From Sodiomyces alkalinus F11 (Eukaryota > Ascomycota > Sordariomycetes > Glomerellales > Plectosphaerellaceae): 64,000 bases of DNA. The stretch is taken from positions 4,831,255-4,895,254 of the forward strand of contig NW_021167080.1 of the NCBI RefSeq assembly GCF_003711515.1, given 5' to 3'. Positions within the stretch are counted from its first letter, which is position 1, and each line of letters starts with the position of its first letter. A program made the translations under genes and the position numbers. This document shows positions 1-64,000 of the stretch, piece by piece. The notes below the pieces were generated by a model. It had not been told where the DNA came from, searched no databases, and saw only the letters and a program-made list of their open reading frames with translations.

Positions 1-1260
1 CGGCGTCTCAGTTTTGGTGACTTGGCTTGCCAAATGAGACGGGTACCTTACATAAACCTTGCGAGCCAAGTCGGTGTTAATAGAACCGGTCTAGAAGATA
101 CGAAGATAGGTTCGCAAAGTCACAGAGCGCCACGGTGTTTAGCGCCTAGAGAGAGAGAGATGTACTCCGTAAAATGTCAGCTGGCCCCTGGGTTCTCTTG
201 GGATGGTTCTTGGCTGTGTTGGTTCAAAAATATTTCGTGCGCCTAGATAGGGGAACCACAGATGGGCCATGGAGTGTCGAACGAATCATCAAAGTACGGG
301 ACCTTATAAGCACTACTATCACACCGTCTATCCCATATCTGTACTTCGTGCACTATAAGGTACAGGGATTAATACAGATAGGTAGTGTACCAACTATCCA
401 AAGTTGGGTAGGTACTGTAGGTAATTACCTGAGGCGTACATAGGACGTAAGGTAGTTAAGGTACGTTGTACGAAGAGGTATACGAATACACTCAGACTGT
501 TGAGACAAGCTACGGTAAATGCCCCTCCCCGTCCAAGCTGTCCAAGCTAAGGAATTCCATGTGTTGACATTGATTCACCAGAACCGTCTCCGCCAATACT
601 TATGCTCCGATAAGGACCCATGTGGACCTAGTAGATAAGAGAGGACCGGAGCCGGCCCAAAAATTTCCCATCCATCGCGAGAGCTCAAGACCCCTAATCT
701 CCTATTTCTCGAAGTGGCAATTCGGCCTCGACGACATCGATTCTCGTCCTATTATCGAGAAGGCCTTAGTCAGTGTTTCGAGAACTTAAATAAGCTGCCC
801 ACGACCATAACAGACGGAGCTGAAACTACCGTAGCCTCTTAAACACCTCGCCCTTCCTAATATTATATTTTAACTATTAACTAGGCTAGTACTTAGCCGT
901 GGCCGACTCGCAGTAACTACAGTGCTCCGGTCCTCTAGGAGATTATACGTAATAGGGAAGTCGGATACCGTGCTTCGGGGCTATAAGAGAGAGGCGGACG
1001 CTATAAGTAAGATATAATTTAAGAATATAAGTAAGATATAGAAATATACGATATAGGTAGCGGCGAGGCAGTATACTAGTAAGATCTTCCTAGGTACGCC
1101 TTAGCTATAAGACTCTATGCCCTTTTCTATACTTCATCTTTAGTCTAGCTCGATATCCTAGCCCTAGTTAGAAAGTCGAAGAGTCGAAGAGTCGAAGAGG
1201 GGAACTTATAATTATAGGCAGCTCTCCAGGCAAATACGGGAGTATAACAAGACTAGCTAG
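1..1260. other. no gene recognised; start of eroded region
   Basis: The first 500 bases have mixed composition and only short open frames that resemble nothing I know. From about 830 the sequence becomes TA-rich, with dense TA-containing stops in all frames, typical of RIP-mutated fungal DNA. No RNA gene, repeat border or coding relic was recognised. Confidence 0.5.
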
Positions 1261-1399
1261 AACTAACTATCGTAATCGCGAATCTTTTTTAAGAATCTTT
1301 ATCCTATACCACTATCTAAAGTACCGAAAAAACCGTCGATTTTCCTTCAATACTAGTATACCCGCCTAAAGGCTAAGTTCTAGGATACCGTCTCCGTCG

Positions 1400-2130
1400 T
1401 TACCCTCTGCTAGCACTCCCGCCCTAGTATATTCGCCTTTTACTTTAAGCCCCGCGCTAGTATATACCGCTCCTAGGCCCTCGTGGCCGGGAAAGCCCTA
1501 CATGTATATCTCGGCTAAGCCCTAGCCGAAGGCGACCGCGATACCCTCCGCGAAATCTATATCCCCGAGCTATACTAGGCCCTCTCCGCTACTATTAATA
1601 AACGTAAGCCCTAGGAACGTACTACCTAGAGTATCGTGTAGAACCACGGTGCCCGCCTTATCACGCACCGCGTCGCTATCCTGCTACCGCCCCTACTAAA
1701 GGATCTTATAGTCTAGCAGGCCGTTATAGCTATTAATATAACGTAGTTATTAGATCGAGTCGACGCCCGTAATAGAAAGAGTATACCTAGTACGGCGCGC
1801 GTGTAGTGGTGGACGGAGTTCTTAGCGCTCTCGAAAGAATAGAATAGCGATATATACACTTCGGGTCCGTGGTAAGTTATCAGTAATATAAAGGAGACTA
1901 CCTTAGATTCTTAGTAGAAGGAAGAGGGGGATCTTAAGGTTATACAGGCTATCTAGACGGAGAAGGCCTTAAAGAACAATATTAAAGGGGGGAAGACACT
2001 ATAGCACTAGGCCACTAACCTAATACGAATACCCCCTAAGCGTTTAAATATTAGGCAGGGTATAGAGTAGGAGGCGAGGGATAAGAGATTTAGGCGCGAA
2101 TAAAAGAACGGGCTCTAAGAGAAGGCCAGT
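1400..2130 (+). pseudogene. RIP-eroded mL45/Mba1-like mitochondrial ribosomal protein gene
   Basis: Reading one + frame from about 1430 gives a continuous protein-like translation interrupted only by stops that fit Gln or Trp codons changed by RIP. It starts FYFKPRASIYRS, then ALAEGDRDTLREIY, and near 1865-1915 has a stretch close to GPWxVISNIKETTLDS. This order (a basic start, an AEGD-LR helix, then a W-x-V-x-x-x-K-E-T-T turn) matches my memory of the Tim44-like domain of fungal mL45/Mba1 proteins, which tether mitoribosomes to the inner membrane. Both ends are uncertain. The gene is non-functional as it stands. The family call comes from pattern memory only; another Tim44-domain protein is possible. 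Confidence 0.5.
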
Positions 2131-2559
2131 GGATGTATATATAATAAATATACTGTATTATACGTGTAAGAATACTATATACAGTACTCTCTAATCCAAA
2201 CACACCGGGTCAAGCCTTAGTGGTTCTGGACACTAGAGTATAGTCCCTTCAAACATCCTTCTCTTCTAATAAGACCCGTCTTTACTATTTATCTTTCCCG
2301 TTACGCGGTACTTAGAAAAAAATATTAGTAGACAGAGTGTTATTATCTAGAAATCGTCGTATTATCCGTCAACTTAAGAGTTATAATATAGCTAAGCTTA
2401 GGTCTAATAGACGTTATTCTATACGTACTACCGTCTTAAAAGAACTTTCCGGCAGGCTTAGAAGGCTTCTCCTCTTAGGGCGTGGTAATATCTATAATAT
2501 TATTACCTAAACCCCTAGCCTAGAAGCTAGCGGCGTCCGAGGGCGCTTTAATAGTAATA

Positions 2560-3545
2560 GGAGGGTCAAACACAGTAAAGCGGCAACCGGTACGCTTAGC
2601 CTAAAGATATTAGACTCCTAGGCGACCGCCTAGGGCGGCGAGAGCGAAGAGGAGACTACTAATAGGAGCGGCGATAAAGAGCCCGAAGACGCTCTAGTCG
2701 TTAGTATAAAGACCTTCCGAAGTAAGTAATAGATTACTAGTACGGCGTATATCTCCCTCGTAGTAGATAGAACCGAAAAAGAAAGCGGATATAATACTGC
2801 TAAATCCGCTTATAATAATCTTAGAGCCGCGCTACTAGTAAAACCAGTCGGAGAGGCCGATAATAAGAACGGGAATAATATAGGCGGAGACGAGGTCACT
2901 AATAAGATAGATTTATAGGATAAAGGGCGCCCTTAGAGCGATAACGATAAAGGGGGCGTAGATAATAATGACACCTAGACGAACCTACTAGATATTAAGG
3001 CGGTTGCGGAAAAGGTTATTAGAGGCAGACGAAATTATAGCTATAAGCAGGGTATCGAAGGATATATAGAATAGGGTAACGACTATAATAGAAGCGATAC
3101 TAATAACCCAGGCCGGCAGGCTATTTAGAAAGAGGAAAAAGGCGGTAGAGCTATCTCTCACGATATCCTTTATAAGGAGAGCACCGGACCAGATAATAAT
3201 AAGACCACTACAGCCGAGCATAGTTAGGATAATCAGGATAAAGATAGTTACTATTAAGACTCTAATCCAGAGGTCCTTATCCGTCTTAGACGCGAAAGCA
3301 CGTAGCCAGAAATTAGAGAGGAAGAAGTTATTAGTTAGGATATAGATAGGCAGGATATATAGTAGCTACTAGCCGAGAAGCGTAGACTTAAGAAAGCCGG
3401 ACTCTTTAATTAGAGAGGTGTCGATATCGATAAGAGCACTAATAGTGGCCGCTACGATAATAATAAGCCCGATAACTATAGCGCCTTAGATGTTATCCGT
3501 TAAGAAGGAGATATAGAATCCGCCGAGGGCTTCACGAAAGGGTTA
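2560..3545 (+). pseudogene. eroded long reading frame, product unknown
   Basis: One + frame from about 2640 to 3540 reads through roughly 300 codons, broken only by scattered TAG/TAA codons of the kind RIP makes from CAG, CAA or TGG. The translation is hydrophilic and rich in Asp, Asn, Glu, Lys and Arg (for example SEEETTNRSGDKEPEDAL and YNRSDTNNPGRQAI). No catalytic motif or membrane segment is visible. It looks like a low-complexity, probably nuclear or cytoplasmic protein. The family was not recognised, and a transposon-encoded origin cannot be excluded. Confidence 0.35.
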
Positions 3546-3552
3546 GTAAGTA

Positions 3553-3593
3553 TAGTAGTAGTAGTAGTAGTAGTAGTGGTAGTAGTAGTAGAA
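3553..3593 (+). repeat. AGT trinucleotide microsatellite
   Basis: About thirteen copies of AGT with one G-for-A interruption lie at the 3' end of the eroded 2.6-3.5 kb frame, where they would encode a Ser run. Confidence 0.85.
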
Positions 3594-3599
3594 GTGTAA

Positions 3600-5686
3600 T
3601 ATAGGAGCACGGCTCCCTAAAGTATAAAAGTATACAGGTATAGATACTAGTAACCACTACTTAGATAATTATAACCGGGAGCTAATTAACGCGGGTTAGA
3701 GCGGTGACGATATAGCCGATAGCCGATAGCTCCGTAGATAGATATAAAAATAAGGTGATAAGAGTCGCGAAGCTTAAGTAAAGTATTATAATACTACCGT
3801 AACGCTAGCGGGTGTATTCCGTTAAGATAAACCCTTCCGGGGTCTTTTTCCGAATAAAGGACCCGAGGGTAGCGAATATTAGAAGCGGTAAGGAGGTAAA
3901 TAGGGCATAGACTACGACGCCCTAAACACCGGTAATAGTAGCGAGCTCCGGGTACGCGAAGAGCATACCCGATCCGAGGCCTAAATTATTAGTTGAAAAC
4001 TACGAGGTTAGAAGGGGCTATAAAACCAAAAAGAAAAAAAAGGGAAAGGGGGGGGGGAGGGGGGAGGTTAATCGGAGCGGCAGCACGTTTCCTACGTAAG
4101 CACTAACTTAATTAAGTATCACGGTATAATCTTAGCTTTAGATTAGCTAGCTATAGAATATCTCCTCGCTTTTAGATACGGGGGCGAGGTTAGATACCGG
4201 TGGTACTTCCTATTAGCGCCTGTAGTAAGCTGTATCTTCTTCCACTTTAGGAGAGTTAGCCCCGAAGAGGCCCCTAGAACCTAGTATAGGTTAAGAACTC
4301 TTTATTTCCTTCCCTATAACCGAAGACTATAATGATACTAGTACTCTCCCATATACTATAAGACTAGGTTCTGCCCCGAGGCGTAGCCCCTTAGGTTTAA
4401 GGAGGACTAGTTATTCTTAGGAGATAAACCTAGGTTATTAGATACGTTATCGCCTACCCTAATCTCCCGATATTCGTTATAAGTACTCTAAAAGCTTTAC
4501 TAGTAAAGGGCCGCTAGCGACTAATATATTACTATATCCTGGCGTACTATAATATATCGTCCCCCTTAAAAATAAGGGGGTATATTATATTATAAAACTC
4601 CGTCGCTATAGTTATGCATTACTACCGCTCTCGATATTTTGGGAGATAGTTATTAATGCTAATCAGCGCTTTGCCAAGAACTTACTATTAGCGACAAAGT
4701 TAGGAGCGATAGGAAGTGCTGGATTAAGTGTTAGATATTAAGGCGATTAAAGCATAATAGGGAAGGGGTTAAGGGCTAAGCCGATAGGTAAAACTATAAT
4801 ATCTTCAAGGAAGTGTTAAGTGGGCGTTTAACCCGTTTAAGTTCGATTAGCAGATAGGAAACCGCCTCTAAGACCGTGTCGAAATCTCTAGGCTAGGCTA
4901 ATTTCTATAAGACTAAGGGTAGGACGTCCGTGTTAGCCTTATAATAAGGGAGGTATTGCTCGGCAACCCGAATAGGGGGTAGAGATAAGAGCGGAGATTC
5001 ATTCCGGACTTATAGATATCTTATTAAAATGGAAAGTGAGAAATTAAGATATATAGGAAGAGACCGTAGGTCGTAAAGATAATACTATAGGAGGCAGCGA
5101 GCGATAGTTATAGTATAATAAGAGGCGAGGAGGACGCGATTCCGTGAGAGAACTCGTCTAGTAATAACGACGGATCGTGGCGGAGAGAAGATTAACAGGG
5201 ATAGATATTTCTAGGTTTAAGTAAAGTCGGCTACTAATATCCACTTCTATCTAAAGGTTCTTATCGAACGGAGAAAGAAAATATACTTCGTATATATATT
5301 TAAAGAGCGGCAAAATTCTCTTCGGGGCAAAAATCAAGGACGGTAAGCGTCCAGGCCCGGTCCCTGTTATAACACCCCCGCAGGTGATTTCGACTGTTGG
5401 ATCTGCGTGGGGGTTATGGCGTTCGGTATCGTACCCGGTACACGTAATAACTTAGTAAAGCTATGTCACTGTCATAGACCTATCCTTGTTAGCCAGGTAC
5501 TCTACACGAATCAGAGTATCTCCAAAATAACGCAACGCGTGGTGCTAACATAAGCGATAAAGTACCCAGTACGCGTATCCTAATAGGTACGGTACCTAGA
5601 CAAGCACAGACGACTCGGCATTATATAACCATCTTTTTGGATTCTATTTAATATAAGACGTGATGGTGTGTCGAATATCCAACGGC
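3600..5686. other. RIP-eroded DNA without recognised gene
   Basis: TA-rich eroded sequence with a G homopolymer tract near 4048-4070. I found no continuous de-mutated frame on either strand and no repeat border. From about 5340 base composition moves back toward normal. Confidence 0.5.
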
Positions 5687-5752
5687 CTTCCCGTGGCGTA
5701 ATAGTAGCGCGTCAGACTTCTAAAGGCTGCGGGTTCAAGCCCCGCCGGGAAG
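5687..5752 (+). pseudogene. tRNA-Arg(TCT)-like relic with deleted anticodon stem
   Basis: The sequence has a 7-bp acceptor stem (CTTCCCG with CGGGAAG), a D-arm with GCGT/GCGC pairing, and a perfect T-arm (GCGGG, loop TTCAAGC, CCCGC). The anticodon loop reads CTTCTAA, giving TCT (Arg). The 3' strand of the anticodon stem and part of the variable loop are missing: the total is 66 nt, and AGACTTCTAA runs straight into AGGCT. A T-run (5760-5765) follows, like a Pol III terminator. Most likely an internally deleted, non-functional tRNA-Arg copy. Confidence 0.6.
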
Positions 5753-7239
5753 TACTTGATTTTTTAGTTTCTTTTCGTTTTCGTGGTAATGTCTTAGGTA
5801 TTACCTAATAAGTCTCGCTTCTCCGGAGTAGAATATAAGGCTTCTTTTTTCTTTCTCTCTTTTTTTTGTCTTTCTTTTTTTCGTGTTTGGAATGGGCGAC
5901 CAGGTCCAGGAGATGCAAATGGTTCTGGGGACATGGAGCTTTCTATGGCAAAGTCGATCGGGTCCATTATATTTCCAGTGTTGTTTTATCTCTTTACCAA
6001 AAATGTTTAGGGCGGTCATCCATTCCAGAATTCATTTTCCGCGTGTGCTCGAACGTCGAGTAAAAGTTCGCGCATGAAAGCAAATTGCTTCCCCGTCGCG
6101 AGGGGCAGATGTGGATAGGAAATTAGGGCAACATGCGACAAGATTATACAGGCCATGCATATATATCTTCTGGTTTCCACAGACAGACAGATAGGTCGCC
6201 TGGCAGACAGCCTCAAGCGCCAGGACAATTCCATCTCTCTTCTCTCTTCGACGCTCATCCTCGTCCAGTGCAATGTCTGCTGTGTTACGTCGGCCTCGCC
6301 AAGCGTCCCTTCTCATTTAGTTATCCTTGATCTCATGTCTCCTCTCTAAAGGTGTAGTGTATTAGTGCTTCATGTTTCAAATCAGATACCTTTCTAAGAC
6401 GCCACAAAAGCAAACCAAGAATCCACCAAGCTCTCATAATAGCACACGTCCAGTATAACCGTCTATAAAATAACTCTTTTGTTTGTTAAGAAACACTACT
6501 TTCTGATGAAGAGTATAAGCCACCCAGTCCCTGAATGCACCTACGCACTCCAATGTCTGGCACCTTCACTTTGGTAAGGTAATCAAGAGGAAGCATCATA
6601 GAGGTAGCACCTACTGCTTCCTCACGTATACCTATGGCCCATCCACCTAGGGTAGGTAGCCTATATCATTTACACCAGATATTTCCGAGAGAGCCAGATA
6701 CTTCAAGGTCCAATACACAACACAGTTATACTTGGATGGAAAGAAGTCATGTGCATTGAGTCGTCTTATATACCTGTGTGACCTAGTGGTCAGATAGCCA
6801 GGGGCACCAGGGGCAAACACTTATGACCATGACTCTGTCACTCTGAGCGTTATGACACTTGCTAAAAAGCTTATGTAGGGACAACGAGTCGGGATCTGCC
6901 TGTCACTTCCCATTGAGTATACTTCGTACTTTATGGCAATATGACCTTGTTATATCTTATGCAGTTGCTCTTAATATACTCGACTTATCTGGGCGAGCGG
7001 ACAGACCAGCAAGTCTAAGCTTGGGAGGGGAAGAAGGAAGAAGGAAGAAAGGCTCTTGTTTATGACTTGGATCACGGGTTTAACATAATAACAACTTGGC
7101 CAGGAGTCCCTTCCCTTTCTTATCTAATATACTGTATAATAAGTGGAAAGTTATATAGTTTTGTGAAGGGATCGTGAGTCTATCCATGAGTCGCCGTAGC
7201 CCCTAGCCACCAGGTCAAAGCCTTCACTATCCCTATAAG
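5753..7239. other. non-coding, partly unmutated stretch
   Basis: Composition is closer to normal than in the surrounding blocks. Only short overlapping frames occur and none resembles a known family. It may be an old intergenic region or an inserted fragment. Confidence 0.4.
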
Positions 7240-8040
7240 TACCTATAAATTATACTTACCCTGCCGCTAAATATAGAAAGAATTTCTTTTAGGGCTATTG
7301 GCTTAATTGTTTCTTCTTTCTATTAAATCTCTTGGAAAGCTTCTAATTTCATCCAGTATCACCACTTAGATAACACCCCTAGAGCTCTTACCCACTCTCT
7401 TAGGGTTACTAGCCACCTTACTTAACAAAGGTATATTATCTATTATACTAATAACTCTCTAAACTCCTTTTATAGGCATAGAAAGTCTGCCTAGCTCCTT
7501 AGTCTGCTCTATTTATTTCTGCTCTTCTTACTATATTTTATTCATCATTAATATCGGGCTTCTCTTACTTAAGTCTTAGTCTTCTCCTTATTTTTCTCCT
7601 AAGTCTGTAAATTCTTAGAGATACTCGGTTAATATATTTACTAGGAGAGCTCTCCTCTTTATTTCCTCTTCTTCAGTTAAATTCTCCCGGCTCTGTTAGT
7701 CTTACGATCTATTTTATACTAATCCTTATCTAACCTTCGTGTTAATAGGAGGTTATAGCTCGGAAATTACTTACTATAACGCCTTAATCTAGTTCTAAGC
7801 CTCCTCTCGTCCACCCCCTAGATAATATCCTATAACGTGTTCACGAATTTCTCTTCTGCTTAAGTTCTTAATATTTTTGTATTACCTCGGACCGCCATTT
7901 AGAGAGCTAACTTAGTGATATATTATAGGTATCGTTCTCTAACTACGAATCCAGGGATCTTTTTATTACTTAAGAAATCCGTGTAAGTAAGCTGCTCGCA
8001 CTAACCTGACTCTTAAGTCTTTGCTAATATTTACTAAACC
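7240..8040 (-). pseudogene. eroded reading frame on minus strand, product unknown
   Basis: Read on the minus strand from about 8040, one frame gives a long translation interrupted almost only by TAG/TAA. Recognisable stretches include REIREHVIGYYLGG and a later VILDEIRSFPRDLIERRNN. Many stops fall where Trp or Gln would fit, so the ancestral protein may have been Trp-rich. I do not recognise the family. It abuts the 5' truncation of the SLA2 relic on the other strand, so it may belong to an element that inserted into or replaced the SLA2 N-terminal half. Confidence 0.35.
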
Positions 8041-8319
8041 GGCAAAATTCTAGATATCTCTAATAACCGGAAAGAATAAGGCCGTGGGCTAGGTAGCCTA
8101 GAATCTGTCCTTGATATCCCTCGCCGGCGAGGAGGATAACGTCTTTTTAGGTAGCGGCGGAATTAGTAATCTCCGTCTTACTATTATCCCCGAAGGCCCT
8201 GCTCTTTATCGCGGCGGTTAAGCCGCCTCTCCTTCTCGTAAAGATAGGGCTATAGGTTTCTAGGAGGCCTTTAGCTTAGATACACAGGAAATATACTCTC
8301 CTAGTACGTGCGTGTTTAT

Positions 8320-9885
8320 CGCTAAGTAAGTATAAAGCAGAGCCGAGTACCTACACGATTCTAACCCCTAATCCTATAATACTAAGTTCTAAAGCAGGCT
8401 AAAGCGAGAGCTGCGGATAGTATACGATAGGGTAGATAACCTTAATAGAAGTAAGGGTAATAAACTCTCTTTAATACTCGCGAAGTATAATCGCGAGATA
8501 GCGGATCTAAAGGAGGCTTTATGTAATAAGTCACGGGCTCTTAAGGATACGCAGGCTAAGCTTCGCGAAGGTAATATAATATTAAGCAGCTACTATGCGA
8601 TAAGGAGGAGAAACTTAAGGTCTATAAGACCGGTATAGACTAAACCCTTATTAAGCTTAATAAGCTTAAGCAGAACTAGGGCAAGACGGACTATATACTA
8701 GATAGTTAGATCAACGCTATTATTCTCGTTAAACTAGGTAAAATTAACGATATTATTAATTCGGTGCTCTAGATAGGCGTTTAGTGAGTGGATAATGCCC
8801 TTTACGAACTAGACTCCACTATATAAGCGGGTAATTAAAACGCCTCTCCTTCCTACGTTTTATTATAAATCGAAAAGGCGTTATTAAGCGCTATAGAATT
8901 CGTAACAGTATTTAATAACTTTATCGCTAATAGTCCTAATAGCTCGTACGCTAAGCTAATTAAGGCAAGTAATATCTTCGTAGGCGCTATAACGAATATA
9001 TATAGTAATACTAAGGGACTAACTCGACTAGCGATAGATAATAAGAAAAGCGACTCGCTAATAGACGGTATACAGAAGTCGGTACTATTAACGGTGAAGT
9101 TCTTCCGCGGTTTATAAAGCTTTCGACTAAAGGGTATAAACCCGATTTAGAGAATATATATAGTTATTAATAGTAATAATAATATACAGATAAATCTCTC
9201 AAAGCTAAATAAGCTTTTTAAGATATTCGCCTCCGGGGCCGGGAAGTTAATAAGTAAAGGAGACTTAGGCGATATTATAGATAACGAGTTAAATAAGGCT
9301 GCCGATACGATAACGGCGGCGGCGGCGAGGTTAGCTAAGCTAAAGACTAAGCCTCGGGAGGGGTATACGATATACGAACTAAAAGTACACGACTCTATTC
9401 TTAATATAGTAATAGCGGTTATAAACGTAATCGCGTAGCTTATTAAGGCAGCGACGGTAATATAGCAGGGGATTATATAAGCCGGGCGAGGTTCCTCTTC
9501 TCGTATAGTATTCTATATGAAAAATAATCGGTGGATCGAGGGTCTTATCTCGGCGGCGAAGGCGGTGGCTCTATCTACTAATAGGCTAATTAAGACGGCG
9601 GACGGGGTACTATTAAACTGTAATAGCCCGGAGTAGCTAATCGTGGCATTAAATAACGTAGCGGCGTCGATAGCGTAGCTTATAGCGGTAAGCTAAGTTA
9701 TGGCTAGGTTTATAAGTAAAAGCTAGGAGAACCTAGAGTAGGCGAGTAAAGTAGTAGGGACGGTATATAGGGCATTAGTGCGTTAGGTGCAGAATATAAT
9801 TAAGGACTATAACTAAGAGGGAAAGTAAGTGGATTACCTCCAACTAGGAGCGTACGAGTTCAAAGTACGCGAGATAGAGTAATAG
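8320..9885 (+). pseudogene. SLA2: RIP-eroded SLA2 (C-terminal half), MAT-flanking gene
   Basis: SLA2 (End4/Hip1R) links clathrin coats to actin, and in Sordariomycetes it is the standard gene on one side of the mating-type locus. The relic covers the end of the coiled coil (YNREIADLKEAL at about 8476, NKSRALKDTQAKLREG), a middle part (NASPSYVLL, FNNFIANSPNSS) and most of the I/LWEQ actin-binding domain (GDIIDNELNKAADTI, KVHDSIL, GRGSSSR, NNRWIEGLISAAKAVA, YEFKVREIE). Most breaks are RIP-type Gln stops, with at least one indel near 8590. The ANTH half is absent upstream, and the reading ends abruptly after REIE plus two former Gln codons, before the normal C-terminus. Its 3' end points toward MAT1-1-1. 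Confidence 0.9.
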
Positions 9886-10978
9886 GTAAGGAAGATACCT
9901 AAACACCCCTATCGACTACGGTATACCGGGGGACGGATATTGTTTGTCCTTGTGTCCTTGGGACACACCGTATATAAGAATGTTAGGGGCTAATAAAATT
10001 AGAACTCTTTTTTTTTTTTTTTATAGGTCAAAATATTACAGCTGGAGAACTCACCTACGGCCGCATAACACCGACTAGGTAAGATACGTAAGATCTCGTA
10101 TCAAAAGGAGTAGGCTAAAGTCGGTAGGCAGGAGGCCTAGAAGATAAGGCTACGGATAAATTAGGCTTGATCACACGGCAGCCCCGTATTCCATAGCGGC
10201 CGTAAATACGAATAAGGGAAAGAGAAGGGGGGACAAGGAGAGGAAAGAGGGGGAATAGATTCATACCGCGTTAGGACGCAGTTTAAAATTACATGGCTAC
10301 TACTACACTACTACCCTTTCCTATTCAGCACATCACCAACCTAGATTCTGTTTTAGTACCACCAAGGCCACTTTCGCGTATAGAAGAGTCAAGCGCCAGT
10401 TCGGAATTCGCAATATTTTCCCTAGGTATAACTAGCGCCCGGTATACGATACGCTAGGCGTTAGGGGTCCGTAAAGCCAGCGGAAGAGCGGAAATAGCGG
10501 AATAACACAAGACTACAAGGCTACACCGACGGGGGCTTTCTTAAAGTAAACGGTTCGACGTTAAGATAGGTTTATATTACTGTGGGGGTCGAATAGCGGT
10601 TTAGGGTAGTTTTATAAGGAGTCCACGGAGTACTCTAAGCCTCTTAAGTCGGTTAATAATACTAGCGACTAGCGACCCTGTACTCCGGTTAATTCTTTTT
10701 AAAGAGGATAAGACGACTATATACGGGCGATTATAGCGTTGTGTTACGGGACGAGGCCTGGCTGAACGGGAGAGCAGTGGATTATAGAAGGGCAAGTAAT
10801 AAGGGAGGCGCGTCGTCTCGGAGACTTATGGACAGACAGGCTTGAGAAAAAGACTAGGGACTTCCTATATACCTTTATAGCAGCCATACTTAGAGTTATA
10901 ATTATAATTATAATCTAGGAGCTAATTACGGCCAGGGGGAAATTCTTTAATCTATAATATCTACTACTGCCTCCTTAC
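9886..10978. other. eroded DNA between SLA2 relic and inverted repeat
   Basis: No frame resembling a known protein was found. A T-run at 10009-10022 is the only simple feature. A short open frame on the minus strand at 10601-10795 is rich in Arg/Leu and looks like chance. Confidence 0.4.
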
Positions 10979-13672
10979 CTTTTATTATAAGCCTCACGAT
11001 ATTTAGAGCTAGCCGCCCTCCCTCTCTAGAGATTTAATTCAACTATTAAAGCTCTGATTTAATGCCTATCGCGATATAGTAAAATAGACGGTTTATCCAT
11101 ACCGATTAAGTATATAAAAGAGGATCTCGAGGCAGGACTAGCTCGATTAAGAATCACGGCCTCTTTATATGTAAGCTCTCTTATAACGATATATATAATA
11201 ATTACTTTTAGGTATACCGCCACTACGCTTAATAAGGTAGCTTTATAGTCCTATTTAAGACTTAAACCACTAGTTCTGCCGTAGACCACCTACGCAGGAA
11301 GTATAAAATCCTTCTATCTAGTAATACTAGTAAGGGTATATCTAAGAACTAAATCTAACGATCCATAGGAGGTATAATAACCTTTAAAAATTGTACTTAT
11401 CTCCAGGGGTTAATTCTCTAGCTTATAGGAGCTTACTATTAGCTTTATCGTTAACTCTAACTAGCTCTTTTCTGTGTTTAAAGATCTATACCTCTACTAG
11501 ATACTATAAGCATTTACTCCTAGCCTCTTCTAATAACTGCCACTTACGTATAGTATGCTATAAGACTACTAATCTTTATCTATAAAGGTATACCTTTTAT
11601 TATACTAATCCTTACCCTATTTAAGCTAATGTATAGGTATTTATCTAGAGAAACGGATAGTAATATAGTAAAAACTCCTATAATCCTCGAGTAAGATCCA
11701 TCTTAGCTTTAAGTTATGAACGTCCCCTAACCGACACGCGATTCTGGCGATAACTGCCTATTTATTAGGTCCTCGTAATACACTATAGAGTATCCTACTT
11801 ATCCTATACTAGTAATCAGGTACTTATACTAAAGAGAATATTACTTTAAGTCTATATACTATTATATAGAATTAGCGACTAGGTTCTATTATAGGAATAA
11901 GTATATCCGATAGTACCTCTACTAATAACAAGATAATAAAGTCTTTTTTTATTAGGCTTAGTATAGAAGGAAGATATACTGCTACCTATAGAATACTCTG
12001 CTATAGGTATATTTAAACCTTAATAGTAGGGCGTTTCTATATACAGAAGACTCTAAGGTTAAGTAGGTTTAGATATAATTTAATTCTATTAGTAATACCT
12101 TTATTTAAGTTATAAATACTAATCCTTCTAATTATAGGCAGTAATTCTAGTAATTAATTACATCCGACTATCTCCAGGGCAATCTTTAATACTAGTAGTG
12201 GAAAGGGCCTATTAGTAAGTTTCGTAATATCGTTAAATTTATTAGAAGCTCGCTATAATATAGCTATAGCTTTAAAGCCCTAGTAGGTAGGATTAAAGCT
12301 AAAGATCAGGCCTTTTTATGATATTATTTCTACGAGCCGTTAACTATAAAGCTCGAGCTTACTTTAAATAACGAGACTAGGTAGAATTCTACCTACCTAA
12401 TACTGGATTTTACTTTAAAAAAATAAGAATAGATTAGGATCTTCCTCCTTAAGAGTTAAGCCTCCCCTAATATATCTTAATAAATACTATAAAATAATAT
12501 TCTTACCTTTAAAGATTAGAAGCTATTAGCCGAGCTTTATAAAGTCTCAAAGCGGCTATATAACTAGAAGATAAGATACTAGGGCTAGAGAATAGATAAA
12601 GGCTATAGACGCTTTAAGGAGGTCTTTATTAGAATAAAGTATCTTCTTAATCACTTTAAAGGCTAGAAGACTCTTTTTAATAATATAACTAACGATATTA
12701 TTAAAGACACAGCTTTATAATTCTTTTATAACGAACCTTCCTGACCTCTTTAACGTCTATAACGCTAGCGCCGCCCTATATTAATATTTCTCGAAAGCTA
12801 AGCCTCTTCTTAAGCCTCCTCTTAAGCCTCGCGAGCCTCCTAATCCTCTAAATTAATATTAATCTATATAAGTTATGAACGAAGTGGCTATAAGAGCTTA
12901 GTAATTAATTTAAAGGTATATTTCTGACTCTCTATACTTAATACCTAGTAAAAACTAAACGATTATTATATAAAGCCAGAAGAATACCCCTATTATACTT
13001 TAGCTATAATTCTATTTACTAGGCTTAGTTTTACTTATTTAGAATAGCGCTAGATTATTAAGTACTAATTATCCTAGCTTTATAATACTAAAAAAGGCCT
13101 TATTAAATATTAAGATACGTAGTATCGCTACTAATAACCTAATAATTAAGACTAAAGTAGTAATAGTAGCTAAGGCGTCTTTACTAGCTTTAAAGCGTTA
13201 GTAAGGGTAGAGGATAGCTATTATACGTAGTGGATTTACGCTAGCTCTTAAACACCTATAGTTAATAGGGGGTTTACGGTTAAGAGATATCTACACCTAG
13301 ATATATAAGGCGTTAGGGATCTAATTAAGTAATAGTACGAGTAGTAGTAAGCCTTTCTGACGCTTAATAAGCTAGCGATTAATATCTTTAGAATACTAGC
13401 GATAGTAGTAGACTATAAGAGGGTATTTAGCTCAGCGAAGCTAACTTTAATAAGCTAGTAGCAGAGGATATCGCTAGTAACACTTAAAGCTATTTAGACC
13501 CTTAAAAGCTGGCTATAGCAGGATCTAGTCTCTATTAGATTAAGGGTAGGGGTAGTAATAGGCGTGTGGAGATAGTATAGATAAGTTATCTATATCTAGG
13601 AATAGCCTTACTTCTAGGTAATTACTAACGTGGCTTATACCTAGGTATATTAATTCAATCAATTAGTTACTA
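10979..13672 (+). repeat. left arm of 2.7-kb inverted repeat (hAT copy)
   Basis: This arm is the reverse complement of 16793-19486. Paired positions keep a constant sum (30465) from one end to the other: base 13672 pairs with 16793, and the open frame at 11391-11585 pairs with 18880-19074. So there is no net insertion or deletion over about 2.69 kb. All stretches I compared directly were identical, including eroded stop-rich ones. Beyond 10979 the two copies drift: first a 1-base indel in the AAGGTAA region, then clear divergence. Beyond 13672 similarity stops abruptly. Confidence 0.9.
11000..13560 (+). pseudogene. RIP-eroded hAT-family transposase (left copy)
   Basis: hAT transposases move DNA transposons by cut and paste. 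In one + frame the 3' third reads as the conserved hAT C-terminal dimerisation region: a helix like LNKLAINIFRILAIVVDYKR, then VFSSAKLTLIS near 13414-13450, then TLKAI and TLKSWL near 13473-13510. Upstream are ILNTQ and NDYYIKPEEYPYYTLAIIL near 12930-13010, matching the region before the dimerisation domain. An N-terminal stretch near 11260-11310 resembles the end of a BED-type zinc finger (SAVDHLRRKYKI). Stops fit RIP of Gln and Trp codons. It is non-autonomous now. The alternative (another DDE family) is less likely because of the VFSSAK motif. Confidence 0.7.
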
Positions 13673-16600
13673 CTCAGTCAGCTTTACATCGGTGATAGAG
13701 TCGAAAGGGGATGCTTAGGGAAAGGTACGACTTCTCATCCCCCAATGATAAAGGCGGGGAGACGAGGAGTGTTTACAAAGGGAGATGAAATGTTTGGACA
13801 GGGGTATTCTGTCAACGTGGTTTGGGCAAGGGTTGCAAGGGTTGAGCGATGTTCTCCACACTCGACTGTGCAAGTTGAGGTGTACTTCGTACTTTGTAGC
13901 TCCGAAATCCGTACTCCGTAGTTCAAGGCCGAAACAGCGAATGTTTACTTATGTAGGTGGTGATTTAGAGCGGCCAGCGATTTCTTTCAGTGGTTTTTTT
14001 CTCTCTCTCCCCCCCCTTCCCCTGTTTTTTATATATTTTTATTTCACCTTTTTTTTTTTTTTGGTTCTGATGTTTCTTTCCCTACACCCCTTGCCACCAC
14101 CTCTCAAATCTTGCATGCAATGAGAAAGGACAAAGAACATGGGGGGGTAGTCGTCGATACCCCGCTCTTTAAGTGTTGGAGTGTTGGTAGAAGAGGAAAT
14201 CAATACCATTGGTTCTCGATGACGGTGACACTTGACACTTGAGCGATAGAAGAGAACGTGAAAAGAAGAGAAGAGAAGAGGGTGTCGAGACAGACCAGGG
14301 CCACCCTAAGGTAGACAAACATTTAGGACGGATCAGGAAGAAGGACGTCTAAAATTGGTTAGGATATTCCTGTATTATCCCTGTAGTATGGGGGCCGAGG
14401 CGACAAGGATTCAGGTCTGAAATTTGGCTGATCTGGGAGGAGAATCAGGAGATAGGGGGCTAGGACAACCTGTCACCTGTGGCTGCACAACTTCGCCACA
14501 GATAGCAGCGTACAGAAACGCAACATGTCATTATGATACCCCGGCCTATTTGAGGGGCCTCACATTCATTGGTTGGGACCGTTGGGGGGCCGCATAGTTT
14601 CACGGTTCACCGACCTCTAGCGAGGAGAGCTTTCAGTCTTTGAGCTCGAGTCCGTTACTCAAGTTGTCAATTTCGACAAAGCATCTGCAGAAGATCTTGC
14701 AAGTAGCCCTGCTGCATCGTTGTTTTCGCTTATGTTCGTGGACAATCTTCCCGAAGCTGAACTCTCAGGGGCGCCTGAGGCAGTGATGGTTAATGTTATC
14801 CCAAATTCAAGACGGTGTTCCAGTACCACGTGTCTATTCCGCAGGCCTAGCGACGGTACTCAAAGAGCAGTAGAAGAGTGAGTTGAGTTTAAAGAAGGGG
14901 GAGGGAATGAAAGAGAGCATCACACGCTATGCTCTGCGTTCACACACCATCTTTCTTCTCCTTCCTTCAAATCTATAAGAGACATCCCCCCACTTCTTCT
15001 TTTTTTTTTTTTTAGAATGAAAGTGCCGATGGAAAGTCGAAGAGACAACGTATATTGTACATAATTCGGGGTTGCACAGAGGGCGCAAGCCGTAGCAAAC
15101 CGACTTCTGAACAGAGAAAAGCGCATGGGGGTTGCTTCTAGGCTGCACCATATTGACGAAGAGCCGGGGCCCGGGACAGAGTTGGCTGACACCTAGCTGA
15201 CATGGAGTCATGGACGAAAGATTGATGGGAATACCTCCTTATTTCGAAGAACTGAACAGTATGCCGGCATGACTGATTTGTCTCCCGGTTCAACGGCGCT
15301 CCCAAGTTCCAACGCCCACGGGCCACGGTCTACCCCAGACCCTGGCAGTGGGCACCCCTCATGGCCTCATCCCAGGGCGTTAATGCCAAAATGGAATAAT
15401 ATCCGATTTTCGCTTCGTTCCAGTGCCAAGAACTAAGCTGTTAGCTGCAGGTGGCCGGAGAAGTGATATCCTCCGACTGTCCGAGACCCGAAGAAAGCTT
15501 CCCTAAAAGCCAGTCGTTATCATAGCAGTCGTGGGTTATTATCGGGAGCTTTCCCATTCGTCTCAGGCCGAGATGGGCGAGTAGGTAATTATTAACGGGT
15601 GTTGGATGTCTTGGAACCGATTTTCGGAATAGATCCAGGCCCAGCTTCTTTGGTCTCGGGAGTTATAACTTTGTGCTTTGGTCAAACAAGTTCTTTTCTT
15701 GTTAATTTTTGTTTCTTCACGCCCGATTGTCTCTTTCTTGTAGGCGGTAGTTCGAAGTTTTATCGTCGGTCTTCCACTGAGTCGACTCCTTGACTTTCGT
15801 TTCGCTTTTATCCTGAGTGGGGGGGAGTTTCTTCCCGATCACCACGAGAGAGCCTATCGCCTAGGGTCCGTACTTGGCAGTCTAGGCCCGTGACCCGTCG
15901 GGAGACCCGCCTTGACATTTAGACTTCTGAATCTGACCCCTTGTTAGCCCCTTGTAGGCTTGTACTAGGCATAGGTCTCCTTCTTGGCCTTTTAGCCCTT
16001 AGGGGCGTTGAGATAGCAGGCTAACTGGCGTCGCCCCCCTACCTCAGACATGGCGATGGCGACTACCAGGTTACAGACAGACTGAGGCGCCGGACTACAG
16101 TCCTGGACGAATACGATGTAGTCTCTTCTCGCGTGACTTGGCCGTAGAAGGGATAGTGGCGGTAGCGCCCTTTGTTTGCTCTTCGGCGACCCTCGGGGAT
16201 TTAGCGTCTTGGCAAGATAATCGCATGGGCGCAGTGCACGCTGCATGCGTATAATGGTAAATACATACGGTATGCAATTACAACGTGTGCACATCTCTAG
16301 GAATTAGTCCTTGCAGATTTCGGCCGGCATTGAAGGACACTCACCGCCGTTAATGTGTCGCTACTGTCACCCCTAGTTTCTAAAGGCCAAGGGCCTACGC
16401 AAGCGTCTTGGGACGCCCACTATGGCACTATGCCGCTGTCAATTTCCAACGGCTTAGTACAGGCTTTCCGGTTCAGATAAGTTGGTAGCCATGGCCCATA
16501 GGGGCCGGGTCGTCGGGAAAAACCAACCGATCGCCGAGACGCTTGTGTAAGGTATGCACTATTCGCCTTGGAATTGCCTAGTTTCCGCATCTTAAAGCCC

Positions 16601-16792
16601 CAATTCTTGATTAGATGATACGGGGTAGTCGGCTGCGGCAACTGAGTTTGTATTCGAGAACGTCTGTGCCGCAACATGAGACTGTGAGACTGTGAGACCC
16701 ATTTTAAGCAGCGTTGCTCTTTGATCAATCAAATCAGATTAGGGTTATTAAATTAACTGATTGACTCTATCGCCGGCGTGAAGTTAACTGAT
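13673..16792. other. unmutated 3.1-kb spacer of the inverted repeat
   Basis: Unlike both arms, this spacer has balanced composition and no dense TA stops. It contains short open frames on both strands, the longest about 110 codons (13785-14123), plus T- and C-runs (13993-14060, 15000-15014). None of the frames resembles a known protein and none has a convincing intron/exon structure. A possible 5' to 3' gene remnant around 14630-14850 has coding-like codon use but no recognisable motif. I call it intergenic or of unknown content. Confidence 0.45.
16709..16757 (-). repeat. 50-bp element, copy 1 (reverse)
   Basis: The reverse complement of this stretch matches 23419-23468 with a few substitutions: both read from AGTTAATTTAATA through TGATTTGATT to AGAGCAACGCTG. 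A shorter related core (GATCGAAGAGCAACGCTGGG) lies at 19979-19998. It probably marks the end of a transposable element. Confidence 0.7.
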
Positions 16793-19486
16793 TAGTAACT
16801 AATTGATTGAATTAATATACCTAGGTATAAGCCACGTTAGTAATTACCTAGAAGTAAGGCTATTCCTAGATATAGATAACTTATCTATACTATCTCCACA
16901 CGCCTATTACTACCCCTACCCTTAATCTAATAGAGACTAGATCCTGCTATAGCCAGCTTTTAAGGGTCTAAATAGCTTTAAGTGTTACTAGCGATATCCT
17001 CTGCTACTAGCTTATTAAAGTTAGCTTCGCTGAGCTAAATACCCTCTTATAGTCTACTACTATCGCTAGTATTCTAAAGATATTAATCGCTAGCTTATTA
17101 AGCGTCAGAAAGGCTTACTACTACTCGTACTATTACTTAATTAGATCCCTAACGCCTTATATATCTAGGTGTAGATATCTCTTAACCGTAAACCCCCTAT
17201 TAACTATAGGTGTTTAAGAGCTAGCGTAAATCCACTACGTATAATAGCTATCCTCTACCCTTACTAACGCTTTAAAGCTAGTAAAGACGCCTTAGCTACT
17301 ATTACTACTTTAGTCTTAATTATTAGGTTATTAGTAGCGATACTACGTATCTTAATATTTAATAAGGCCTTTTTTAGTATTATAAAGCTAGGATAATTAG
17401 TACTTAATAATCTAGCGCTATTCTAAATAAGTAAAACTAAGCCTAGTAAATAGAATTATAGCTAAAGTATAATAGGGGTATTCTTCTGGCTTTATATAAT
17501 AATCGTTTAGTTTTTACTAGGTATTAAGTATAGAGAGTCAGAAATATACCTTTAAATTAATTACTAAGCTCTTATAGCCACTTCGTTCATAACTTATATA
17601 GATTAATATTAATTTAGAGGATTAGGAGGCTCGCGAGGCTTAAGAGGAGGCTTAAGAAGAGGCTTAGCTTTCGAGAAATATTAATATAGGGCGGCGCTAG
17701 CGTTATAGACGTTAAAGAGGTCAGGAAGGTTCGTTATAAAAGAATTATAAAGCTGTGTCTTTAATAATATCGTTAGTTATATTATTAAAAAGAGTCTTCT
17801 AGCCTTTAAAGTGATTAAGAAGATACTTTATTCTAATAAAGACCTCCTTAAAGCGTCTATAGCCTTTATCTATTCTCTAGCCCTAGTATCTTATCTTCTA
17901 GTTATATAGCCGCTTTGAGACTTTATAAAGCTCGGCTAATAGCTTCTAATCTTTAAAGGTAAGAATATTATTTTATAGTATTTATTAAGATATATTAGGG
18001 GAGGCTTAACTCTTAAGGAGGAAGATCCTAATCTATTCTTATTTTTTTAAAGTAAAATCCAGTATTAGGTAGGTAGAATTCTACCTAGTCTCGTTATTTA
18101 AAGTAAGCTCGAGCTTTATAGTTAACGGCTCGTAGAAATAATATCATAAAAAGGCCTGATCTTTAGCTTTAATCCTACCTACTAGGGCTTTAAAGCTATA
18201 GCTATATTATAGCGAGCTTCTAATAAATTTAACGATATTACGAAACTTACTAATAGGCCCTTTCCACTACTAGTATTAAAGATTGCCCTGGAGATAGTCG
18301 GATGTAATTAATTACTAGAATTACTGCCTATAATTAGAAGGATTAGTATTTATAACTTAAATAAAGGTATTACTAATAGAATTAAATTATATCTAAACCT
18401 ACTTAACCTTAGAGTCTTCTGTATATAGAAACGCCCTACTATTAAGGTTTAAATATACCTATAGCAGAGTATTCTATAGGTAGCAGTATATCTTCCTTCT
18501 ATACTAAGCCTAATAAAAAAAGACTTTATTATCTTGTTATTAGTAGAGGTACTATCGGATATACTTATTCCTATAATAGAACCTAGTCGCTAATTCTATA
18601 TAATAGTATATAGACTTAAAGTAATATTCTCTTTAGTATAAGTACCTGATTACTAGTATAGGATAAGTAGGATACTCTATAGTGTATTACGAGGACCTAA
18701 TAAATAGGCAGTTATCGCCAGAATCGCGTGTCGGTTAGGGGACGTTCATAACTTAAAGCTAAGATGGATCTTACTCGAGGATTATAGGAGTTTTTACTAT
18801 ATTACTATCCGTTTCTCTAGATAAATACCTATACATTAGCTTAAATAGGGTAAGGATTAGTATAATAAAAGGTATACCTTTATAGATAAAGATTAGTAGT
18901 CTTATAGCATACTATACGTAAGTGGCAGTTATTAGAAGAGGCTAGGAGTAAATGCTTATAGTATCTAGTAGAGGTATAGATCTTTAAACACAGAAAAGAG
19001 CTAGTTAGAGTTAACGATAAAGCTAATAGTAAGCTCCTATAAGCTAGAGAATTAACCCCTGGAGATAAGTACAATTTTTAAAGGTTATTATACCTCCTAT
19101 GGATCGTTAGATTTAGTTCTTAGATATACCCTTACTAGTATTACTAGATAGAAGGATTTTATACTTCCTGCGTAGGTGGTCTACGGCAGAACTAGTGGTT
19201 TAAGTCTTAAATAGGACTATAAAGCTACCTTATTAAGCGTAGTGGCGGTATACCTAAAAGTAATTATTATATATATCGTTATAAGAGAGCTTACATATAA
19301 AGAGGCCGTGATTCTTAATCGAGCTAGTCCTGCCTCGAGATCCTCTTTTATATACTTAATCGGTATGGATAAACCGTCTATTTTACTATATCGCGATAGG
19401 CATTAAATCAGAGCTTTAATAGTTGAATTAAATCTCTAGAGAGGGAGGGCGGCTAGCTCTAAATATCGTGAGGCTTATAATAAAAG
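16793..19486 (-). repeat. right arm of 2.7-kb inverted repeat (hAT copy)
   Basis: Reverse-complement partner of 10979-13672. Its outer end at about 19486 is followed by sequence still loosely similar to the left copy for about 130 bp but with an insertion (19520-19560) and many differences. The inner border at 16793 is abrupt. The identical eroded state of the two arms means the copies were made, or were homogenised, after most of the RIP damage. Confidence 0.9.
16905..19465 (-). pseudogene. RIP-eroded hAT-family transposase (right copy)
   Basis: Mirror copy of the left transposase relic. The VFSSAK-like dimerisation motif falls near 17015-17050 and the TLKSWL-like helix near 16955-16992 on the minus strand. 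It carries the same stops at the same codons as the left copy wherever I compared them. No intact transposase is encoded. Confidence 0.7.
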
Positions 19487-19671
19487 GTAAAGGAGGCAGT
19501 TGTAGATACTATGGATTAAAGATGGTAGAGGATACTATAAATACTATAGATTACCGAATTATTTCCTAGCTATAATTAGGCCCTCGATTATGATTATAAT
19601 CATAACTATAGGTATAGCTACTAAAAAGGCATATACGGAGTAGAATAGAAATATGTTCCTAATAATATGCG

Positions 19672-19743
19672 GTCTATATAGTATAACGGTATACTACTAA
19701 CTATTTTATTTAGAGCTTATAGGTTCGAATCCTATTATAGGCA
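19672..19743 (+). pseudogene. tRNA-like relic, AT-rich
   Basis: Exactly 72 nt that fold as a tRNA. The acceptor GTCTATA pairs with TATAGGC (one T-G wobble of the sort RIP would leave). The D-arm is GTA/TAC around TAACGGTA, and the T-arm is perfect (ATAGG, TTCGAAT, CCTAT). The anticodon arm CTAAC-TATTTTA-TTTAG has four of five pairs, and the usual T33 is replaced by A, so identity (a TTT anticodon would be Lys) is not reliable. The AT-rich look could mean a RIP-damaged nuclear tRNA or a mitochondrial tRNA insert. Confidence 0.5.
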
Positions 19744-19978
19744 TTCATTCTGACTCTTTAACGCGTTTCGGAACAGAGTGTCAAGTGGTTTATTTTTTTA
19801 TTCTTTTGACCAATTTTTCTAGAATTTCTATTGGTCTGGAACTGGATTATTACTATGCCGGTCAATACCACGGAGTTGATTATTAACCTAATTCCGAGGG
19901 TATAAATTAACTGATTGAATTAAGGGAAAAAGAGGCCTAAATTAATTGACCGATTAATTGAATTGGACTGTTGGATCT

Positions 19979-19998
19979 GATCGAAGAGCAACGCTGGG
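19979..19998 (+). repeat. core of the 50-bp element, copy 2
   Basis: GATCGAAGAGCAACGCTGGG, matching the 3' part of the copies at 23419-23468 and (reversed) 16709-16757. The bases before it (AATTGATTGAATT repeats from 19905) are similar in flavour but do not align cleanly. Confidence 0.6.
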
Positions 19999-19999
19999 T

Positions 20000-20955
20000 A
20001 ACTGTTATTAGTTAGACGAATAGAGCTTAACGTACAAGACAGCATCTTATTATTCTTTAATGACTGCCAATAGATATTATCAAAATGGTCTCTTTTATTC
20101 TATTCCCTTTCTCTTAATATATATATCTATATTACGAAAGAACTCTTCTGTTTCTTCTCCGCGGCCTATATAATAATGTATACTGTATTAAAGGTTTATA
20201 TAATTATACTTTACTAATCAACTTACAAAGTATCTGAATGTAGAAAATTTAGATTCAAGATTTTAATATTGAGTATTATTTTTAGTTTTGTATACATTAA
20301 GAACAAATAGGTCTTCAGTTTATGTTTTCCGATATTTTACAGATCTTAACTTAGACAATAATAAAGATAGGTAATTCTTTTATATTATAATAAGCTGAGT
20401 AGTGAATATAGTAAGTTGAATGCCTTACATATGCCCTTTGCTTCGGTAGTACCTTATGTAAAGACTGTACTTTGTCCGTAGCACACACCCAGCGCTCCTT
20501 CTTAAGTTCTTTCCTTACCCCTTACCTTAACTTACCTTAGGTACCGTAGGTAGGTGGGTAGATATGTATGTACCTACCTCTATCTGGAAAGTGTTTTGTT
20601 TTAGGTAGGTACACCAATACGTATTTCTTTCTCCCTCCGGTATTAGACGAGAAATGGAAACTACTACCTTCTGGAGGGTGCCTTCCTAAGCTGCGTGTCT
20701 GCCGGCAGTGCCGCCTTCCTCATCAACCCCTTACCGGCCATATGGGTATCTATGGGCGTTTCTCCCGTCACCTCAGCCTAGGACTACTAACCTACGCCCT
20801 GCAACATCCCTTTCCGAGCCCCCCATCTTCTTTCTTTTTTCTTCAACAACCAAAGAGCGCAACCCACGATTATCCTACTCTGCATTGTGTTGTGTCTGCA
20901 TCATCAAGATTTTTTCTCTTATTCACTGCCCATTAGTCGACAAGATTTCTGCGCC
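20000..20955 (+). promoter_or_regulatory. upstream region of MAT1-1-1
   Basis: The eroded TA-rich character fades through this stretch, and the last 500 bases before the start codon look unmutated. There is a pyrimidine-rich tract at 20810-20850 followed by ACAACCAAAG, a common pattern near fungal transcription starts, and a good start context (TGCGCCATGA). No binding site can be named with confidence. A long frame overlapping 20568-20936 has no coding support. Confidence 0.45.
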
Positions 20956-22390
20956 ATGACAGACACCTCTCCCGTCAACCTGGACGACAAGTCTGATCTT
21001 CTCGCCTTCTTGGCCACTCTGCCCCGTCAAGTTCTTCGCCGTGCTCTTGCCGCCGATGAACGGCAACATATCAATGTCTCCGCTGGGATGCAACAAATCT
21101 CAGCTCTTGGCCAGGACTTCATCATGGACACTACCAACTACACGTTGCCCATCTTCACTCAGACACTTCCGAATCTCGGTCATCTTACGGCCGAACAAGA
21201 TCAAAATATTATCGCTGCAGCACCGGAGGTTCAACCAGAGGCAACCAAGACCAGAAGTCTTCGCCCGCTAAATGCTTTCATGGCCTTCAGATGTGGGTAA
21301 TTTCTCTCTCTCATGCTTCATGCTGTTCTCAGTCAGCTAACCTGACATGATCAGCCTGGTATTCGCGAATTTGCCCGGATGCTCCACAGAAGGATATTTC
21401 TTCTCTCATTACCAAATTGTGGGAGAAAGATGGCTTCCGCAACTCATGGTCTCTCGTTGCGAAGATGTACTCCAGCATTCGCGACATTGTCGGGAAAGAC
21501 AATGTCAGCCTGAAGGAATTCTTGGCCGTCGCCTGTCCTATCATGCATCTTGTTTCCCCCGCCGATTACCTCGATACTTATCATTGGGAAATCCGGGTGG
21601 ATCAAGATGGCATGCGAGAACTTTGCCAGAATGAAGACACGGCGAAACAAATTATCGCCGTCCGACTTCAGAAGGCTGTTCCCGCTACAGAGATCGATCT
21701 TCTTCACGAGGTTCTCAAGACTGGTTTTATGCCAAATCACGCCCAAGTACTCATCCAGCAGATGACTGTAAATTTCATGGGAGTTATGATAACCACTGGC
21801 GGTAACAAGATCGAGCGTTTTGCAAATGTTCTTCTTGATAACCCGAACGCGACCGCGGCGAAAGTCTTTGGGGGTCTTCATCATGTTTCGTCTGTCAACA
21901 TCACACAGGTCGATAACTTTGAGAACGTTGAGGAAGGCCGCGTTCTCGCAACAAATTCGTCTACCTTTCAGGAGGGAGGGTTCAATTTCGACAACAGTCC
22001 ATCTGAAACCTTGTCTCCAAATGATGGAAATCGCAGCCAGCTTACCGACCCTGTCCAGTCGCCCTTGGTAGAGAATGATGGCACTCTCGCGGATACGGAT
22101 CTGTTTTCTGCCTATGAGATGGCAGCCTTCCAGCAACTTGACAATGCTGCTATAGAATCTTCTTTTGAGGGTCTCCAGGGCTATGATCCGGAAGATGTTT
22201 TCGGCTTTAATTCGTCACTCAACCAGCCAACTTTTGGTGACGTCGACTGTGAGTCTTCCTAGTTTCTTTTTTTGGAATATTTTAAGCTAATGACCTCTGA
22301 AGCCCAATATATACAGGGCGGAGAATTTGCAAGTGGCACTACCGCTTTCCCGCATTTCTTCTAAGTGGTTCCATGGTGCAAAAAGGTTGA
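20956..22390 (+). CDS. MAT1-1-1: mating-type protein MAT1-1-1 (alpha-box)
   Basis: Nuclear alpha-box transcription factor that specifies the MAT1-1 mating type and controls pheromone/receptor genes and fruiting-body development. Exons: 20956-21292, 21355-22248, 22317-22390 (1305 nt, 434 residues). Intron 1 (62 bp, GTGGGT...CAG, branch GCTAAC) splits a Ser codon inside the alpha box, at the position conserved in ascomycete MAT1-1-1. Intron 2 (68 bp, GTGAGT...ACAG, branch GCTAATG) gives a short last exon. The alpha box runs from about residue 98: RPLNAFMAFR, then WYSRICPDAPQKDISS and LITKLWEKDGFRNSW. The C-terminal half is acidic and Ser/Asn-rich. Length is normal and there is no RIP stop, in sharp contrast to all neighbours. 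If intron 2 is not spliced the protein ends six bases later at 22262. No MAT1-1-2 or MAT1-1-3 was recognised beside it. Confidence 0.95.
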
Positions 22391-22830
22391 TCGTAACTGC
22401 ACTCATCGAAACTACACAGGAAGAGAGGGTGAATTGGCTACCAAACAAGTAACTTGACGAGAATTACGACCGAAGGAATAATGATAGCGGTCCTAGTGAC
22501 TGCATTGACACTGTGGAAGATGGCCTGGGATGAAACGGAACGTGAGAAAGCGGGACACAGCAGGTGTCACAGAAATTTGGCGCTAATTGAGATACCAGAG
22601 AGCGCATTGTGTACTTACTATACGACTCGGATGACAATTCCTATGGTGGCTATTTGATGGATTCCGATGATGGCAGTTGCGGGCGACCGGGTGAGACCTT
22701 GCAGAGTTTTGGTACGTTTCGTCGTTTGCAGCGCGAGCGAAACGCATGAAGATTGGCTTCTCAGCTCTTTTTTTCATTAGTCCCTGCACCGCGGGTTTCG
22801 ACAAGGGTAGATTGGGTAGACAGACATATA
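22391..22830 (+). other. 3' flank of MAT1-1-1 with a short coding-like frame
   Basis: The sequence is unmutated. From 22602 to 22749 a + frame reads DTRERIVYLLYDSDDNSY, then GGYLMDSDDGSCGRPGE, ending RRLQRERNA and TGA. A stop lies directly upstream and no plausible start or splice acceptor is clear. It could be the remnant of another mating-type gene, an extra MAT1-1-1 exon, or chance. No HMG box or MAT1-1-2 motif is present. Confidence 0.3.
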
Positions 22831-22897
22831 AAGTGAGCGATCACTACTAACGAATTGGACAGACTTAACTACTTCGTAGCTCCGGATCTCGGGTTAT
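22831..22897 (+). repeat. short inverted repeat near MAT1-1-1, left arm
   Basis: Nearly the reverse complement of 23481-23547 over about 67 bp, with a handful of mismatches. Both contain AACGAATTGGACAGAC and CTACTTCGTAGCTCCGGATC on the matching strand. The pair encloses about 580 bp. It may be the terminal repeats of a small non-autonomous element, or an element and an opposite-facing copy. Confidence 0.85.
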
Positions 22898-23418
22898 ATG
22901 TTATCTACATGCATTACGTATTGATTATCTCTGCTACTGGGCGATTCCACGAAAGTGCAGGGAGCATATTCGAGCGGTGATTGAATACCGAGATGCAAGA
23001 TGATCACCTTACGTAAGGGATAGTAAACGAAGGGTTCAGGTTAACGTTAAGATTAAGATCCAGGGCCGAGGCACGCTAATGCAGCCCATTTTTTCAGCCT
23101 TATGGGGCTTCGCTGAGGATGCAACGGTGGCGCCACCACGTCACATGGTTGGACCAATGCCAAGGGGATGGGGGCATCCGCGCAGGCTTGGATGTTGCTC
23201 GTACATATAGCTATGTACCTTAATTACAGACGACTGGAAGTACCTAGGTGAGGTACGAAGTTTTCCCAAGTACGTAGGTACTCCATTGTACACACATACA
23301 ACGTGCTCTCTAACTTTCCCACGCTGGATAAACGTAGGGATAGTGATCTGGGTCCATAAATCAGCCTGTGAGGATCGTTGATATCGGGAATTTCTATAAA
23401 TTAATATTGGGGATAAGG

Positions 23419-23468
23419 AGTTAATTTAATACCCCTAATTTGATTTGATTAATCGAAGAGCAACGCTG
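23419..23468 (+). repeat. 50-bp element, copy 3
   Basis: Matches the reverse complement of 16709-16757 with few differences. It lies just outside the right arm of the short inverted repeat. Together with the copy at 19979 it brackets the MAT1-1-1 island. Confidence 0.7.
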
Positions 23469-23480
23469 GTTAGACAACTC

Positions 23481-23547
23481 ATAACCCGAGATCCGGAGCT
23501 ACGAAGTAGTCAGGTCTGTCCAATTCGTTATTAGTGATTGCTCACTT
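23481..23547 (-). repeat. short inverted repeat near MAT1-1-1, right arm
   Basis: Partner of 22831-22897. Eroded TA-rich DNA resumes within a few hundred bases beyond this arm, so the pair sits at the right border of the clean MAT1-1-1 island. Confidence 0.85.
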
Positions 23548-23599
23548 CGTAAATCTACTATATCTACCCTTGCCGAAAGCCATAACGCCAGGGCAAGTG

Positions 23600-24470
23600 A
23601 GTACCAAAGCTTCCGACCTAACCTCTTTACAGGTTAGCTCCCGGCCACCGAAAGTTCCGGGATCTCGACCTGTCGCTGCAGGTTCATAGACCCGCTAAGT
23701 CCGTTAATAACCCTATATCCAGGGATTCCGAGCCCTATAGTACACAGAATTCTATTCAGCTCCCCCAGTTCAGGCCAGCTTATTACGTGCTTAAATTCCA
23801 TATATTCGTTTTATCCGGGTAGTCTTATATAGTGCGAATATCGCTACCAGGACCTATTATCCTTATCCCTTTATCCATTATTTATAGTTATCATCACACT
23901 GAATAATCACACTTCCCCCGTTTCTTAGTACCTGTGTTAATTATATTCGCACTTATTATTTTTATAAGCAGTGTAGAAGAATCTTAGGGCGCGACTTCTT
24001 ATTCACGGAGTCGAAGCGGTTTCTCCACTATATATAGGGATCTAGACCGCTTTAAATTGGCAATTGATAATAATAAACTACTAGAAATAAACTTATTTAG
24101 TTAACTAACCGATTAGTCTAATATCTTCGGATTAGATATCTTCACCATTATACGAAGGGTCCCTAATCTTCGTTATATTATACTTTTTGCTAACGCTATT
24201 ATAAGTAGTCGTTATATTCTTAGTATAAAATATAAAAGCAATACCCGTAAAAGATATCTGATTTACCGCTTAAGAGGTAGATAAGAAAACTAATATCTAG
24301 AATTAGGCTATTTGCCCTAAAAGGGGGTTTATAACCTGATTCCTAGATAGAATACTCGGCGAGAACTTAATACTTTATAGAATTATTATACTTATATTCT
24401 ATATATCTAGAGAGACGATAGTCTTACTTTTATTCTATTATAGGCCTATATTAGTAAGATCTGCATTATA
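23600..24470. other. eroded DNA, nothing recognised
   Basis: RIP-type TA-rich sequence. A tract at 23590-23780 is less eroded, but no continuous frame was found on either strand. Confidence 0.4.
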
Positions 24471-24479
24471 AAAAAGGTT

Positions 24480-24810
24480 ACCGGATATCTATAGTTTAGT
24501 TAGTAAGAGGTGTATCTACGCTAGGAAATATTAAGTTAAAGATAGTATCTAGATTCCGTGTATAATTCTCTAAACTATTTCCACTTCATAGAAATATATT
24601 ATTACTTAGTATTTCCGCTATAGTAAAGTTATTCTAGTCGAATAAACTAAGCTTATTATAGACGGGAAGCTCGCTATTAGATATAGTTTCCTAAGTATTA
24701 GTATTTTAGTAGCTCTAAGAATAAGAGAAATAGTTAGTCTAATTGATAGTAGTAATAGAAGATAATCCAGAAAGTTCATCTTCTTTGAAATCCTGGTTAA
24801 ACGAAGAATC
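24480..24810 (-). pseudogene. eroded Ser/Asn-rich reading frame, product unknown
   Basis: On the minus strand one frame reads NDSSFNQDFKEDELSGLSS and continues for about 100 codons with only RIP-type stops, including SNSELPVYNKLSLFD and NFTIAEILSNNIFL. It is hydrophilic with no motif I know. It could be part of a transcription-factor-like protein or of a transposon. Confidence 0.3.
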
Positions 24811-27095
24811 GTTTACTCTAGGAATAAATCTTATAGTAGTAGCAGGCTAATAAACCAGATATTTAATTTAAGGAAAAATAGAATTTATCTAGGCTTAGTC
24901 TATTATAGAAATATTAAGCAGGGCTCTGAATATAAAGGGAGAGTAGTAAAATCTAATAGGTATAAGTATAATAGATAGAGAAGCTATTATAGACATCTGC
25001 CACTAAGATAACGGTAGAGATAGTATATATAGAGGTAATAATACAATCACGCGATCTCTTTATAACGTATTCGGCGCGAACTTATTAAGTCTAACCTTAG
25101 AAAGATACTATTTTCCACTTAGCTCCGAAGTAAGGCGTTAAAGAACTATAATAGGCAGAATACTCATAAGTTCTGCTTAGGTTATATTAAGACCCAGCTT
25201 AGGTTCATTATCAAACTCTATAGTATATATTAGGAATATTAAATAGGTTTTGTAAAGAGTAAGAAGGTAGTGTTAAGAGGGGATCAGATAGGGACCAAGT
25301 GGTAGTCACTAAGGTTAGAATAGTAGTTATAAAGGCTTAAAGGTAGGGGGGGACCAAAGAATTAGATTAATCGCTGGCCTCCCTTTAATAAAGGGAGTGT
25401 CGTCTCTAGCACTTAAGCTACTTAATCCTCGAGGTCTTACTCGACGACCCTTAAGTCCGTTTACTTATTTGTTTGCTTAGTCTAATATCTTTATTTGTCC
25501 CTGCAGGTCTCTCCTTCTTTATCACTGCTATCTCTCCCTCTTTGCTTCTACGGTCTCTCCTACGGCCCGGGTCACATCCTGTCACCTCCGGCTCACTCCA
25601 TAAACCTAAGGTGCTCCCTTAGTAACCCCTACGTGCCCCTGCCGTGGGCCTCCTCTGGTATATACACCTAACAGGGAACAAGATACAGCAGAAAGAAAGC
25701 GGAAAGAAATTGGATACGAGGTCGATGAGATCCCTGGAAGGCTACGTCTCTAATGCTTCTTATTCCAAGTATCAAAGATATAAGAGGGAGAGACTCAAAA
25801 AATTAATATCGTTACCGTCAGCGTTCCTAATTCTTAGTGGTAAAATGAGAAAACCCTACTAGGTATCTCAATCTGGATAGATACGTGTAGGTAGGACTTG
25901 AGGAAGGCATAGTAAGCACACTAAGCACAGTAAGGTACGGATTAGTTCATCTAAACGGGTACTAGCCGGGAATTACGACTCGTAAAAACAGGGTAGGTAC
26001 GGAATAGTGGGAAGACTCCTAGATAGAGTAGGCGTGTAAGTTAGAAGGGAAGGCACACCACCTTATACTCTACCAACCAAGGCTACCTGCCTAAGCAAGC
26101 TTTCTTAAGTTATTTCATATTGTTAATCCAAAACATTACTATAAATGTGAAGCTTTATAAAATCTGTTACAACGTTTTTAAGATCCTTGTATCTTTTAGT
26201 CCCTTACGATAACAGAAGTGTAACCAAACAAAATACGTCAAAAGTCGAATTCTCGCATAGTATATTCCTCTATAGCTCTAATTATGACTTGCGTATTTCT
26301 ACTGTATAAGTTGATTTTGTGTTCTTAGGTCCCTTACCTCGTGTCCTAGTGATTTTATGCCCTTGAACCGTTCTGCTTCCTAGTATAAAACTACCTAGGA
26401 AAATAGCAAATATAGGGAAAAGGCAGGCAGCACTTTAGAGAATATATTCCTGTCTGTTAGTAATCATCTATTCCTATTCTTGCCTATTTACACGTATCTT
26501 CGCTATATAACTGCCTTATAGAGATATATAACTCTTCCAACTTTCCTTGCCTACGAGGTAATATAAACCTTCTATAAAAACTGAGAAAGGGAAGGCGTAC
26601 CCTAGACACGTGTAGACGTGTTTCTCTATTGCGGGGCAAATAACACCCTTTACCACCTAAGTACCTTACCAAAGGTAGCTTATCTTCCTATAACACCTCC
26701 ACCTTTCTAAGGTTCTTAATTCTCTCTCTCTTCCGCGGATTACGCTTTTGTCTACTTCCTTTCTTCTTTATACCTGCCGAGAAATAAAAGATATTATTTT
26801 CTTCTTAGTTTTCTATTCTAATCTTCTAAAAGACTTCTCCTTAATAATCTCCTAATAGATACTAATAGCCTCTAGCTATAACTCTAGGTTCCTAGCATAA
26901 TAGCCTAACCTATTAGCACCGCTATTATCGCCGTTATTCATAATATCCTTAATATATAGTTTAATACGTTCCAGATTATTATTATAGTTAAACACTTTAA
27001 ATATAATATACTTTAGGGAGGGGGTCGAGCTTAGATTACGGAGCATCTTAGGTATATTACTCTTATAACTTTAATAAGCGTCTAATTACTTCTCT
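24811..27095. other. eroded and mixed DNA without recognised gene
   Basis: TA-rich to about 25350, then a less mutated stretch (25380-25860) with a 72-codon open frame at 25644-25862 that resembles nothing known, then mixed sequence. No RNA gene or repeat border was found. Confidence 0.4.
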
Positions 27096-27840
27096 TTACT
27101 TACTCTTTATAGCTATACTCTTAAGAAAGATATTATTTAGGTTTAGGATAATACTATAATTATAAAGCGATACTTCGTGGGACCTATCGAAGAATTCATT
27201 AGTAATAATCGTATACTTATTAATATTAATAGGCGAGCCGTCCTCGTTCAACGCCCTACTAATAAGAGTATTATTAATAAAATACATGGCGACGATAAGT
27301 TAACGCGTAAATATTAGAAGATTACCCGTCTCTCTAATACCTATATCCTTTATTCACGAATAACAATATTTATAAGCACTCTTCTCGCTTTTATTTTATT
27401 ACGGTACTAACTACTAGATAGCGAAAGTTCTCGGGAGTGTATAGAAGAATAAGAGTAAAGAGGTCCGCGAGAAGTATCACCGTATAGTAAACGAAATTAA
27501 GTATGATCTTATACGCGTATATCCGGAATACCGATATACTCCTTATCGTCTATATAAATATCGCCGATATACTTATCGTATCCAGAATAATAATACCTAA
27601 GGCTAATAGCTATTATTCTATAATTAGCGGTTCTAGATGTAAGTTTATTTATTCTTATATTATCCTCCTTAGTTAGTATACTTAACTCTCGCTAAGAAGA
27701 ATATAAGGACCTTAATGCCCTAAGCAACTATATATAGACTAAGAGCTAACGAGTAATAGGTATACTATAAATACAGGAAGATATCGGTGCTGTTTTAGGT
27801 TGGATGTGTTTATAGAAAAGTAGCTTAGGATAAATTGTAA
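27096..27840 (-). pseudogene. eroded frames incl. a hydrophobic segment, product unknown
   Basis: Two minus-strand pieces have protein-like translations. Around 27600-27420 a hydrophobic run is seen (ILNFVYYTVILLADLFTLIL followed by YTPENFRYLVVS), consistent with membrane helices. At 27287-27096 is an open frame with NINKYTIITNEFFDRSHEVS. Frame changes or introns lie between them. The family was not recognised; a polytopic membrane protein is an inference from the hydrophobic run only. Confidence 0.3.
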
Positions 27841-27874
27841 TCTTATAGAGAAGCGAATAAGCGAACGGAAGGAA

Positions 27875-29070
27875 ATACTATATTAACTTACATAATATTA
27901 AGATTATTTCTGGCCTAGCCCCTATTCACGGTATCGTTACATAAGTTACTTTAGATATCGTAAGCGCGCCCCGCCGCTAACTACCGGTCCGTGAAGGTGT
28001 TACCGTTAACTTAGAAGGGCCGGTCCCCGTTACCGGACTAGGTAATCTTAGGAGCGGCGATGCCGGTAATAGCGTTAGCGGATAAGGCGCCGCCGGAGCC
28101 GCTACCTCCGCTATTATTATTACCGCTATTATTATTATTATTGTTACTACCACCGTTGAAACGGCTGCCGCCGCCGCTAAAGTTAGGGAAACCGCTACTG
28201 TTATTGTTGTTACCGCCGTCGTTGTTATCACCGTTGTTATTGTTATTGTCACTATTATTATTATCACCGCCGTTATTATTGTTATCGCCGTTATTATTAT
28301 CACCGCCGTTATTATTATTATTTCCTCTATTATTATTATTGCCTTCGATAATAGTAAACTTATTGCCTGTTTCACGTATTAGTGACCTAGACTGAAGGAT
28401 AGCAGTAGGTAGTAACAAGGATTAAAATAATTAAAAGTATAAGAAACTTATAGTCGTCCTAGGTACTACGCTAAGCGATAGGTATGATAATAGGCTAGTA
28501 GTTAGTAGCGGCGAATATAATATAGATATAGTAGTTACCGAGAGGTAGATTACCAGTTACGGTAGTAGATAAAAGACTATTACTATCGCTCTAGTTATTA
28601 ATACCCTTAAAGAAGATAAAGGTGGAGGTATTAAGGGGCTAATCAGGGCTAAGAGAGCCGCTAAGGTCCCACACGGTGATATAGGTATAGCTAATAGTAC
28701 GGCCTGTATTATCGAGGTTCTAGGGAGACGAATAGCATATAGTCTAAGCGTTAGTAAAGGCGTTAGGGGCGAAGTCAGCGACGCGGACCTAAATATCGAA
28801 GTCGATATTCGCCTTAATATTATCGTTATAGGACGGGTTAACTAAGATACTAAAGACTATCTAGTTTTAGGCCGGAATACGGCCTATAAGAATACTATTA
28901 CAGGAACCGCCGGTCTTCTGCTCGCCGTTAATAAGTTCTTGGCCCTGGCAGAAGTTAATAAAGTTAGCGGGATCTTGTTACGACGGCTTCCGGTCCTCTA
29001 TAGTATAGCGAACGATAGGGGACTGGCGTCGAGGTTTTAGTTTAAAATAAGAAGAGGATGTCAACTAAAG
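27875..29070 (-). pseudogene. RIP-eroded Asn/Gly-rich secreted protein gene
   Basis: The minus strand from about 29030 reads as a fungal secreted-protein family that I know from many ascomycete and basidiomycete secretomes (function unknown, often misnamed ribosomal protein S17). Motifs in order: DPANFINFCQGQELINGEQ, TGGSCNSILIGRIPA, FTNA, ISYTYITVWDLSGSLSPD, TFIFFKGINN, LPLGNYYIY, PIIIPIA, DDYKFLIL. Then comes a long Asn/Asp/Gly repeat (28340-28090) and the typical tail SANAITGIAAPKIT, SGNGDRPF, VNGNTFTDR. Stops fit RIP of Gln and Trp. No signal peptide was found at the eroded 5' end, so an exon may be missing upstream. Confidence 0.7.
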
Positions 29071-29619
29071 AGCAGTATCTGTCGTTCGTAGTGGTCTGGT
29101 CGTAGTTGCGTCGTAAAGACTAGGCGTCTTCTTCACAAGGTAGGTTCAAGCGTAGAACAGTAGTCCAGGTGAAGACTTAGATTGATCAATGTCTTGTTCT
29201 CTAGTAGAAGCAAGACCTAGAATACTCTGGTATATATAGTAATGCCATCTGTGACTTCCTCTAGCCATATATTCTTGGATCGTTGGGAGCGTTGGAGAGT
29301 TGTGGTTCCAGACGCTCCCTTGTTCCTAGAACGTGGGAGCGTTCCGAGTCCTACGCTCCGTCGTTCCACCCTGGTCTTTTGGTCACGTGAGCCGCCACGT
29401 GATTTCCAGTGCTTCTGTCGGGGTTTCCTGTATGTTGGGCTCTTTGGCCGTGACAGATCTCTATTTAATAAGATATACGTTAGCCGGGACGCTCTACTGC
29501 CTATAAAGATACCTAGGTATAACGGGATTTCTTATATAGCGGCTTCGACGCTACTGTTACCTGGCTAGCCCGGCTAGTTAGAGCCCTACTGGATTAATTC
29601 AGGAAGGAGATAGGTGTTT
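29071..29619. other. gap between the two Asn-rich relics
   Basis: Mixed, largely unmutated sequence. A 108-codon open frame (29242-29568, +) has no recognisable family and no start context of note. It may hold the former promoter of the downstream minus-strand relic. Confidence 0.35.
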
Positions 29620-30273
29620 ACTCCGCCGTTATTATTACCACCGTTATTATTACTCCTATTATTGTTATCTGAGCTTACGGTTAGCCAGGGTATATAGATA
29701 GCGAAATTAGTGATCGTGTGCTACTTACTATTGTCACCATTGTTGTTGTTGTTGTCGTTGTTCCCGTTATCTAAACAAACTTATTAGCTACAGGGATCTG
29801 AAATACACATCATTACAGGAAGTCGTACTGTTGTTATCATCATTGTTGTTATCATCATCGTTGTTGTTATTATTGTTGTTGTCATTATTGTTGTTGTCAT
29901 TATCGTTGTTGTCTATACGTGGTTAGTAGCTAGTACGTCTAGAAGTAATGTCCGGAGCCGACTTACTGTCTCTATTGTTTCTATCGTTATTGGCGTTGTT
30001 ATTATTGTTGTCATTGTTGTCATTGTCTGGCCATTACTTTTAATCGAGTGAGTTAGTCGTACTGCCGCCGAAGCCACCGCTACCAAAGCCGCCGCCGCCA
30101 CCACCGTTCCTAAAGCGACGGTTGCCGCCGTCAAAGCCGCCGCCGCCGAATCCACTACCGAATTGCCGACGGGCGACTATACAGGAATATAGAGAATTAT
30201 GTTGGCTGAGAATGCTAGCTTCGGTAACGGCGGATAGGCCGGCCAGGGCTATTATGAAGTGCGTGATATATAT
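29620..30273 (-). pseudogene. eroded Asn/Asp/Gly-rich secreted-like gene
   Basis: From 30273 on the minus strand an ATA (probably a former ATG) begins YITHFIIALAGLSAVTEAS, a convincing signal peptide. Then come a Gly-rich part (RRQFGSGFGGGGFDGGN, RNGGGGGGFGSGGFGG) and a long Asn/Asp run (29990-29820). Stops are RIP-type or follow indels. Composition and orientation match the neighbour at 27875-29070, so this may be a paralogue, or the detached 5' part of a related gene. The conserved Cys-containing core is not seen here. Confidence 0.45.
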
Positions 30274-33239
30274 CTTAATATCGAGGAAAGAGGAGAAGTA
30301 GAGGGCTGGATATCGGATGACTGGACTAGAACCGTTATCGTCTCGCAGAAAAGTTTTTAAGTGGAAAAAAAAAAGTCGATAGGTTTTCTTATAAGCTACT
30401 AAGTGCCTTGTTCGAAGAGTAGTAGAGAAAGTCGTAAAAAAAGGTGGTGCTAGACCGGGTATAGAGTCGAAAATATTTAATAAGAGAAAGGAAGGTTATA
30501 GACGTTTAGGGATATGTAGTCCTTAGAAAAGAAGAAATAAATAAATAGCAGACGTGAAAAAAAGATACTCCTAGTGTGAAAAGAAGAAAGAAAAGTAAAA
30601 GAAGGGTGAAAAGAATAGAATAATAGAAGAAAGAAGAGATTAGATAGTAAGGTTAAAGGGGGGAGTTATTTAAAAAATAGTCTTGAGAGGACCGACCCTC
30701 CCCCCTATTAGAGTTAAGAGCTATAGCTCGAGTTGGAATATTACTTGGAGGCGGCGACCGTCCTACTAAGATAGAGATAAGGGCAAGGAGGTATCGATCT
30801 CCGCGATCTTAAAATATAGTATAAGGGGTTCCTTAGGGAAAGGGTGGATAGATAGCCTAAGAAGGGCTAAGAAGGGTATAGTAGGAGAAAGGGACTTTTA
30901 GTCTATAGGAGAGAAAGGGGCAGCGATTTCTAAGGAAAGTTAGGATATAACAAGCGTAAGGATATAGGTAGAGAGGTTTCGTGGGTAAGAGAGCTAGCTA
31001 GGTGGGCATTATCCGTATATATAGATACCTATACTGCTATTCGTTAGGTCCGGACTCCGGAAGGGGATCAAGCCGCCCCAGAAACCTATAGACTCCTTGG
31101 CTCGGCATTGCCATGACAAGCGGAAGTGGAGGTTAAGATGCATGCAGCACGTTAAAGATAACGGGTTTCTAAGATTCTGCTATATTAATTATCTATGATA
31201 TCCTATCAAGACAGCTATAGGATATTATATGCGTTCTAAGTCCGACTGGCCCTGGGTGAGAGAGAAATTAATGTGGTTCGTCCTAGGACTGCTGAGTATG
31301 GTGTAAGGGCCCAAATACAAGAAGAACACCACATAAACGCATTAGGCCCTGCAAACACAAAGACATTGGGTCTGGTTTCTGCTACGAACTAGGGAGGTAT
31401 ACCCGGTATTATCTGAAGTCGCGATACGGCTCCCCGTGTCACAGAATTAGATCAGTGGGTCTACCAGGGGCTATTTCCGCTAATAAGGGGATAACGTGTG
31501 AGCTGCAGAGTAGACGCCAAGGCCTAGGGCGTTTCGAGCCAGTTACTCTTAGGCGCTGCTAAAGCGACTAGGCCCTTAGCCGAGTATTAACTATACTATT
31601 GCACGAAGTAGTCCGAGCGCGACTACGAAGTACATGTAATTACACCGAGTACCCAAGGTACCTTAGTTCCAAATCTTCGCAAGTCTGGTAGGGACATCGG
31701 TATTCGCGGGCTGATGGCACAGTATACAGCATACGAACGTAGAGACTAACAATAGATAGCTAAGGTAAAGGGTAAAGGTAGCCAAGGAAATAGAAGCAAA
31801 GAAACGCTTCTCGTCCCCCTGCATACAACTGACAAATTCGTCTCATGTGCAGAATCTCCGTTGATCATCAGATTTCCTTATCTCTCGTTCACCTCGTCAT
31901 AGTGTCTAGTTTTCAACTACTCGCAATAGGACATGGGGGAACAGGTTGGGGTGCGTCAGGTATCTAAATTGACCAAGCAATACCTACGGACGAGTAGAAC
32001 ATACGCGTGAGGCACACGGCCGGGGGGGGGATCAATAGTCATTCTCTGTCTCGCTATTTTACATCCACGCGCGCGGCCGACGTCGGGTGCTTTAAATGAT
32101 GGACGATTCATTGGCCAGGAGCACACCCGAGACCTCTGGAGATTAATTTACAATGCCGATCAGCCATCTCGATACGTACTTTGTATAATGATGAAAAGCT
32201 GCCAAAATTTCTAGAGAACGGACACAGCGTCCGAAGCCATTCCCTTTGATGCGGATACCCCTTTCCCCCTTTCCCATTTGCGATGGCCGACGAGCCGGGA
32301 GCCAAGATCACACCCCTTTTTTGGATAATCGAAATTGTTTCGAAGGATCGAGTAAAATATCCTTGATGGGAGACATGGGATGAAAGAAAAGGTTGGGACG
32401 GGGAGAAATCAGAAAACGCCCGTCCCGTTCCTGCAGGTGCGAAAAAAAAAGTGGGCTAGCGTTAGTTATAATGTGCTTCGGGATATGGAGTCTACCTACT
32501 ATGTAGTTCTAGTTTCGACTGCTCGCTCTTTGGTGTGTCGACTTCTTACTGCCTACCTAGTACGACGTACATATATGTAAGGATGAGGTAGGTACCTTAG
32601 GTACGTAAGGTGCGGAGAGATACTTAATTCGTACAAGCGTCATGTTCCTGGTTTCTCCAATCCCGAGGAGTATGCCAAGAGCAGCACGTGGGTTTGGTTT
32701 AAGGGTCTGCCAAGTCGGGCTTTTCTGCACCATAGTGATTATGAAGTACGAAGTACGTAACAGAGTTCACAAGGGTAAGACCTAACTACCTTAATTACTA
32801 TAGTGCCTGTGACGTGAGCAGAGAACCTGGAAGAGAATACGACGTGCCTTCGCTGACACTTTTGGCAGCCTTACGTTCGTACCCGTACTTTGCGCCCGGG
32901 CCACTTTTGCAGTCTTTTGCGGTCTTTTACGGTCTTTTACGGGAGACTTCCTCCTATAGTATATACCTATACAGGCCGTAGAAGCTGCTACTTCGTAATA
33001 TATATGTTTTTAACACTTTAGATATATGTATAGTAATAAAACGGTGCGGATCGCCTATAATTTAAGATAGTGGGACTATTCTACGTAGTTCTCTTTTTAT
33101 AGTGCCTAGTTTACCCCTTTTTAGGTTCTATGCCGTTTATTTTTTTTAACGCCGTTAAGCCGCCCGTCCTATACTAACTATAGGTTCTGCGGCTCCTCCT
33201 CAACTAGGTCCAATACCTAACCCTCTACTAGATCCTCCC
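30274..33239. other. no recognised gene
   Basis: A purine-rich AT stretch (30340-30670) is followed by mixed eroded DNA, then from about 31040 to 32950 a less mutated interval with only short frames on both strands (for example 32108-32311, -). No family, RNA gene or repeat border was recognised. A G-run lies at 32022-32030. Confidence 0.45.
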
Positions 33240-34300
33240 CCTAATCCTCCTACGGCTACGCGTGGCCGCGGCCGCTGTCGCCGTTAACGGGAGGACAGGT
33301 CTACTCTCGGCTAGTACTATATATCCTATAGACTTTACCGCCCGATTAACGCTTTTACTACGCGCTATAACGGTGCTCCGTATAATACCTATAACGACTA
33401 CTCAAATAGCCGAAATAGCAGGACCCGTACTAAAGGGGCTATTACTGCCAGCTAGCGTAGGGCGCGTCTATAGCCTAAGGTGCGTATAGGCCTATTAGGG
33501 TAGTATTTTCCGGGTAATACGGTTAAATACTACGACCAAGAGTTAATACGCGTAGAGTATAAATATCATAGCGCGTAGCACTGGCTTACAGAGAGATTAT
33601 AGGTAAGTTCCCCCTTATACCCGTTATAGACTATTAGTTAACCGCTATTTTTTCTTCTTAGTATTTAATAACTACGAACCCGAGATTTAGCACCTATTAT
33701 AACTAGGGTAACGTTAATATTTCCGTTATTCCCCCCCTTCTCGATCTCTTTAAATACCTATTATACGCCGATATGGCTTAGGCCGCGGATTATCGTAAAA
33801 GGACCCGTTAGTATAACAATACCTTTTCCTTTACTTTAGTATAATATACCTATTACCTCGAATTAGCGTAATACTGCTTTATTATCGGATTCTGCGTTCT
33901 AGGATAACGGTATAAATATTTCTACGCCTTTATCGCCGTCTCTTGGAGACACGATCAGAAGTAATATAGGATCGATAAAGAGTAACGCAAATGCTATAAC
34001 AAGGGGTCTATTTACTCGGCGGGAAACTATAGGCGACTTATAGTCTAGCGGATAGTCTAATAGCGATTCGAGCTATAAGCGGACTACGCTCCCCGCTATA
34101 ACGAGTATAGCGATATAGGCGCGATAATAGGGCTAGAATGCACTATAGTGATAGAAAGAAGGGCGAATCGGCTTATTCGGCGAGTCGTCGCTATTACCCC
34201 CCTTAGACTTAAGTAAGCCTATAGGCTAGGGCTAACCGCTCCCTCCGCCAGGAACGCCGCTTCCTAAGCCGGATAAGAACTCGAAGGTTACTATAATCCC
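33240..34300 (+). pseudogene. RIP-eroded Helitron-like N-terminal region
   Basis: Helitrons are rolling-circle transposons. The + strand first gives an Arg/Asn-rich low-complexity stretch (33250-33480). Then comes a reading like EYKYHSAxHWLTERL (33558-33603) that resembles the C-x-x-C-x-A-x-H-W-x-x-E motif before the Helitron-like N domain. After an intron-like GTAAGT...TTAG gap (33604-33660) it continues with NPRFSTYYN, GNVNISVIPPLLDLFKYLL, DYRKRTR and YNNTFSFT. This order matches the family's N-terminal domain. No helicase motifs follow within the readable part, so it is a fragment. Confidence 0.5.
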
Positions 34301-35385
34301 TGTACCACCTAAGCGTAAACCCGTACCGCCGTCGCCGCCGTAGGCTCCGGAAAGGTTACACGAAACGTAGCTCTCTAAAGAAAACAGGAGCGGGGACGCG
34401 AAAATAGAACGCTAACCACTACAGACACCTCCGTTACTAGCGCGGAGACTAAGAGATAGGGGTGGGAATAAGAGGGGTAACGGCAACGACGTGCTTATTA
34501 TCGCTGCACCGGTTAGGTCCGAGCCGTCGATACCGATAGAAGAGGAGATCTTAAGGGGCTACGAGGAGTCGGGTTACGGGTAGTAGCCGTGGGCCGAGGA
34601 CCGAATAGGCGCCGATCCGAGTAGTCTTAATTCTTCTCTTACCCGCCGTCTTATGTTTCTAGAAGGAAACGAAGCGACTAGTTTAGGAGAGTCGGTGCGG
34701 TTAGATAAGAATAGTCCGGGACTAGATAAGGAGGAGAATAGTTCTATAGAGGCGCGGCCGGCTTAGGGGGTTTAGTAAGCCGATAATAAGGAGGACTTTT
34801 CGGGATAGTTTACTAACGGTAAGTTAAAGAAAGAAGAGGAGAAGAAGTAGGAGGAGTAGGGGAGTTAGATAGTGGAAGTTAAGCGTTAAGGCCGGACGGA
34901 AACTACTATAATAGAGCAGCACTACAGTGGGTCGATTCACTTAAGGCAAAGGGTCGCTTAAGCTAGGACGGGTCCCTATATTTGGGAATATAATATATCG
35001 GAGCGGTAATAAGATAAAATAAGTATATTCGGGTGGCTGGCCATTATACTAGGCGAACTAAGAGAAAGACCTAACCCGCTAATTCTTAGAAACTTAAAGG
35101 GGGGGAATATAGTATCTAACTCTTATCAGGTATAGCGGTATAGGGTAAAGCGGTGTTCTAAATATATATATAGAACCTAGGGAAGATAAAGACGGTATAA
35201 ATATATATAAGATAACTAATACCGTATAAATGCCGCTCTAAAGGTCTATGTATAAGAAGAGCAGAGATATATAGACAGATAAATATTATAAAATTTTATT
35301 AATTTTTAGAATTAGTGAATTTATGATTATTCTTTTTTTTAGTTTCTTCTTTATCCCTTTCCAGCCTATTTATTTATACTTTTAT
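34301..35385. other. eroded DNA between Helitron and GH43 relics
   Basis: GC-richer at first (34200-34900) but stop-dense in all frames, then strongly TA-rich (34980-35380). No coding relic was recognised. An acidic/basic low-complexity run lies at 34810-34870. Confidence 0.4.
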
Positions 35386-36394
35386 TTATTCGGGCTTCTT
35401 AGTAATAGTCTTACCGTCCTTATTATAGAAGATCTCCTTTACTTTAACGGAACGTAGATAATCTATACCGCGGCTAAGCTTATAATCGTGGTGCAATAAC
35501 TACTAACGGCCCTAGAACTTAACGATAAAGTAGTAAGTAGTCTAGCTAAGGATAGACTCTAGGATATAGCCACCGTAGGTAAAGGGGCCGAGGGGGTTAT
35601 CGCTAGTAGCGTAGTAGAGGTAGTGGGTATCGCTAGTAGAGTAGGAGAAGTAGTAGGTACTATTATGTTTATTGACCTAGGCGGCCTCGAAGAAGCGGCG
35701 GTCGTGGTTATTAGCGAGGAAAGGCTTCTAGGTATCCGGGTTAAGGATCTAGACCTTCTAGACCTTAGCGGTGAACTCCTTTATATTATCGGTGAGCTTA
35801 GCGGCACGGGGCCCTATAGCGTAGACGCCCTCGCCCGAGGGCTTTTTAGGGCCGGACTACTCCGGGTTAAAGAGGTTATTACCCTTCTAGTTGTATTATA
35901 GCTAGCCGCCCTAAAGGCCGCCAAAGTAAAGGTAAGCCTAGCTATTATCGTTAATATAACTAGCCGGGTTAATAGAGTAGAAGCCTTTAATAGGTTCGGG
36001 CTTAGCCTTAAAAGGGCTATAGGGGCGGTCACTAACGGCGACGCTAATACGGAAGATACCCTACTTATCGCGGGCGGGGAAGATGAGGTAGTACTTACTA
36101 TCCTTAAAGGCGATGTCGGGAGCCTAAAGCTACTTAAAGACCTAGGGGACGTCCTTAGTCTTAAGGATAACGCCGTGGTTAGTTAGGGTCTCTACGGGGT
36201 CTAGGGAGGAGGTTCTAAAGACGTGGTAGTCGGCTATATTATACTAATCGCTATTATCGTTAAACTTAATATCGGTCTTACGGTTATAAGACGGGTAGAT
36301 ATAGACCTTACCCTCGAAGACGTAAGCCGAAGGGTCGGTAGTGTAGATATTTATAATTAGGGGAGATATCTTAGGCGGTAGTTTTACTGGATAT
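35386..36394 (-). pseudogene. RIP-eroded full-length GH43 glycosidase
   Basis: GH43 enzymes cleave arabinofuranose or xylose from arabinoxylan. The minus strand gives an almost complete family member of about 335 codons. It begins at ATA (former ATG, 36394) with SSKTTA, then NIYTTDPSAYVFEGKVYIYP with the catalytic Asp, FNDNSD, NIADYHVFRTSSL, APDIAFKDSKYYLIFPARD, FRISVAVSDRPYSPF, AYLYFGGL, GPRAAKLTDNIKEF, RRFFEAA, KHNSTYYFSYSTSDTHY, SDNPLGPFTYGGYILE, LRSVKVKEIFYNKDGKT, and a natural stop at 35386. Damage is Trp/Gln stops and missense changes (W to stop, H to Y) plus one indel near 36360. No signal peptide. A paralogue must exist or have existed, because RIP needs a duplicate. Confidence 0.85.
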
Positions 36395-38059
36395 TAGAGG
36401 GCGTGAAGAGAAGAAAGGATAAAAGGGGTATTATTAAGGGATAAAGGTGAGAAGGAATAGGACGTATAAGTATGGGAGAGAAGTAGGTAGATAGGTAAGA
36501 AGGATAGACGAAGGGAGGTGTGGATAGAGGAGGCGGGGTGTTAGGAGAACTAGAATGGGTATAGTACCTAAGGTAAGGTATAGGTAGATAACCCCCCCCC
36601 CCCCCTTTCGTTACCCTGCTAAGTGGGATACGGGGGAGGGGTTATTATTATAGGGATATTTATTAAAGCTGAATAGATATCTATCTTTTTTTTTTTCCCT
36701 TAAATCACTAGTCAGTCTTACTAAATTACAACTATATTATAGTAACTAATAAGCTATTCGTATCCGTATTAATAGGATTTTATCGTTACTTCCTGCCTTT
36801 TAGCCTCCACGGCGCCGTATATTAATAATATTATCCGTATGTTTCGGAGTAATAACTGCAGGTCCTATAAGACACGGTGATGGTCTGGGAGGGCAAGTCG
36901 GAAGTGGGAATAGGTAAAATCGGGAATGGGAAAGGGAAAAAAAAATGGGGGAAGATTGAGTCCACTCAGAGTTCTTCCTATTTATCCAGTGCATTTTCCC
37001 GGCTATCTACCCTACTAAGGATCCCCACGGTGCCACTCCGTCTTTCGCCTGATATGCGCTCGTGCTTCGTGTTGTCTCTTATTGTCACTTCTGCCCCGCG
37101 ATCCCCAGAAATATCTGAAACCCATTTCGGTATGTATATTATATATTGTACGTATATAATGATCTGATATCGCGCTGCTGCGTGATGATACCCCGGTTAT
37201 ACGTTGTGGTTCTCCGCCTTGGCAAAGCGATGTCTTTAGTGTCGTAGTGGTTGTTATAGGAGTTCTGACGACGTAAAGATAGAGGAGTTGATCTGCGTGT
37301 AATTAACCGGGACCTTTAGCCCCAAGAATACCCGTCGAAAGTCGAGCTATATCAGGTGGTGGTTTGGATAACGGCGTGCCAGAGGTTGAGCTGAGTTTGT
37401 GGTTGATCGGTCCGGGGTCCGGGTTGAAAAGACACCCCGGAAAAGGCAAATAGGAATAAACTATTATACATTTAATCGTTATTGAGTTGATACTTTTTTA
37501 TGTAATTAAGCAGCTTACTGTTCGGGAGTTGTGACGTCCCAGGACTGTGTATCCTAATAAATAACATGAAATAATAATAAGCCTTCCTAAACCCAGCCAG
37601 ACTACTAAAGGTACGACTCCCGTCTGGAATATGACATGGTTATATAATCACGCCTAGATACCCACAACAAGCCAGCCGTTGAACATGAAGCTGTCAATAG
37701 CCACAGTAATAGTACCTCGTAGGCATATGTCGCGATCCTGCCAAATCCAACCTGGAATTACAGGGTCAGGTCCGGTTTAAACAACCCGTGGACATAGGCT
37801 CGCTTACCACATCAAAACTACCTAGAGCTTGTCTTCTTCCAGAGCACCACCTCTACCTTATAATAGACTTCTCTCTCTATATCAACACCCTACGCGTCTT
37901 CGCCACCCCACTCCCTTTCTTTTAGTACCACGATACACGCATTTATCCACCTCCTTCAATACTAACACGCCTGAATTAATATAGGCCAACATCCTCTTCT
38001 TTCCTACTTTTACTAAGGTACCTATAACCTTCGTTACCTCCCGTTTCAACACCTTTCCC
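36395..38059. other. spacer between GH43 and APC5 relics
   Basis: Eroded sequence with a 14-base C-run at 36592-36605, then a less mutated interval (36860-37560) without recognisable genes. From about 37700 it should include the former upstream region of APC5. Nothing else is supported. Confidence 0.45.
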
Positions 38060-40663
38060 ATAAATATAGGTCGCTTCTTGACTCCAGCTAAGATTAGCCT
38101 ACTCGCCCTTATAGAGCTTTATATGGATAAACTTATGCCTAATTCTGCTATAATTCCCGTTCTCTGCTTTATTACCTTAAATCTCCTTAATCGCGAACCT
38201 ATAGTCCTGGCACCTAGTTACTCCTCCTCTCCCTAATCCCGGTGGACTAACGCCGAGCGGAGGGTTAGTCTAGTAACACTTATATATAATTTTAAATCTC
38301 TTTTTACCGTTTACCTAATCGTTATCGGCTTACCGGGGAGGAAGCTATAAGATATCTTCCTAGAAAAGCTCTAGGATATTAACTCTTTCTATCAGCTCTA
38401 TAATTTCTTCGATCACTAATCTTACACGCTTATTATACCCGGCGAATAGCTACGCCGCTTAGGTCTTACCGAAGCTAAACTATAAGGTATCCGTATCTCC
38501 CGTAACTCCCCCTTTAGCACTTTTATTAGATATTACTAGCTTAAGTTTAGCCACCTGCGCTTTAAGGACTCCGTTAAGCTCTAGAAGGACTTTATCAGCT
38601 ACCGATAGCCTACTTTCGGCCACTATCGGCGAAGGAGCCCTTTTATAGACCGTATAAGCTTTAATTACGTCCTCGACGTAGGTAAATAGAGCGATTGGAA
38701 TATCGAAGCAGTTAACGTCCTCGCTTTTATTACCTACGGTTACGGCCACTCTCCTACTAGTAACTCTTCTCTTCCTCTAGTCTGCCTATTAGTACCGACG
38801 ATATAGAATTCCTACTTAAATTTTAAATCGATAAAATACAGAGTACGTTTTCTTCACCTATACCTAGTCCTTCCTACGCCTCTTATCTTATAGTTACTAC
38901 TATTACTCTCCCGGCTAATAATTCTCTGCCCCTAAGTATATAGAAATCGAGTTTCTCTTAACGTCCTAGTTCGTTTTTAGCGTCTCCTTTAAGATAGTCG
39001 AGTAATTCCAACCTTAAATCACTACCTAAGGTCCGCACCGCCTTTCTTTCCTAACCTATATATATCTATATATATATTTTTACTTTCTTTTTGTTTCTTT
39101 TTTCCTATCCCTTCTATTGCCCTTTACCGTCCTTCCGTTTTTATCCGGCTGACCGTTAGTAGCTTCCTCGATATATAGAAATTAGGCGACTATCCTACTA
39201 TCCTCGATTATCTTTATCGCTACTTTAACTATACTATATAGAGCCGTGAGCGTTTTTACTATTAGTATACGCTTCTAAACTTAGCTATTATCTAAGCCGG
39301 CTTTAGCTTTTATAAGGATATGTTAAAGACTATATTAGAGACCGTGTCCACCGCCCGTAAGAACTAGGATATACCGTGTCTTAACTTCGCTCTTAACTAG
39401 CTATTCTAATTCGGCCGGGGATATCCCCGACTAACCTAGGACCTTAAGTCCGATAGTCTTCTCGGCTCCGGAAAGGAGAGCTTTGCCTACCTCCGCGCTA
39501 AGACTAAGGAGACTAGTATATAGCCGCTATAAAACTCCGTCTTACTTAGTAAGGCTAGACTAGGCTTTTATAACGGAGAAAGCGTAGCCAGTGGCGTGGA
39601 AATACTAGTCTGTAGTTCCTAACTTATCGTTATATATAACCTGAAAAATCTATATAGCGCTTAGTTAACTATAGCTATAGCCTTATAGGAACGTCTTAGC
39701 CTCGCCTATCTATCTACCATAAAGAGCGAGATATTCCTCTGTTATTATATTAGATACGCTACTTTTAATAATTAGCTAAAGGTTACCGTCCGTGTCGCTA
39801 TACACCTTACCGAGATAGGTAAGTACGACTAAGCTCTAAAAATATTAGAGGCCCTTAACGAGAACGCCCTTCGCTTATAGAAGGCTAGTTAGTATTAGTA
39901 TAAATACTAGGGTATTATTAAGTTAAACCGTGACCTGCGCCACGATAACCTTACTACTGCCGAATAGCAAATTTCTTAGCTTCTCCAGTTAAAGCAGGAC
40001 GATATAGAGCCTAACGTGGCTTTTATTATTAATTCCCTATATATCGACTATCTTACGCGCCGCGGAGATCTTTAAGCCGCTTTTAGTAAGGTAGAAGATA
40101 TACTAGATGTCTTTAACGACGGGAAATAAGATATTACCCTATATATACACCTTATGCTTCTTAAGGTATAATTATTCGATAAGGCCGGCCGTCCGTAAAG
40201 AGGCTTTACCCTAGTAATACGGCTCGTAAGCACGGCCTAGCGGGCCCGCCTTATCCCTACCCTCTAGTAGGCGTCTAGTACCCTCTTTAATATCTTTTTA
40301 TCCCTTAGCGAATTTAATATAGCCGCTTAGCTTCTAACAGCCGTCCTCCCAGGTAGCCTAGAGTATAAATCGGCTACTATAAACGGATAGCTCTATTTAT
40401 ATCTTACCGATACGAATATAGGACTCGCCGGGAAAGCACCGCTTAACTCGGCGCGGCGAATAGAGTATCTAATAAGGGCCGTGAGTACTGTCGAAAAAGC
40501 CTTCGATTCTTATTCTATTATCGAGGACACTAAGAAGTAATGCGAGATAATAGCGAAGAAGGCCACTATTATAAAGGTTATAGGGGATAAGGCGCTGGCT
40601 GCGGATTATACGGCCGCTTATATCTCTCTGCGGGAAAGTGCCGTCGCGCTCGCTATATATTAA
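38060..40663 (+). pseudogene. APC5: RIP-eroded APC5 (anaphase-promoting complex subunit 5)
   Basis: APC5 is a TPR scaffold subunit of the APC/C ubiquitin ligase. In many Sordariomycetes it lies beyond COX13 and APN2 at the mating-type locus. The start is ATA at 38060 (former ATG), followed by NIGRFLTPAKISLLALIELY. Later matches are SRWTNAERRVSLVTLIYNF, GLPGRKL and, near 39167, KLGDYPTILDYLYRYFNYTI, LETVSTARKN, CLNFALN, SLLGSGKESFAYLRAKTKET and SKARLGFYNG. The C-terminus reads GDKALAADYTAAYISLRES and reaches a stop at 40663. Dozens of stops fit RIP of Gln/Trp. It spans the normal gene length, with at least one frame change (likely old introns). As the gene is essential, an intact copy should be elsewhere. 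Confidence 0.88.
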
Positions 40664-41344
40664 TAAGCATAGTATAGTCTGTAGTATCAATTATACTAAG
40701 TGATCCCGGTCTGTATAGGCAATATCGCCCTTATACGTGCAGGACACCCTTGGCATAAAGGATCCATAGATATCTATCACTATAGCCGGAATCCCCAGGG
40801 GTCTTGTATAGCTTATAAGCCTTAACGTTATAACTATATCTTCCCCGGCTTAGCAAGCCCTAAAATTCGATACTTATTATAGCAATATAGGGAAGCAGTG
40901 TTAAGTAAGGGATTCTCTATATATATAATACCGCCGCTTACTAAATCGTTCGGTGCGAAATTAAAACAAGATTTCGAGTTATTAACTATTTTAATTATTT
41001 AGAATCTTGGAGATTATATATAGGTCGACTAGTTCGTTATGCCGTCCTCCCTCTCTCGTTACCCTATACCTCGGTCCTAGTAATTAATTACTATCTGTCT
41101 AAGTATTACCCCGTAGACGGGTAGTCGATTATATTATTATAAACTTAAACTAGCTTAGGTTATCTTATACTTATTATGGTAGTTAACCTTATTATTCTAG
41201 CTATATCACCGTTAGCGAAGCTATTTTCTCTCCGGAGCTAAAGAATAAAGGGAACAGAACATCTTAATCCGCCAAACCGAGTAGCTCCAAATCTTTTTAT
41301 TTTAAGACGGCAAAAACGGTATAAATAAGTCGACTTCCTAATAT
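40664..41344. other. eroded 3' flanks of APC5 and COX13
   Basis: This is the convergent intergenic space between the APC5 and COX13 relics. TA-rich, no frame or signal recognised. Confidence 0.5.
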
Positions 41345-42053
41345 AAGGAGGATACGTATAAAATAGTCTATATATTATATTAGCCTATGCCGCGTAACGA
41401 TATTAATTAAGATTTGCTTACTTTATCACTATCGCCCTAGGCGAAGTTCGTAGTGCGGATATTCTAGTAAGGGTACTTCGTACGCTCCTCTAGAGGAGGG
41501 AGGTACGACTAATACTCCTAATACTACTCGTTCTAGAGCCGGTAAGCGTTCTAGCTGGCTATAGAGACGGCGGGAATATAGGCGCTATTTTATTGGCCGT
41601 TTATTGGTTAGCTAGATTAATTTTCTATTACTCCACTTGTATCTAGTCGCTTCCCTCTCCCCCGAATACAATTAAACCCTAAAGAAATAAACGATACTTG
41701 ATAGGGCTTATAGAATAACGCTATCTTTTTTAGATAATCGGATACTAGAGGAAATCCCTTAGAGTAGCGGGACTAGAAGGAAAGGGGGAGCCGTACTAGA
41801 CCGAGATCTTACGCCAGAGCTCTAGGTTGATTATTAGCACCGAGAAATACAGCAATATCGAGAGGGACGTCGGGGAGGAGAAAGAAAAAAAAAGGAAGAA
41901 ACACTAACTAGTGGTACTGGTGGTATACTCCTTAGTATACTAGCGCTTGCAGATAAAGGTATTTTCGGTGCTGGCCAGGCGGCGCTAAGCCGTAGCTTAT
42001 AGCTAGGCGATATAGCGCGGGGTAGCGCGGACAAGCTATCGCTAGAGGACTAT
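41345..42053 (-). pseudogene. COX13: RIP-eroded COX13 (cytochrome c oxidase subunit VIa)
   Basis: COX13 is a small nuclear-encoded subunit of mitochondrial complex IV and a classic neighbour of APN2 at Sordariomycete MAT loci. On the minus strand the start is ATA (42053, former ATG), followed by a presequence-like part and RRLASTENTFICKR (near 41970-41930). After an intron-like break the membrane part reads IPAVSIAS, NAYRL. The most diagnostic stretch is SYLPPLEERTKYPY, NIRTTNFA, GDSDK (about 41515-41435), typical of the C-terminus of this subunit, with Trp and Gln replaced by stops. A donor-like GTAAGC follows GDSDK; the last exon is not clearly readable, so the 3' end is approximate. Confidence 0.85.
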
Positions 42054-42676
42054 TTTATCTTTTTTTCGTTATCGTCGATGTCCGGGGAGGTTGTTAATTG
42101 AGGGTTGTGATTCGGTGTGTCGTGAGGCAGCTAGTTAAGATCAGGTCATAATAAGCTCGGCTATGGGAACGTCACTCTGCCTTGCAATTAAGGCAGCCAT
42201 TTTCCGGGACGTCTCCGTGGGCTTAGGTTTTATAAGAGGATTACGTGATAAATCCGGCTTACTACCTAGTGCGGATTCAGAGAATAGAGAAAAGCCCTGA
42301 ACGATATATTATATGACCTCGCGGCAAAGGTTCGCGTTGCCAACGTCTTGTTTTATAGAGCGACAACGTCGCGTTATATTTAACATCGTTTTTTATACAG
42401 TCGATATTAAAATCTCTAGCGTATATTAATAGCTTGAGTTGCCTAGGAGGAACTTATATTAGAAAGCTCTATTTAGGGAAAGAGCTCCATATACAGTCCA
42501 AGAAGCTGCTAGTGCTAACGGCGGCGCCTATGCATCGCTATACTCTATACACCCTCTCCGCCGCCTTAGGAGTAGGCGTTGAAGGAATGTGAGGCATAGC
42601 TAGCAGATAATATATATCCTAATATATATTCTTGCGTCAGAACCAAGAGTTACTTATCTAAGCTAGGTTTTCAAAG
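42054..42676. promoter_or_regulatory. former divergent promoter between COX13 and APN2
   Basis: The two relics start 623 bp apart and run outward, the usual head-to-head arrangement of COX13 and APN2. The interval is only moderately eroded and shows no open frame. Any regulatory function is presumably lost with the genes. Confidence 0.55.
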
Positions 42677-44770
42677 ATATCTCTACGAATTATGACCTGG
42701 AACGGTGAGTCTTCTGCTACGACGGTTATAAACTGTTCATATAGGAGTTTAGTTACTAACGTTAATTTAAGTTAACGGTATACGGTTAGTCACTTTAAAG
42801 GAGTATGCTTCTTAATATCCGGCTGATTTGGCTTAGAAACCCGTTCGGGTACTAGCTATAGATGGAGAAACGGATATTTTAGGTCTATAGACCCGACCCC
42901 GCCTTCCCTTACTAGCGTTCTGCGTCTGACACATTCGCAGGGAATATTCGATGTCTTAGAGGCCGATATTATTATTATGCAGGAGACTAAGATCTAGCGG
43001 AAAGACCTTAGAGATAATATAGTCCTTATCTCTAGCTAGGATATATTCTTTAGTCTCCTAAAATATAAAAGGGGTGAGTTATTATTTCCCGTCCTACCCT
43101 AAATACTAGATTATAGGCGGTATCTAAAACCCTCGGAAAGGTTACTCGGGAGTTATTATCTATACGCGAACTCTAAAGTGCTGCCTTATCCGGGCGGAAG
43201 AAGGAATCACGGGTATTCTCTGCCCTCCTAACTCGTCGGTAAAGTACTGTGATCTCCCCGATACCTAGTAGATCGGGGGCTACCTATAACCTGGCTAGCT
43301 TTAGATAAAATTAATAAGGCTTTTCTTAATTCCGAGGGTCGCTACGTAATCCTTAAGTTCTCCGCGTTTATCTTAATTAGAACGTATAGTCCTACGAACC
43401 GTGATACGTCCCATAATGCTTTCCGGATCGGTTTTCTTAATACCCTGGATATTAGGGTCCGAAATCTAATCGCTACTGGAAAGTAAGTTATCTTAACCGG
43501 TGATCTAAATATTATACTTTCCGAAATAGATACGTTAAATATTGCTAAGGATCTCCGGAAAGAAGGGCTAACGGTTAATAATTAGATGGCTATGCCGGTA
43601 CGATATCTTTTTAATTAGCTTATTTTTAAGAGATCCGTTATCGGAGAGCGCGAGGAGGGATAGGAGGAACCTATTCTTTAGGACCTATACCAGTGGTTTT
43701 ATCCACGCTGCTAGGGTATATTTACTTATTAGGATACGAAGAAGAATACCCGTCCGGCTAATAACGGTAGCCGTATCGACTATATACTATGCTTAGCAGG
43801 TATTAAAGAGTTATTTATCGACGCTAATATTTAGAAAGGGTTACACGGGTCGGATTACTGCCTAGTCTATACTATATTAGGAGATATAGTTAAGGTTAGT
43901 AACGGGGAGGCTTATCTCCTCGATTTAATATACCCTTAGGGGATATTTCGAGAAGGAAGGAGACTAAGAGAATAGTTATAAAGGGATCTCCTCCCCCTAT
44001 CTACAAAACTTATAACCGAGTTTAACCGGCGACGTAGTATTCAAGATATATTTATAAAACAACCGTCTACTACGTCGTCGACCCCGAAAACACTTAAACC
44101 GGCCAACTCCACCGATGGTTCGACGGATTTCGGAATAAAGAGAACAAGAGACGCACTCGAGACTCTAGATATACGGATATAAGAAACTATACTCTTAATA
44201 ACGCTAGAAGAGCTCCTAACTATAAATAGTTCTCTCTTATCTTAAAGTATAGTTATAACTAAAAGGCCCGAGATAAAGTCCTTATTAAAGAGGCCTATAG
44301 AACTACTATCCTAGCCTAAAAGAACGTTTAAAAGGACTAAAACGAATAAGAGCGAGCTAAGTATTAAAAGAAATAGAGGTAGTTCCGCCTAAAGCACTTT
44401 AAAAGGCTTCTTTAAGCCGAAATAAACTAATATCGTTTTATGCACGGTAACCGTGCCGTCTAAGACAAGTATATTAGAGTCACTCTTAATACTAACGAAT
44501 ATATCCCTAATAGGAAGCAGGTATTCCTAAATTAATACAAGCGATACACCTAAGACCTCGACGGACGCGATATATAGTTTATCGAGTAAGCAGGAAATCT
44601 TATCGTCGACGTAGCTATCGAACTCCGCGATTAAATCCGCCGAGAAGGTATTCGACCCTATTTAAGCGAAGGAGTCCTAGTTAAGACCTTAGCTAGGGAA
44701 GAGGATACCGCCGAAATGCGAATATAGCGAGCCTTGTATTAGCCTTACAACTAAGAAGCCTGGTGTTAAC
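42677..44770 (+). pseudogene. APN2: RIP-eroded APN2 (AP endonuclease/DNA lyase 2), 3' truncated
   Basis: Apn2 repairs abasic DNA sites; its gene usually borders the MAT idiomorph. The start is ATA (42677, former ATG), then SLRIMTWN and a splice donor (GGTGAGT). Further exons give LRNPFGY, MEKR, IFDVLEADIIIMQETKI (Mg-binding Glu, about 42983), RKDLRDNIVL, FPAF-like and TYSP stretches, ILTGDLNIILSEIDTLNIAK, TKKNTRPANNGSRIDYILC and GSDYCLVYT. In the last motif the catalytic His of S-D-H has become Tyr, as C-to-T would do. Then RRRSIQDIF, LKGFFKPK and the start of the GRF zinc finger (KCEYSEPCISLTTKKPGV). The reading stops at about 44770 before the rest of the finger, so the last 30-40 codons are missing. 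Confidence 0.92.
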
Positions 44771-45407
44771 TATAGTACGTGACGTTATATCTTTTTTTCT
44801 CTTTCTATTACTATATTGTTTTTTCCTCGCCCTATTATCGACTTACTTTTATCTGATTTTCAACCCTCGGCAATATTAAAACCCCCACATATTATAGGCA
44901 ATATTGGTTACTTTTAAAAATAAAACCGGGTAGCACTAAAAGTGTTGCCTGGCGTCGGGGTTATTATAAAATACTATATTATATCTCGTTCACTCTATCC
45001 CCCCTATCCAAGCCTAGGGTAAGAATAGGCAAGAATACGGCCTCTTTCCTACCTAACGGGTAGACTAACCCCTTCCCTATTCTCCAGGGCGATTATTCTA
45101 TATATGCCTAAGGCCCCTAGGGCCTTTAGGAGAGAAGGAAAAGGGAACGTAATAAAGATACGGAACGTTTATATAGAGTAGCGACTAGAAGGACCGTTAA
45201 TAGTAGACTATAGGTATTTATACTGCTATAGGGTCTAGAACAGGATACGTCTACGCTATAAAGCTGCTAGGACTAAATTTTAGCTTACGTTACTAAGCTG
45301 TTATAGGCTTCTATCTTAGAGAAGTTAACTAGTAATGATAGCCCTTAGCGTATTATCGTTCGGCTTTCCATTGCTAGTCGTTCTACATTAAGGGGCTTTT
45401 ATAAATA

Positions 45408-45435
45408 TACACACACACATATATATATATATATA
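45408..45435 (+). repeat. AC/AT dinucleotide microsatellite
   Basis: An (AC) run passes directly into an (AT) run of about eight units, as expected if part of an AC repeat had been converted by C-to-T changes. Confidence 0.85.
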
Positions 45436-46995
45436 GGGGTTTATTGTACTAGGTTGCGAAGAACCAGCAAAATATTATTATTATATCTTCTAATTGTTTT
45501 TCCTAGGGTTATTTCTTTAGTTATTATAGTTCTCTGTTAGTGTGTTTATACACTCTTAGAGAGAAGGAAGGGTTTATTTATATCCCGTAAGGGGGGCTGG
45601 AATTATGCAGCTTAAAGGTATAAAGGCGGAATGAAAAGATATATCCTAGTAAAAGCTCTACCTCCTATATCTCGCGTGATATAAATGCGACGGTATTGAT
45701 TTGGAAATTCCCTATTTTAACCATGAAACGAGAGCCATTCAGGCTGTTCTCGAGCGTCAGGGGGTGGCCCTTTTTTTTCTTTTTTTGTTCTCTCTCTCTC
45801 TCTGAAACCGTATTATCCTGTGACGAAATTCTTTGTTTTAGCCGTGTTCTGTGAGTATATATATCTGAACAGTGTGTTAGATACTACGTTGTACCTATCA
45901 AAGGTCGACCCCATGATACGGGATCTTTGCTTTATGATACCTACTATATTACATTATTGCCCTCGTGGAGGTTGGTTCTTCACGGATCCGGTAGGTACCC
46001 GCTAGCCACCGGATACCGTTAAGAATGCGCACACTACCTTAAACTACCTTAGGTACCTTATTGGTTATCTGTTTACTCGATGAAGACTTTGATGCTCTAT
46101 ATAGCGATTGGAATATAGGTTTCTTGTGTCCGTTAAGACAGCTTCGAGTTGGTTTTCCGCCCCTATCGAGGTTTAACATTACTTTTCGCGACGGAGTCTC
46201 TCTCCATAGATGATGAGACGGGAGGAAACAAAGTCGTTGAAGATGATCATTTATGCCTGGTAGAATATGTGGATGACGGGGGAAGAGGAAAAAAAAACCC
46301 GCACACGATCATTCCGACATACAAAGTAACGGTTGTTGGTGCCAAGTGAGGTTATACTAACTGCTGGCAATTAAATGGAGTTGGCCATTATTATCACTCT
46401 ATTCGACTTCTCCAGAAACGAAACGAACAAACGACTATGCAATCTCGACCGCGTGTCGACCTATGCGTGCTTGAAAAAAAAAGGTTGAAAAAAGAGAAGA
46501 GCTCTACACTACCGAGTTCTAGCCGGAAGCGGCGGGAAGTCGGGCGTTCGTTATTTTATATTATACACCAAACCACACCCACGCGGCCCGCTGACGATAG
46601 GACCTCTGATTGAGAGTTCACCGGTGCACGAAGTCGTCGTGGCGGACAACGGACCGGTTGGCGCCAGAGAGCTACAAAACCCGATTCGTCGATTACGGGT
46701 ACTGAATAGTGACACTAGACAACGTCGCAGACAACGTCGCGGTCTAGAACAAGTGCGAGAGGCGGAGGCATGACGACACGCAAGACAACGGTTGTATTGC
46801 GCAGGCGAGACTAGAGCGAGAGACATATGGTCCGGTTTGCTAGCAGATGTTCGATCCGAATGCTCCGAAAGGAAGCCCATTAACGAAGCCGATTCTTTGG
46901 GTCGTAGAAACTGCCAATTTTGACGTTTACTTTCTTATTAAACTAAACCTGTTGTTTTCGTAGCTTTGGATAACCCCCAGACAGCTCTTCACAAT

Positions 46996-47076
46996 CAAGA
47001 GGCCAAGAGACCAAGAGACCAAGAGACCATGAGGCCAAGAGACCAAGAGGCCAAGAGACCAAGAGGCCAAGAGACC
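46996..47076 (+). repeat. 9-bp minisatellite
   Basis: About nine tandem copies of a CCAAGAGAC/CCAAGAGGC unit. One copy is changed to CCATGAGGC. On the minus strand it would encode a hydrophobic Leu/Trp/Ser repeat, but no gene context supports translation. Confidence 0.9.
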
Positions 47077-47229
47077 CAAAGGGGGACCCTTTTTGAGATG
47101 CGCAAGACGCAAGACAATATATCCTAGAATTAACGGCGACTCTATATAGAAGAATTAGCACTAAGGATATTATATAAAGGGCAGAGGCGAACTTATATCC
47201 TTATTATCGGAATCTTTATTTATAGTATA

Positions 47230-47640
47230 TACGGTATTCTGTAGAGTGTTAGCGGCGTTGTAAACGGTAGGGGGGAGCTATATTACTTATTAGTCGCGGT
47301 TACTATATGTATAACCGGTATACTTACCTCCGAGCACTTATAAGTATAGCAGGAATACTCGTAGCACTTAGCGTTAGCGCGGGCCGTGCTAAGGCCCGAT
47401 TAGTAGTAATACTTAATACTATATTCTTATTTACACTACCGAGTAGCGTACTATAAGTAAGGGGCGATACGGCGCGGTCCTAAAGGGTTCTTAGGTGCTT
47501 AACGTTTCTTGGGAGGGGGGGTCGGAGTCTACTTATTATTAGTTACGGCTAACCTCGTAACCCGTAATAATAAGGACCGCGAACTTATATCGTTATTACT
47601 ATTACCTTTATAAGGGCGCTTATTAGGGGAGGCGAAGTTA
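47230..47640 (-). pseudogene. eroded reading frame, product unknown
   Basis: A minus-strand frame reads APKNPLGPRRIAPYL, YATR, EYSIKYYY, SGLSTARANAKCYEYSCYTYK with only RIP-type stops in between. It looks like genuine former protein (aromatic- and Cys-containing). The family was not recognised. Confidence 0.35.
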
Positions 47641-49466
47641 GATATCTGCTAACGGTTAGCTACGGCACTAAACTATAGGCGAGGGGCATGCTAACTCATT
47701 ATAACGAGGAGATACGCAGCCTAGGAGATAAGCTATTACTCGGCGATATTAGTGATACTATTATAGGACCTACGAAGTATCTCGGGGCTACTTATAGTAT
47801 AGAAAATTTAATTAAAAAGAAATTAGGTAAAAGGAAGCTATAGAGGGGAAAAAAATAGTAAAAACCGAGGAATAATAGGAGGTTTATTTTACTACCCTTC
47901 CTAGGCTATTTATGTAGAAGGAACGACCCCCGGTTATATATTCGGCAGGTATATTATTTATAACGAGCATGCACGCCGGCGAGGAGCTTATAATAGCACC
48001 GCTATATAAGGGCTCCTTTATATTATTTTAGTCTTAAAAGGATCTTGGCTACTACGGATTGCCTCCTTTCGAAGGAGCCTTTAATAGAATCGAATAAAGG
48101 AGGCTATTTTTAGATTATACGTAGCGAGGCTAGGGTAATACGAAGTTATGACGGTATAATCCCGATACGACCGCGACCTCGCCGCCCTCCCGGGGGGGGA
48201 GGGGGTCTATTACGGGCTATAGCCCGCGGAATAATCCCCGGCAGTGGCCGGGACTAAGAAGTATAGACCTCCTCGTAAGGCCTATACGATCCTATCTGTA
48301 CTTATGTACTTAGCCGCCTATACACCGCGCAGACTTTTCCTTTCCTCCTTTCCTTCCTTAGTTCGAATAAACTAAGTTTTCGGCCTTAATACATGAACAA
48401 CTTTTGATAAGCCGCTATAATTCTAGATATATTCCGGTAGGATTCCGTTTTCCTATATAACGTCCTATAATTAGTTAAAGTATTGAAGAACCCGTTCGGA
48501 ATCCTTAGTAGTCTAATAGTTCGTATCTATCTTCTTTTACTTCCTTTTAAAGTAGCTATACCGTTAAATAAACCGCGTAACCTATTATCGACTAATAGTA
48601 AGGGCGGGGTAGTCTTCTTTATCGTAACGCGCCTATAAAACCGTGTTTATAGTATTAGTAATAAACTCGGGTCGAACGGTAAAGTTAATACTATTAAGGC
48701 GGTCGATATAACGGTATAGGGCTTTTTCTTCTAGCTTTAAAAGCTTCGAATTAGGTAATCTGCGGCTAGTTTAAGCAGGGCGGCCCTAAAGGCGAGACCG
48801 GAGCTTATATCGGGGGATTTCGAAGTGACGCGCCACCGTTACGACTTTAGCGTCAGGGAATTACTTTATAAATTTAAAAGCTATAACGACACGAGATTCT
48901 ATATTAAAAAACGTTAAAAGAGGTTATTATTATAGATAAAAACGCGGTTATTATAAATAGCTTCCAAAAAGTGGCGATTTAACTATCCTGGCGATATAAC
49001 TATCCAGCACCAGCTTATAGGCTAGTAAGTTCCAACAAACCAATATAAATAGGGCGTGGCACGGGTACCATTTTCACCATTTTATTTATCTCCTTTTCAT
49101 ATCTTTTGACCATGCCCTAAACGCCCTAAACATGATAGAACACGGTTATATCCTCTCCCAGAAACCCGAATAATGCCAACGAGACCGATAGCAACGCAAC
49201 GCTGAGGATATAAACAGCAGAGCTACAGCCTACAAAACACCTCCCTTGACAGCAGCCAGCTGAAGTGGGCGGATTCTAGATGTCTCCTCTCACGCCCTAT
49301 TGCTGACATGGTCCAACCGTGGCTGGACTAAGGGCGGATATATCCTCCAGCCACATCACCATCATAAACCAATGATTTTCGGATGCTCCCAGGAACGCCA
49401 ACTATCCCTTTATCACCTACCAAGAGACCAGATTCTACGGTCACGGCACAAAAAAGAAAAAGAAAA
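47641..49466. other. end of the eroded region and border to normal DNA
   Basis: Strong TA-rich RIP character persists to about 49000, then changes within roughly 50 bases to balanced sequence. A C/G-run lies at 48191-48205. No coding relic was recognised between 47650 and 49000. The stretch 49020-49466 is the upstream region of the racemase gene. Confidence 0.5.
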
Positions 49467-50152
49467 ATGAAGACCATCGGCCTCCTAGGGGGCATGTCCT
49501 ACCATTCAACCACCATCTACTACACCCAGATCAACGCCCACGTACAACGTCTCCGAGGCGGCGTCAACGCAGCCTCCCTCATCCTCCACTCCTTCAACTA
49601 CGCCGACACGTCCCGCCTCTTCGCAGCCAACGACTGGGACGGCATAGCCGCCAAATTCATGGCCGCAGCCGCGCACCTCGAAGCCGCCGGCGCAGACGGC
49701 ATCGCCATCGGCTGCAACATCGGCCACAAAGTCGCGCCCCGGCTCGAAGCCGCCGTCGGCCTACCCGTCACATCGCCGACTACACCGCCGACGCCCTCCG
49801 GGGACGCGGGTTCCGGAAGGTCGCGCTGCTCGCCACCAAGGCGGTCATGGATGGCGATTTCATCACGAGTAGGCTGGCGGAGCGGGCGGGCGTTGAGGTC
49901 CTGCTCCCGCGTCAGGAGGACAGGGTGGCCATCGACGCGGCTGTCTTTGGAGAACTGGCTGTGGGGAAGGTGACGCCCGAGATTACCGGGTTGATAACGC
50001 GGGTTGTTGACGAGTTGGTTGCTCAGGGTGCTGAGGCTGTCGTGCTTGCTTGCACTGACTTGCAGTTCGTCTTGACGCCTGAGAATGTCAAGGTCCCGTT
50101 GCTCGATACTTTGGAGATACATGCGAAAGGTTTGGCCGAGTGGTCGGTCTAG
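49467..50152 (+). pseudogene. aspartate/glutamate racemase, single frameshift
   Basis: PLP-independent Asp/Glu racemase family (two-cysteine acid/base pair). From ATG 49467 the protein begins MKTIGLLGGMSYHSTTIYY and carries the first catalytic site GCNIGHK near residue 83. At 49769 the frame must change: frame 1 goes PVTSPTTPPT, while frame 2 continues correctly from HIADYTADALRGRGF through LLATKAVMDGDF, LPRQEDR and the second catalytic site VLACTDLQF to LLDTLEIHAKGLAEW and TAG at 50152. One missing base (GTCACATC instead of GTC plus CACATC) explains it. Total length about 228 residues is normal. Codon use is good on both sides, so this is a recent mutation or a sequencing error, not RIP. No intron borders fit. 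Confidence 0.8.
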
Positions 50153-50508
50153 GCTTGTCTTTTTATAAGCATGGGAACCACAAGCTCGTCTGATCAGAAC
50201 CATGGGGTCCTCTTCGGCCCGGGACTTGTTCCTCCATTGGCAGAATTCGCAACACGAGGTAAGGTACACACGTCCGTCCGTCTTTTGCACATGATCAACC
50301 CATATATTCAAGTATATCGTTTGATTGATGAGAGAACTTTGCCTGTAGGTGGGTTCAACTCGCGACGTTATCCCCGCCAGCTAAAACGAAGTCCGGAAAC
50401 CTGACTGCCTGAGCCGCCTCCCGGAGCCAGGAAAGAGAGCAACTGCTGCAAATGAAATCCCCAGGACGTTCCCGTTCCATGCTCAAACGACCTTCTCGCG
50501 TATAAGTC
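50153..50508. other. 3' flanks of convergent genes
   Basis: Convergent intergenic space between the racemase and the CE5 gene. A short open frame (50171-50404) has no family resemblance. No terminator motif was identified. Confidence 0.5.
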
Positions 50509-51690
50509 TTACAGGCACTGAGAGTACCAGGGGTTCTGCTCCCTGCAAGTACCCTGCGAGCAGCAGGTCGGGCCGTTCCATCCCTGACCGCCGCACTGGC
50601 CCCACATGCTAGAGCAGCCAGAGGAAGGAGGAGGGTTAGTAGGGGGAGGGTTAGTAGGGGGAGGGTTAGTAGGGGGAGGGTTAGTAGGGGGTGGGTTGGT
50701 AGGGGGAGGGTTGGTAGGAGGGGGATTGGTAGGAGGAGGGTTGGTAGGAGGAGGCGAGCCACCGCTGCTCAGCCTGCCCCGGACGAAGGTCAGGGCGTCC
50801 TGGCCGTAGATGCGGCCGTAGGCCTGGTGGTGGTTCGCGTCGTTGCCCGTGCAGCAGTACGGGTCCTGGGCGTCGCAGTAGTTGCGCAGCTTATCGGCCG
50901 AAGGGCAGACGAAGCCGGCGGGGCGGGAGGCGAACTGTCTTTGTCGTTAGTACCGTGTGCCATGTGCCGTGTGCCGTATGCGATGCAATCAGGGGCACGA
51001 GAAAAGGGAGGGAGGAAAGAACTCACGCCTTGGGCCGTGCAGGTGCCCACGTTGCCTGCCAGGCCGTTGCGGTACCGCGGGCTGCCCATGAAGATGGCGG
51101 CCTTGATGGCGTTGACGGCGCTGGCGTTGATGGGGACGGCGGGGTTGGTGATGCCCGAGCCGGGATCGGTGCCGCCGCAGAGGGCGTTGTCCATGATTTG
51201 ACCACCCTAGCCGCTCTTGTTAGTTGTGCGCAGGCCAAACAGGAGGCATATTGCCTCAATGTCCATGGATATGTCCGCGAGGCGGGGAAAAAAAATGAAA
51301 AAAAAAGAAGGGAAAACAAACCTGAGAGTAGCCGACCAGGACGATCTGGCTGTTGGGGCACCTCTGATGGAAGCTGTTTACGGCCTGGGCGACGGCAGCG
51401 GTGCCTTGCCTGGCCGAGTCGCCGTACGAGATGCCACCGCAGCTCGACTGGCCGCCGCAGGCAGGGTAGGTGATGGCCTCGGAGGTGGCGCCGGGGAAAG
51501 CCGCGCGAATGGAGTCCACCACGGAGCCGGCGGAGCCATAGCCCGGAGAGACGGTGGTCTCACGGGCGCCGAAGATGTGAATCTGGGGGCACCCACCCTG
51601 GCGGGGCTCGAGGGCGAGGGCCGAGCCCATGCCCAGGAAGGGCTGGACGGCGAGGAGGAGAGCGGCGAGCTTCTCGGTAGGGAGCTGCAT
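50509..51690 (-). CDS. CE5 acetylxylan esterase/cutinase with C-terminal CBM1
   Basis: Secreted serine esterase that removes acetyl groups from xylan (or cutin ester bonds). Exons on the minus strand: 51690-51322, 51206-51027, 50934-50509 (975 nt, 324 residues), all in phase 0. Introns are 115 bp (GTTTGT...CTAG) and 92 bp (GTGAGT...ACAG). Residues 1-30 form a signal peptide. Residues about 34-200 are the alpha/beta-hydrolase with the nucleophile in GYSQGG (the motif is split by intron 1) and the Asp/His region [11 protein letters not shown] linker of eight Pro-Pro-Pro-Thr-Asn-type repeats follows. A fungal CBM1 ends the protein ([24 protein letters not shown]). The shape of the core and the paired Cys favour acetylxylan esterase over cutinase. 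Works alongside the GH10 xylanase nearby. Confidence 0.93.
50634..50752 (-). repeat. 15-bp tandem repeat encoding the Pro/Thr linker
   Basis: About eight copies of a 15-bp unit (GGGTTAGTAGGGGGA type on the + strand) with A/T and G variants between units. It encodes the flexible linker between the esterase domain and the CBM1. Copy number is likely variable between strains. Confidence 0.9.
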
Positions 51691-54600
51691 GATGGGCTCT
51701 TTTCTTCTTTTCTTCTTCCGGGTTGGGGAGATGATACGTCCGGGCGAGATATCAAACACGGGTTCTAGGGAGAATGTTGACTTGTCGAGTGGAACGTCCC
51801 TGATGATCACGACATCAAAAAGGAATATGGATACTGCCCCGGGCTTTGTATTTATGTTTCGCCCCCCTCAGGTCAAGCTACGAAAGTATGGACTCCTGTG
51901 AGGTTTGGAAATTGGGCCCTTGACTCCTTTCGGGTTGGGTGTTTTGGCACTGAGATTGTCACGGGGACTGCAGAGATTATCCATGAATCACGAGATAGCC
52001 ATCTCAGAGAAAAGTTTGTTAACCGTGCTATAGTTACATTCCGCTAGACCGTTTGACGACTCAAGGGGATCCGCGGTCGACCATGACGCCCCACGGGTGC
52101 AGTGGTTTCGTCGAAGCCGTTCCAGTCCATCCTCATTTGGGTCTCGGCATTTCTTCCGATACCAGAAAGGGTAGGGAAACCTGGGGAAAATCATGGGTCT
52201 TAAAGGTCATATACATGGGGCTGTCGCATTTAGGCTATTTATATTAACCTGTCCCTGATGACGGGTTCATGCAGAACTTCAGAAGGCTTATCTTCTGCTT
52301 CTGTCAGCCCGCCCATCCGCTTTCTCCTAGGCCGCGTTCATCGTCGAATCTCGGGCTCACCGACATGTCTTGATTTGATACATGGTCATGGAAATACCAT
52401 ACATGTTTGTTCAGGCTCTACCTTTGCAGTTGAGCACTTCAACGCGAAGCCTAGAAATCATAAGCCCCTTTCTCATCTACTCAACTAATTACATCACGGA
52501 GCGGAAACTGGGCCGCTGTTTGGAGAGCCACTCGGGGTCAAGGGTTCGGAACCCCCGTCTTATCCCACATCACTTGATTTGTATGACATCAAACGGAATT
52601 CAACAGCTCAGGCGATGCCCGAAGGATTCAGCCTCCCGACATCTACACAGTTGTCCCGGCATTTAGCCTACCTCTACCTGACATCAACATCCAAGCCCCC
52701 TCTGATGCATCAAGAACGATGGGGGCCGTCGGGTTCTTAAGCCACAACTTCAGGGATTCCAGAAATCCGAGTGCTGACCTTACCAGTCTAGGACTTAGGT
52801 TCAAGGCAGAGCAGTTTCCAGTACATCCGTATCTAGTCATGGGAGCGTCGTCCGGAACCAGACGCAGCTACATCGAATAGGGAGCCGTGAAGCAAGTCCT
52901 CGACGAGATGTCAGTCCTTGTTCCGGCGGTAGCCCTTGGGATGATTGCCGGCCGCAGTTGCCCCCCCCCCCCCCGGGCCCAATTCCCGGTTGATTTGACA
53001 TCCGAACGGTCCGATTGACACCCCGGTACCGACATGATAGTGACTGGACAAATCAGGTCATGGCATTATGCTTGAAAAGGAATGAACGCCACAACATTCG
53101 AAGAGAACACTTGATCTAAAGCGGGGGCCTACAGGTGAAGCTTGGGAGGCTCGGAGGCATGTGCTCCTTGCTCCCAAAGCCGTATTCTGAGACATGGTTG
53201 ACCCGTAGGACGACTCACGAGCTGTCTGCTGTCAATTTAGCAAGTGAACGAGTTGCGAAAAATGGAACGATTTAGAATCTTCGCGGATAGCCTATAGGAC
53301 TCTAGCCAGGCTTTCTTTCATGAAACTCTCACAAGGGGACTAACCCATCAAGTTGACAATGACATAGGTAGTTGAGCGACAAAGTAGCCATACCGCAGAT
53401 CGCAGGTAGGTAGAAAATGGGCAAGTTGTGTTCATCTACTAATTCGTTAGCGATGAAAAGCGAACGGAACCGCCCCACCTGCTGAGTCTCTAAATCTCCC
53501 GTCACCATAATTACGATGTAACTTGTACGTTGATACGGACCTCCGTGAATTTGTACCCGTACTTAGAAGAGACGATCCCTGCCAAACGGAACTGGCTCCG
53601 CAAAGACCTACACAGCTCATTGGCTGGTTTGGCTTGTGGTGGTTAAGCGGACCAGACCAGACCAGATGGATAGAAGTTTAGAACGCAAGTGATGTGCTTT
53701 CTCCGTAACACCCAACTCCGGAGATCTTCTTTTGGTCCGGGGATTGCCGTTACATATCTGAGGAAAATTGCAGTTTGTTAGGCATATATCATTAGGTGCA
53801 TGTAAGCTACGGCTACGAAGAAATAGAATAGGTATTATAGTACGGTTGGCAATTATGCGTGCAACGAGCAACTCGATGAATCGAGTCGATTAGGCTGATT
53901 CTCCGAAAGCGTAAAGTCCGGGCTTCCACGCGACCACGCTAGTCTCGGGAACGATCGCGGCCACGCTTATCCACCTTTAGCAGGTGGTGTGGCTGAACGG
54001 AAAGTGGGAGGACTTTTGCTACAGTACAAGTACAATGTACAACGTACTGTAGGTGCCTACCTAGCCACGCTAGGTACCTATTCGTACACCGCGACTCCGC
54101 GACGAACGCTCTCTGCCAAGCCCGATAACCCGATAACGTGTGGGAGAAGAAAGCTTCTCGCATTGTCATATGAGACCAAATTGGGAGTGAAGATGCCTAC
54201 AGAGTATGTTCCCGACGACCCTTGAAACTTAGAAGCATAAATTTCAAGTAAGGTTATATATGGGTGAGTGTTCGAGTGCTTTTTTGACGAACGTGCGGGA
54301 CGAATTCGACCGTGCTGGTTGAGCGGCGGGTCGAGTGGGAAATCGACTACCTTAGTAGCCTTAGTAGTGTAGATGCAGCACAGACTTTCAGTACACCAAT
54401 GGTATCTCGTATTCCGTAGATTGTATCCGCCGAACACCGAGGCCTCTTGTTTCCCTGTTGTTTTTTTGGCTAATTCTTTTAATATAAATACTAACAGTCT
54501 ATAGTGTCCGAGCGGCTAAGCAGGACGTATCGGAATCGACGAATCATTTGGTGGTAATGTCAGTATGAAAACGGGGACTAATTGGCAATGACACTGGCGT

Positions 54601-56024
54601 CCCAATAATCTCTTCCACAAACCGAAAACCAACCTATAGCAGTGGCTGACAAACGTAAAACGGATATGTCCGTTCTCTCTGTCCAGATACACCGTTTGGG
54701 AATTGGCCAAGATGTCTAAGTGCAGTGATACGGGCCATATGGCAAGAGCCATAGACATCTTATGCCACTACAACATCGGCATGTTATGCATAAAGCATGT
54801 ATAACGTATTGATTACAATAAGACCGCGGAGCTGGACCGAACGACTCAATGAATTTACCTGGCGTGACCATGACTTTCCAGACCAAGGGCTTGGTAATTA
54901 GAGGCTGGGTACGATGCAACCAGGGCCCAAAGAACACAAGAACACGCCGATCAAAGTACAACATGGAGTGGGATTATCAATTCTGGTATAGAACACACAG
55001 CTACTAGGCCTTAGCAAACCCTATTAGAGCCGGCCGTTTAGGCTTAAAATAGAAAGCAGTAGGGCTGGCTAGTGAACTCTATTAAAGGTCTTCTAGTAAG
55101 GAGTAAAGAAAGAGTATTTAAGCCGTAATAAATAGTCAATTATATCGGGGTTGATATATAAACGGGGACTATTCTTAGATTATTTGTTACCCGCCTCTTC
55201 TATATTCTATTGCCTCTCTAAATATTCTCTCAGGCTAGGGGTCGCTGGCGTTGTTAAGAGAGGAGATTCTTAAGTGTAAAGCTTGCTAGTACTTTTGTTT
55301 AACTATATATATTTTTTCTTGCGTATCATTTATAGGGGGTCTTACTGCCAGTAAACGGAATGAAGCGAACGTAGTAGCCACAGAGCAATATCAGCAACAG
55401 ACTACTGTGTACGAGAACAATAATCTCTGAGGTAGGCCTTCGTATTCTATCAGAGGCAGCTAGTTCATAACTCTTATTATGTGATTATTTGATGGACTTC
55501 TTTTAGCGTGAGGTGGCAGCTGGAACGTTTCGACCCAGTGAACCCGACACATAGTCTTCACAGTTGATGGCTTGGGTTCGTCTTGGAGTCTTATTATACC
55601 TTGAGTCTGTAGGATATGAGCCAGACAGCCGCCTCCACCGAGAATGCTCCTGGGTAACTGAATGACTACGAGGCCGTGGTGTAAGCTCAGTGTTTCGCTT
55701 GAACCACTGACAGTTCAATGTCAAAGACTATAACTGACAATGTAGCTTTTTTGCATGCAGTGTCTCTGCCTTGTCATAGAACGTCTGCATATGCTTGATA
55801 TGGTCTAGCATATTGAAACCCGTTGTTCGAGCTGAACTCATCCTCATGTTTCCAAACATCGTTGAAGATGACATTCGACGAGAATATCATACTCGCTGTT
55901 TCATACCACAAATCTAGAAATGAGCATCCCGAAATACCATATAAAGACATCTCTCTGCCCACTAAACCTCTCTCTTACTTCGATTGCAATCCAGAAAACA
56001 AACCCACCGCGTACTTCACGAATC
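51691..56024. other. long intergenic region, no recognised gene
   Basis: Over 4 kb of mostly normal-composition DNA with only short frames. Simple features are a C-run at 52962-52975 and an AT-rich, RIP-like patch at 55000-55330 that may be an old transposon fragment. A sequence at 54500-54520 has a tRNA A-box look (TCCGAGCGGCTAAGC) but no matching T-arm. The first 200 bases serve as the upstream region of the CE5 gene. Confidence 0.45.
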
Positions 56025-56606
56025 ATGGAGATGGGTCTTACGACATCCCGACCAGACGAGGCGGAGGCAGGAGAGACGAGAGGTGATATGGAACCTCACA
56101 TGCAGTCTCTCGACACCCGGTCCATTGAAGAGAGCAACATGATGGCCGCGACACAGAGCGAGGCATCCGACGGATCGCGACGTCCACTGACCTCGGAAAC
56201 CACCCGGGCACGCACCTATGAATCGTTCCCGGCGTTTGAATCACATGACGACCGGTCAGTCAAGAGTGGATGTGGAGTGTGTCGGGTAATCCTAGGACCA
56301 CAGTGCAGTTCGGCTGTCTCGTCACTTCGTAAAGTGCTCGATGTGGATTCTTGGAAGAAGAAGAAGAAGAAGAAGGAGAAGGAGAAGCAAGGAGCTGACT
56401 CTAATGAGACACAGGGCCGGCCCCATGAAGATTCCGGACATCTAAGGGCCACCGATGCGGTCGGAGCGTGGTTTTCCACGCGGCCTCGGTCTCGGTCTCG
56501 GTCTCGGTCCCGGTCTCGGACCCGGTCTCGGTTCGGGTCATTTGTCAACATCCGCCCAACTTCGGTGTCGTCGACGCAGGCTCGTCAAAATCAGGGCGAC
56601 ATCTGA
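56025..56606 (+). CDS. hypothetical small hydrophilic protein
   Basis: A single-exon frame of 193 codons from ATG 56025 (AATCATGGAGATGG) to TGA 56606. It is hydrophilic, with a Lys/Glu run encoded by an AAG repeat (56354-56390) and an Arg-Ser dipeptide run near the C-terminus from a GGTCTC repeat (56487-56530). There is one CGVC pair in the middle. RS-like runs occur in splicing-related proteins, but here they come from a microsatellite and prove nothing. No family was recognised. The frame may be fortuitous, since repeats keep several frames open here. Confidence 0.3.
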   Translation: MEMGLTTSRPDEAEAGETRGDMEPHMQSLDTRSIEESNMMAATQSEASDGSRRPLTSETTRARTYESFPAFESHDDRSVKSGCGVCRVILGPQCSSAVSSLRKVLDVDSWKKKKKKKEKEKQGADSNETQGRPHEDSGHLRATDAVGAWFSTRPRSRSRSRSRSRTRSRFGSFVNIRPTSVSSTQARQNQGDI

Positions 56607-57521
56607 AAGTGGAGATCAGGGTCGGACGAAGGCGACTCAAAGTTCATTGAATGTAGTCATGTGTAGGAATGGGCCGAATGGCTAAGGCTTTACCGCTTAA
56701 GCCTTGGCCCTTGAGAGTTGAGACCCGGCGGTCAGAGAACGGCTCGGGAGAAGCCGTCAATAAATCAATAATAAACAACATGACTTTTCAACGACTGCGA
56801 AAACAAAATTGGTTGTTATACCGGCCGTGACCGTGATTCGCTTTTACCTCCCCCCCCCCCCGGCTTACATGAAAAATGATGATTGTCGTCTGTTTGGGGC
56901 ACGGATTTCCGCTCATTCATGCGTTTGTGTGCCTCGATGATCAGCAAACAAGACATTTCAGGGGGTAGGCAGCTTCCTTTAAAGGTCAGCCACGACTATG
57001 ACTGGCCCGTGGAAATGTTTGTCCAGATGTGAGTGCGCACTGCGGCCGTAATCAAGGACCTATCACGCATTTTCGACGGAACGTTCCATAAAGAAAATGC
57101 TTTCAGACTCCCCACTCGAGTCCAACTTTCCGACAGGTTCCTCGTCGCATCAATGCATCATCCTTCGGCTTCTTCCGTCGGCCCCGTCCATCATGAAAGG
57201 GGGAACACGCGACCAACGCTGGCGGATGCGTGACGGTTCCAGCAGCATGTTGGTGGCGTCAATTTTTTTGTTTCGTAAAGCCGCATTGGATGGAGTGTTG
57301 ATCGATTTTTTCTTCTATTTTCTCTCTGTTTTGTTTGTTTTCTCTTTCACCGTCAATATAATATGCTCGAAAGAATGAATGGTGGCCCCGACGTCTCGAC
57401 TCTCCCCTACCGATCCTTCGACGCTGAATCCTTCCGTGTCCGACGCAACGTTTTATCGAGTTGCGTTCTCGGCGTTGCGGGTCCAGAATTGAGACGGAAG
57501 GGCGCACGAAGAAAAGAAACG
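56607..57521. other. intergenic, upstream of amidohydrolase
   Basis: Contains an imperfect hairpin (56663-56711: GGCTAAGGCTT with AAGCCTTGGCCC) and a C-run at 56851-56861. The 150 bases before the amidohydrolase start are T-rich (57262-57360), as often seen in fungal promoters. Confidence 0.4.
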
Positions 57522-58745
57522 ATGACCAAGAAGGTCACCATCACCAACGTCCTCGTCTTCGACGGGAATCGGCTCTACCCACCCTGCTCGGTCGTCATCG
57601 ACGGAGGCGTTCTCGGAGAAAAACACGAGCACGAGGGCGACGACACTCGCGCAAGTTCGGATGCATCACCAATCTCGGAGGTCATCGATGGAACAGGCCA
57701 CACTTTGCTTCCCGGGTTGATCGATTGCCACGTCCGCATCACAAAAGCAGACGATCTCGACACCCTCGCGCGCCATGGCATCACTACGGCCCTCGACATG
57801 GGTGCCGTACCCCGGGGGACATCTCAGAGCATCTCGGAAATGGCGCGGGACCAGAAGAAAGCGACGACCTACCGCTCCTGCGGCGTGCCAGCCATCGGAG
57901 CAGCATCGGACATTGCGCGCGGCATGCTAGCAGCGGCACGTGCGAGCGAAGCCGATTTCATCAGCGACGAAGCAGGAGCAGGAGCAGGAGCAGGAGCAGG
58001 TGCAGGAGCAGGAGCAGGTGCAGGAGCAGAAGAAGCGACCAGCGTGGAGCGCCACGTCAAGGACCGCCTCGCCGACGGAGCGCACCACATCACCGCCTAC
58101 GGCGACCTCCCCGGCCCATCGCAGGAGCAGCTCACCCGGCTAGCGTCCCTGGCCAGGGAAAACGGCAAGACGAGCATAGCGCGAGCGACGCACTACGACG
58201 GCTACGTCCGTTGCCAAAGCGCGGGGTTCGACGTCCTGGCCCACGTCCCCGCCGACAGGACGCTCGCCCTCGACGCGGCGCAGAAGCTGGCGCGGCGGGG
58301 CGGGGCGGCGACGCCGACGCTCAGCATGATGGGCAGGATGGAGGTCATGAGCAGGCGGCTGCCGCAGCGCGGGGCGCGGCCGTGCGACTACCACCACGCG
58401 CGGGCGAGTGTGGCGGTCCTGCGCAAGGCGGGCGTCCCGATCCTCGCCGGGTCGGATTCGAACACGGCGCCGGCGTTGCGGCACCCCCATGGCGAAAGCT
58501 TGTGGTTGGAGCTCGAGCTGCTGGTCGATGCCGGGCTGACCCCCGTGGAGGCGCTGAGGGGGGCGACGGCGCTGGCGGCGCGGCATTTCGGGCTGGCCGA
58601 TAGGGGCGAGATTCGGCCCGGGCTGAGGGCCGATTTGGTCTTGGTCGCGGGGAGCCCTTGTGAAAGGATTGAGCATATTCGACGGGTGAGGAGGGTTTGG
58701 AGTCAGGGAGTTGAGATTAATATCTCTACTGGGAAGGTCAAATGA
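57522..58745 (+). CDS. amidohydrolase-family protein, altered metal site
   Basis: Metal-dependent hydrolase of the imidazolonepropionase/prolidase-like amidohydrolase group (407 residues, single exon). Start ATG 57522 (AACGATGACC) is preferred over upstream in-frame starts because homology begins there. Seen: the N-terminal beta-sandwich (VLVFDGNRLYPPC), HTLLPGLIDCHVRI (the usual H-x-H is H-x-R, so one metal ligand is lost), GITTALDMG, then an Ala-Gly run at about residues 151-167 from a 6-bp repeat. Next come LPGPSQEQL, ARATHYDGY and LAHVP (His ligands), AGSDSNTAP with the Asp, and a C-terminal GEIRPGLRADLVLVAGSP strand. The Lys normally bridging the metals is not seen before LPGPSQ (HHITAYGD instead). 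Fold is intact, classical two-metal catalysis doubtful. Confidence 0.85.
   Translation: MTKKVTITNVLVFDGNRLYPPCSVVIDGGVLGEKHEHEGDDTRASSDASPISEVIDGTGHTLLPGLIDCHVRITKADDLDTLARHGITTALDMGAVPRGTSQSISEMARDQKKATTYRSCGVPAIGAASDIARGMLAAARASEADFISDEAGAGAGAGAGAGAGAGAGAEEATSVERHVKDRLADGAHHITAYGDLPGPSQEQLTRLASLARENGKTSIARATHYDGYVRCQSAGFDVLAHVPADRTLALDAAQKLARRGGAATPTLSMMGRMEVMSRRLPQRGARPCDYHHARASVAVLRKAGVPILAGSDSNTAPALRHPHGESLWLELELLVDAGLTPVEALRGATALAARHFGLADRGEIRPGLRADLVLVAGSPCERIEHIRRVRRVWSQGVEINISTGKVK
57976..58029 (+). repeat. GGAGCA hexanucleotide repeat in coding sequence
   Basis: About nine units of GGAGCA/GGTGCA in frame with the amidohydrolase, encoding an Ala-Gly run. The family does not normally have an insert here. 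Confidence 0.9.
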
Positions 58746-59341
58746 CGAAACGAAGGAGAAGATCTTGAATGGTCGGGATTATGATTATTTCCCGGCTTGG
58801 AACGGAGGACATGGCATACAGGGAATATACGGAGGCATTGTTTGGCGTTTTCCTCGACTTTGATTTTCTTTGTTTGGCATTTTATTTCATTTATTTATGA
58901 TAATTCCCCTAATCTCGGTATGATTCTCTCGGATTAATTAGAGGACGGACAGACAGACCATTGGAAAGAAAGAATGACAGGCTGACAGCCAATATCTGCA
59001 GATCAGCGTACAAAAACACACATGCATTCACAGTTTCAACCCGGCAACAGAACGGATATTTCACACACAAATCACATGGCGGCTATTCTCTCTTCAGTGC
59101 CTTCAAGTTGACTTGATTGGAGAAGACTAAAAGGGGGGGGAATCTCAACGAACAATGCATATGTGCGGCGCATGCATGCATCTATCTGTATATACCAAAA
59201 GTCCATGAAGACAAGCCCCCTGTCACCAAGACCGAAGTCCTCGCGAGACGGGGGAAGCCCAACTCAGCCCAACCACAGCCACAGCAACACAACTAGAGAG
59301 AGCCTTCACGACGGAAGATCGTGCCCGACAGTGGTAATCCT
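58746..59341. other. convergent intergenic region
   Basis: 3' flanks of the amidohydrolase (+) and the GH10 gene (-). No frame of interest. AT-rich at 58850-58940. Confidence 0.5.
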
Positions 59342-60754
59342 TTACAGGCACTGCGAGTACCAAGGGTTCTGCTGCTGGCAAGTACCCTGCGCGCAGCAGG
59401 TTGGGCCATTCCATCCCTGACCGCCGCACTGGCCCCACATGCCAGAGCAGCTGCCGGAAGGAGGAGGAGGAGGAGGAGGAGGAGGAGGAGGGGGAATGCC
59501 GGTAGCAGCGGCGGCGAGGAGGGACGAGACGGAGGTCCATGCGGGCTTCTTGCCGAAGTTGCTGTTGTAGAGCAGGGCGTCGCCCTCGCCGGGGAAGGTG
59601 CTGGGGATCCAGCTGTACTTGTCGGTGAAGCCCCAGACGGTGAAGCCGATGCAGCCCTGGACGTCGAGGCAGGAGCCGAGGACGTTGGCGTAGTCGTTGC
59701 CCTGGGTGACGAGGGCCTGCTGGTTGGGGGGCATGCGGGCGTGGCGGATGTCGACCTCGGTGTAGGCGACCTCGACGCCGAGGGCGGTGAAGCGGCGGAG
59801 GACGGTGGCGAGCTGCTGGCGGCTGGGAGTGGAGCCGACAATCAGATGGCCCTGGAAGCCGACGCCGTCAATGGGGGCACCGGCGCGCTGGATGATATTG
59901 ACCATCTCGACGGTGATGTCGGTCTTGCGGTCGTTGTACTCCAAGTTGTAGTCGTTGTAGTACCTTTTGGCGTTCATGTTGTCAGCGGTTGAGAGCTTGG
60001 TGGTTTCAGGGGTCAAGAGGAAGAAGGGGGGAGAGAGGAAAGGGGAGAGGAAAGGGGAGAGAGGAAAGGGGAGAGAGGAAAGGGGAGAGGAAAGGGGAGA
60101 GGGAAGAGTGGAGAGGGGAGAGGGCAAAACGTACAGCTTGGTGCTGGGGTCCGCACGGCGGGCGGCAAAGAAGGAGATGGGGAGGAAGTCGCTGTTCAGG
60201 ACGCGGTAGAAGACGCTGTTCCTCCAGTTGCCGTTGTCGTCGGCAGCCTCGTTGACGACGTCCCAGTGGTAGCACTGGCCCTGATAGTGGCGCAGGACGT
60301 TGGCGATATGGGTCTCGATGACCTCGGTCAGGGTCTGACGGTTCCAGCTGCCATCACGAACCCAGGCCGGCAGCTGCGAGTGCCAGGTGAGGGTGTGGCA
60401 GCGGAGGAGCTGGCCGTTCTGCCTCGCGAGGTTGGCGACCTAGGGGGACGGTCAGCGTCAGTCGAACCAAAGCCAGCACAGAGTATGATAAGTTATACTT
60501 ACGATATCGCCGCGAGAGTAGTCGAACCGTCCGCGCTGAGGCTGAAGGCTGTCCCACTTCTGACCGTTCTCGGGGACGATCTGGTCGAACTCGTCGAGAT
60601 CCCGGAGGATGCTCATGTATTGCTGGTCATTGGTGTTGCCTTCTCCAACGCAAGTGCCGAAGAACTCGAGGCCGGCAGCGCGAGCGAGCCGCGCGAGCTG
60701 GCCGTTGACGGCCTGGGAGCCGAGAAGGACGGCAAGGAAGACCTTGGCGTACAT
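59342..60754 (-). CDS. GH10 endo-1,4-beta-xylanase with C-terminal CBM1
   Basis: Secreted retaining xylanase that cuts the xylan backbone. Minus-strand exons: 60754-60503, 60439-60135, 59963-59342 (1179 nt, 392 residues). Introns are 63 bp (GTAAGT...CTAG) and 171 bp (GTACGT...AAAG). Residues 1-18 are a signal peptide ([18 protein letters not shown]). The GH10 barrel follows: [37 protein letters not shown], the acid/base Glu in [23 protein letters not shown], the nucleophile Glu in YTEVDIRH, and [13 protein letters not shown]. The barrel is followed by a run of 13 Pro from a GGA repeat and a CBM1 ([24 protein letters not shown]). All family key residues are present. Same direction as the CE5 gene about 8 kb away. 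Confidence 0.95.
60016..60121 (+). repeat. GGGAGAGGAAA-type purine repeat inside GH10 intron 2
   Basis: About 100 bases of almost pure purine in AGGAAAGGGGAGAG units lie within the 171-bp second intron. On the transcribed message they form a long pyrimidine tract ahead of the 3' splice site. Confidence 0.85.
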
Positions 60755-63603
60755 TGTGATTGTCCGTTGCAAAGCTGCCGCGTATAAAGGGAGCGTTGAT
60801 GGGCAGTGCAGCAACAAAGAGACCAGACCGGTTCTCTCTGGAATCTGGAGGCGGGTGGTCCGGGGATTCAAATAGAAGTCAGGAGTCAGGACTTACACGA
60901 GAGCCTCACCACATCACATCAGGCTTCGCATCTCCACGACCAGGATCCCTTTGGGATTGGCGCGGCAATCAAGATGCGGTGGGTAAATTATCACCTGGTT
61001 CTATGGCCCATCCACTTTCTCGGAGGGCAGACTCCGTGATTTCCTTTGGTGGGCCGCGCCCTGGGCATTGCCGACCATGCATTGTCCATTCGGTTCCATT
61101 TGGGGCATGGTCTTCCCCCTTTCTTGAATTACCGCCAGACGGCTAAACATGACGGAATCCCACCGGACAGAATAGAAGTCGGCAGATGTGATGGTGGCAA
61201 CTGGCAAGGTAACAAGGTCCCTGGATAAACGCATGGGGTGCATGAGTTTGGCCTTTGACCCTTTGCTTCGATCTCGAGCGATGTTGCCGTCGTAACTTGC
61301 GCCCGCCGCCCACGGGCCTCGGCTCCGCGTTTTGTTGGCTAAATGAACCATGGTGTAATTTCTCAAGCCACCTTACAGGCTTATACAGTATATGGATGCA
61401 ACGCTGGGGAAGACTCGCTCAACAAAGGGGATCAGCAGAATGTCGTCGAGGCAAGATTGTTGATCTTCTTTGCCCTGTGCTCTGTATGTGAGCGACGGGC
61501 CTCCACGTCGATCCGGTTCATCTGCCGAGCATGGGAGATCGATTCCACCCTGCTTCAAAGGGTACAACGTAATTCGCGTGACGCCGGGTGAATTCGATTT
61601 CAGGGCACAGACTTCGGAGCACATATAACGTGCATAAATGTCCGCTTTTTGGCTATATAGCCGTGACCCGTCCTTTTAAAACATGGGGAGTGTCTGCCAA
61701 TCAAGACATACCCTTTCGTTACACACTCCCGATTTGGATATTGAGGAACGTCGCATTCCATATCCCCAACCAGCAACTTGGTGACTCGGATCGTGAATCC
61801 TGTCCGTATATGTATTAGTCTCCGGGAACCAGGGCGCTCCCAGTTCTTCATCATAGCGCACTACAGTCTACGGTTACCGCATCTGGAGCTGTGCTAACCA
61901 CATGCACGGAATGCTTCCTCGAGAGGCCTAGAAGACGGAGGAGCCGGCCGATGGCATTGGTGGCGGCAGAGCGGCAGACTGCAGTTGTTTGTCTAGTTGT
62001 ACCCTACATACTGCGTACGTATTGTCTCCCAGCGTACAATTACTGCATGTATCATATTTGCCGGCGTAATGACGCGGAGGGGTTCAGGGAACTGGTCACG
62101 GGGTGTTGGCCTGTTAGAGCACGTCTTAGAGACCTCCGCGTCAACGGTCAGACCGCTGAATCCAGCTTGTTCGTGTTCAATTGTTTCAACTTTCCTCTGC
62201 TTCGTCCGGGGGAGTCGACGAGTCGACGACTCTTCGTTATGAACATGCAGGACCCCGCAAACCCCGGAGACCTTGCATACCTCCAGGTTCTACCCCAGAA
62301 TACAGAATACCCGGTTAAGTCTGGTATCTCTACGAGCCGTGCCCCCCACCCTTCGGCGACCATAATTACCTGGTTAAACTTGTAAGTTACCTGGAGGCAG
62401 CAAGCATCGGTTGCAAGTTACAGCTTGCCCGACAACATGCTTGTTAGTTCATCACCATCACATTCTGATTCCTAAGCCGGTTCATACGGTATACCAGTTT
62501 ACCTCAGCTGGGATTAGACAATCTCTGAATTCTCTATCCGCAGTGCTGACGGATGGAACTTGTGGGAAGAGTTCACTCAACCGTATAAGTGTCTTCATGT
62601 TCACGATGGAGACATCTGGAATCAAGGCGAGTGCCTTTCCGTCAAAACTCCTACTCCACCTGCATTCCCTTCACACTCTGCGAATCTTAAGGCCAACTGT
62701 GACGTGCTCTTGTTGAAGAAACAGTGCCCTGTGCCCTCTACTCGGCGTATTTATCGCGCCAGGCATAATTCATGTGGGGAGCTTAGGAGTGCAAGATATC
62801 GAGTCCCAATCCCAAGAGCATGGGTTGGTGCACCGCCATTGATCGACGTCGGGATTGTCTCTTGAAGTGATCTTCACAGCCGTGGCAGACTACACGTGAA
62901 TTTCCCTGGTTGATCGCCAGCGCGACGAGCATGACGACCGGGCGAAAAATGCACATGGCATGTCGATCGAATACGGTCGATACGGCAATTCTTTATTTCA
63001 CTTATTTTTTTCTTCTTCTTTTTTTTTTTTTTTTTGAAAATAAAATAAAACCAGAAGGAAAAAGAATATAGATGGGCACTGAATAGGGAAGAACAACAGA
63101 AAAAAAGAAGAAAAACCGAAAGGGGAAAAAAAGGGAAAAGTAAAGGGGAAATTAAAAAGGACCTCTATACTCTTATAGTAATTGAAACGTAAAGACTCGA
63201 CTCCAGTACAGAGAGACTCTATAGTCTATACAAGGAGCAAGATTTATCTGGTCTGCCATCTGTTACCTACCTATTCACCTTCACCTCCACCTTACCTTCA
63301 CCGAACTGACCGAAGCCCCGACCGTGTCCTGGCTTACCGGATACCCGGACCCGGACTTGACCCGAAGATCGGGGCCGAGCCCCACCTATGTCCACCAAGT
63401 CGGAGATTTTCATCGGCAAAACCTAGAGGCTAACAAGTTCTGAGTATGGTCTTGAAAAAAAGCCCGCAGGACCCCCGTAAGCCGATTGTCGCTCGGACTT
63501 TCTCTTGTCTTTCTTCCTTTCTTTGTGTCTCGACAACGGACATGACTTTCGGGAATCGGGAATGCCGCATCGGTGTGAGTCGTGACACTGCACACCGGAT
63601 ACC
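60755..63603. other. intergenic region, no recognised gene
   Basis: The first few hundred bases upstream of 60754 should hold the GH10 promoter. Open frames at 61891-62385 and 62560-62865 (+) lack ATG starts in good context or any recognisable family. A T-run at 63019-63035 is followed by an A-rich stretch to 63160. Normal composition otherwise. Confidence 0.45.
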
Positions 63604-64000
63604 ATGGCGTCGGATATCCAGAAAAAACACCCGACGATGCCCGAGTCGGATCCGAAAGGGGCTGATAGTGACACCCAAGGTCACGACATGGACCCTTCCT
63701 GCAGCCCCAAGGTTCCGACTTGTGTAGACCACGACCTGCAAAAGCTCCCGCTGCCTCCTACCAGCGACCCATCGGGAGCCACAGGCAGCCAGACGGCCCA
63801 GACCCAAGATTCGAAACACCAAACGGTCCAAACCCCCGATGCCAGCCCACGCACACGCCGCGGCGCCGCCGATAGCGAAGAGGCCGAGGACGACGGATAC
63901 GGCACGGCCCTCGGCCGCCTAGCCTCAAGTCCCACCAGTGCCACGGCCACCACCCGAACCCGCTCCAACTCCACCCTCTCGTCCCCGCTCCCGCCCCCGC
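63604..64000 (+). CDS. 5' part of a gene running off the window
   Basis: From ATG 63604 (ATACCATGGCG, strong start context) the frame stays open for 132 codons to the window edge. It encodes a disordered N-terminus: MASDIQKKHPTMPESDPK, then Ser/Thr/Pro/Gln-rich sequence, an acidic patch (DSEEAEDDGYG) and SSPTSATATTRTRSNSTLSS. Codon use (C-ending, GC-rich) is that of an expressed fungal gene and gets stronger toward the edge. The functional domain lies outside the window, so no product can be named. An intron within this part cannot be excluded. Confidence 0.6.
   Translation, partial: MASDIQKKHPTMPESDPKGADSDTQGHDMDPSCSPKVPTCVDHDLQKLPLPPTSDPSGATGSQTAQTQDSKHQTVQTPDASPRTRRGAADSEEAEDDGYGTALGRLASSPTSATATTRTRSNSTLSSPLPPP

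Follow-up and report, generated by a model that had tools for sequence, protein, structure and literature searches.

The genome of the soda-lake fungus Sodiomyces alkalinus F11 carries two mating-type (MAT) loci with both MAT genes intact: MAT1-2-1 at a resident MAT1-2 locus, and MAT1-1-1 inside a mutated copy of the surroundings of that locus, the two lying ~1.3 Mb apart on contig C2. The RIP is one-sided, and within the copy the duplicated parts were hit and the non-duplicated parts spared. We consider it probable (roughly 0.8) that RIP acted on a segmental MAT duplication to yield a stable genome in which both mating types are present, a state that would probably be the basis of self-fertility. 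Features of the analyzed 64,000-nucleotide stretch (C2:4,831,255-4,895,254; hereafter the window, with position 1 its first nucleotide) are listed in Table 1.

The first-pass annotation had described stop-ridden copies of SLA2, APC5, COX13 and APN2 near an intact MAT1-1-1 and had predicted an intact second MAT region. Genome searches and alignments confirmed these copies, and the predicted region exists, with all four genes intact. Whole-genome family searches for SLA2, APC5 and COX13 each found a single intact copy and a single broken one; a third row for SLA2 belongs to the intact gene, as its following exon, and is no further copy. In the relic, the I/LWEQ domain of SLA2 (9514-9891, + strand; 110.6 bits, 10 stops) corresponds to an intact C2:6146654-6147031, the ANAPC5 domain of APC5 (39161-39418, + strand; 73.9 bits, 7 stops) to C2:6123765-6124028, and COX13 (COX6A) to C2:6126021-6126179. 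The APN2 relic was located with the intact APN2 frame instead of a family search. The diagnostic motifs of COX13 and APN2 are present as claimed: PPLEERTKYPY at 41467-41499 (- strand), MQETK at 42977 and SRIDYIL at 43769 (both + strand), with PPLEERTEYPY, MQETKI and SRIDYIL as the corresponding sequences of the intact genes. APC5 and SLA2 are essential genes, and the presence of intact SLA2, APC5 and COX13 elsewhere rules out a RIP-damaged primary MAT locus. Long alignments to a single region likewise rule out that the motifs arose by chance in a nest of transposons. The relic genes carry few frame-breaking indels (22 in 12,123 bp, and none in three of nine ORFs), and transversions at codon positions 1, 2 and 3 of the relic ORFs amount to 2.1, 1.7 and 4.1%, a pattern that fits a relic that would have been unconstrained since about the split.

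The resident locus has the canonical Sordariomycete arrangement, with the MAT gene between APN2-COX13-APC5 and SLA2. The gene between APN2 and SLA2 is MAT1-2-1 (a three-exon model, 225 aa). The idea of an extra MAT locus made by duplication stands, but the resident is MAT1-2 instead of another MAT1-1, and the sole MAT1-1-1 found lies in the window. Similarly, the copy had been thought silenced except for the mating-type gene; MAT1-1-1 is indeed intact, but the copies of MAT1-2-1 and of its neighbor, gene X, were killed by RIP. The MAT1-2-1 relic includes the second HMG exon (27424-27534), whereas the 34-aa first HMG piece, searched alone, gave no tblastn hit in the relic; CpA-to-TpA change around it is 65% (25674-27925). 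Gene X is recognized at 25221-24138 by a tblastn match with many stops. It has no meaningful similarity to MAT1-1-1, of which it might have been a fragment, and is found in S. alcalophilus too.

The duplicated block extends beyond the limits first given (8320-44770) and has undergone more rearrangement than they suggest. Its left end lies 16.8 kb outside the window (-16816) and its right end at 45682 or beyond, which is a minimum, as C2:6287496 is the end of the resident stretch compared. The relic matches pieces of a source of ~112 kb, some stretches of which are missing; the original size of the copy is uncertain, since a stretch without a match may have been lost from the relic or added to the resident. 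Absent from the relic is resident C2:6148152-6160333, with the SLA2 5' end, CIA30, an RRM gene and an AT-rich block; neither CIA30 nor the RRM gene has a match there. Within the relic, 32440-33856 has no match.

Table 1. Features of the relic and its surroundings, in window coordinates.
Feature	Position	Strand	Remarks
SLA2-side outer flank relic	1..8399	-	~C2:6169.0 to 6160.3 kb descending, small gaps; blastn pieces 74-77% identity
Tim44-like relic	1303-1998	+	within outer flank relic; 17 stops
Relic of unnamed 368-aa ORF	3542-2439	-	within outer flank relic; 13 stops
SLA2 relic	8339..10823	+	24 stops in main alignment; CpA-to-TpA 73%
Inverted repeat, left arm	10975..13672	+	perfect, 2,698 bp; AT-rich, RIP-worn, transposon-like
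Segment I'	13882..16516	+	RIP-free island; 65-77% like resident C2:6134241-6137257
Inverted repeat, right arm	16793..19490	-	exact match to left arm
MAT1-1-1, intact	20956..22390	+	exons 20956-21292, 21355-22248, 22317-22390; 434 aa
Segment S'	22472..23172	+	without RIP mutation; 69% like resident C2:6133528-6134235
S flank and gene X copy, RIP-mutated	23469..25236	-	76% identity; CpA-to-TpA 67%
436-bp repeat insert	25237..25671		89% repeat; second copy at -7636..-7201
MAT1-2-1 relic, RIP-mutated	26666..27534	+	tblastn with resident pieces; many stops
Relic of C2:6287055-6282684	27912..32440	-	source 110 kb beyond resident 6172.7
TEX2-like relic (PH/MMM1 gene, named from domains of intact gene)	33852..34886	+	residues 523-872 only; 25 stops; gene cut by source edge
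Glycosyl hydrolase 43 relic	35569..36556	-	15 stops in main alignment
APC5 relic	37913..40654	+	two ORFs, with 11 and 31 stops in their main alignments
COX13 relic (part)	41422..41583	-	COX6A 42.7 bits; 7 stops, all TAG
APN2 relic	42977..44779	+	motifs; main alignment 43128-44779, 23 stops
Relic of C2:6287062-6287496	45250..45682	+	right breakpoint of 27.9-45.25 kb inversion
Dispersed repeat	47120..48420		at least 35 other matches, ~77-83% alike; near right edge of AT-rich block

The substitutions in the relic look like the work of the fungus's own anti-duplication system, RIP. Over 42,050 aligned relic sites, 62.0% of 5,291 CpA became TpA, compared with 10.3% of CpC, 24.2% of CpG and 9.5% of CpT, an excess of C-to-T and G-to-A changes in the CpA context that is expected of RIP. 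By duplicated piece the CpA-to-TpA change ranges from 38 to 73%, an unevenness that counts against the preferred reading: it is 63% over 582-6290 and 44% over 6295-8399 in the outer flank, and 71-73% in the left pieces of the 27912..32440 relic (broken by a dispersed repeat at ~28976-29456) and 38% over 29457-32440. The RIP indices had been expected to be high on relics and low on MAT1-1-1, and this held in each part tested. A lenient RIP cut is passed by 41 of the 45 1-kb bins at window positions 1-45000, and by 11 of 55 resident bins outside two AT-rich blocks (highest TA/AT 1.26); the bin over MAT1-1-1 fails it, with TA/AT 0.40 and (CA+TG)/(AC+GT) 1.41.

Neurospora-type RIP changes C to T on both strands of duplicated DNA only, with a strong CpA preference. 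The pattern described here is alike in each of these respects and in the presence of a RID-like gene, one 769-aa frame at C7:1570343-1571227 with the PPCQ and EQT motifs on which this assignment is based; a DIM-2-like gene is also in the genome. It is unlike it in that only one copy is mutated and in that the target is a MAT neighborhood with the essential genes APC5 and SLA2, not a transposon. Both members of a duplicated pair are normally hit by RIP; in the resident the comparison gives no sign of this, the T-to-C share being 4.2% at TpA vs. 4.6-5.7% elsewhere. Context and target are those of RIP but only one copy is mutated, so this is an anomaly, and a resident copy free of RIP marks requires outcrossing or strong selection as an extra assumption.

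MAT1-1-1 is the sole alpha-box gene found in the genome by family search (alpha-box E 1e-44; product identical to database protein SODALDRAFT_349317); a sub-threshold alpha-box match on C8 (19.9 bits, cut-off 28.1) falls in an HMG-box gene. A protein search that needs shared 5-residue words found no relative of its product but itself. All 14 HMG-box hits fall outside the window, and the presence of MAT1-1-3 or a similar HMG gene in the ghost was rejected on this ground. Close-copy stretches are mutated, whereas MAT1-1-1, which has no copy, and the S' and I' segments, ~70% like the resident flank, are spared. I' has no open frame above 123 aa, a CpA observed/expected ratio (o/e) of 1.03, CpA-to-TpA change of 3-20% and transversions of 5-13%; S' and I' pooled show CpA-to-TpA change of 13.5% of 355 and transversions of 9.5% vs. 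4.0% in the rest. Selection as the sole cause of the sparing was rejected, since non-coding S' and I' were spared as well; most simply, MAT1-1-1 and its non-coding flanks escaped RIP through want of a close duplicate. Weak shifts at 19750-20955 and 23173-23468 (CpA o/e 0.68-0.86) possibly reflect slight RIP leakage. Part of S' and the adjoining segment (23469..25236) form an imperfect palindrome, and the 436-bp insert splits stretches that are contiguous in the resident (6132147/6132151 on the two sides). The inverted repeat resembles other genome DNA at 67-71% over parts, with two 60-75 bp matches at 79-80%. It flanks I' and does not enclose MAT1-1-1, excluding inversion-type mating switching; nor is MAT1-1-1, which is single, part of an active/silent pair or of an invertible segment.

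The order of events that we infer is as follows. A block around the resident MAT1-2 would have been copied ~1.3 Mb away, and the copy would also have come to bear a MAT1-1 segment, consisting of MAT1-1-1 and its MAT1-1 flanks, which are old and had diverged. During subsequent sexual cycles RIP would have destroyed the close-duplicate stretches of the copy (SLA2, APC5, COX13, APN2, TEX2, gene X and MAT1-2-1), leaving untouched MAT1-1-1 and its flanks, with no close partner in the nucleus. The outcome is a haploid genome in which MAT1-2-1 is intact at home and MAT1-1-1 is intact within the dead copy, most likely making the fungus self-fertile. RIP would thus have made the ghost and then probably stabilized it, because copies ~75% identical, below the identity threshold for RIP recognition, should escape it. 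A tentative extension is that RIP, by erasing the merodiploid duplicates including the surplus MAT1-2-1 and leaving the unique MAT1-1 idiomorph alone, fixed the two mating types in one nucleus as a stable homothallism, and that the AT-rich island may confine MAT1-1-1 expression to the sexual phase. If true, the pattern of spared and mutated parts would be a fossil record of the idiomorph at the home locus when selfing arose.

A less probable reading is that, before it was copied, the locus had become a fused, homothallic MAT1-1/MAT1-2 locus on another strain's inversion-bearing chromosome; the ghost would then be what is left of an alternative MAT haplotype introduced by a cross, and not a resident duplicate that later received MAT1-1. 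MAT1-1-1 and MAT1-2-1 are adjacent in the relic, which also contains a clean 17 kb inversion (27.9-45.25 kb). With this undone, the source order runs from 6225.8 to 6118.2 descending and, after 1.4 kb of unmatched sequence, from 6282.7 to 6287.5 ascending, which is what a chromosome carrying a 164-kb inversion that spans MAT would give. However, the MAT1-2 part is not more diverged than other RIP-mutated pieces (transversions 3.7-4.8% vs. 2.1-5.9%), the codon-position pattern suggests that divergence mostly postdates loss of function, flanks S and I are contiguous in the resident, and the genome search brought up no further MAT1-1-1.

It is unlikely that MAT1-1-1 is a bystander that has merely not decayed, with self-fertility, if real, depending on MAT1-2 alone. 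Colletotrichum, of the same order (Glomerellales), offers a precedent of self-fertility with MAT1-2 alone, and the indel test leaves room for chance intactness (2.4 expected, P(0)=0.09), being weak because relic indels are few; the intact gene is by itself weak proof of selection. Nevertheless, the full-length ORF, correct introns and TpA o/e of 0.47 stand amid relics with up to 31 stops per alignment. An assembly artefact that merged two nuclei or haplotypes is very improbable: the perfect inverted repeat is a classic mis-assembly spot, but both loci lie within one 6.54-Mb contig, the resident outer neighbors POL3 and a Num1-like gene have no match in the relic, and a difference of ~25%, mostly RIP-type and in one copy only, is unlike a haplotype split.

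Under the preferred reading, a RIP-mutated duplication, the union of both mating types in a single genome may enable S. alkalinus to self-mate. Taking the assembly as one haploid nucleus, an intact alpha-box gene occurs together with an intact MAT HMG gene, as expected of a two-locus homothallic, in which self-fertility would depend on both genes. In the homothallism of Chaetomium globosum, some Neurospora and Aspergillus nidulans, MAT1-1 and MAT1-2 genes occur at two places. S. alkalinus is like these in having alpha-box and MAT HMG genes at separate loci, and unlike them in that the second place is a RIP-mutated segmental MAT copy with a dead MAT1-2-1. The silent cassettes mat2/mat3 of Schizosaccharomyces lie in heterochromatin with flanking inverted repeats; here too a mating-type gene sits in AT-rich, probably heterochromatic DNA near long identical inverted repeats, but MAT1-1-1 has no exchange partner and lies outside the inverted repeat. 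In Chromocrea spinulosa, a second MAT version unites MAT1-1 and MAT1-2, with MAT1-2 within MAT1-1-1 between direct repeats and lost from some nuclei, and repeats and misaligned crossovers are invoked; MAT1-1 and MAT1-2 sequences are joined as in S. alkalinus, but the abstract mentions no RIP relic (PMC5608430). The titles and abstract openings of the matches listed describe no RIP-hit mating-type duplication (PMC4226480 among them). S. alkalinus, of which 18 strains were known in 2017, makes cleistothecia and ascospores in the laboratory, according to passages that leave strains and selfing unspecified (PMC5706713), and the passages covered in the Sodiomyces literature contain no statement on its homothallism (including PMC5706713; PMC9322931).

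Transitions of fungi from outcrossing to selfing are usually inferred from finished loci. The ghost seems to preserve an intermediate stage, a segmental copy in which the scars left by RIP tell the parts that had a counterpart in their nucleus from those that lacked one. This suggests that a genome defence hostile to duplication can allow, and even tidy, a duplication that unites the mating types, since the idiomorphs themselves are dissimilar in sequence.

In whole-genome family searches (43.4 Mb in 22 contigs), APC5 and COX13 each turned up twice, as a broken copy in the window (C2:4831255-4895254) and as an intact one at C2:6.12-6.15 Mb, on the same contig (C2, 6,539,281 bases). Likewise, the I/LWEQ domain of SLA2 is broken in the window and intact in that C2 region, where the intact copy also supplies its second exon. 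One alignment block contains the APN2 relic together with those of APC5 and COX13, and in the relics of the four genes each domain or main alignment is broken by 7 to 31 stops. The second, intact MAT region that the first-pass annotation had expected from these eroded neighbours is thus present. MAT1-1-1, whose protein is identical to SODALDRAFT_349317 of Sodiomyces alkalinus F11, is single in a genome-wide search.

The intact (resident) locus is of the MAT1-2 type, in what we take to be the usual Sordariomycete neighbourhood. Its MAT1-2-1 model has 225 aa and three exons, with an intron that splits the HMG box. Adjoining it is gene X (SODALDRAFT_126637, 345 aa), neither exon frame of which has a Pfam match; its orthologue in S. 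alcalophilus JCM 7366 is 74% identical across 345 aa, and in one search for relatives the gene appeared in just two species of Sodiomyces, plus a single metagenome protein. Gene X is possibly a genus-specific MAT1-2 gene. Two AT-rich blocks with LTR-like direct end repeats of ~200 bp flank SLA2; neither has a match in the RIP-mutated copy (the ghost), so that they were inserted after copying or lost from the ghost. Another HMG-box gene has identical open frames on contigs C16 and C22; either the contig ends are redundant or the gene was duplicated recently and has not undergone RIP.

Coordinates of features (window positions unless marked C2, C22 or L; source positions in kb on C2)
Feature	Position	Remark
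Ghost	-16816 to at least 45682	
Ghost pieces, in order		6225.8->6218.8, 6204.4->6202.3, 6172.7->6160.3, 6148.2->6145.6 (SLA2), MAT1-1 part, 6133.9->6129.9 (X, MAT1-2-1), 6287.1->6282.7, 6118.2->6129.8 (reversed; TEX2, GH43, APC5, COX13, APN2), 6287.06 onward
Breakpoints	27912-27925; 45248-45250	each joins 6129.85 with 6287.06
Repeat arms	10975-13672; 16793-19490	inverted, identical, 2,698 bases; I' between
I'	13882-16516 (+)	spared segment
MAT1-1-1	20956-22390 (+)	
S'	22472-23172 (+)	spared segment
Open frame, 412 aa	-9775 to -8540 (L014:225-1460)	low-RIP stretch, left part of ghost
Dispersed repeat	28976-29456	~480 bp
Gene-bearing DNA	49000-64000	Asp/Glu racemase, amidohydrolase, GH10 xylanase with CBM1
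Direct repeat, 154 bp	50509; 59342	
Resident genes, left to right	C2:6.10-6.17 Mb	POL3, Num1-like, TEX2-like, GH43, APC5, COX13, APN2, MAT1-2-1, X, AT-rich block, SLA2, AT-rich block, CIA30, RRM gene, Tim44-like
Gene X	C2:6132162-6133254 (L010:2162-3254)	
AT-rich blocks	C2:6137285-6144712; C2:6150651-6156210	
Other HMG-box gene	L019 (end of C16); L020 (C22:61597-61898)	

RIP indices had been predicted to be high in the relics and low at MAT1-1-1, as was observed: 41 of the 45 one-kb bins in window 1-45000 pass a lenient RIP cut, while those starting at 14001, 21001 and 22001, in the region of I' and MAT1-1-1, fail it, the fourth bin below the cut starting at 6001. In the pieces mutated by RIP (42,050 aligned sites), CpA became TpA in 62.0% of 5,291 cases, and C became T in 10.3% of 6,189 CpC, 24.2% of 5,892 CpG and 9.5% of 5,337 CpT; excluded from this pool were S' and I', any alignment scoring below 150 bits and, at -7.6 and 25.2 kb, short matches to dispersed repeats. 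By piece, the CpA to TpA rate ranges from 38% (29457-32440) to 73%. The reverse change, T to C, is no higher at TpA (4.2%) than elsewhere (4.6-5.7%), so that RIP of the resident copy is not evident from this comparison; of 55 resident bins that avoid the AT-rich blocks, 11 clear the lenient cut (highest TA/AT 1.26). The genome holds genes that we take, from their motifs, to be RID-like and DIM-2-like.

About 43 kb of source (43,341 positions) still aligns to the ghost; unaligned source stretches may be relic losses or later resident gains. Neither POL3 nor the Num1-like gene, both of which lie beyond the left edge of the source, matches anything in the relic. The pairing of the same two source positions at both breakpoints indicates a clean inversion of 27.9-45.25 kb. 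With this undone, the ghost reads 6225.8->6118.2, 1.4 kb without a match, then 6282.7->6287.5, as if the source chromosome had borne a ~164-kb inversion around MAT. The dispersed repeat, an insertion in the ghost, has many genome matches, 82-95% alike, and the 412-aa frame has no Pfam match. To the right of the ghost the DNA is ordinary and gene-bearing.

MAT1-1-1, S' and I' are without RIP. In S' and I' together the CpA to TpA rate (13.5% of 355) is close to that of other contexts (7.9-10.3%), and transversions reach 9.5%, versus 4.0% in the rest; similarity of the two segments to the flank of gene X in the resident copy is 65-77%. They appear to be the MAT1-1 counterpart of this flank, with a divergence over twice that of the remainder of the copy. 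Open frames exceed 123 aa nowhere in I' and reach 150 aa nowhere in S', so a gene under selection is not a ready explanation of their escape. RIP has an identity threshold of ~80%. The lack of a close partner, judged against the resident flank for S' and I' and genome-wide for MAT1-1-1, would readily explain the escape. RIP therefore probably acted with the MAT1-2 locus at home, in nuclei carrying MAT1-1 sequence only in the copy.

The arms of the inverted repeat are each RIP-worn already (GC 0.32; TpA 507 versus CpA+TpG 70 in 2,759 bases). Being identical nonetheless, they were copied or homogenised after RIP, unless the assembly is at fault. Recombination between them could flip I', within the 3.1-kb segment that they enclose; a mating-type switch is ruled out, as MAT1-1-1 lies outside the arms.

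In a pool of eight relic ORFs, from which GH43 (13/5/6) was kept out, codon positions 1, 2 and 3 show 77/3671, 64/3675 and 150/3673 transversions; outside these eight and GH43 the figure is 4.5%. The ratio of positions 1 and 2 to position 3, about one half, is as for an unconstrained relic compared with a constrained resident gene, so the relic genes probably lost function shortly after the copies split; individual genes vary widely around the pooled ratio.

Both RIP and homothallism based on two places in one genome have precedents. A MAT neighbourhood copied and mutated by RIP, in which the gene of one mating type is dead while the sole live gene of the other type survives, was not found in the accessible portions of the literature on Sodiomyces mating, on RIP with MAT duplication or homothallism, on translocated MAT and on Chaetomium globosum.

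Self-fertility might possibly be explained by MAT1-2 alone, Colletotrichum being a MAT1-2-only case. Under the duplication that we favour, the MAT1-2 region would have been segmentally copied and the copy joined to a MAT1-1 segment, either by ectopic exchange between the copy and a MAT1-1 partner or through a donor locus fused beforehand, and RIP would have pruned the copy down to one useful gene. In the available part of one report, ascospores are taken from cleistothecia, with strains unstated and the word homothallic absent (PMC5706713). The end state would be both mating types within a single nucleus, and self-fertility of the fungus appears likely.
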